Positions 1 through 31,960 of a stretch of 31,960 bases of DNA are shown here, piece by piece. The notes below the pieces were generated by a model. The model saw only the letters and a program-made list of their open reading frames with translations, made no database searches and was not told the origin of the DNA. The DNA is from a virus: the IMG/VR virus record IMGVR_UViG_3300046010_002404, positions 1 to 31,960 of that record; one strand, given 5' to 3'. Position 1 is the stretch's first letter. The number at the start of each line of letters is the position of its first letter. A program made the translations under genes and the position numbers.

Positions 1-3000
1 AGAGTTGAACCGCTACTTCCTGTACTTCCTGAAGAACCAGAAGATCCTCTAGATCCTGAAGATCCTGAAGATCCTGTACTGCCTGAGCTACCGCTAGTAC
101 CTGTAGAGCCAGATGAGCCAGTAGATCCGCTTGTTCCTGTAGAACCTGATGTACCTGTACTTCCTGATGATCCACTTGTTCCTGTGCTTCCACTGCTTCC
201 TGTTGACCCTGATGTTCCTGTTGAACCAGACGTACCAGTGCTACCAGAAGATCCACTAGATCCTGATGAACCGCTAGATCCTGACGTACCAGTTGATCCT
301 GAGCTGCCACTAGTGCCAGTAGAGCCGGAGGAGCCGCTAGTTCCTGTGGAGCCAGATGAGCCTGTACTACCAGAAGTACCAGTAGAACCACTAGTACCCG
401 TAGAGCCACTAGACCCTGTTGAACCGCTACTTCCTGAAGTTCCTGTTGATCCTGATGTGCCAGTAGATCCTGAACTTCCTGTGCTTCCTGAAGAACCAGA
501 GGTACCAGTAGAGCCGCTTGTACCAGTTGAACCGCTAGAACCTGCTGATCCGCTAGTGCCTGTACTACCAGATGTTCCTGTTGAACCAGACGTACCTGTA
601 CTGCCACTAGTTCCTGATGTTCCTGTTGAGCCTGATGAACCAGAAGAGCCCGATGTACCTGAAGTACCTGATGTATTTGTAGTAGACGACCTGAAGAAGA
701 ACTGCCCACTACCTGTGTCTACTACAACGTAGTTAAGAAGTGCGTTAGAAGTTAGTCCTACGCTTAAAGATCCCGTTACAGACACGCTGCCACTGATATC
801 AAGTAGACTGTTTATTCCAGTTTCTTTGCCTATTCCTATTCTTGATTGGGACACATACAAAACCCTTTGTCCAAACTGCCCTATTCTAACTGTATTATCA
901 GAAAACGCTTCTATTATTGGAAGCCCTGCTGCTGTATTTACTGAAAATAGTGACCCAGAAAGAGAATCATCTATTTGGAAAAGTCTTCCAGAAATACCAT
1001 CTACTGCAAATACATTCGACCCAGTGCCTCTTATTGCTACAGACCCTGTAAATTGATGGATATCTGCTGCACTATCTCCAAAAATATTACTTCCACTACT
1101 ATAAATTATAGAGGAAGATACGGTCTGAACTACTAAGGTATTCGCTGTAATATTTCCCGTTGCTATTAAGCCACCATTAAGACTTAATGTAGAACCATCA
1201 AATGTTAAATTTGCTTCTGCGTTAGCAGTATTTGTAGTTCCTAAAGAAGTTAATATCCTATTATCTACAGGATTAGTTATAGTATTGAACCCAGTTCCTG
1301 AAGTGCCAGAAGATCCACTTGTACCACTTGAACCAGACGTTCCTGTACTACCTGATGAACCAGAAGTTCCCGTAGATCCACTACTTCCACTTGTACCAGT
1401 GCTTCCAGAACTGCCAGATGTGCCTGTACTTCCGCTAGAACCACTAGTACCAGTAGAACCTGATGAACCGCTTGTACCTGTGCTACCACTAGACCCACTA
1501 GTACCAGTAGATCCTGATGAACCGCTTGTGCCAGTTGAACCGCTAGTACCTGTAGATCCACTAGAACCAGAAGATCCAGATGTTCCTGTGCTACCAGACG
1601 TACCAGTTGAACCACTAGATCCTGTGCTGCCTGAAGAGCCTGATGACCCGCTAGTACCTGTAGATCCGCTTGTACCAGTACTACCACTAGACCCTGAAGA
1701 GCCTCTACTACCTGAGGAACCGCTTGATCCTGATGTTCCAGAAGAACCTGATGATCCGCTAGTCCCATTTGCTCCACTTGTACCACTAGACCCTGAAGTT
1801 CCTGATGAACCTGATGAGCCAGATGTACCTGTGCTACCTGATGAGCCAGAAGAACCCGAACTACCACTAGTGCCAGTCGATCCGCTAGTACCACTACTAC
1901 CGCTTGATCCTGATGTGCCTGATGATCCAGATGTACCTGAAGAACCTGTTGAACCAGACGTACCAGTACTACCGCTAGTACCAGTAGATCCAGATGATCC
2001 ACTACTACCGCTTGTACCAGTTGAACCAGATGTGCCTGTTGATCCGCTTGATCCACTCGATCCTGTACTACCTGAAGAACCTGATGATCCTCTACTACCA
2101 GAAGATCCTGAAGAACCACTTGTACCTGAAGAGCCTGATGTGCCTGTGGAACCACTAGATCCAGATGAACCAGATGAACCGTTTGCTCCAGATGAACCAG
2201 AAGAACCACTTGTACCAGTAGAACCTGATGAACCAGTAGAACCTGATGATCCCGTGCTGCCGGAACTACCAGAAGATCCCGTTGAGCCAGAAGATCCAGA
2301 TGTGCCAGTTGATCCAGATGAACCAGATGTGCCTGTGGATCCTGAGCTACCAGAAGTGCCTGTGGAACCACTAGATCCAGAAGTTCCAGTGCTTCCACTA
2401 CTTCCAGAGCTTCCTGATGATCCAGAAGTACCAGAGGAACCGTCAGCTCCATTAGCCCTATAAAATACATTACCCGCCTGATCTACTACTAAAAACAGAT
2501 TTGCGCTAGCACTTATTGGTATATTTCTTAAGCTTAAAGAGCCTGTAATTCTAACGCTACCTGTAAACGTGTGGGTATCTAGAATGCTATCTCCAAATAT
2601 GTTACTGCCACTGCTATAAACTACTGATGAGCTTACAGTCTGGACAACTAAAGTTCTTGCAGTTATATCCCCAGTAGCTGTTAAATTACCAGTTAAATTT
2701 AATGTAGATCCATCAAAAGTTAAATTTGCCTCTGCATTTGCAGTATTAGTTGTACCAAGAGAAGTTAATATTCTATTGTCTGCTGGATTCGTTATTGTAT
2801 TAAATCCGGTTCCTGAAGTTCCTGATGAGCCCGAACTACCTGACGATCCACTAGTACCGGTGCTTCCGCTAGATCCACTAGTACCAGCAGAACCTGATGA
2901 GCCAGAGGATCCTGTAGAGCCTGAACTACCCGATGTTCCAGTACTTCCACTAGATCCAGATGACCCAGCACTACCTGAGGAGCCAGAAGATCCATTTGCT

Positions 3001-6000
3001 CCACTAGTGCCAGAACTACCGGAAGATCCAGAGCTACCGCTAGTACCTGATGTTCCACTTGAACCTGAAGTACCTGAACTTCCAGATGTTCCACTTGAAC
3101 CTGAAGTACCTGAAGAACCTGAAGAGCCATTTGCTCCAGAAGTACCGCTAGAACCAGAACTACCAGAAGAACCTCTAGTACCTGATGAGCCAGAAGTACC
3201 TGAACTGCCACTAGATCCGGCTGTGCCAGAAGTACCGCCACCAACAATTAAAGATGCTTCAAACCAAGTTCCGCTTCCGGCAGAATTTATATTTTGAGAT
3301 GTAGGATTACCTGTAAAAGCAGTAACTTCTACATAATCTGTTGAACCATTAAAATAAATTATAGCATCTATTTCTTGTGCATAACCTGAGCCAGATAGAA
3401 TTTGGGTTTGATGTATCGCAACTTGGGTTGTTCCATTTTTCCTAAATTGGATATTGGTTTGGTTGTTAGTTACAGAACCAGCATCCCACCAAACTTGAGC
3501 ATTAGTTATATAATAACCAGCAATAGTTGGTTGAATTTTATTAGAGGTTAACCAGTTATTAGGATCAAAGTCATCACCAAATGTTATAACAGTATCAGCA
3601 CCATTTGGTATAGTTTGAGCACCGCCTTGTTTAGTACCTCTAACAACATAGTTAGATGCTACTAATCCTGTTGGTGAAGTACCTGATGTACCACTAGACC
3701 CACTCGAGCCATTAGCACCGCTAGTACCTGCAGATCCACTTGAACCTGATGTTCCAGCGCTTCCAGAAGATCCAGAAGAACCATTAGCACCGCTAGTACC
3801 TGCAGATCCAGAACTGCCTGAAGAACCGCTGGTTCCGCTAGTTCCTGAAGTACTTCCTACAGCTACTCCAACTTGTTTAGCATTTATTATAAGTGACGGT
3901 GCTAAAGGAATTAGAGGGCTAGTTTGGGCCCCAAGGGTAGTAACTTGTACATGATCACTTGGTGCAGAAAATACAAATTCTACATACTCATTAGCAACGC
4001 TAGAGGTTACTATATATGACACGTAAGGAAGCTGGTAAGAGCTATTGGCTACTAATGATATGGTAGAGTTGCTACCAGACACATTAATTCCATTTTGTCT
4101 CATCCATATGCTAACATCTATTTGAGAACCTCCCTGAGTTTTTTGTATTTGCCCAGAATAAGCTACTTCGTATATTCCTGGATAAGCAAATGTAATTCTT
4201 GAGCCTCCTTGTACAGTAATACCATAAGAATATACTGTATTATTGTATGTCCATACTGTAGGAGTGTTAGATGCGCTAACATTCTGAGTAGTAGTATCTA
4301 TAAAACTTCCTACCCAGTTTGCTATACCGGCCCCACTAGATCCAGGAGCTCCATTTATTCCAGAGGTACCTGATGATCCACTTGAACCAGATGACCCTGA
4401 AGATCCAGATGAACCAGAAGTACCTGATGTTCCTGTACTTCCTGATGTTCCTGTACTTCCTGATGTTCCAGAAGTTCCTGTAGAGCCACTACTTCCTGAT
4501 GTGCCTGTAGACCCACTAGAGCCAGAACTTCCTGAAGATCCTGATGTGCCAGATGAACCATCCGCCCCATTAGTTCTGTAAAATACGTTACCCGCCTGGT
4601 CTACAACTAAAAATAGATTTGCGCTAGCACTTATAGGTATATTTCTTAAACTTAGAGATCCAGTTATTCTTACGCTTCCTGTAAAGGTATGAGTGTCTAC
4701 TATACTATCTCCAAATATGTTACTGCCACTACTGTATATTACTGAAGAAGATATGGTTTGTACTACTAAAGTATTAGCAAAAATACTTCCAGGAGTGCTT
4801 ATATTTCCGCTAACATTTAAAGCTCCTGTTACATTAAAACTATTATTAACATACAATAAATTTATTGAAGCAGTTGCTGCATTTGGAGTACCGTCTGATA
4901 GTATTACTCTACCTACAGCGGGACTATTAATAGTTGTAAATCCTGTACCGCTAGAACCTGCTGACCCTGCGCTTCCACTAGATCCGCTACTACCTGAAGT
5001 TCCTGATGTCCCAGTGCTACCAGAACTTCCTGAAGACCCACTTGTACCAGTTGAACCTGCACTACCTGAACTACCGCTTGTACCAGATGATCCTGTAGAA
5101 CCCGATGAGCCAGATGTACCTGTACTTCCTGATGATCCAGATGTTCCTGTAGAACCGCTTGTACCAGTAGAACCAGAAGATCCTGCTATGCCACTAGTTC
5201 CGGAAGTTCCACTAGAACCAGATGTGCCAGTAGAACCAGAAGAGCCGCTAGAACCTGTACTACCTGAAGAACCAGAGCTGCCAGAAGTACCTGTACTGCC
5301 ACTAGATCCGCTTGTTCCACTTGTACCAGTAGAACCAGAAGAACCACTAGAACCTGATGTACCTGTTGTTCCACTAGTACCTGAAGTACCAGTTGTTCCA
5401 GATGAACCAGTTTCTCCACTGGTACCTGAACTCCCACTAGTGCCAGATGTGCCTGAAGAGCCAGAACTTCCAGAAGTACCTGAGGTTCCACTAGATCCTG
5501 ATGAACCTGATGTTCCTGAAGAGCCAGAACTTCCAGAAGTACCTGAGGTTCCACTAGATCCTGATGAACCTGATGTTCCTGAGGAGCCAGATGTTCCGCT
5601 TGTACCTGAGGAACCAGACGTGCCACTTGAACCTGTGGAACCTGCGCTACCAGAAGATCCGGAAGATCCTGTTGAACCTGAGCTGCCGCTAGATCCAGAA
5701 GTCCCCGTAGACCCACTTGATCCAGAGCTTCCAGAAGTACCTGAGGTTCCACTAGATCCTGATGAACCAGTCGAACCTGAGCTGCCGCTAGATCCGCTTG
5801 TTCCTGATGTACCAGATGTGCCACTAGAGCCATCAGCTCCGCTTGTTCTATAGTAAAATTGTCCAGTTACAGGGTCTACTACTACAAAAGTTGTTGAGCC
5901 AGAATTTAAAGATAAATCTTTTACGCTTAAAGAACCTGTTATAAGTACACTTCCAGTAAATTGATGTGTATCAGTTATACTATCCCCAAATATATTACTA

Positions 6001-6740
6001 CCGCTGCTATAAACTACTGAAGATGTTACATATTGTACTACTAAAGTAGTTGCATATATGTTTCCTGGGGTTACTATATCTCCACTAACATTTAAAGATC
6101 CAGTAACAGATAAAGTATTATTGTTATATACTAAATTAGCAGACGCTGTTGCTGCATTTACAGAACCATTTGATAAAATTACTCTTCCCGGTCCCGGATC
6201 GTGTATGGTATCGAATCCTGTTCCAGAAGAACCAGCTGTACCGGAAGTACCAGTTGTTCCAGAAGAACCAGCTGTACCGGAGGTGCCGCTTGTACCTGTT
6301 GTTCCGCTAGTTCCTGATGAACCAGTTGTTCCAGATGTACCACTAGTACCAGAAGACCCTGCTGTGCCTGATGTACCGCTAGATCCGTTAGCTCCAGAAG
6401 ATCCTACGCCTCCTGATAAAGTGTATTGAAATTGCCCTGTAGAAGGATTTACTACTACAAAATAAGATGCACTAGAAGTTTGAGGCAAGTAACTGTTATA
6501 TATGGCCCCTGATACATTTAAAGATCCGGTAATAGTTTGATCTCCTCTAAAAATATTAGACCCAGTAGTTGCTAAAGATGCAGACTTTGCAGAAAATATT
6601 GGATCGTTTTCTGGAAAAGATCCCGAAAATGAACCTGTAAAAGATCCTGAGAAAGATCCCGCAGTTACGGTATTTGTTACCGTTAAACTATTAAAATTAG
6701 CATTAGAACCATCTCTAGGTATCGGGATCCATGTAGCCAT
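1..6740 (-). CDS. Giant collagen-like tail fibre/adhesin, 3' end outside window
   Basis: One frame stays open from the ATG at 6740 to the left edge: 2246 codons and no stop seen. Approximate residues: 1-109 N-terminal virion-binding type region (starts MATWIPIPRDGSN); Gly-X-Y blocks at 110-171, 301-594, 724-798, 961-1020, 1167-1306, 1432-1814 and 2027 to the edge. These are made almost only of GSS, GTS, GST, GTT, GTA and GAN triplets, with almost no proline. Two beta-rich C1q/TNF-like jelly-roll domains lie at about 800-959 (N-W-V-G-S-F-x-D-T-T-T-Q start, later S-I-W-M-R-Q-N-G) and 1021-1165 (I-Q-F-R-K-N-G-T, then Y-V-E-V-T-A-F). Spacer modules containing SSGSNIFGD and FTGSV separate the blocks. 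It is likely a distal tail or head fibre contacting host surface glycans. Function is inferred from architecture; the gene and frame are clear. It directly follows a small fibre-like gene. Confidence 0.9.
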   Translation of the reverse strand, partial: MATWIPIPRDGSNANFNSLTVTNTVTAGSFSGSFTGSFSGSFPENDPIFSAKSASLATTGSNIFRGDQTITGSLNVSGAIYNSYLPQTSSASYFVVVNPSTGQFQYTLSGGVGSSGANGSSGTSGTAGSSGTSGTSGTTGSSGTSGTTGTSGTSGTAGSSGTTGTSGTAGSSGTGFDTIHDPGPGRVILSNGSVNAATASANLVYNNNTLSVTGSLNVSGDIVTPGNIYATTLVVQYVTSSVVYSSGSNIFGDSITDTHQFTGSVLITGSLSVKDLSLNSGSTTFVVVDPVTGQFYYRTSGADGSSGTSGTSGTSGSSGSSGSTGSSGSSGTSGTSGSSGSSGSTGTSGSSGSSGSTGSSGSSGSAGSTGSSGTSGSSGTSGTSGSSGTSGSSGSSGTSGTSGSSGSSGTSGSSGSSGTSGTSGSSGSSGTSGTSGSSGTSGETGSSGTTGTSGTSGTTGTSGSSGSSGSTGTSGTSGSSGSTGTSGSSGSSGSTGSSGSSGSTGTSGSSGTSGTSGIAGSSGSTGTSGSTGTSGSSGSTGTSGSSGSTGSSGTSGSSGSAGSTGTSGSSGSSGSTGTSGTSGSSGSSGSAGSAGSSGTGFTTINSPAVGRVILSDGTPNAATASINLLYVNNSFNVTGALNVSGNISTPGSIFANTLVVQTISSSVIYSSGSNIFGDSIVDTHTFTGSVRITGSLSLRNIPISASANLFLVVDQAGNVFYRTNGADGSSGTSGSSGSSGSSGSTGTSGSSGSTGTSGTSGSTGTSGSTGTSGTSGSSGSSGSSGSSGSSGTSGINGAPGSSGAGIANWVGSFIDTTTQNVSASNTPTVWTYNNTVYSYGITVQGGSRITFAYPGIYEVAYSGQIQKTQGGSQIDVSIWMRQNGINVSGSNSTISLVANSSYQLPYVSYIVTSSVANEYVEFVFSAPSDHVQVTTLGAQTSPLIPLAPSLIINAKQVGVAVGSTSGTSGTSGSSGSSGSAGTSGANGSSGSSGSAGTSGSSGSAGTSGANGSSGSSGTSGTSPTGLVASNYVVRGTKQGGAQTIPNGADTVITFGDDFDPNNWLTSNKIQPTIAGYYITNAQVWWDAGSVTNNQTNIQFRKNGTTQVAIHQTQILSGSGYAQEIDAIIYFNGSTDYVEVTAFTGNPTSQNINSAGSGTWFEASLIVGGGTSGTAGSSGSSGTSGSSGTRGSSGSSGSSGTSGANGSSGSSGTSGSSGTSGSSGTSGSSGTSGTSGSSGSSGSSGTSGANGSSGSSGSAGSSGSSGSTGTSGSSGSTGSSGSSGSAGTSGSSGSTGTSGSSGSSGSSGTSGTGFNTITNPADNRILTSLGTTNTANAEANLTFDGSTLNLTGNLTATGDITARTLVVQTVSSSVVYSSGSNIFGDSILDTHTFTGSVRITGSLSLRNIPISASANLFLVVDQAGNVFYRANGADGSSGTSGSSGSSGSSGSTGTSGSSGSTGTSGSSGSTGTSGSSGSTGTSGSSGSTGSSGSSGSTGSSGSTGSSGSTGTSGSSGSSGANGSSGSSGSSGSTGTSGSSGTSGSSGSSGSRGSSGSSGSTGSSGSSGSTGTSGSTGTSGSSGSSGSTGTSGSTGTSGSTGSSGTSGSSGTSGSSGSSGTSGSTGTSGSSGSSGSSGSTGTSGSSGSSGTSGSSGTSGANGTSGSSGSSGTSGSSGSSGSRGSSGSSGSTGTSGSTGTSGSSGSSGSTGSSGSTGTSGSTGTSGSSGSSGSTGTSGSTGTSGSSGSTGTSGSSGSTGTSGSSGSTGTSGSSGSTGTSGSSGSTGTSGSSGSTGTSGSSGSTGTSGSSGTSGSSGTSGTGFNTITNPVDNRILTSLGTTNTANAEANLTFDGSTLSLNGGLIATGNITANTLVVQTVSSSIIYSSGSNIFGDSAADIHQFTGSVAIRGTGSNVFAVDGISGRLFQIDDSLSGSLFSVNTAAGLPIIEAFSDNTVRIGQFGQRVLYVSQSRIGIGKETGINSLLDISGSVSVTGSLSVGLTSNALLNYVVVDTGSGQFFFRSSTTNTSGTSGTSGSSGSSGSTGTSGTSGSTGTSGSTGTSGSTGTSGSAGSSGSTGTSGSTGTSGSSGSTGSSGSTGTSGSTGTSGSSGSTGSSGSTGTSGSTGTSGSTGSSGSTGTSGSSGSTGTSGSSGSTGTSGSSGSSGSSGSSGSTGTSGSTGTSGSTGSSGSTGTSGSSGSTGTSGSTGTSGSTGSSGSTGTSGSSGSTGSSGSSGSRGSSGSSGSTGSSGST
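670..1290 (-). repeat. Fibre spacer module, copy 4, with extra domain
   Basis: Begins GFNTITNPVDNRILTSLG and contains SSGSNIFGDSAAD. About 85 extra codons follow, with GRLFQIDDSLSGSLFSVN, PIIEAFSDNTVRIGQFG and a final SLLDISGSVSVTGSL, a module known from phage fibres, before the next collagen-like block. Confidence 0.75.
2463..2815 (-). repeat. Fibre spacer module, copy 3
   Basis: Begins GFNTITNPADNRILTSLG and ends VDQAGNVFYRANGADG. First half nearly identical to copy 4, second half to copy 2, which suggests recombination between copies. Confidence 0.8.
3049..3120. repeat. 36-bp tandem repeat in the fibre gene
   Basis: Units at 3049-3084 and 3085-3120 share their first 30 bases exactly. Each codes four Gly-X-Y triplets. 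Confidence 0.8.
4570..4953 (-). repeat. Fibre spacer module, copy 2
   Basis: Contains GRVILSDG, NTLVVQ, SSGSNIFGDSIVD, TGSVRITGSLSL and ends VVDQAGNVFYRTNGADG. The last part is nearly identical in DNA to copy 3. Confidence 0.8.
5455..5580. repeat. Perfect 63-bp tandem duplication in the fibre gene
   Basis: Two identical 63-base units (5455-5517 and 5518-5580), coding seven Gly-X-Y triplets each. A 41-base stretch of the same unit is repeated at 5728-5768. The frame is kept. Confidence 0.9.
5841..6222 (-). repeat. Fibre spacer module, copy 1
   Basis: About 127 codons between collagen-like blocks 1 and 2. Contains GRVILSNGS, TTLVVQ, SSGSNIFGDSI, HQFTGSV, ITGSLS and a closing VDPVTGQFYY segment. 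Confidence 0.8.
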
Positions 6741-6776
6741 TTAAGCTTTTGATTTTTATTATAAACTTCCGTTAAA

Positions 6777-6785
6777 TATAAATAT
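6777..6785 (-). promoter_or_regulatory. ATATTTATA motif before giant fibre
   Basis: Coding-strand ATATTTATA, eight bases after the preceding stop and 36 bases before the fibre ATG. Same word and orientation as at seven other gene junctions. Confidence 0.5.
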
Positions 6786-6793
6786 CAAAAAGC

Positions 6794-7045
6794 CTAAAAA
6801 GACTCATTGCCAAGATCTATTACTGCATTGCTTCCTGTATCTGCAAACGTTCCTAGTCCTTGTATGAATATAGATCCGCTATATCCACTAGTAGACGCTA
6901 CTACATGTTGAGAACCGCTTATTACTATAGCAGGTATAGAAGAGGTCTGGACAAATGTTGTTTGTCCAAAAACTGTCAATGATCCTGTCAATACAAAATT
7001 TCCTGATAGTTCTTTACTTATTTGCTTAGATCTAATTAATGCCAT
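6794..7045 (-). CDS. Small fibre-like structural protein (83 aa)
   Basis: Starts at the ATG of MALIRSKQISKELSG, one base after the stop of the gp15-like gene; a TTG at 7054 would overlap that gene and is less likely. The body is Gly/Ser/Thr-rich and beta-prone, with phrases such as FVLTGSLTVFGQTTF and VISGSQ. These resemble the non-collagen spacers of the giant fibre just downstream (GSLNVSG, FTGSV). It contains no cysteine and no membrane segment. It is probably a virion protein, perhaps an adaptor or short fibre that trimerises and joins the giant fibre to the particle. The role is inferred from similarity of style and position only. Confidence 0.7.
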   Translation of the reverse strand: MALIRSKQISKELSGNFVLTGSLTVFGQTTFVQTSSIPAIVISGSQHVVASTSGYSGSIFIQGLGTFADTGSNAVIDLGNESF

Positions 7046-7046
7046 T

Positions 7047-8300
7047 TTATACAAATTTACCTACAGCTATTATCTCATCTTGAGTATCTAAAACATACCC
7101 TAAAGTACCTGTATCTATAGTCAAAACGGTATTAAGTCCTGACTCTACAAAAGAAATTATATGAGTTGAATCAACATATACTCCATTTACAAAAAACTTA
7201 AAATCAGAAACAGATGTAGCCGGTAAACCTGATCCTATTGGAGGCTGTTTAAAGGCTGTGTTTAAGAATGTAGCTGTGCTAGTTGTTGTAGAAGCTGCAT
7301 CTGCTTTCTTTGTTTCTGATGTATTTAAATACAATAATATATCGGTAGTTGTTGTTGTGTTTGTTATATTTGTCACATTTACTCCTTCAGGTATGTAAGA
7401 TGTCAATGCTTTCTTAGGTTTATTAGGCGCTTTAAACGTAACATTTTCTACATCTTGACTAGATGCTTCCATAGTGAATAAAACTTGCGCTTTAGACCTA
7501 TATTTAAGCGCATTTGCAGCTAAGTGCTTGCCAATATTACTAGGAGTTAAGTATCCATTCATTGTTAGAGTGAACGTACTTACAAATCTTCTGTCAGACC
7601 CATCTGTAATTTCGTTAGTTATAGGAAAACTATCTACTCTAGCTTTAAAAAGAAATTTACCAGGCTCTCCCCAATAAGAATCAGCTCTAAAACTTATATC
7701 TTCAATTACTTTATTTATATCTTCGTAAAAAGAAGTGTAGATAGTACACGTGTAGGTCAAGGTATAGTAGTCAGGAACCACTACATTATAAAATTCTTTT
7801 ACAGGAACTCTATTTGTAAGCACTGCAAAGTTATCATATTGGTTTTTTGTGGTATATTTTTTTTCATAAGTTTGAAATATATTTACAGTATTTCCGTCTA
7901 ACTTATGACTTAAGTTTCTATTTCTCTCTAAATTATCTCTTCTTATAGTAATAATAGGCAGCATTATTCTACCTTCCTTATCTCTATAAACCCCATCTTT
8001 TTGTGCTGTTTTCCATCTTTCGGCATCAGCAAATATTACAGGGATGTTTTGTTTTGTCCCTTCATTTATAACATACGGTCTAATAACTTCCTGATAATAA
8101 TACAATATAGCACTATCTATGTCTTCTAAACCTACAGATACATCTTTAAATTCTTCTCCCCTCATTGACACATCTTCCCCTCTTTTATACTCATGTATAG
8201 GAGGTTTTTGGACGTTGTCGTAGTTGGGAGTTATTAGACTGTTTAAAATCTCTGCCTCAGTCTTAGGTACATTTTTTATGACTCTTTTTTGTAAAGGCAT
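7047..8300 (-). CDS. 15: gp15-like tail completion/sheath terminator protein with C-terminal extension
   Basis: 417 residues against about 272 in T4 gp15. The region from about 90 to 270 follows the gp15 plan: a NIPVIFADAERW segment, then YTCTIYTSFYEDINKVIEDI, which parallels the YELSIFTRYEDD region of T4 gp15, then a beta segment ending STFTLTMNGYLTPSN, parallel to SLTFEVNGWMYP. gp15 caps the tail tube and sheath and joins the tail to the neck. From about 280 there is a Thr/Ala-rich linker (TNTTTTTD, AASTTTSTATF) and a beta-rich domain (FKFFVNGVYVDS) that T4 gp15 lacks. It lies immediately downstream of the gp14-like gene. Assignment is by remembered motif similarity and order. Confidence 0.75.
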   Translation of the reverse strand: MPLQKRVIKNVPKTEAEILNSLITPNYDNVQKPPIHEYKRGEDVSMRGEEFKDVSVGLEDIDSAILYYYQEVIRPYVINEGTKQNIPVIFADAERWKTAQKDGVYRDKEGRIMLPIITIRRDNLERNRNLSHKLDGNTVNIFQTYEKKYTTKNQYDNFAVLTNRVPVKEFYNVVVPDYYTLTYTCTIYTSFYEDINKVIEDISFRADSYWGEPGKFLFKARVDSFPITNEITDGSDRRFVSTFTLTMNGYLTPSNIGKHLAANALKYRSKAQVLFTMEASSQDVENVTFKAPNKPKKALTSYIPEGVNVTNITNTTTTTDILLYLNTSETKKADAASTTTSTATFLNTAFKQPPIGSGLPATSVSDFKFFVNGVYVDSTHIISFVESGLNTVLTIDTGTLGYVLDTQDEIIAVGKFV

Positions 8301-8301
8301 A

Positions 8302-8790
8302 TTATGTAGATTTTATAATATTTAACTTATTTACACCAGTAAGATGCGTCTTACATTTTATAGACCAAGACTCACCATACTTTTCTAAATCAGATTCAAG
8401 AGAGTATTCAGGATTTTTACCCATTACAAATTGATTTTCTATTACTAGATCAACTTCATAATAAGCCTCTTTCAAATATATTATATCCCCTACTTCCATA
8501 ATTAAATTTATATCTATAAGATCCTCTCTCAAAAATCTAAATTCTGCCATTTGTCCTATTGACTTTCCGAAAGATTGGTCCTCTGATACCTGATCATCTA
8601 TTGCGTAAAAACAAGCTATTAATATAGGCTGATCATACATTTTATTTTTAGACTCTCCGTATATGTTGTATTTAGTTTCTGATAAAGACAGTTTATAATA
8701 CAGTATTTCCTCAGCGACTATTCTATTTACTACTTGTCTGCTGTGGTGTCTAAAAAATGATCTTGCTCTCGGTCCTCCGTAAAGTGCCAT
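8302..8790 (-). CDS. 14: gp14-like neck protein
   Basis: 162 residues, shorter than T4 gp14 (256). The start (MALYGGPRARSFFRHHSRQ) and the central FRFLREDLIDINLIMEVGD, then YYEVDLVIENQFVMGKNPEY, match the neck-protein family: a FLREDL segment followed by a beta structure that ends in a statement of the tail-side interface. gp14 forms the neck ring with gp13 and joins head to tail. The ATG overlaps the stop of the preceding gene by one base (TAATG) and the gp15-like gene starts one base after its stop, so 14 and 15 are translationally coupled. No membrane segment or signal peptide. Confidence 0.75.
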   Translation of the reverse strand: MALYGGPRARSFFRHHSRQVVNRIVAEEILYYKLSLSETKYNIYGESKNKMYDQPILIACFYAIDDQVSEDQSFGKSIGQMAEFRFLREDLIDINLIMEVGDIIYLKEAYYEVDLVIENQFVMGKNPEYSLESDLEKYGESWSIKCKTHLTGVNKLNIIKST

Positions 8791-9185
8791 TAATCAGTTT
8801 TTACAAGGGTGTCTAATTTGGGAGATGCCGCAACTATGCCTGGAATATTATTTAGACCTTTTTCTTTATCAGACCTTACCATAGCATGCTTTATAAAATT
8901 TACATGCTTTCTAGGATCTTTATTAGTTATAAATTTAACTTCTACAGTACTGTATTCGTAGTCCTTTAGAGTTCTGTTTATTTTATCCAGTCTTTCGTCT
9001 CCTCTCAAATCTACAATAGTTACTGTAGGAATGCCTCTAACTCTTTCAACCGCCTGTACTCTATTTATTTTTCTTTTAAATTTTACAAAAAAAACACAAG
9101 AGTAGCTATAAAATGTTTTTTTTATAGACTCTTTTCTCTTAAATCTATAGTCACGATCTTCTAATATGATATCAATTAGTTTCAC
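8790..9185 (-). CDS. Conserved phage protein between gp13 and gp14
   Basis: 131 residues beginning at a GTG that shares one base with the stop of the gp13-like gene. The first nine residues (MKLIDIILE) are of the capsid-targeting-like type described in the findings. Residues 25-100 alternate strands and helices (SYSCVFFVKF, a helix with RVQAVERVRGIP, the strand VTIVDL, then TVEVKFITNKDPR), a likely ferredoxin-like alpha/beta fold. The C-terminus ends IPGIVAASPKLDTL. Position suggests a neck or head-completion accessory protein. I do not recognise a named family and give no function. Confidence 0.7.
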   Translation of the reverse strand: MKLIDIILEDRDYRFKRKESIKKTFYSYSCVFFVKFKRKINRVQAVERVRGIPTVTIVDLRGDERLDKINRTLKDYEYSTVEVKFITNKDPRKHVNFIKHAMVRSDKEKGLNNIPGIVAASPKLDTLVKTD

Positions 9186-10351
9186 TATGCTATTATTATT
9201 GGCATTGGGAAATTTATAAAAGTCTCTCTCATCGTACTAGCTTCTTGAGATTTTTTCTCAAGTTGTTTTTGACGAGATGTGTCATCTAGTGTCCCTCTTA
9301 ATTGTTCTACCAAAGCAGTTTTTTCTGCGTTTGCTTGATCAATTAATGTTTGTCCATTAATAGTAACTTCTGCTCCTGGAACAGGTATCTGGCTGTATAC
9401 GCCTCGTATATTACCTAATGTTTCTTTTGTTACAGCTAGAGCATAATCAAATATCCATTTTTTAAATATGTCGTTTATTTGATTATAATTAATGTTATTA
9501 TAAGGAACGTTACTTACGTTTGTTATCAATCCATTAGAAGGGTTTCTGTATACAGCACTCCTTTCTGATTTTTTAATGTATGTAAAAAACAATCTTTTAT
9601 CAAAAGTAGGTATTGGGAATATTTTAAGCCTGTTATTTATAAGCTCAAAACTATAACCAGACTTTCTTATCTGATCATTAAACTCAATTGCTTGTATCTT
9701 TAAAACATCAAAGTATACAGGCATCAACATAAAGTTAATTCCAGGAGAAAATTGTCCAAATCCAAATGTCTCCATTAATGATTGAAGTCCTGTACCAGTT
9801 CCAGCATATGGATCAAAGTATCTTACTATCGCTGGAGGTGCTTCATAGAATATTCTTTTAATTTCTATGCTATCTCCAGGAGCTAATGATGCAGAAGCGC
9901 TAGCCCATGCGTTTAGATCGTAATGTTGTTTACCAGATATTAGGTCTATAGACCCAGAGTAGTAGTTTATATTACCTCCACTAGCAACTTCGCTACCATA
10001 ATCAGCAGCTATTCTAAACATGTTATCAAAATTCGGTTGAATTAGAGTCGTGTTTAGTGCGCTACCTGTTGTATTTCCTTCTAGAGATAGGTAGTTCTCC
10101 CTTATTTTATACTCATATAGCTCCTTTCCATAAACAGCTACAGCATCTTCTAAAGAAGCATAGAAATTGATGTCTTGAAGTTCAATTTCCATAATTGGAT
10201 AGCCTAATCTTCTAGCAGCAAACTTTACAAATTTTTGACCATCTACCTGAAATTCAGAATCGTTGTCAAAAAATCCAAAAGGGGTGTTTCCTGATACCGG
10301 AAGTAATGCTACATTAGCATCATAATATTGTATTTCTACTTGGCCAGCCAT
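9185..10351 (-). CDS. 13: gp13-like neck protein
   Basis: 388 residues against about 309 in T4 gp13. Recognisable segments are MEIELQDINFYASLEDAV and LYEYKIRENYLSLEG near residues 55-95, YEAPPAIVRYFDPYAGTGTG around 170-190, FGFGQFSPGINFMLMPVYFD around 200, and a C-terminal FKKWIFDYALAVTKETLGNIRG helix around 300. This set is typical of the neck protein placed upstream of gp14 in T4-type marine phages. It would form the head-tail connector ring below the portal. The ATG lies 27 bases after the phoH stop, in a gap carrying two overlapping copies of the ATATTTATA motif. The assignment to gp13 rests on pattern memory and gene order. Confidence 0.7.
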   Translation of the reverse strand: MAGQVEIQYYDANVALLPVSGNTPFGFFDNDSEFQVDGQKFVKFAARRLGYPIMEIELQDINFYASLEDAVAVYGKELYEYKIRENYLSLEGNTTGSALNTTLIQPNFDNMFRIAADYGSEVASGGNINYYSGSIDLISGKQHYDLNAWASASASLAPGDSIEIKRIFYEAPPAIVRYFDPYAGTGTGLQSLMETFGFGQFSPGINFMLMPVYFDVLKIQAIEFNDQIRKSGYSFELINNRLKIFPIPTFDKRLFFTYIKKSERSAVYRNPSNGLITNVSNVPYNNINYNQINDIFKKWIFDYALAVTKETLGNIRGVYSQIPVPGAEVTINGQTLIDQANAEKTALVEQLRGTLDDTSRQKQLEKKSQEASTMRETFINFPMPIIIA

Positions 10352-10361
10352 TATAATTCTT

Positions 10362-10376
10362 TATAAATATAAATAT
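10362..10376 (-). promoter_or_regulatory. Two overlapping ATATTTATA motifs before gp13
   Basis: Two copies overlapping by three bases (10362-10370 and 10368-10376), the nearer 10 bases before the ATG of the gp13-like gene. Confidence 0.5.
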
Positions 10377-10378
10377 TA

Positions 10379-11068
10379 CTAACTCCTGTATTGTTCAAAT
10401 ACAGAAAGCATAGGATCAACTATAGGATGTCTATGATTAGTTTGTAAGGTTATAATACTAAATCCCGGTATGTCTTTCATATGTTTACAAACAAAATCAA
10501 ACCCTGAATCTTTTTTATTTCTTAAATCTATCTGGGCTGAGTCTCCACATATAATTATTTTAGAACCTAAACATAGTCTTCCCATTATTAATTCTAACTG
10601 ATTTTCAGAACAGTTTTGTGCTTCGTCTATTATAACTATGCAGTTAGTAAAATTAAATCCTCTTAGAAATCCTACCGGGATTATTTCTATGAGTCCTTCT
10701 GTAACTATCTTTTCTATTTTTTCTTTACCGCATAATCTAAACATGTTGTCGTAAACAGGTGCAGTAAAGGGCGCCATTTTTTCTTCTTTGGTACCAGGTA
10801 GAAATCCTATCTGTTCTCCCGCTGTTATGGCTGGTCTTGCTATTATAATCTTCTCTACATCTTTTTTAAACAGCATATCTAAGGCTACTTGTGCAGCTAA
10901 TAACGACTTACCGCTACCTGCTTTACCTCTTATTACTGCTATATCACTGTTTATTATTTTATCTTTGGCATTCTTTTGTTCCTCGTTTAAAGATATATTA
11001 AACTTTATAGGATTCTTTGGAACTCTCTTTGACTTAAAAACCTGATCGCTGTGATGATTAGATGACAT
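10379..11068 (-). CDS. phoH: PhoH-family ATPase
   Basis: 229 residues forming one PhoH-type P-loop domain. Walker A is GKAGSGKS at 48-55, followed by the KIIIARPAITAGEQIGFLPG segment at 73-92 that is diagnostic of PhoH. Walker B is VIIDEAQN at 145-152, then GDSAQIDL. PhoH proteins are cytoplasmic ATPases, fused in some bacteria to RNase domains; in phages they occur very widely and their job is unknown. Some work ties them to RNA metabolism or phosphate stress, but nothing here shows which. The gene sits between the capsid terminator and the gp13-like gene, so it opens a new transcription unit, and an ATATTTATA motif lies 11 bases before its ATG. Confidence 0.95.
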   Translation of the reverse strand: MSSNHHSDQVFKSKRVPKNPIKFNISLNEEQKNAKDKIINSDIAVIRGKAGSGKSLLAAQVALDMLFKKDVEKIIIARPAITAGEQIGFLPGTKEEKMAPFTAPVYDNMFRLCGKEKIEKIVTEGLIEIIPVGFLRGFNFTNCIVIIDEAQNCSENQLELIMGRLCLGSKIIICGDSAQIDLRNKKDSGFDFVCKHMKDIPGFSIITLQTNHRHPIVDPMLSVFEQYRS

Positions 11069-11079
11069 AAACGCTTTTA

Positions 11080-11088
11080 TATAAATAT
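11080..11088 (-). promoter_or_regulatory. ATATTTATA motif before phoH
   Basis: Eleven bases before the phoH ATG and just after the gp23 terminator. Because the previous unit ends there, this copy is the strongest argument that the motif marks a transcription start. Confidence 0.55.
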
Positions 11089-11097
11089 TTTAAAGTA

Positions 11098-11126
11098 AAT
11101 AAAAAAGCCGGGACGAACCCGGCTTT
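11098..11126 (-). terminator. Rho-independent terminator after gp23
   Basis: Arms 11104-11112 and 11118-11126 form a perfect nine-pair stem (AAAGCCGGG type) with a five-base loop. Reading on the minus strand it is followed by a T tract (complement of the A run at 11098-11103). It lies 20 bases after the gp23 stop and ends the head operon before phoH. It is the only strong terminator I see in the window. Confidence 0.9.
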
Positions 11127-11145
11127 CTTAATATTTAGATTCTCA

Positions 11146-12783
11146 TTAGAATCCGCTGTTGAGGTCAGCAACTTCAACTTTACCGAAGAATTCGGAACGC
11201 AACATTTTCTTAGCGTACCTGGTCATAAGACCTTTTCTTGGTGTGAAAGTTTCTGGATCATACAACAATGGAGTCATGATCAATGGAATGTAAGGGGCAA
11301 ATACCGCACCTGTTTCCAAGAACTGGCTACCTTTGTAAGCCAATAGGATGGTGTTCTCATTCATGTATGGGTTAACATACACTTTGTAACGGCTATTCAA
11401 TTGACCAGCTTTGTGTGAACCCATTGCAAATTCTTCTTTGCTACCATCGGTATCAGCGGCATAGCCAGGGATAGATTCGATGATTGTTGCGATAGAAGGA
11501 CCGCACATAAGTACGTTAGCTTGGCCACGCAAAGTCTTTTGGTGGATCTTACGAGCTACACCTTGGATCTTAGTACCAAGAGTGGCGAACCACTGACCTT
11601 GAGTGTTATAGTAACCACCAGAACCAGCTGCTTGTACGCTCCAAGTACCAGCTACCTTATTGTAGAAGGTGTTTGCAGCAGCAGACCAGTAGTCTGTAGT
11701 GTTAGCGTTTTGGATCAACATGTCGATGATTTCGAGGTCGATCTCAAGAGAGATATATTCTGACAGAGTAGAAGTTAACTCAGCTTCAGCATCAAGAGAC
11801 TGGTATGCATTCAGGTCTTGGCTGAATTCCGGAGTCCACTTTGCTTTTAACTTTCTAGTTTTAGCAACTACAGCCTCAGAACGAAGTTCAACGTTGATCT
11901 CAGGGATAGCGTTAGAACCAGTCAAAGGAGATGATGCTGCATCTTCGAAGTCACCACGGCTGTTGTCAGCTGGTTGCTTCTGATAGAATACTACGCCAGA
12001 ACCAGAACCCAAGTTCAATTGACCAGCAGAGCCAGATACAATGAAAGAAAGGGTATCGTTAGAAGCGTAAGAAGTAAATTCAGCAAACAAGTTGCTTTCG
12101 TTTACACCACTACCAGTTACGATGAAACCACGTACAGCGTTGATGTCGAGGTTAGTCAAAGAACCGCTAGCAGAAGTTACTGACAACTTACGAAGTCTAC
12201 CAGCAGCAGCAGATGCACTGTAGATAGAGTTGAAGTTAACGTCAGCAGCAGATGCTGTTGTGATAGTGTAGTTTACAGATGCAGAGTAGTTGTTGATTGA
12301 GTAACCAAAATCTGCGCCGTAAAGACCACCAGAAGGATCAACATCTTTTACATTTGTAGTACCGTACATGCTGTCACCAGATGTGAAACGGTTTTGTTGA
12401 GCTGTACCAGGACGGTTGTTACCATACTTGAATTCTAAGAAGAATACAAGACCAGCAGGTAAAGTCATTGGTTGTACGCTAACGAACTCTTTAGAAGAGA
12501 TTTCAGCGAAGATTTTACGAACCAATGGAAGAGCTACACCAGCCCATTGCTCGCCAGCACCTACGGTGAATGTTCCACCAGTACCAGTTTGTGATTGTTC
12601 TACGAGAAGCTGCTTAGCTTGGTTCTCAAGGATGATAGACATCCTTTCTCTACCATAGGCCTGGTTCTTAAGGTCGTTACCTTCAAGAAGACCCGTAGCT
12701 TCCCACTTCTTTACTAACCTTTGCGCCTCAGTCATCTGAGATGCGTACGGGTTAGAACTTTCGAGGAGAGATTGTACGTTCAT
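11146..12783 (-). CDS. 23: Major capsid protein gp23-like
   Basis: 545 residues, near T4 gp23 (521). The N-terminus (LLESSNPYASQMTEAQRLVKKWEATGLLEG) and the downstream GEQWAGVALPLVRKIFAEISSKEFVSVQPMTLPAG are classic gp23 features; the C-terminal half has LKAKWTPEFSQDLNAY and YVNPYMNENTILLAYKGS. A probable prohead-protease site (L-x-E) is L60-V61-E62, close to the place where T4 gp23 is cut. The protein forms the capsid shell. Codon use is visibly richer in C/G third bases than in neighbouring genes, as expected for very high expression. The 25-base leader is almost pure A with no Shine-Dalgarno. It is followed by a strong terminator. Confidence 0.95.
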   Translation of the reverse strand: MNVQSLLESSNPYASQMTEAQRLVKKWEATGLLEGNDLKNQAYGRERMSIILENQAKQLLVEQSQTGTGGTFTVGAGEQWAGVALPLVRKIFAEISSKEFVSVQPMTLPAGLVFFLEFKYGNNRPGTAQQNRFTSGDSMYGTTNVKDVDPSGGLYGADFGYSINNYSASVNYTITTASAADVNFNSIYSASAAAGRLRKLSVTSASGSLTNLDINAVRGFIVTGSGVNESNLFAEFTSYASNDTLSFIVSGSAGQLNLGSGSGVVFYQKQPADNSRGDFEDAASSPLTGSNAIPEINVELRSEAVVAKTRKLKAKWTPEFSQDLNAYQSLDAEAELTSTLSEYISLEIDLEIIDMLIQNANTTDYWSAAANTFYNKVAGTWSVQAAGSGGYYNTQGQWFATLGTKIQGVARKIHQKTLRGQANVLMCGPSIATIIESIPGYAADTDGSKEEFAMGSHKAGQLNSRYKVYVNPYMNENTILLAYKGSQFLETGAVFAPYIPLIMTPLLYDPETFTPRKGLMTRYAKKMLRSEFFGKVEVADLNSGF

Positions 12784-12808
12784 TTTTTGTTTTTTTTATT
12801 TTGTTTTT

Positions 12809-13951
12809 TTATTTGATAATACCAGCGAGTTTCTGCCACCTAGATACTTGCGCATCAGCATCAGTAATCACGCCTTCATTTATAACACGCTTAGTTGAGG
12901 TACCGGCTGCCTTAGAAGCAAATCCCATAGACTCTTTAAGACCTACTTTAGTATTGTCGTTCTTAACGCTGAAAGCTTGATCTAAAGATTCATGTACAAT
13001 TTTAGCTTCTTTAGTTGTGCTAGCTTTGTCAAATGCGCTAATAACTTTTAATTTTTGTTGTTCAGAAAGATTGTACTTACGTAAAATCTTATTTAAGTAA
13101 AGAAGTTTAGCGTTGATCAAGTTAGTTTCGTTAACTTTTTGAGCTAACTCAGCAGCTTGACGCTTGATTTCTTTAATTTCTTCTACTTCTGCACCTTTTT
13201 CTTCTGCTACACCTTTTGCATTACGAAGTGCGTTGGCAATTACTTGAGCATTACTCTGCATCTTTTGAATTACGTCGTCACCAATTCCTATTTTCTTCAA
13301 AATTGGAGTTAATAATGCCATTAAAACGCCTTTATCTTCACCCTCACCTACATAAGATTTGTCATCAGACTCCTCGTCTTTAGCTTCTTCCATTTCTTCT
13401 TCGAGATCACCTTCCATTTCAGCAAGAAGTGCAGCGATGTCGATTTCTTCGTCTACTGATTTTTCATTATCATCGTCTCCATTTTCTTCTTCAGAATCAT
13501 CATCGTCAGAATGGCTTTTCTTACCTTCTTTTTGTGGCTCCATGTCATCATCACCCTCGTCTTCAACTTCCATTACTTCCTTCTTTTCATCATCGTCATC
13601 ACTGTCATCACCTTTTTCACCTTTTTCAAGTTCAGCTATGATTTCATCAAGATCGAAAGCTTCGTCAGCGTCACCTTCTATGTCTCCTTCAGCTTCTTCT
13701 TCCATACCGTAGCCTTCATCATCACCTTCTTCTTTCTCCTGCTTTTTCTCTTCCATTTTTTCTTTATCAGGGTCCATTTCTTCGTCGTACTCTTCTTCAA
13801 GATCGTCAGCTTCTTCTGATAAACGAGCGGCAAGCATTGCCTTAACTTTAGAATCAAAAGCTTCGTTTAAACTAGCTTTTGCATTCTCAATAGCCATTTT
13901 TTTGATAGCATCCGCTTCTGCGATTGCTTCTTTGAGCAAATTTGTGTTCAT
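12809..13951 (-). CDS. 22: Prohead scaffold protein gp22-like
   Basis: 380 residues with three parts: an alpha-helical N-terminus (LLKEAIAEADAIKKMAIENAKASLNEAF), a very acidic low-complexity stretch from about 45 to 205 made of D, E, K and G, and an alpha-helical C-terminal part (LLTPILKKIGIGDDVIQKM and LNKILRKYNLSEQQKLKVISAFDKA). This composition and the place between protease and capsid genes identify the scaffold of the prohead core, which gp21 degrades before packaging. I-A-E-A at 10-13 matches the T4 cleavage consensus. The start is preceded by AAGGAAAAA, one of the few Shine-Dalgarno-like leaders in the window. Confidence 0.9.
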   Translation of the reverse strand: MNTNLLKEAIAEADAIKKMAIENAKASLNEAFDSKVKAMLAARLSEEADDLEEEYDEEMDPDKEKMEEKKQEKEEGDDEGYGMEEEAEGDIEGDADEAFDLDEIIAELEKGEKGDDSDDDDEKKEVMEVEDEGDDDMEPQKEGKKSHSDDDDSEEENGDDDNEKSVDEEIDIAALLAEMEGDLEEEMEEAKDEESDDKSYVGEGEDKGVLMALLTPILKKIGIGDDVIQKMQSNAQVIANALRNAKGVAEEKGAEVEEIKEIKRQAAELAQKVNETNLINAKLLYLNKILRKYNLSEQQKLKVISAFDKASTTKEAKIVHESLDQAFSVKNDNTKVGLKESMGFASKAAGTSTKRVINEGVITDADAQVSRWQKLAGIIK

Positions 13952-13978
13952 TTTTCCTTAAATTTTTTTTTGGATTTA

Positions 13979-14045
13979 CGCCTATTAAAGAGGTGTAATA
14001 GATTTCTTTTTATTCAACTCTTTATAAGAAAAAGAGTATTAGGCG
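13979..14045 (-). promoter_or_regulatory. Nested inverted repeats in the scaffold-gene leader
   Basis: Outer arms 13979-13987 and 14037-14045 pair over nine bases with one mismatch. Inside, 14017-14023 and 14031-14037 form a perfect seven-pair stem with a seven-base loop. The structure would be in the 5' leader of gp22/gp23 messages. There is no T tract after it, so it is not a standard terminator. Confidence 0.45.
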
Positions 14046-14056
14046 AATATGTCTAC

Positions 14057-14065
14057 AATAAATAT
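14057..14065 (-). promoter_or_regulatory. Variant motif (ATATTTATT) in the gap before scaffold gene
   Basis: Coding strand ATATTTATT, one mismatch from the consensus, about 105 bases before the gp22 ATG. It is the only candidate start signal in the long gap that would drive gp22 and gp23. Confidence 0.35.
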
Positions 14066-14109
14066 ATAAAAAAAGTAAAAAAAATATATTTTATATAAAT
14101 TTTTTACTC

Positions 14110-14718
14110 TTAGCAATGACAAACCCCTGTATTATTACAGATAAGGTCTTTTATAATAGTATCTATATTCTGAAAAGATTGTGTCATTTCGTATCCTTCT
14201 TTCAAGGTTAAATTAGCCCCTTGTGTAGATTCAAAAGATACTAAATCAAATGTCAACAATTTAAAATCGTCATTAACTACTACAGTTCCATCGTGAGATT
14301 CTTGAACACTTCCCATACCTCTAGAGCTAATCCCTACTGGAATTCCTCTACGAAGTAGCCCTGCAGCGATTCTACCTGCTGGGAACTCATCTCCATCTAA
14401 AATCTCAATATCTCCCATAACATCATCTCCTTTCCAGTAAATGTTTACTATATTATGAGATACGTTTTTAAGGTTAACCACATTAGAATCGCTATGATCT
14501 AGCTCCCCTAAAGCACGGTTTTGCTTAACCATGTTGCTGTTATACTCTTCTATTTCTTTGCGCAGTACTCCTTCAGGATACACCCTACCATTCCTATTTT
14601 TAGCATTAGCCCTTTGTATGACTACATTCTTAATAATCATCTTCTCACCAGGCTTGTAAGCCTCAGTAAGCTTTATAGGACTTATATCTAACTTATAATA
14701 TTCTGTAAGTACTTGCAT
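14110..14718 (-). CDS. 21: Prohead maturation protease gp21-like
   Basis: 202 residues, near T4 gp21 (212). The fold markers are NRNGRVYPEGVL at 41-52, the catalytic histidine in GELDHSDS (H75) and the serine in GISSRGMGS (S131 or S132), with FDLVSFES following. This is the herpes-assemblin-like serine protease clan of T4 and HK97-type phages. It activates inside the prohead, cuts the scaffold, core and capsid proteins after (I/L)-x-E, and digests itself. A candidate self-site is L4-T5-E6. It follows the 1045-residue gene by 11 bases and is separated from the scaffold gene by the longest non-coding gap in the window. Confidence 0.93.
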   Translation of the reverse strand: MQVLTEYYKLDISPIKLTEAYKPGEKMIIKNVVIQRANAKNRNGRVYPEGVLRKEIEEYNSNMVKQNRALGELDHSDSNVVNLKNVSHNIVNIYWKGDDVMGDIEILDGDEFPAGRIAAGLLRRGIPVGISSRGMGSVQESHDGTVVVNDDFKLLTFDLVSFESTQGANLTLKEGYEMTQSFQNIDTIIKDLICNNTGVCHC

Positions 14719-14729
14719 GTTATATATAA

Positions 14730-17700
14730 TTATCTATATTTGTTCATTTGTCTATCGGATATTACCTGTAGTGCTTGTAGTATTTTACTTTTAGGATCTA
14801 TATCTTTTCTAGCTCCTTTTTCTGAGGCTTTTTGTATAAACTTTACTATTGTTTTTTCTACGTGACCTAAATTAGGATTTTTTTGTATTCCTTTAGACAA
14901 TGTTCTATCTCTCATGTAATCACTAGCTAACTCTTCAGCATTTTTAAGCTGCTGGTCCATTGGGACATTGTCATCAAACATAGAGTCTATTTCTTTTTCG
15001 TCAGCCTCAGCCACTCTACCGCCTCTCATAGTCAATGTATTTGGTTCAAAAGGACGTGCCATTTGAGATCCTAATGGACTATCAGCCATATCATTTAAAT
15101 CGTCAGGACGAGCTATTTCATAGCCTTTAGGGGCATATGAATTAAATATACTAACTCCTTCATCTCCTAATTCATGAACAAGTTTACTTACAATAGCGTG
15201 TTTTTCTGATCCGTTAGATCTTACATAAGGATCCTCACTATCTTGAAATCCCCATTCATATTTTTTCATGTATTCTTCAAGACGCTTTTTTTTTACTTCA
15301 GGACCTTGTACTCCAATGTACTGTCCTAGTTCTGATTCTTGAATAGCTTTTCTAATACGTGTACGGATGTATGCCTCTAGTTTAGAGTCTGCTTTTGGTT
15401 TCTTAAATGCATTGTCTACTATAGTTTTAAGAGGCTCTAAAACATCATTAACTTTGTTAACTTCGTTAGGTTTATTTATGTCTTTAATAAAGACTCCATT
15501 TGATGAACTACCATCAAAAATAACTTTTGACCCACCTTTTAAAGTTATAGTTAATTTTTTGTCTTTTAAAACAGCTTCTACAGCGTCTCCTGTAACCTGT
15601 GCCACTTTGTCGAAATCATTTGGATCTGATTCTATCACAAAAGAAACCTGTGTTTTTAACTTAGCTTCGTCTTCTTTGGAAAGTTCTTCTTTTACATTTT
15701 TTTCTGATACGTCACTTTTTCTAGTTAGATTTATTCCGTATTTAGGTAGATTTATTTTACTAACAGTAATATAATTAGTAGAACCCAAACTATTCTTAAG
15801 ATCATCTGCTTCTTTTTCTGTAGGAAATCCTTTAATAACACGTTTATCAGCTTTATTTACTACAAAGTACAAAGCTGGTCCTCCTTTTTCTTTTTCTTTT
15901 TCTGATTTTACAGGTTCATTTAATGGAACGGGGCTGTTTACTTTTAAAACTCCTTTTACAGTATCGTATATTGTGTTTCCAGTGTCTTTAGATATGCCTC
16001 TTTTTTTCTCCATTTCAAAATCAAATGAAGGTTGTTTTTGAGCCCCGGCGTCTATTTTAAAATCAGGAACAAGTTTTTTAATCCTACTTAAAGGCATGAT
16101 TAAATCTTCGCTTTTTTTGTCTCCTATTTTAAAATTAACGCTATACACTTTATCCCCAGGTTGCACCTTTCCTACTAATGCCGCTACGTCTTTTGGATTT
16201 GTAGGATCAAAATAAGAATCATCGGCTGTTCTAACTTTCTTTTCTCCTGAAAGGCTTCTATACCCTCTTAGTTTCTTTTCTGCATCTTGTGTTTTAGGTT
16301 CTTCCCCTTTAGTAGGTTTATTTTTTTTATACTCTTCTTCCGGTACTATAGACTCCACTCCACTTAATTTTGGAGTTCTTGAAAGTCTTTCAATATTCTC
16401 AGCTTGTCTTTTATCTAAAAACACTTTGTATATTCCAGGTGCATATTTAGACACTTTACCTGAATCATACCTTTTTGCTAGATCAAGTGCAGGTGCAGTA
16501 AAATTTCCTTCATCATCAGTAGCAAGAGTTACTGCGTAGTATTGTTTTTCCCTTTTTTGTATATCTTCAGATATTCTTTGGCTGCTTTTCATTTGTTTCA
16601 TTTTATCGTACGCGTATTTAATTCTATTATATAAATCTGGATTTTCTGTAAAACCCTTTATATAATTTTTTATATCTTCTATTATCCTGTCTGTATCTTT
16701 TTCACTAACGCTGAGATCTAAAATAGATTTTAAAAAATCTATCATTTTATTATAATACTTTTTATGAGATAATTTTTTATCTTCTTCATCTCTGGTATCG
16801 TCTACAGAATCAGAGTAGTTTTGTATTATATTCCTTAGTGTAGATACATTATTTCGATCAGTTATAAAACTATCAACTTTGCCTTTTGTCTTACTGTCAG
16901 TTTTTTTTGTAGGAACAGCAGGTTTTTCTTTTTTCACATCAGCACTTGCCGATTTTTTTGGATCTTCGGTTGTACTATCGTCTTCACTCCCAGAATAATA
17001 GTATTTTTCAAAAGCACTATATAATTTCGGTCTTTCTAGTGCAGTTTCTAAACTACTAAGTACTGATTCTTCAAACTCCTCATCACCTTTTGATTGCGCT
17101 TTTACAAATTTCCTTATTTCATCAGAAAGATTTTTTCTAACCTCTTCTTCTTTTTTAGCAGCTCTTACTCTTTCTTCTTGTGAAGAATTTAAATTGTATT
17201 TAGTTGCAAAATTTACTATAAGACTCTTTATATACCTTTGTATTTCTTGCCTTAAAAAAAATTCAGCAATTTTTAATTTTGCCGGTCTTATATCAGTAGG
17301 ATCTTTTCTTTTAAGTTTTTTAGCTCTTTCTATATCTTCTAAATAAGTTAAATAATCCAATAGAGACGTATTTCTAACCCCTATCCCTTTTTCATATACA
17401 TCTTGAAGAGGTACCAACTCCAGTCTATGCTCTTCTGGTAATTTTTTGTTAGTTTCCTCTAATTGATCTTTTGATAAATAAATAAAATTTTTAGTTGCAA
17501 ATTTTTTAACAACATCAGAACCTTTCGCTCCTCTTTTATATTCTTTAGTTGATGTATAATATATATCTTTGCTATGTTCAGGTTGATCACTAGGTACTAT
17601 AGAAGCAGCTATTTTATAATTATTTTTCAAACTATCATATTCTGCCTTGGTCAGCTTTCTATATATTACATAGTAATGTCTTTTTTGATTGTCAACTATG

Positions 17701-17867
17701 TTTTTAAAAGCTATTTCATGTACCCTTCCTTCTGAAAAAGAAGACTTTGTGGAAGGGTAAGTGTCTATTGTCCTTAAAGGTACTTTTGAAGCAGACGCTG
17801 TTTTTAAAGATTTTATTTTATCTAAATCTTCTTTTAAACTATATAATATTTTATCACTAAAAGTCAT
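14730..17867 (-). CDS. Large charged protein in the prohead-core position (1045 aa)
   Basis: An unusually long gene for its place: in T4 the space between gene 67 and gene 21 holds the small gene 68. The protein is rich in Lys, Glu, Asp and Ser, mostly helical and low in hydrophobics, with no cysteine-rich or membrane part. At least two regions look like small alpha/beta domains of similar style (HYYVIYRKLTKAEYDSL near 64-80; YYAVTLATDDEG near 440-455), and the YIGVQGPEVKKKRLEEYMKK segment lies near 870. The N-terminus ends in L11-K12-E13, a possible gp21 site. Likely a prohead-core or internal head protein. I do not recognise a family; function is unknown. Confidence 0.75.
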   Translation of the reverse strand: MTFSDKILYSLKEDLDKIKSLKTASASKVPLRTIDTYPSTKSSFSEGRVHEIAFKNIVDNQKRHYYVIYRKLTKAEYDSLKNNYKIAASIVPSDQPEHSKDIYYTSTKEYKRGAKGSDVVKKFATKNFIYLSKDQLEETNKKLPEEHRLELVPLQDVYEKGIGVRNTSLLDYLTYLEDIERAKKLKRKDPTDIRPAKLKIAEFFLRQEIQRYIKSLIVNFATKYNLNSSQEERVRAAKKEEEVRKNLSDEIRKFVKAQSKGDEEFEESVLSSLETALERPKLYSAFEKYYYSGSEDDSTTEDPKKSASADVKKEKPAVPTKKTDSKTKGKVDSFITDRNNVSTLRNIIQNYSDSVDDTRDEEDKKLSHKKYYNKMIDFLKSILDLSVSEKDTDRIIEDIKNYIKGFTENPDLYNRIKYAYDKMKQMKSSQRISEDIQKREKQYYAVTLATDDEGNFTAPALDLAKRYDSGKVSKYAPGIYKVFLDKRQAENIERLSRTPKLSGVESIVPEEEYKKNKPTKGEEPKTQDAEKKLRGYRSLSGEKKVRTADDSYFDPTNPKDVAALVGKVQPGDKVYSVNFKIGDKKSEDLIMPLSRIKKLVPDFKIDAGAQKQPSFDFEMEKKRGISKDTGNTIYDTVKGVLKVNSPVPLNEPVKSEKEKEKGGPALYFVVNKADKRVIKGFPTEKEADDLKNSLGSTNYITVSKINLPKYGINLTRKSDVSEKNVKEELSKEDEAKLKTQVSFVIESDPNDFDKVAQVTGDAVEAVLKDKKLTITLKGGSKVIFDGSSSNGVFIKDINKPNEVNKVNDVLEPLKTIVDNAFKKPKADSKLEAYIRTRIRKAIQESELGQYIGVQGPEVKKKRLEEYMKKYEWGFQDSEDPYVRSNGSEKHAIVSKLVHELGDEGVSIFNSYAPKGYEIARPDDLNDMADSPLGSQMARPFEPNTLTMRGGRVAEADEKEIDSMFDDNVPMDQQLKNAEELASDYMRDRTLSKGIQKNPNLGHVEKTIVKFIQKASEKGARKDIDPKSKILQALQVISDRQMNKYR

Positions 17868-17872
17868 TGTTA

Positions 17873-18421
17873 TTATTTTTTAACAACTTTCTTTTTAGGT
17901 GCATTTTTCATCTGATTTTCCTTATCCTTAAAATTTTTCTTTTTGACTTCAATAGGAAGATCAGCACGATTTTTCTTTTTAGCTTTATACTCAATCATAT
18001 CTAAACGAGTATAATAGTTTGGATCCTCAGCTAAATGATCTAAAGCAATTTCTTTAGCTTTATCTATATCATCAGTATGCTCAAGTTCATGTTTCCATCC
18101 TTTAGTAAATTCGTAATAGTTAACTTGATCAGGAGTTAGTTTATCACCTTTTCCTCCTTTAAGCTTTTGTTTCTTACCCTCAGTAAGAGACTCTTGCAAT
18201 GATTTAAAAGCACTGAAAAAGTTATACCCTTGCTTTATTTCTGACTTTGATTCTGCGTCCCACAAGTGTCCTTTTCCTTTTAGTTTAGACACTGTGTCGT
18301 CATAAGACATTGTATTGGTAATAGAATCCTGATACATAGGATTTCTTCTTACATGCCATAAGAATTCAGATTTAGACATCTCTTCTTTTAACACTTTTTG
18401 ATATAATTGCTGTGTTGTCAT
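17873..18421 (-). CDS. DUF5661-like protein in the head operon
   Basis: 182 residues. The segment around 98-142 (VNYYEFTKGWKHELEHTDD, then KAKEIALDHLAEDPNYYTRL) is the hallmark of the DUF5661 family as I remember it: a conserved Trp, Glu-His pair and a His-Leu-x-Glu-Asp with paired tyrosines. The C-terminus is strongly basic (KKKNRADLPIEVKKKNF, PKKKVVKK). The N-terminus MTTQQLYQKVLKEE has L11-K12-E13 and looks like a capsid-targeting sequence. A basic protein with such an N-terminus in the core region would fit an internal DNA-associated head protein. It begins one base after the gp67-like gene ends. Confidence 0.75.
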   Translation of the reverse strand: MTTQQLYQKVLKEEMSKSEFLWHVRRNPMYQDSITNTMSYDDTVSKLKGKGHLWDAESKSEIKQGYNFFSAFKSLQESLTEGKKQKLKGGKGDKLTPDQVNYYEFTKGWKHELEHTDDIDKAKEIALDHLAEDPNYYTRLDMIEYKAKKKNRADLPIEVKKKNFKDKENQMKNAPKKKVVKK

Positions 18422-18422
18422 T

Positions 18423-18638
18423 TTATAATCCTTTTTTAAAAAGTCTTTTATATTCGGAAGCTAAGTCGATAGACTCAGCCCATTTTCCTATTTTTTTAGT
18501 TACAAGTATTCCTTTTTTTCTTTTAGCTTTTGTACCTCCAGCTCCACCAAAAGCATACTTCGTTGCTACTCCCTCACCGTCTCCAGGAGTAACATGTCCT
18601 TGATCTGCTGCAGGAGCTCCTCCCCCAGTAGTAGACAT
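18423..18638 (-). CDS. 67: gp67-like small prohead core protein
   Basis: 71 residues from the ATG of MSTTGGGAPAADQ. A Gly/Ala-rich N-terminus with EGVATKYAFGG is followed by a short basic part (TKAKRKKGILVTKK) and a helical end (DLASEYKRLFKKGL). The STTGGGA start followed by an AT-x-x-AFG motif is a recurrent signature of the small core protein encoded next to the portal gene in T4-type phages of this kind. A TTG at 18680 would add 14 residues and overlap the previous gene by 32 bases. Because homologues often carry residues like KEM before STTGGG, that longer form cannot be excluded. Confidence 0.65.
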   Translation of the reverse strand: MSTTGGGAPAADQGHVTPGDGEGVATKYAFGGAGGTKAKRKKGILVTKKIGKWAESIDLASEYKRLFKKGL

Positions 18639-18648
18639 TTCTTTTACT

Positions 18649-19497
18649 TTATTTTTTGGTATTTTCGAGTTCTTTTTCAAGTTGATAAAAATATAATAAA
18701 TTTTCTAACTCTAAATCAGATACTAATCTTCCAGAAGGTACAGTCCTTATTATGTTTATTACTTCGTCTAATTTAATCTTTCTTACAGGATCCGATATAT
18801 TTTTAGACAAACTAGATAACTTTGTTTTTAGCCTGTCGTATTCTTCATTTACGTACTCCTTAAAAGATTCAGGAGTTGATATATCGCTTATGTACCTTTT
18901 TAAAAGTTTCTTTTGGCTTTCATTTAAATCAGCGTACTTCTCATTAAACTTCTGAATCATTAATTTGTACACAAGAGCCTTGGTACCTTTATCATAACTA
19001 GCAAATTCTGCTAATACAGGATCCACATCCTTAGTCTTATGGCTAACACAAATGTCTTCCATTATGGAAAACTTGTATTTAATCTCAGATTCTGGGTCTA
19101 TTTTATCGCTTTGGTTTACTTCGAAAAGCATGTACACAGAAGCAAGAGTTTTATAATTTTCTATTTTAGTTTTAAAAAAATCTTCTAAATTATAATTTTC
19201 TTTTATCTGAGATATTAGCTCGTATTTTTGTCTTGCCAATACGTTTTTATTGATCTTTTTATGTGCTTGTAAAGCAGTATCAATTACTGTATTTGCCTTG
19301 GCTTCAGATAAGTTCTTGTTTGAAAGCAAAGCTTTGTATATACGGTACTCTTTGGCAATAAGAGTATCGTTGAAATTCTTTTTAAGAATATCCACAGCTT
19401 TAGACTCCTTATTATTGAGGGTATCAGTAGTTATCTGCCTGATTAACAGCTCAAAAAGCAGTCCCGTGTTTCGAAGTTTATTATGTTTAAGCTTCAT
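18649..19497 (-). CDS. Conserved phage protein after the portal gene
   Basis: 282 residues, predominantly helical and Lys/Glu/Leu-rich. The start (MKLKHNKLRNTGLLFELLIRQITTDTL) is well conserved in my memory of genes that follow the portal in T4-type phages of aquatic bacteria, but no function is attached to it. No membrane segment, signal peptide or catalytic motif is visible. The gene starts 26 bases after the portal stop, with an ATATTTATA motif in that gap, and precedes the small core protein. A role in prohead initiation or the core is suggested by position alone. Confidence 0.75.
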   Translation of the reverse strand: MKLKHNKLRNTGLLFELLIRQITTDTLNNKESKAVDILKKNFNDTLIAKEYRIYKALLSNKNLSEAKANTVIDTALQAHKKINKNVLARQKYELISQIKENYNLEDFFKTKIENYKTLASVYMLFEVNQSDKIDPESEIKYKFSIMEDICVSHKTKDVDPVLAEFASYDKGTKALVYKLMIQKFNEKYADLNESQKKLLKRYISDISTPESFKEYVNEEYDRLKTKLSSLSKNISDPVRKIKLDEVINIIRTVPSGRLVSDLELENLLYFYQLEKELENTKK

Positions 19498-19512
19498 TGT
19501 ATATTGATCTTC

Positions 19513-19521
19513 TATAAATAT
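19513..19521 (-). promoter_or_regulatory. ATATTTATA motif after portal
   Basis: Lies between the portal stop and the next ATG (15 bases away). A second ATATTT word precedes it. Confidence 0.5.
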
Positions 19522-19523
19522 TA

Positions 19524-21377
19524 CTAAATATCTTCATTAAGTATGTTACTCTCGTCTAAAAGCTGAGATTCATCTCTTTTTTCTTCAAAAAGGACTATTT
19601 TCTTCTTTCTTTTAGTTTCCAACCCCTTTAAAGAGGTTTCTAACTGGAATGTGCTTATTTTATCCTTCCTAGTCTTGTCAAACGGAGTTTCAGGTTTCAT
19701 ACCCTTCGATCCTAAAGGATCTCTTCCAAAAGCAGACTTGTCTGTTTTGAATATAGAAGCTTTCTCTTTAGGTCTTCCAACAGGGTTTTTTTCCATTTCA
19801 TCATATCCATCAGGCACATCAGAACTAGGCTTCTCATCATTACTAGAATAAACAGAAGCAAGGTCATGAGGAGTTCCGTAAGATTCTCCAGAAAGTGCTG
19901 GATCATTACCTTCGTTTTCTATTTGATTGTAGCGGAATGTTCTCTTGACATCTTCTACTATTAGATCTCTTTCTTGGTTGAGTTGGTCTTCAGACATTTG
20001 GAATATCTTATCCCCAATCCAATCACTAGAGAATATCTTTTTATCCATTATATCACCAGCAAGGGATACTTTTTCTTTCAGTAAAGCTATCTTCTCTTGT
20101 TCGTATATTATAGAAGGATTGTTTAATTCTAATGCAAAATTTAGTAAATCAGCATCTTCAAATCCTTGTACATATAAATGAATTATAGCTATTTTTTCTA
20201 GTTCACTGATTATAATTCTTTGTAATCTTTCTATCGTTCTACTAAACCTAACATCTAAAGCACTTATGGTAGACTTTCCATTGAGTTCATCAGAGTAGTT
20301 TAAGAATGATTTAGGAACCTTTAGGGAACCTAGCATGAGATCTCTAAGGAATTCCACGTCTTCTATACCAGCGTACTCTAATCCTTTAGTAGTATCTATT
20401 TTAGTAGTGTTGTCTCCAGGACGTACAGGAATATAAAAATCTTCCAACATGTTCTGTACGTTGAACTTCAGGTTATAATCCCCTGTCTGATTATCTACAA
20501 ATGGAGTTTTTTTCATTCCATTAATAGTCTGTTGCACAAACGCATTAACTTCATTAGGAGGTATATTACCTACGTTGATGTAGAATACACGCTTCTCAGG
20601 AGCCCTCATAATCCTATGCAAAAGCATAGCATCCATCATGAGAGTATATTGCTTAAAATACTTCCTTGCAGGCTCTATGTAAGATCTACCAAATGGCAAA
20701 TAATTAGTGTCTGTTAGTAATCTAAAATGCGCTATTTCAAAATTCTCAAAAGCCTCTTTATTTCTAGTAGATGTGTTCCCTCCAGCAACAGCTACAGGAT
20801 CGTACACAAATCTAATGTATGATGGGTTGTTTGGGTCCTGTCCTTCTTCTCTTATCATATCATAAACAGACAGAGGACTAACATTATATACCCCGTATTT
20901 TTCAGCGATATCCAGCTTAAGAAAGAAATCTCCGTATTTACACATAGATCTAATCCACATAGGCAGATTAAATTCAATGTTTAACACTTGATAAAAAAGG
21001 TTGTATAAAATTTTTTGTATATTTTCATTACTACTTCTAATCTTGAGAACCTCATTAGTTTCTCCTTTTAGAGTAGCTTCTTCACATAGGATGTCTAAAA
21101 CAGAAGATATAATACCATCTGTGTCCATAGCCTCATAATCTGCATACAACTGAAGTCTAAGTGTTTGATAGTTTAAGGTAGGGTTAAATTGCATCCTTTG
21201 GCCTGCCTTATGAAGCCTGGTAAATCTATCTACAAGAGAGTTGGTTTGTAATTGACCAAAAGACTGTATTCTTTCTACATCTGCCACCTTCAATTGCTTA
21301 CCTCCAACATTGCGGATAACCACATCTGTTGAGAATAAACGTTTGAGCCTCGGAAATAAACTTTTGTCTACTGGCAT
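19524..21377 (-). CDS. 20: Portal protein gp20-like
   Basis: 617 residues against 524 in T4 gp20. Diagnostic segments run in order: SVLDILCEEATLKGETNEVLKI near 85-110, WIRSMCKYGDFFLKLDI near 140-155, a stem-type stretch HFRLLTDTNYLPFGRSYIEPARK around 220-240, APEKRVFYINVGNIPPNEV near 260, and SFLNYSDELNGKSTISALDVRF near 360-380. The protein forms the dodecameric ring at the capsid vertex through which DNA enters and leaves. The last 110 residues are hydrophilic, with PVGRPKEK and a K/E/S-rich tail beyond the T4 length. It follows the terminase gene with a 42-base gap carrying an ATATTTATA motif. Confidence 0.95.
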   Translation of the reverse strand: MPVDKSLFPRLKRLFSTDVVIRNVGGKQLKVADVERIQSFGQLQTNSLVDRFTRLHKAGQRMQFNPTLNYQTLRLQLYADYEAMDTDGIISSVLDILCEEATLKGETNEVLKIRSSNENIQKILYNLFYQVLNIEFNLPMWIRSMCKYGDFFLKLDIAEKYGVYNVSPLSVYDMIREEGQDPNNPSYIRFVYDPVAVAGGNTSTRNKEAFENFEIAHFRLLTDTNYLPFGRSYIEPARKYFKQYTLMMDAMLLHRIMRAPEKRVFYINVGNIPPNEVNAFVQQTINGMKKTPFVDNQTGDYNLKFNVQNMLEDFYIPVRPGDNTTKIDTTKGLEYAGIEDVEFLRDLMLGSLKVPKSFLNYSDELNGKSTISALDVRFSRTIERLQRIIISELEKIAIIHLYVQGFEDADLLNFALELNNPSIIYEQEKIALLKEKVSLAGDIMDKKIFSSDWIGDKIFQMSEDQLNQERDLIVEDVKRTFRYNQIENEGNDPALSGESYGTPHDLASVYSSNDEKPSSDVPDGYDEMEKNPVGRPKEKASIFKTDKSAFGRDPLGSKGMKPETPFDKTRKDKISTFQLETSLKGLETKRKKKIVLFEEKRDESQLLDESNILNEDI

Positions 21378-21404
21378 TTATTTTTGAATTTACAGTTTAA
21401 TATA

Positions 21405-21413
21405 TATAAATAT
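21405..21413 (-). promoter_or_regulatory. ATATTTATA motif before portal
   Basis: Lies in the terminase-portal gap, 27 bases before the portal ATG. Confidence 0.5.
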
Positions 21414-21419
21414 TGATTT

Positions 21420-23000
21420 TTATTGTATTAACCAAGTAATATCTTCCGGTCTTCCATTCACATTAATCTGATATGGGTTTTGGAATTGGTTTGGATTTTG
21501 TCCTTTGTTAGTGTTATACGTGCTTCCCCTTGATATATTATTTATCAATGCTTTTTGCAAATCTATCCCTCTAGATCTATACTCAACAGCACTATCTCTT
21601 AGATAAAGTCCTATGGCGTATGCCATAACACAATCATCATGATATCCTGTTTGAGCTATAGGTTTACCATTCTTCCATACAAAGGTAGACATTTCAGATG
21701 ACAATCTTCTAGAATTTAAAGATATGCTATGATCTCTTACATATTGCTTAAATGATAGTAAAACTTCAGGTCTTGTTTTTGTAGAGGTCGTAAAACCTGG
21801 GGTCATTTTACTGGTATCGTAGTCGTAAATTTTGTTTATATACTGTGCTACGTTAGTGGTATCTCCTTTAGGGGAGTAGTATATATTATTATAATTAAGC
21901 TCCAAAACATCAGATATTGTTGCATGTCCTAAACCTGTGTTTTCTACTATTAATAAAGCTGAGTTATACTCTGTAGCCGTAGCAACTGCGAATTTAGAGA
22001 GGGACTTGGTGTCCATATCCCCTTTATACTCTGCTACTTGAGATCCAGTAAATACATCTATAACTTCAATAACTGATGCGTCTGATCCATCTCCCTTAGC
22101 AGTGTCTACAACCACCATGTACGACCTTTCTGGTACAGGATACTCCCATATCCAATAGTCTTTTTTAGGGCCTCTCATTTCAATAGCATCTTTAGTCCTC
22201 TGTAAAAAGTATTCTAGATCTTCTGATTCAAAATACGTATCTCCAGAAGATATAAAACTGCAATCGCACTCTTGAGCTGCCAACCTTTTCCCTAATTCTT
22301 TATCCTGATCCTCCCTCCATTTTTGATTTCTAGAAGGGTGAACATTCCAAGGCAATCTTACTGGTATAAAATTATTTTCTTCTGATTCGGCTCCTACCCA
22401 TTGTTGGTGAAACCACTGTCCAACTCCATTTGGAGTTGATAAAACTATGGCTCTACCTCCTGTAGCAAGTGTTTGTTGAGCTGATCCCCAAAGATCTTCT
22501 GCATTTTCTATGAATGCAGCCTCATCTAATACAAGCACATTGGCTGTATAACCCCTGGCACTCTCAGAAGCTCCAGAAGCTGCTTTTATTTTAGATCCGT
22601 TTTCTAGTATTAAACTAAGTTTGTTGTCTTCTAAAGCCCCCACTTTTAACCAACTTGGAAGCTGTGCATAAGCAAATCTAACCTTATCTACAATATTTCT
22701 AGCTTTTTCTTGTGTGGGAGCTAATGCTAGTATAGATTGATCTTTTTTGAAGATCATTAACCATAAAGCATACGCAGCAGTTAAAGTAGTTATACCAAGC
22801 TGCCTAGACTTTAGAATAAGGGTTCTATCATGTTTGTTTAAAAGAAATAATAATTTTTCTTGAAATAGATAAGGGGTAAACAGCATCCTGCCTTCTGAAG
22901 TTTGTATATAAACAAACTTTTTTAGAAAGTATACAGGGTCAGCAGCGCACTTGAGATATTCATCACGAATTATCTCTTTAATTGATTTTTCACTGGACAT
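21420..23000 (-). CDS. 17: Terminase large subunit gp17-like
   Basis: 526 residues from the ATG of MSSEKSIKEII, one base after the preceding stop (a TTG at 23012 is an unlikely alternative). ATPase: Walker A-like SRQLGITT at 65-72, Walker B VLVLDEAAF at 155-163, coupling motif LSTPNG at 187-192. Nuclease of RNase H fold: D299 in VVVDTAKGDG, E353 in IVENTGLG and D455/D456 in GYHDDCVMAYA, matching the acidic triad of T4 gp17. It pumps DNA through the portal and cuts the concatemer. T4 gp17 is 610 residues, so the N-terminus is shorter here. The small subunit is not visible in the window. Confidence 0.96.
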   Translation of the reverse strand: MSSEKSIKEIIRDEYLKCAADPVYFLKKFVYIQTSEGRMLFTPYLFQEKLLFLLNKHDRTLILKSRQLGITTLTAAYALWLMIFKKDQSILALAPTQEKARNIVDKVRFAYAQLPSWLKVGALEDNKLSLILENGSKIKAASGASESARGYTANVLVLDEAAFIENAEDLWGSAQQTLATGGRAIVLSTPNGVGQWFHQQWVGAESEENNFIPVRLPWNVHPSRNQKWREDQDKELGKRLAAQECDCSFISSGDTYFESEDLEYFLQRTKDAIEMRGPKKDYWIWEYPVPERSYMVVVDTAKGDGSDASVIEVIDVFTGSQVAEYKGDMDTKSLSKFAVATATEYNSALLIVENTGLGHATISDVLELNYNNIYYSPKGDTTNVAQYINKIYDYDTSKMTPGFTTSTKTRPEVLLSFKQYVRDHSISLNSRRLSSEMSTFVWKNGKPIAQTGYHDDCVMAYAIGLYLRDSAVEYRSRGIDLQKALINNISRGSTYNTNKGQNPNQFQNPYQINVNGRPEDITWLIQ

Positions 23001-23001
23001 A

Positions 23002-23421
23002 TTACTTGACAATCAAAAAACCTATTGATATAACTAAAAGACCCATAATAGTCTTTTTTGCTAGTTTTTGTCTTTTTACTTGCTTCTCTAATTGTTTAAT
23101 AGTAGACGTATATGCTACTTCTTTTTTATCTTGTAGATCTACTATACCTTTAAAAGCCTCAATTTGGCGGTCTTTGTAGGAAATTATAGAATCCTTGTAA
23201 ATTTTTTGATTACTTAGAGTATCTATGTTTTCTAATAGAATAGACCTCTCTTGCTTAAGAGCGTCTGAATGTATTAAATCTTTTATTACTTTTTTAGCTA
23301 CAACTTTATGTAGCTTTAAAGTATCACTGTTGGGTACTGGCTGAGTCTTTATAACGGTTTGAGAAGAAGCGCTCAAGCTCGTCAATATCGTAGCTATCAA
23401 CAGAAAGTAAATGTACTTCAT
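23002..23421 (-). CDS. Periplasmic coiled-coil protein with signal peptide and C-terminal membrane segment
   Basis: 139 residues. A signal-like start (MKYIYFLLIATILTSLSASS, probably cut near 20) leads to a charged, helical, coiled-coil-prone body (residues 35-115), and the protein ends in a membrane segment (TIMGLLVISIGFLIV). There is no lipobox cysteine. Its first 98 bases overlap the end of the previous gene in another frame. That topology, two membrane ends with a helical rod between, is like a spanin spanning the periplasm. The neighbour also has an N-terminal membrane helix with a coiled coil. A lysis role is inferred, not shown; a virion or superinfection role is possible. Confidence 0.65.
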   Translation of the reverse strand: MKYIYFLLIATILTSLSASSQTVIKTQPVPNSDTLKLHKVVAKKVIKDLIHSDALKQERSILLENIDTLSNQKIYKDSIISYKDRQIEAFKGIVDLQDKKEVAYTSTIKQLEKQVKRQKLAKKTIMGLLVISIGFLIVK

Positions 23422-23668
23422 ATTCTTTGTATATTTTTTTGATTTTACTTTGGTTCTCTTCTAATTGCATTTCTGCTCTGTGTACTTTATCCACAAAAAT
23501 ATCTACCTGCTCTCTATAAGCATTTATAGAATCTTCCTTAAGTTGTATTTGGTCGTTTAGCTCTTTTACAATTTGTTTATACTCTAATTCTTTTTTTACA
23601 CTAGATCTATAAAAAATTATAGCGGCTCCTACAAATACAAAAATAACTAATATAAGAGTCTTTTTCAT
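23324..23668 (-). CDS. Membrane-anchored coiled-coil protein, possible Rz-like inner spanin
   Basis: 114 residues from the ATG of MKKTLILVIFVF; an upstream ATG at 23725 would overlap the previous gene by 56 bases. One N-terminal transmembrane helix (residues 3-20) is followed by a long Glu/Lys/Gln-rich helix (25-85) and a short end with ELERFFSNRY. Size and plan match i-spanins of the Rz type. The next gene overlaps its 3' end out of frame, the arrangement common for Rz/Rz1 pairs, although that partner lacks a lipoprotein cysteine. No endolysin or holin is recognisable beside it, so the lysis call is tentative. Confidence 0.65.
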   Translation of the reverse strand: MKKTLILVIFVFVGAAIIFYRSSVKKELEYKQIVKELNDQIQLKEDSINAYREQVDIFVDKVHRAEMQLEENQSKIKKIYKEYEVHLLSVDSYDIDELERFFSNRYKDSASTQQ

Positions 23669-23669
23669 A

Positions 23670-24104
23670 TTATTTAATTGAATCTTCCCAAAATCTAAAT
23701 AAAATATTACCTCTAAGATAAGCATCTTTTTCCATTTCTAACAAATGTTTATCTTTTTGTGTGTATCTAGGATCTGATAAGGATTGCAGGTTTGATAAAT
23801 TAAACTTACCAGCTAAGTTTTGATTATGGTGTATTAACTCATGGGAGTAGCTTCTTAAAACATCTTTTATATGCCTTCCTGCTACAAATAGAGTTACAGA
23901 CTTTTCTCCTGGATTATAATATGCAGTTTTACCAAAAGGATCCATAGCATATTCTTGACTGTTAGATATAACTACAGTAGGGTAAGGCATTATTTGAACT
24001 CCGGAATTTTGAATCCACTCAGCTAAATTAAGCAAATATGGGACAATATTATGCCCAGAAACCATTACCTGTTGATTAATATTTTGGTATTTCGTTAAGT
24101 CCAT
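23670..24104 (-). CDS. Putative zinc metallopeptidase (HELIH)
   Basis: 144 residues. The helix SYSHELIHHNQN carries the HExxH zinc motif (H88, E89, H92), and the later helix LLEMEKDAYLRGN contains E125-x-x-A128, the usual position of the third ligand in gluzincin-type enzymes. Upstream, YNPGEKSVTLFVAG forms the expected edge strand. The protein is small, has no signal peptide, and is sandwiched between a conserved unknown gene (TAATG overlap) and the possible spanin genes. It could cleave virion or host proteins. A lysis-related peptidoglycan role is only a positional guess, and the substrate is unknown. Confidence 0.75.
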   Translation of the reverse strand: MDLTKYQNINQQVMVSGHNIVPYLLNLAEWIQNSGVQIMPYPTVVISNSQEYAMDPFGKTAYYNPGEKSVTLFVAGRHIKDVLRSYSHELIHHNQNLAGKFNLSNLQSLSDPRYTQKDKHLLEMEKDAYLRGNILFRFWEDSIK

Positions 24105-24646
24105 TATGCTTCTGGTTCTGGTGTTTCCTCTTCTTCTGGAGGAGGCGGTGCTTCTTCTCCTCCCTCTGCTCCTCCCTCTGCGGGAGCTGGTTCTTCATCT
24201 GGCTCTGGTTCTTTTGTTATAGCATTGGTTTTTAATAATATGTTTATTTGATCCAAAGCTTGTTCAAACTCGGACCTGTTAACAATATCGTACTTTTTTC
24301 CGTTTGCAATAACTTGAAAAAGATCAGATTCGGCAAAATCTTCAGGATATTTTAATTCTAGAGGGCTAGGATTATATTTCAAATCAAAAAAGTTTCCATT
24401 AGGAAACAGTACTCTAAAAGTAGTTGGTTTGTATGATATACATCTTATATCCGATATAATTTCCCTAAGCTGTCCTATTGACTTTTCGTTCTTTTTATTT
24501 TGAGTAGTCAATAATTTTATTAAAGTTCTAGTAATCTTTGGGGATTTAGACATTATTTTCTCCAAATTAGACTCGTTTTCAATTGGAGTTATTTCTGTCT
24601 CTTCCCACAGTTTATTCCTAAATATTTCGTAAAATCTTAGTTTCAT
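24104..24646 (-). CDS. Conserved phage protein with acidic/proline tail
   Basis: 180 residues from the ATG of MKLRFYEIFRNKLWEE. A longer reading from 24841 only overlaps the previous gene and is rejected. The N-terminus is of the capsid-targeting-like type with L13-W14-E15. Residues 30-135 form a compact domain with TFRVLFPNGNFFDLKYNP and FQVIANGKKYDIVNR strands, then a helix ending LLKTNAITK. The last 35 residues are Pro/Glu/Ala/Gly low complexity. I do not recognise a functional family. The motif ATATTTATA lies four bases before the ATG. Confidence 0.7.
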   Translation of the reverse strand: MKLRFYEIFRNKLWEETEITPIENESNLEKIMSKSPKITRTLIKLLTTQNKKNEKSIGQLREIISDIRCISYKPTTFRVLFPNGNFFDLKYNPSPLELKYPEDFAESDLFQVIANGKKYDIVNRSEFEQALDQINILLKTNAITKEPEPDEEPAPAEGGAEGGEEAPPPPEEEETPEPEA

Positions 24647-24650
24647 TATA

Positions 24651-24659
24651 TATAAATAT
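24651..24659 (-). promoter_or_regulatory. ATATTTATA motif four bases before ATG
   Basis: Directly after the stop of the cysteine protein gene and only four bases before the ATG at 24646, so as a -10 box it could give only a leaderless message. Confidence 0.5.
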
Positions 24660-24944
24660 CTAATCTTCTTTAGATTTGGTTTTTTTAGGTTCTGCTCCTT
24701 TTCTAGGTTCCCACCAGTTAGTACAATACTCATTTGGATCATAAGGAATTGAATCAGTTCCAGCCCATTTTTGATAGTACTCACTAATACAGTGGTATTC
24801 TTCAGATTTATCTTTATGAACCCACCATTTACAGTTTGCACAGCAAGATCCTCCGTAAGGAACTTTTAGCCCTGCTTTATGGTTTTCTGGGACTTCATAA
24901 GGCCCTCCTCCGTATTCTTCTAGTAATTTTAAAAACTTTATCAT
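24660..24944 (-). CDS. Small cysteine protein, HiPIP-like
   Basis: 94 residues. Cysteines at 34, 35, 38, 52 and 74 are spaced C-x2-C-x13-C-x21-C (from C35) with aromatic residues around them (NCKWWVH, YCTNWWEP). This is the layout of high-potential iron-sulfur proteins, in which four cysteines hold a [4Fe-4S] cluster, although HiPIPs are normally exported and this has no signal peptide. A zinc site is the alternative. The start MIKFLKLLEE resembles a capsid-targeting sequence (L7-L8-E9). The ATG overlaps the stop of the upstream gene (ATGA). Confidence 0.7.
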   Translation of the reverse strand: MIKFLKLLEEYGGGPYEVPENHKAGLKVPYGGSCCANCKWWVHKDKSEEYHCISEYYQKWAGTDSIPYDPNEYCTNWWEPRKGAEPKKTKSKED

Positions 24945-25552
24945 ACTTTTAAATAATTGTTTAATACTCCGCCTATTGCTGACATTTCTAGCTCTAAATC
25001 GACAAGTTGTTTATCAGTTAATTCTTTCTTTCTATTAGAATAATCTACTCCTACAATCCCAACAAACTCATCTTTTATAGTATATAAAGGAAAAAGGTAG
25101 GTACTTTTAACATTAGCTCCTGGGATTACGGAAGTAAATCCTTCAAACTGTTTATTCTCTATTGATGTGTCTGGTATAGATATTACTTTACCTTTATGTA
25201 AAGTGTTTATGGATTTGCTAAATAGACTTACCGGAATATTTTGAAATTGATGCTGACAAGGAAATACTCCTGTGGATAGAAGTTCGTAAACTAAACTAAA
25301 CTTTTGAATTGATTTTCCCGTGGGATAAAAATTACCTCCATTGTGAAACTGAGCTAACCACACCCTATCTGCGTGTGACTGTTCTTTTACAGTCTCTAAC
25401 TTAACGTTTATAGTCTGATTAACAGCTATAGACTCCGATAGAGGATCTTTTTTCTTAGGAGAAGCCCACAACTTAACGTAGTGAACTGCTATGGGGCCTA
25501 TTATAGAAGTCGTGACAGCGGTTATTATAGCCACTATTAGTTCGTTATTCAT
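24941..25552 (-). CDS. Membrane-anchored GAF-like protein
   Basis: 203 residues. One N-terminal transmembrane helix (about 4-26) is followed by a positive patch (SPKKKD) and a soluble domain. That domain has DRVWLAQFHNGGNFY near 62-76 and FPLYTIKDEFVGIVGVDYS near 152-171, the two strands expected of a GAF-like sensor fold. The Asn-Gly-Gly stretch after Phe-His is conserved in similar phage proteins I recall. It would sit in the inner membrane with the domain in the cytoplasm. Ligand and role are unknown; superinfection immunity or control of lysis are conceivable. Confidence 0.72.
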   Translation of the reverse strand: MNNELIVAIITAVTTSIIGPIAVHYVKLWASPKKKDPLSESIAVNQTINVKLETVKEQSHADRVWLAQFHNGGNFYPTGKSIQKFSLVYELLSTGVFPCQHQFQNIPVSLFSKSINTLHKGKVISIPDTSIENKQFEGFTSVIPGANVKSTYLFPLYTIKDEFVGIVGVDYSNRKKELTDKQLVDLELEMSAIGGVLNNYLKV

Positions 25553-26460
25553 TTTTTTGTATATATTATTACAAACTTTTTTTCATTTGAGTTAAACATA
25601 AATAAAGTTTTATTACGATCTATCTTATTAACTCTAATAAATTCCATCATTGTTAATCTAGCTGCGGATTCAGTTTCCGCTGCTCCTAATTCTATTTTAA
25701 TATCATTTTCGCTAGCATTATCGAAATTCTTATATTTTACTTTGTCAAGAAAATCAATATTATATCCCTCTTTTTCAAATCCTTTAACTACTTTTTCAAT
25801 AATGCTTTTTGCAGCTACTTGAGATATAGATGTTGGTGTTGATGCTTTAGAAGCATCTGGTGTTCCTAAGAGACTGATTAAAGAAATACCAGCAGCAGCT
25901 AGCCCCTGTTTTAAATTCATTTCATCTAAACTTTCTGTCTTTTTATCCTTTGTTCTTGATTTAAAAGAAACTTTTGCTTTATTTGTATTTGAAACAAACT
26001 GCTTTCCTTTTTTGGATGCTGCTACTTTCTTTTTAGAGGTAGCTGCTCTTTCTTCTTTAGACAGACTTTTTGCTTTAGCTAAAGGTAGACATCTTGTAGT
26101 AGGTTTACCTTTTTTCATAGTTCCACATTTACCTGCTATGTTGCCTTCAGTATCTATTCTAACCCACTTTTCTCTTTTAAACCAACTATGTAAACTGCCT
26201 TCTTCTAACTCTTCTACTTCTTCTTTTTTTACTTTTTTCTTTTTTTTTCCTATCCCTCCCTTACAAACCTGTACAGCTCTTCCCATTAAGTAGGCTGAAT
26301 GTTTTTCCCCAGCAGCTTTTCTACGTTCTGCGTAGGCTTTTCCTTTTGGACAAAGCTTTTCATACAACAGTTCAGTATTCTCCTCTTGCCCACAACTTTC
26401 ACAGTTCATGGCCTCCAGCTCTTCTAAAAGCATTTTTTTTAATATATCCAAAAGCTTCAT
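25549..26460 (-). CDS. DUF6321-type protein, multi-part, possible internal head protein
   Basis: 303 residues with three parts. Residues 1-16 are a capsid-targeting-like helix (MKLLDILKKMLLEE, with L11-L12-E13). Residues 30-165 are a very basic region containing CPKGKAYAERRKAAGEKHSAY and the DUF6321 hallmark SLHSWFKREKWVRID, followed by GKCGTMKKGK, RCLPLAKAKSLSKEERAA and GKQFVSNT. From 180 there is a hydrophobic stretch (LAAAGISLISLLG) and a separate C-terminal alpha/beta domain to 303 (TLFMFNSNEKKFVIIYTKK). The basic region could bind DNA in the head. Function is unknown. Confidence 0.75.
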   Translation of the reverse strand: MKLLDILKKMLLEELEAMNCESCGQEENTELLYEKLCPKGKAYAERRKAAGEKHSAYLMGRAVQVCKGGIGKKKKKVKKEEVEELEEGSLHSWFKREKWVRIDTEGNIAGKCGTMKKGKPTTRCLPLAKAKSLSKEERAATSKKKVAASKKGKQFVSNTNKAKVSFKSRTKDKKTESLDEMNLKQGLAAAGISLISLLGTPDASKASTPTSISQVAAKSIIEKVVKGFEKEGYNIDFLDKVKYKNFDNASENDIKIELGAAETESAARLTMMEFIRVNKIDRNKTLFMFNSNEKKFVIIYTKK

Positions 26461-27095
26461 TACTCAGCAGATTTAATAGCTTGAGATACCGCAGCAGCGT
26501 AGTCTTTACCTGTTAAATTCTCCTTTCCCCCTTTCTCTTTTTTCATTGCTTTTATTATCTCTTCTTTCTTCCTTTTTTCAGGCTTAGTCATTTTTTTTTC
26601 ATCTACAGGCTGTATCATTTCTGACTCATCCTCGTCTTCTTCTTCCTCTTCATCATGCCCTCCTAACTCATGGAATCCTTGAGCTGCTTGATCTATAAAG
26701 TTTTCTGCATTAGATATGTGGTCTTGAATCCATCCTGGTAGGTTCCTCTCATCATCTCCTAATCTATCCATTAATTCTACGCAAGATTGAATGATAGATT
26801 TTAAACTATTGTGAGCCATCGATACTTCATGGTCCATACCATCAGATCCTTCTTTAACTCTTTTAATATTCTTCCACATTGCTGCGGCTGCTACTTTCTT
26901 TCCTTTCTCTTCAGATCCGTACTGCTTAGCAGCTTTTGCAGCTATTTTTTCAAAGCCTTTACCTTTTTTGCCTATGTCTCCACCTGCTTTTGCTTTCTTT
27001 GCAACATCAGATTTTTGCTTTTTTGTAAGTCCGGCAGAAGGTTTTTCTTTTTTTGCCTCTAATATAGCCTCTTTAAAAATTTGGGAGAGATTCAT
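26460..27095 (-). CDS. Basic/acidic two-part conserved phage protein
   Basis: 211 residues. The N-terminal part (1-80) begins MNLSQIFKEAILEAKKE (capsid-targeting-like, with F7-K8-E9 and I11-L12-E13) and continues with a Lys-rich repeat region (SAGLTKKQKSDVAKKAKAGG, KGKGFEKIAAKAAKQ). The middle (85-145) is a helical domain with MDHEVSMAHNSLKSIIQSC, MDRLGDDERNLPGW and SNAENFIDQAA. An acidic run of E and D follows, then a C-terminal helix. The middle module recurs in many aquatic T4-type phages without a known function. The ATG follows a 27-base gap bearing an ATATTTATA motif. Confidence 0.72.
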   Translation of the reverse strand: MNLSQIFKEAILEAKKEKPSAGLTKKQKSDVAKKAKAGGDIGKKGKGFEKIAAKAAKQYGSEEKGKKVAAAAMWKNIKRVKEGSDGMDHEVSMAHNSLKSIIQSCVELMDRLGDDERNLPGWIQDHISNAENFIDQAAQGFHELGGHDEEEEEDEDESEMIQPVDEKKMTKPEKRKKEEIIKAMKKEKGGKENLTGKDYAAAVSQAIKSAE

Positions 27096-27113
27096 TTTTA
27101 TATAATTTATAGA

Positions 27114-27122
27114 TATAAATAT
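27114..27122 (-). promoter_or_regulatory. ATATTTATA motif before basic/acidic protein
   Basis: Lies in a 27-base gap, 18 bases before the ATG at 27095, immediately after the zinc-ribbon gene. Confidence 0.5.
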
Positions 27123-27701
27123 TTAATTTTCCAGTCTTTCTTTCATTTCTTTAAGACCTTCTTTCCATTTATCAACAAGTTTATCTTTGTCCAGACCTCC
27201 TTCCCACTCTTCCACATCTCCTTGTTCCGTAACATATGTTTCTTTTATGCTAGTTTTTGCAAACTCTTCTATAAACTGTTCTGCCTCTTCTATATGGGTT
27301 ATAATGTTTTTAGTAACCATATTTCTAGCATACTCTTCGTACTTTCCCTCCATTTTTAACTGTGTTTCCATGCTAATTACGCAGTTAAAACACATCCCAT
27401 GTAAAGGGTACATTTTCTTATCTAGAGGGTTTTTAGTAGGCTGAGAACACTTTGGACATAATAAAGGTATTCTAGTTAGTTTTTTTATCCTATCTAACTT
27501 TGTTACTGTTTGTTTTATACCATCTTTTATAGTCCAAGTCTTATCTCCCTCTTCCCAAACATCCCCTTCTAAATGATCTTCCGTTTGTTTTTCGTAACCT
27601 ACTTGTACTCCGGTAGCATCTCCATATTTTTTGGTAATGATGTTTCTCAGCCTTTGTACGTCTCTTTCTCTAAATTCTTTCTTTAACTTTGTGTCTGACA
27701 T
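27123..27701 (-). CDS. Zinc-ribbon-like conserved protein
   Basis: 192 residues. A zinc ribbon is formed by C82-P-K-C85 and C104-F-N-C107, with H101 just before the second knuckle. It is flanked by a basic helical N-terminus (RDVQRLRNIITKKYG) and a C-terminal helical part (EYARNMVTKNIITHIEEAEQF). The WEEGDKTWTIKDGIKQTVTKLD strand segment precedes the ribbon. I do not recognise a catalytic domain, so it may be a structural or nucleic-acid-binding accessory. It lacks the capsid-targeting N-terminus of its neighbours. Confidence 0.7.
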   Translation of the reverse strand: MSDTKLKKEFRERDVQRLRNIITKKYGDATGVQVGYEKQTEDHLEGDVWEEGDKTWTIKDGIKQTVTKLDRIKKLTRIPLLCPKCSQPTKNPLDKKMYPLHGMCFNCVISMETQLKMEGKYEEYARNMVTKNIITHIEEAEQFIEEFAKTSIKETYVTEQGDVEEWEGGLDKDKLVDKWKEGLKEMKERLEN

Positions 27702-27713
27702 AACTATATGTTT

Positions 27714-28190
27714 TTATTTTATCATCTCATACGAGTTGTAATCTCCTTTTGTACTCTTTCCTATTACTCTAGCTTTACCTTTTCTTACTAAACTGTCCCA
27801 AAATCTAACACCGTCAGATGTTAGCAAATTGTCAGACTTAAGTGTTCTTCTTATATTTTTATACACATCGTCATTGACTGCGGTGTATAGCATGTTAGCA
27901 TATCCTTTACCTCTAATTAAAGGATGTGTTTCGGAACCGTAAACTTGTCCTGTTTTATTATAAACAGTAACTCCAGCTATTATTTTGTTATTTGCTATAA
28001 GTAGGTAGTATGTTAAATTACCTGGGAAATCTCCTTTACCTATCTTCATATCAACATCCTTATTTGCATTAAGATCTGCAACTACATCTTTTATGTCATA
28101 ATCCTCAAATCCATCAAACTTTGATATATCACCAGTATATTTTTCTATAGGCAATGCCATTTCAAGTAATATATCTAAAAGTTTAATCAC
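27714..28190 (-). CDS. GNAT-type acetyltransferase with targeting-like N-terminus
   Basis: 158 residues starting at a GTG (GTGA overlap with the preceding stop). Residues 60-110 hold the GNAT core: the strand LTYYLLIANNKIIAGVTVY, then the acetyl-CoA loop and helix HPLIRGKGYANMLY (R93-G-K-G-Y-A). The C-terminal SDNLLTSDGVRFWDSLV segment is typical of small phage GNATs. The first ten residues (MIKLLDILLE) form an extra amphipathic segment ahead of the enzyme, with L8-L9-E10. If that is a targeting peptide, the mature enzyme would start near residue 11. An alternative ATG at 28160 begins right there. The substrate is unknown. Confidence 0.75.
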   Translation of the reverse strand: MIKLLDILLEMALPIEKYTGDISKFDGFEDYDIKDVVADLNANKDVDMKIGKGDFPGNLTYYLLIANNKIIAGVTVYNKTGQVYGSETHPLIRGKGYANMLYTAVNDDVYKNIRRTLKSDNLLTSDGVRFWDSLVRKGKARVIGKSTKGDYNSYEMIK

Positions 28191-28447
28191 AGTTTTTTTA
28201 CTCTTATTTTTAAATCTCCTGTTCCTTTTATTGTTCTATGCCACTGTCCCATTGGTATGTGTATTTGCCCCTCTATTTTTATAGGAAGCTCATTCTCCCT
28301 TTGAAACATCCAATCAGTAGGTTCTATAGGTTCTACTATTCTATCTTCACGATCTCTATGCCAAACCATCTCTCCAGACTCTACATCACTTTTAAAAACC
28401 CTTTCATACCAACCTTCATTATAATTTTCCGTATACGGCTTACTCAT
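28187..28447 (-). CDS. Small conserved protein, possible cupin-like fragment
   Basis: 86 residues, rich in aromatic and charged residues (ENYNEGWYERVFKSDVESG, MVWHRDREDRIVEP, IPMGQWHRTIKG). The beta-rich pattern with VWHRDRED and a C-terminal H-x-x-I-x-G could be half of a cupin-like barrel, but no complete metal-binding set is visible. Start and stop are shared with neighbours by a few bases, so it belongs to the same operon. No membrane part, signal or targeting-like N-terminus. Function unknown. Confidence 0.65.
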   Translation of the reverse strand: MSKPYTENYNEGWYERVFKSDVESGEMVWHRDREDRIVEPIEPTDWMFQRENELPIKIEGQIHIPMGQWHRTIKGTGDLKIRVKKL

Positions 28448-28450
28448 ATT

Positions 28451-29041
28451 CTACCAATATCCTGTAAAACTAGATTTTAATCCAAGCATAGACGCATATC
28501 TAGGAAGTCTACAAGCCCAATATCCTGCACTTGTTCTATCTTTATTCTGTGCACATTTATGTCTAGCTGCAAAAGATTTACGTGCCTTAGGATCATTTAT
28601 TTTTGCTTTTAAACCGCTTGTATCACCAAAAGAAACTTTCTTAATACCTCCACCTGGTTTACGTACATAAACGTAGAACTTCTTTGATCCTCCACGCTTA
28701 GGTTTATTTAATGCAGGTTGTTTTTTCTTTGCTTTTGCTTCCATTAATTGCTCTTCACTCATAGGAAAATCAAGAGGCACTTTAATACCATTGTAGTATC
28801 CGAATTCTCCAAGATCGGTATTTTTTATAAGTTTCTCTTCTTCTTCTGTAAGTAGGAGTTCTCCTTTTTTGTATAGTTCTCTAGCTTCTTTAAAAAGCTC
28901 AAAATACTTCTTAGAGAATGGGCGGTATACGTTTTCGGTAAGAAGCTTTTGATTATCTATATGATATTGTAGACCTTCTGATATTGGTTTGCTATCGCAG
29001 TTACAGTCAGAAACTTCTTTTAAGAAATCTGTGAATTTCAT
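28451..29041 (-). CDS. Conserved phage protein with basic C-terminal domain
   Basis: 196 residues. Starts MKFTDFLKEVSDC (targeting-like, with L7-K8-E9). The first half is helical and acidic (LFKEARELYKKGELLLTEEEEKL). From about 118 a compact basic domain begins: KKFYVYVRKPGGGIKKVSFGD, SGLKAKINDPKARKSFAARHKC, AGYWACRLPRYASMLGL and a final SSFTGYW. The last domain, with C158 and C172 around a K/D/R turn, recurs in phages of aquatic bacteria and looks like a small zinc- or nucleic-acid-binding module. The ATG overlaps the upstream stop (TAATG). Confidence 0.72.
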   Translation of the reverse strand: MKFTDFLKEVSDCNCDSKPISEGLQYHIDNQKLLTENVYRPFSKKYFELFKEARELYKKGELLLTEEEEKLIKNTDLGEFGYYNGIKVPLDFPMSEEQLMEAKAKKKQPALNKPKRGGSKKFYVYVRKPGGGIKKVSFGDTSGLKAKINDPKARKSFAARHKCAQNKDRTSAGYWACRLPRYASMLGLKSSFTGYW

Positions 29042-29412
29042 TATTGTAAATTTACAAGTTTATACTTAGTAGTTTGAATTAAAGTTTCAATCTCATCATA
29101 CTGATTCTGTAAGTACGTATCTTGAGGTAGAGAAGGTTTAATAGCAGTCATAAACCTGCACAAACCATCAAAGTACATAGCATGTGCTCCATCTTCTCTC
29201 AAAGTACCTGCCATTTTATATCCGTATAAGATACCATACTTACCTTGGTATGATTCTACAAGTCCGTCTATTAAAGGTATAATACCTTCGTAATATGCCT
29301 GTAGAGCTAAATGAGCTTGTCCAGAACCTAATCCCTTAGTTTGCCAATGGTAAATTTGAGCTTGATTTCTACTCTGTAACAGAGTTCCAATTAATAGTGA
29401 TAAATTATTCAT
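29041..29412 (-). CDS. Dps/ferritin-like protein (DUF5856-like)
   Basis: 123 residues, shorter than Dps (167 in E. coli). The helix NQAQIYHWQTKG and the next helix HLALQAYYEGIIPLIDGLVES place H22, H34, D49 and E53 at the exact spacing of the E. coli Dps ferroxidase residues H51, H63, D78 and E82. The fifth, D67, corresponds to Q38. A two-helix repeat follows (FDGLCRFMTAIKPSL and IETLIQTTKYKLV). This suggests a four-helix ferritin-like bundle with a metal site. Whether it stores iron, protects DNA or is a virion part is unknown. It overlaps the nucleotidyltransferase gene by 8 bases. Confidence 0.75.
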   Translation of the reverse strand: MNNLSLLIGTLLQSRNQAQIYHWQTKGLGSGQAHLALQAYYEGIIPLIDGLVESYQGKYGILYGYKMAGTLREDGAHAMYFDGLCRFMTAIKPSLPQDTYLQNQYDEIETLIQTTKYKLVNLQ

Positions 29413-30046
29413 GAGAATCTAATTCATTGGTCATTGGATTAAATACACTCTTCCAAAAACCATCGTTAAACATTTCTTTATATTGTTCCGAATAGCTTTT
29501 TAATAATGGAGATTTATCCACTAAAGGTTCGTCATGCACCTTTTCGTTTATTATAGACAAATACTCGCTAATTTGTTCATTGCTAAAGTCACCTGGTAGT
29601 TCTTCCTTTGCCGCCTCTATATCATTATTCTGTGCGGCTTGTTGTAATGCAGCAGATGATTTGTAAAATTGAGAAGGAAGGAGCTGCATTCCGTAATTCG
29701 GAAATTTGCTAAACTTTTTTTGCAATTTTTTATTTCTAGAAGACTCCTCGTCTAATGCAATATACGCAGGCTTATCGGGTTTAACCTCAAAAAGAGAATA
29801 GACCTCGCTTAAAGGCCCGTTCTCTTTTGATTTTATTATTGTTGCTTGTGGTGAAAAGCTTGATTTTATAAGCATCTCCCACATCCTAGCTTTCTGATCT
29901 TGACTTATAGGTCCGTTAGTTTTACCTATAACTACATTAACATGACTGACCTCTGGCCTGTTTAAAAGCCAATATAATGCATTAAGATGCATTTTAGTCG
30001 GAGGTGCAAACTCTCCCGGATAATAACAAGGGTGCTGTTGTTCCAT
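29405..30046 (-). CDS. Nucleotidyltransferase-fold protein
   Basis: 213 residues. The N-terminus CYYPGEFAPPTKMHLNAL carries a T/HxGH-type nucleotide-binding signature altered to T17-K-M-H20, followed after a strand (VNVVIGKTNGPIS) by S48-Q-D-Q-K-A-R54, in the place of the ISSTxxR motif. This is the adenylyl/cytidylyltransferase superfamily that includes NadM and phosphopantetheine adenylyltransferase. The C-terminal part (140-213) is helical and of no known family. The substrate is not evident, NMN or a lipid or sugar precursor being possible. It has its own ATATTTATA motif 16 bases before the ATG. Confidence 0.75.
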   Translation of the reverse strand: MEQQHPCYYPGEFAPPTKMHLNALYWLLNRPEVSHVNVVIGKTNGPISQDQKARMWEMLIKSSFSPQATIIKSKENGPLSEVYSLFEVKPDKPAYIALDEESSRNKKLQKKFSKFPNYGMQLLPSQFYKSSAALQQAAQNNDIEAAKEELPGDFSNEQISEYLSIINEKVHDEPLVDKSPLLKSYSEQYKEMFNDGFWKSVFNPMTNELDSHE

Positions 30047-30062
30047 AAATATTCGATACTCA

Positions 30063-30071
30063 TATAAATAT
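30063..30071 (-). promoter_or_regulatory. ATATTTATA motif before nucleotidyltransferase
   Basis: Lies in a 30-base gap, 16 bases before the ATG at 30046. A further ATATTT word directly precedes the ATG. Confidence 0.5.
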
Positions 30072-30076
30072 CAAAT

Positions 30077-30628
30077 TTAACCATTAATCATTGTCTGTTT
30101 AAAAGTAGATGTAGAACTCTTTACTGGAGGGTATAATTCTACATTTTCATGGAACTCTGACGTGTCTGGGTCCATTATGTTCATTACCACTGATTCCTTA
30201 AGGCCTTTTAAAAAAGATTCCCTTTCTTTCATTTTTGCTTTAAGCAACTCAATGTCCTTATTCATTCTATTCCAAACAGGATCTCCACAAGACTCATAGT
30301 CAAATTTTGTAGCCGCTTCAAATAGTTCAAACTTTACGCCGTGCTTAGAAACGTAAGTTTTTCCGTCATCTGCATTTCTTCCTATCTCTTCTCTTACTAG
30401 ATCTACAAAAGTATTTTTACCATTGTCATCAGTTAGTTCTTTTAGCTGCTTTCCTGTCTCCTCTACAAACTTAAGCATTATAGCAACGTCAGTCGCTGAC
30501 ATGTGCCCTTCCATTAGAGCCACGTAAATACTCATAGCGGCTTTTGCCACCCCTTTTTTAGTTAAATCGGGAGTTTGGTACTGAGTTTCATCTAGTTTAA
30601 TTAGAAAGTTTGATGTTGTTTCTGTCAT
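30077..30628 (-). CDS. Conserved phage protein after primase
   Basis: 183 residues, mostly helical: MSIYVALMEGHMSATDVAIMLKFVEETGKQL forms two helices, then a segment with YVSKHGVKFELFEAATKFDYESCGDPVW, then the coiled-coil-like MNKDIELLKAKMKERESFLKGLKESV. The Thr/Ser-rich end has YPPVKSSTSTFKQT. The start shares ATGA with the primase stop, so it is co-expressed with the primase. I do not recognise a family; a replication or scaffold accessory role is possible. Confidence 0.65.
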   Translation of the reverse strand: MTETTSNFLIKLDETQYQTPDLTKKGVAKAAMSIYVALMEGHMSATDVAIMLKFVEETGKQLKELTDDNGKNTFVDLVREEIGRNADDGKTYVSKHGVKFELFEAATKFDYESCGDPVWNRMNKDIELLKAKMKERESFLKGLKESVVMNIMDPDTSEFHENVELYPPVKSSTSTFKQTMING

Positions 30629-31566
30629 AACGATAGTTTATATTTTAACAATTTATCTTGTGTAAGAGGCTCTACTTTTTGAACTAAGGATAAAAAAGCT
30701 TGAAATCCCATCTCAGAAGGATCTTTGTCCTCCATTTCTACTAAAAAAACTTTCTTTCCCAAAGACGTCAAAGTCCCACAATGTTTTAATGCCATTTTTA
30801 TAGCATCTCTATCCAAAGCTATGTAAACCTTTTTAATTCTCGATTCGACTAGTTTTTTCATTAGTTTGGGAGTTATTGATTTCCCTAATAGGGGTATGGC
30901 ATTTCTTTTTATAGCTAACATATCAAACCCGCCTTCACACAGTACTACTGGTATATCCCAGTTTATATACATCTCAAAAGGTATTATATCTCTAGATGCT
31001 TGTGGATATTTGTACTTTAACCTAGTCTCTGGATCAAAAGACCTTCCTACAAAGAAATTTATCTTGCCGAAAGCGTCAAAAGAAGGCATTATTATCCTCT
31101 CTGCATACTTACCGTCCTCACAATACCCAATCTGGTATTTTATAATGTCTTCCTCTGTTATTCCTCTTTTTTTGAGGTATAACATAGCATGTTTTGCAAG
31201 TATATCGTGGGGTTTTGCATCTAATAAGAACTTGTACTCTACAGGTAGGACTCCATCAAACTCTTCTGTATCTTCATCATCTCTATCACTTTTTACGACT
31301 ATAGAAGAAAGTTTCTTCAGAATATCAGAAGTAACTCCTGTCTTTCTAAATAAAGATCTAATAGTTCTTCCTTTATTACCGCATACCCAACAGGCCCATC
31401 TGTTATTACCTTCGGAGTCTGTTACGATATCTACTTCTAATTTTTTCTTGTGAGTTCCATGAGATGGACAATCCGGAAATGGACAGTGATACTTCCTATT
31501 TGTTTTGGAAGCTTTTTCACCATACCCTAAAACTTGGTCTATTAGACCAGAAAGAATTGTCTCCAT
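30625..31566 (-). CDS. 61: DNA primase, T4 gp61-like
   Basis: 313 residues (T4 gp61: 342). The N-terminal zinc ribbon has C28 and C33 in CPFPDC and C59, C62 in CWVC. A linker follows, then the TOPRIM catalytic domain with E211 in VVLCEGGFDM and D252-R-D254 in YIALDRDA. That is the DnaG-type primase plan. It makes RNA primers for lagging-strand synthesis together with the phage helicase, which is not in the window. It starts 16 bases after the GIY-YIG gene, and the gene after it shares its stop. Confidence 0.93.
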   Translation of the reverse strand: METILSGLIDQVLGYGEKASKTNRKYHCPFPDCPSHGTHKKKLEVDIVTDSEGNNRWACWVCGNKGRTIRSLFRKTGVTSDILKKLSSIVVKSDRDDEDTEEFDGVLPVEYKFLLDAKPHDILAKHAMLYLKKRGITEEDIIKYQIGYCEDGKYAERIIMPSFDAFGKINFFVGRSFDPETRLKYKYPQASRDIIPFEMYINWDIPVVLCEGGFDMLAIKRNAIPLLGKSITPKLMKKLVESRIKKVYIALDRDAIKMALKHCGTLTSLGKKVFLVEMEDKDPSEMGFQAFLSLVQKVEPLTQDKLLKYKLSL

Positions 31567-31582
31567 GAATCAAAGTTAGGGA

Positions 31583-31960
31583 CTAAATATCTTTTCTCCA
31601 AAACTTACCTAACACGTTATCCACATAGCAGTTATCAGATTCTAAACATCCTTCTAAAATCTGATATCTAATTTCTTGGTAAGTCATTTGCTTTTTGTGT
31701 GTACACAAATGCAATATCTCTCTTTTAAACACATCTTTACCCTGTCCCTTCATATCGGCTTTAAGATTTGTATTAGACCCGTAATAAGTCTTCCAATCGC
31801 TCTCAGACACTACCTTCTTTTTGGTAGGCTTCTTACCCTTTCCAGTATGTTCGGATAACTCTTTTTTAGTGAGGGCTTTTGTTCTTTCTGAGTATAGATT
31901 CTTGCGCCCTACGTAAAATTTACCGTCTGAAGTTCTTGTTATCTTGTAAATAAAACCGTA
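31583..31960 (-). CDS. GIY-YIG nuclease-like protein, 5' end outside window
   Basis: The frame is open from the right edge, so the start is missing (125 codons plus the stop are visible). It begins YGFIYKITRTSDGKFYVGRKN, matching the GIY and YIG strands (GFIY, YVG) of GIY-YIG nucleases. The later residues SDWKTYYGSN, KREILHLC and MTYQEIRYQIL match the rest of that fold as seen in phage Seg-like and related proteins, with the acidic residue in LEGCLESD. A lysine-rich loop (GKGKKPTKKKV) is inserted after the first strands. It may be a homing endonuclease or a repair enzyme. Only the missing residues keep the full domain from view. Confidence 0.8.
   Translation of the reverse strand, partial: YGFIYKITRTSDGKFYVGRKNLYSERTKALTKKELSEHTGKGKKPTKKKVVSESDWKTYYGSNTNLKADMKGQGKDVFKREILHLCTHKKQMTYQEIRYQILEGCLESDNCYVDNVLGKFWRKDI

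Follow-up and report, generated by a model that had tools for sequence, protein, structure and literature searches.

A probable T4-type capsid-targeting leader on unrelated proteins of uncultured phages

The closest described system is that of the T4 internal proteins, which carry N-terminal propeptides of 10-19 residues ending at a gp21 site, L/I-x-E; in the IPIII leader, targeting depends mainly on residues 4 and 7 and processing on residues 8 and 10, and D at position 10 inhibits processing while still allowing targeting (PMC9026906). T-even internal proteins are a highly diverse set in which, according to one report, only the capsid-targeting sequence (CTS) is conserved (PMC3012670). The T4 sequence cited in the original prediction, MKTYQEFIAE, can be read at the N-terminus of both ipII and ipIII (MKTYQEFIAE/A). 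In cyanophage S-SM1, the available text of a virion report lists the cytidylyltransferase GC190, and gp21 too, as detected in purified virions (PMC3037559). GC190, an enzyme and a virion protein, has a CTS-like start, MKKFSAFLNE/AERSFAAK, as do the proteins described here; it is a single case, for which that text gives neither the N-terminus nor a link to a leader, and our comparison covers 1 of the 41 virion proteins. Its homologues in P-HM2 and GAP32 are leaderless. The head ejection proteins of the giant Salmonella phage SPN3US are also comparable, being many cargoes that are cut by the prohead protease gp245 and ejected, a likeness drawn from partial published descriptions rather than from sequences. 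Of the papers listed by our literature searches, T4, SPN3US and P1 head work among them, none reports leaders in this phage group, as judged from titles and the openings of abstracts.

Here we analysed a stretch of 31,960 nucleotides from a virus (IMG/VR record IMGVR_UViG_3300046010_002404), hereafter the window. Eight of its proteins had been predicted to start with a short segment ending in (L/I/F)-x-E, and all eight reading frames and N-termini are present, on the minus strand. As in T4 IPI, IPII, IPIII and Alt, a short N-terminal leader precedes unrelated bodies, and as in IPII and IPIII it has ten residues, of which those at positions 4, 7 and 8 are hydrophobic, position 6 is acidic and position 10 is Glu; the register matches that of the T4 leader, although common descent is not demonstrable for a 10-mer. 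Unlike in T4, the leader reads MIKLxDILxE rather than MKTYQEFIAE, two further leader types occur, the bodies fall into tens of clusters and several cargo genes are consecutive in the head-module region. These phages are also remote from the T-evens, the best terminase match being phage immuto (48%). We judge it probable (about 0.8) that the shared N-terminus is a T4-type capsid-targeting leader that a gp21-type protease cuts and that a large, exchangeable set of cargo proteins bears. A shared tag on unrelated proteins suggests that each particle carries a large exchangeable protein set into the bacterium and, judged from sequence, we are dealing with the T4 internal-protein system in a far larger variant.

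Leaders, head module and the conserved Glu

The N-termini and head-module genes are listed below, with the fraction of orthologues that share the site where counted.

29015-29041, minus strand: leader MKFTDFLKE of the 28451-29041 protein; 9/9 distinct orthologue N-termini end in [LIFM]xE
28161-28190, minus strand: leader MIKLLDILLE (GTG start), directly before Met11 of a weakly GNAT-like protein, in a variable slot
27057-27095, minus strand: leader MNLSQIFKE/AILE of the 26460-27095 protein, with two possible sites; the second (AILE) kept in 10/10 distinct orthologue N-termini, the first (FKE) being part of the selection in that count
26422-26460, minus strand: leader MKLLDILKKMLLE of the 25549-26460 protein; 8/9 distinct orthologue N-termini, the ninth start being called inside the leader
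24918-24944, minus strand: leader MIKFLKLLE of the 24660-24944 cysteine-rich protein; Glu9 in 22/22 aligned relatives
24602-24646, minus strand: leader MKLRFYEIFRNKLWE, of a type other than MIKL, at the start of the 24104-24646 protein; hydrophobic-x-Glu end in 10/10 distinct orthologue N-termini
18383-18421, minus strand: N-terminus MTTQQLYQKVLKE of the 17873-18421 protein; 12/12 distinct N-termini
17829-17867, minus strand: N-terminus MTFSDKILYSLKE of the 1045-aa protein, whose gene lies between those for portal and protease, like T4 gp67/68
14110-14718, minus strand: gp21-type prohead protease (phrog_207, E 5e-47)
12809-13951, minus strand: scaffold, in the gp22 position
11146-12783, minus strand: major capsid protein with an [LMVI]xE site at Glu62 (QLLVE/QSQT); 10/10 aligned capsid proteins
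9159-9185, minus strand: leader MKLIDIILE (GTG start) of the 8790-9185 protein; 7/7 distinct orthologue N-termini, 8/8 in another count

The two GTG starts involve overlaps, of 4 nt with the upstream stop at 28190 and of 1 nt at 9185. A motif-blind caller put the start of the GNAT-like frame at an internal ATG, 28160, immediately after the leader, so its ten leader residues were restored for the window count.

The fold labels originally proposed for the cargo find little or no support. For GNAT (27714-28190), PF00583 reaches E 0.038 and 14.7 bits against a cut-off of 20.7, no PDB sequence matches at E 1, and a model from the unaligned single sequence has a pLDDT of 35; relatives of this body come from one locus only, on a contig where body and terminase alike are 100% identical. 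The HiPIP label (24660-24944) is almost unsupported: Pfam HIPIP matches 1 of 22 family members (E 0.006), a PDB search with the family profile gives a single, implausible chain (E 0.25), and the model from 22 sequences has a pLDDT of 51. DUF6321 had been suggested for 28451-29041, which matches no Pfam family at E 1 or better; its C-terminal domain is phrog_7595 (E 2e-15). The 25549-26460 protein is DUF5872-like (E 3.7e-5, below the Pfam cut-off), and the 17873-18421 protein, a possible core protein, belongs to DUF5661 above the cut-off. Among 12 members of the 26460-27095 cluster, 11 pass the loose rule described below, the twelfth being truncated where its contig begins.

Two further sites had been read in head-module proteins. 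At the L-x-E site of the 1045-residue protein, [LF]xE is kept in 7/7 picked orthologue N-termini though the rest has changed; this protein sits where T4 has the core proteins gp67/68 and may be core rather than cargo. The scaffold site (I10-A11-E12) is unsupported because, although I-A-E is present in the window, 5/7 distinct orthologues compared have I-A-D or M-A-D. A gp21-type protease is found in 11/12 long strict-leader contigs (L092 left out) and 8/8 further ones, a co-occurrence (19/20) that may in part mirror a high share of T4-like phages among long contigs in general; the one long leader contig without it also lacks gp23 and terminase matches.

The Glu itself can be followed across relatives. 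Position 10 was left free when 136 distinct N-termini were chosen on residues 1-8 only, and it is Glu in 120 of them (background 15%). Many of the remaining 16 have [LI]xE a few residues off; departures at this position include D in 5 and K in 6. By this measure and by the orthologue counts, the leaders end in L/I-x-E as the T4 propeptides do. Within the 24660 family, Glu9 is invariant and has [LI] two residues ahead in all 22 aligned relatives, one residue before YGG, and three leader types (MIKL.., MKQFNITNYL.. and MLKTDKV..) share the same [LI]-x-E end.

These observations bear on the possibility that the leader docks proteins on a phage assembly, such as the scaffold core or a replication or tail complex, leaving them unenclosed, or enclosed but uncut, with the Glu as part of a binding helix. 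A core-binding amphipathic helix needs no cut, and the D found in 5/136 leaders here is the residue that in T4 permits targeting while inhibiting processing (PMC9026906). However, the 24660 family keeps its Glu while the leader type changes, a hydrophobic-x-Glu stands at the capsid-protein maturation site in 10/10 cases, and the [LI]-x-E rule holds across unrelated bodies. Together these favour a protease site over a single binding helix, and we consider docking unlikely.

Leader counts in the window and in relatives

The loose rule is passed by 11/32 minus-strand window genes (the eight, the 1045-aa protein, the major capsid protein and 30077-30628), a number reached in 0/2000 shuffles of residues 2-20 (mean 2.4, maximum 8). 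It also flags 9/41 genes other than those for internal proteins in two T4 stretches, including lysozyme and DNA ligase, fails to catch ipI there, and is passed by 1/16 other translated genes in the S-SM1 stretch; the bare (L/I/F)-x-E motif alone is weak, non-specific evidence. A strict pattern, M-x(0,1)-[KRN]-[LFIVM]-x-[DNSTEKQRA]-[IVLF]-[LIFM]-x-E, is passed by 5/32 window genes (8790, 24660, 26460, 27714 and 28451), which no shuffle in 2000 reached (mean 0.02, maximum 2). At the DNA level, the MIKLxDILxE pattern occurs in at least 120 stretches of viral contigs and in 10 stretches in 257 Gb of prokaryote genomes; a codon-permuted control occurs in 12 stretches of viral contigs.

In A-plus-T-rich phages, protein starts tend to be rich in K, I, L and E, so that chance and N-terminal composition might produce such leaders, and the T4 genes flagged by the loose motif and the 2.4 expected in the window by shuffling fit this explanation. 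Composition-preserving shuffles nevertheless give 0.02 strict leaders against five, and the permuted pattern 12 stretches against at least 120. A chance origin of the strict-type leaders is thus unlikely, and as an account of the whole signal it deserves very little credence; single weak cases such as 17873 and 30077 may be chance.

Beyond the window, two distant large contigs have strict leaders in 8/242 and 3/251 genes (shuffle means 0.09 and 0.06), and the loose motif stands little or not at all above shuffles in them (27 against a maximum of 23, and 19 against 19). Of the 230 genes of immuto, 2 carry strict leaders, as many as in the richest shuffle, and a composite of its N-termini (MENFDLKKFLVENKLT..) matched four records, all immuto. 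Immuto proteins with a leader include 24569-24994 (MIKLIDLLTE), 112261-112575 (MRLLELLRE) and 103366-103806 (MISIYNILKE), and its gp83 (111675-112139) is of the scaffold-end type described below. At a hydrophobicity threshold of 0.40, which excludes the T4 leader itself (the window was counted at this threshold and at a second one), the 7 leaders of G005 do not exceed the shuffle maximum (7) and the 37 kb examined of Mel-JY01 show no leader excess (2/42 genes).

The large cargo set envisaged by the original prediction extends far beyond eight members, to 357 distinct leader-bearing proteins in 75 body clusters, a collection in which many members were fetched via the leader itself; 63 of the clusters have the 10-residue form. 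One representative per cluster gives the consensus MIKLLDILKE, hydrophobic at 4, 7 and 8 with an acid at 6 and Glu at 10, although positions 4, 7, 8 and 10 are largely imposed by the collecting pattern.

Exchange of leaders and predicted cargo

The GNAT-like gene occupies a slot whose content varies among relatives.

27714-28190, minus strand: cargo slot, flanked by the 28187-28447 and 27123-27701 genes; vacant in L015, L018 and G003

Four proteins fill it, in the window, G001, G004 and L014; each bears a leader, no blastp links exist among them, and for three of the four the flank similarity extends 7 to 10 codons into the leader. Comparison of homologues with and without the leader, one of the checks originally proposed, turned up leaderless forms of two bodies. 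Bare-domain phrog_7595-like homologues of 79 aa lack it in the small phages HTVC106P, Aegir and CRP-3, and a 5'-nucleotidase-like body has a leader in L137 and none in L118, L136, L163, L218 and L231. We use only these named cases, as the full total of 273 homologues without a leader mixes in weak leaders, truncated starts and chance. For the 24660 family, tblastn against the phage isolate collection finds nothing at E 0.01. An alternative in which the leader is the opening helix of every fold, part of it and passed on together with the protein, would fit its retention by orthologues within the clade in seven families counted (the scaffold apart), but the same leader on unrelated bodies, the leaderless homologues and the GNAT-like body's own Met directly behind the leader make this highly improbable.

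Proposed mechanism and wider reading

Head targeting and trimming after [LI]-x-E, the core of the original prediction, gain strong comparative support from the shared leader and its Glu, the exchange, the variable slot, the existence of leaderless homologues and the presence of the protease in these genomes. Under this T4-type reading, the leader would bind the scaffold core during prohead assembly so that the trailing protein is enclosed, the gp21-type protease would cut after [LI]-x-E and release the cargo, and the cargo would leave the head with the DNA at infection and might act in early take-over or counter-defence. We propose that, because the leader alone would suffice for entry, new cargo may be gained by joining any coding sequence behind it in a few variable slots.

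The scaffold C-terminus, SRWQKLAGIIK, recurs close to the N-terminus of other proteins. We lean, if only somewhat, towards a broader reading in which a large group of uncultured T4-like phages would share a general delivery system with at least two detachable tags, MIKLxDILxE and RMQKLAGI (a copy of the scaffold C-terminus plus a protease site), on tens of unrelated head cargoes, which phages would exchange one slot at a time as an injected set for first strike or anti-defence. Our guess is that RMQKLAGI is a shell- or core-binding end. Cargo in this two-tag reading would include zeta-toxin-like kinases and thioesterase-like proteins; weaker matches add ADP-ribosyltransferase-like proteins and Acb1-like phosphoesterases, such as that of L161.

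If the capsid-targeting reading is true, a ten-residue tag would turn tens of anonymous families of environmental phages into predicted head cargo, entering the cell before phage gene expression, and would provide a simple criterion by which to search for injected effectors and anti-defence proteins. The leader might also serve as a packaging tag for delivery by non-T4 phages. Finally, this reading would make a clear prediction for the cultured Flavobacterium phage immuto, as well as for cyanophage virion data that already exist, and would provide a testable view of how phages exchange cargo.

The leader set of the window and its relatives

As read from sequence, the most likely mechanism is one in which a T4-type targeting leader on the N-terminus would direct a protein into the head, a gp21-type protease would cut the leader and the cargo behind it would be exchangeable. 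The window, an IMG/VR fragment of 31,960 bases, carries a T4-type head module on its minus strand, where the portal, scaffold and major capsid genes follow the T4 order; the portal and scaffold names come from position and from the annotated relatives immuto and Mel-JY01. By terminase, these Flavobacterium and Microcystis phages are the closest isolates (48% and 45% identity, respectively), and a 136,878-base contig, G001, has a terminase and a protease identical to those of the window.

Head-module matches in the window
Terminase, minus strand: phrog_2, E 8e-52
Prohead protease, minus strand: phrog_207, E 5e-47

All eight N-termini on which the original prediction was built are present as described. 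With a gene caller that took no account of the motif, a loose rule (a hydrophobic-x-Glu whose Glu falls at residues 8 to 16, free of Pro and Gly and no less than 30% hydrophobic) selects 11 of 32 minus-strand genes (shuffle mean 2.4, maximum 8) and a strict pattern 5 of 32 (mean 0.02, maximum 2); the GNAT leader was restored in this count because the caller chose the ATG just behind it. The loose rule also flags 9 of 41 non-internal-protein genes in two T4 stretches. Alone it is weak evidence, which is why the weight falls on the common pattern and on comparative data.

The genome-wide search that had been proposed, run here on relatives, finds strict leaders above shuffle in G001 (6 of 140 genes), G003 (7 of 113), G004 (5 of 90) and G005 (5 of 59), where no shuffle mean exceeds 0.06. 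A second leader cluster lies apart from the head module in G001 (135420-136793), G003 (8450-12123) and G004 (63962-65181). Two more remote contigs have strict leaders in 8 of 242 and 3 of 251 genes (shuffle means 0.09 and 0.06); their loose counts, 27 and 19, are slightly above and equal to the shuffle maxima of 23 and 19, respectively, and it takes the strict form to tell them from chance. Of these strict leaders, seven of the eight and all three fall in one block near head genes (genes named from N-termini only and, for G013, among the genes listed). In immuto, strict leaders (2 of 230) equal the maximum of 500 shuffles, and the loose count at a stricter hydrophobicity threshold of 0.40 (17 of 230) is reached by 4 of 1000. 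Mel-JY01 shows no leader excess (2 of 42 genes) in the 37 kb of genome examined.

In viral contigs, a DNA pattern for the consensus MIKLxDILxE has at least 120 matches, compared with 12 for a codon-permuted control pattern. Across 257 Gb of prokaryote genomes the consensus pattern has 10; several of these 10 are not at gene starts, and one, where the pattern occurs three times in 5 kb, resembles phage DNA. With viral and prokaryote loci pooled, an in-frame stop lies within 20 codons upstream in 135 of 157 matches. We collected 357 distinct leader-bearing proteins, many gathered through this pattern, in 75 single-linkage clusters, a few of which have another leader type or are based on short ORFs; the 10-residue form occurs in 63. 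One cluster of 144 is chained via multi-domain proteins, and a coverage rule yields 118 groups. The protease is encoded in 19 of the 20 tested leader contigs longer than 90 kb (11 of 12 and 8 of 8), a length class in which T4-like phages may be common anyway; L092, the thirteenth record of the first set, was left out of the count, having no strict leader in its examined stretch. The single exception, in which gp23 and terminase matches are missing too, is probably a fragment.

Several neighbouring features were also observed. At window 184-6429 both strands carry long, low-complexity ORFs that overlap each other, with PVEPLVPV on the plus strand and HQ/VL-rich sequence on the minus strand; they resemble collagen-like repeats read in antisense or in a shifted frame. 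A conserved leaderless neighbour, 23670-24104, carries a metalloprotease-like HELIHH motif; its orthologues match L220 13430-13798, whose start bears the leader MRLKALLNE. In relatives, leaderless genes judged by eye, from their starts, to be GIY-YIG-like are found between the head genes (L008 9067-9645; L009 3167-4027 and 14639-15232).

Separability of leader and body, and the predicted cut site

Comparison of relatives indicates that leader and body are separable. The slot between genes 28187-28447 and 27123-27701 is empty in L015, L018 and G003, and in the window, G001, G004 and L014 it holds four proteins, every one leader-first and mutually without blastp links. Flank similarity (window, G001, G004) enters the leader by 7 to 10 codons and then ends, and a relative (38%) of the G001 slot protein, encoded in a 222-kb contig, aligns from residue 20 onward and has a different N-terminus. 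Homologues with and without the leader, a comparison the original prediction had called for, both exist. Small phage records (HTVC106P, Aegir, CRP-3) encode the phrog_7595-like domain alone, as a 79-residue protein, and in CRP-6, HTVC008M, pT24 and Melnitz-3 the domain has other N-terminal parts. The leader precedes a 5'-nucleotidase-like body in L137 and is absent from that body in L118, L136, L163, L218 and L231; four more members have different N-terminal extensions.

The hydrophobic-x-Glu end is retained among distinct orthologue N-termini of the window proteins starting at 17873 (12/12), 24104 (10/10), 28451 (9/9), 8790 (7/7) and 26460 (10/10, second site), and in 8 of 9 for 25549, the ninth start being called inside the leader. 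In the 24660 family, Glu stands one residue before YGG in 22 of 22 aligned sequences, behind three leader types (the L116 leader, missed by the caller, was read by eye). The site claimed for the 1045-residue protein is likewise kept in the 7 of 7 orthologue N-termini picked; that claimed for the scaffold is not supported, with hydrophobic-x-Glu in only 2 of 7 distinct orthologues. Among 136 distinct N-termini selected on residues 1 to 8 only, 120 have Glu at position 10 (background 15.2% of 2988), a count that excludes ORFs used to fetch loci and includes neighbours and paralogues. All 10 aligned capsid proteins carry [LMVI]-x-E at the matching maturation site; as the T4 protease rule is given as L/I-x-E (PMC9026906), V and M are a small departure.

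Predicted cargo and further recurrent N-termini

Among 20 predicted cargo proteins picked for visible motifs, Pfam matches above the curated cut-off are zeta toxin (L139, L154), AAA (L141) and thioesterase (L202). Below it are Acb1 anti-CBASS and 2'-5' RNA ligase (L161), RNA 2'-phosphotransferase (L190), HYD1-type ADP-ribosyltransferase (L142, L195), DHH (L207), alpha/beta hydrolase (L235) and HAD (L129). A further ten proteins from the window and ten from slots or clusters added a single match above cut-off, to DUF5661 in 17873, so that 5 of all 40 scanned proteins have such a match. Immuto 112261-112575 is 71% identical to a 105-residue leader-bearing cargo family; its annotation as tRNA(Ile2) agmatinyltransferase TiaS is, on this similarity, probably wrong.

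Other N-termini recur as well. The octapeptide [RKE][LMWIF][QKML][KREQMNS]LAG[ILV] has 39 occurrences among 3517 distinct proteins (0 in one shuffle). Sixteen are at the extreme C-terminus (14 of them in scaffold position), 20 lie close to the N-terminus of other proteins, 17 of these with hydrophobic-x-Glu within the next six residues, and 3 are elsewhere. The octapeptide may be a second entry tag copying the scaffold end. A third N-terminus, M..xL+xxI(K/R)E, is found in 73 of 3517 proteins (3 in shuffled N-termini), partly falsely, since it also matches terminases and one more conserved family of the head module; in L151 12869-13501 it precedes an ADP-ribosyltransferase-like start that in L142 comes after MIKLLDILKE. 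Four immuto proteins have in common a longer similar N-terminus around NFDLKKFLVENKLTxNS.

Carriers of further recurrent N-termini
Window 12809-12841, minus strand: octapeptide at scaffold C-terminus
L103, L104, L106, L107, L113, L121, L131, L138, L142, L188, L199, L222, L231, G007, G013, immuto 111675-112139: N-terminal octapeptide
L105, L113, L114, L126, L132, L151, G007 and others: M..xL+xxI(K/R)E
Immuto NC_055915 1803-2318, 103806-104354, 117631-118632, 118632-118931: NFDLKKFLVENKLTxNS type, four places per record

Likeness to T4 internal proteins

In the T4 record, ipII and ipIII begin MKTYQEFIAE/A (slash, cut site by the L/I-x-E rule). Targeting is reported to depend mainly on residues 4 and 7 and processing on residues 8 and 10, and foreign proteins joined to this leader were packaged and delivered (PMC9026906). 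T-even internal proteins are described as diverse, with only the capsid targeting sequence conserved (PMC3012670), and IPIII has been tied to host range (PMC9391042). The cytidylyltransferase GC190 of cyanophage S-SM1 was detected in purified virions (PMC3037559). Its gene, the one compared out of 41 S-SM1 virion proteins, starts MKKFSAFLNE/A, as do those of Syn33 and P-SSM4 with small changes; the P-HM2 and GAP32 homologues begin directly in the domain. When 16 further S-SM1 genes of the GC190 stretch were translated, one fitted the loose rule.

By comparison, targeting and cutting of the leader proteins are supported as predictions, and injection may be proposed by analogy only. Compared with the T4 internal proteins, the leader set of these phages would be a new, much larger version of the same kind of system.
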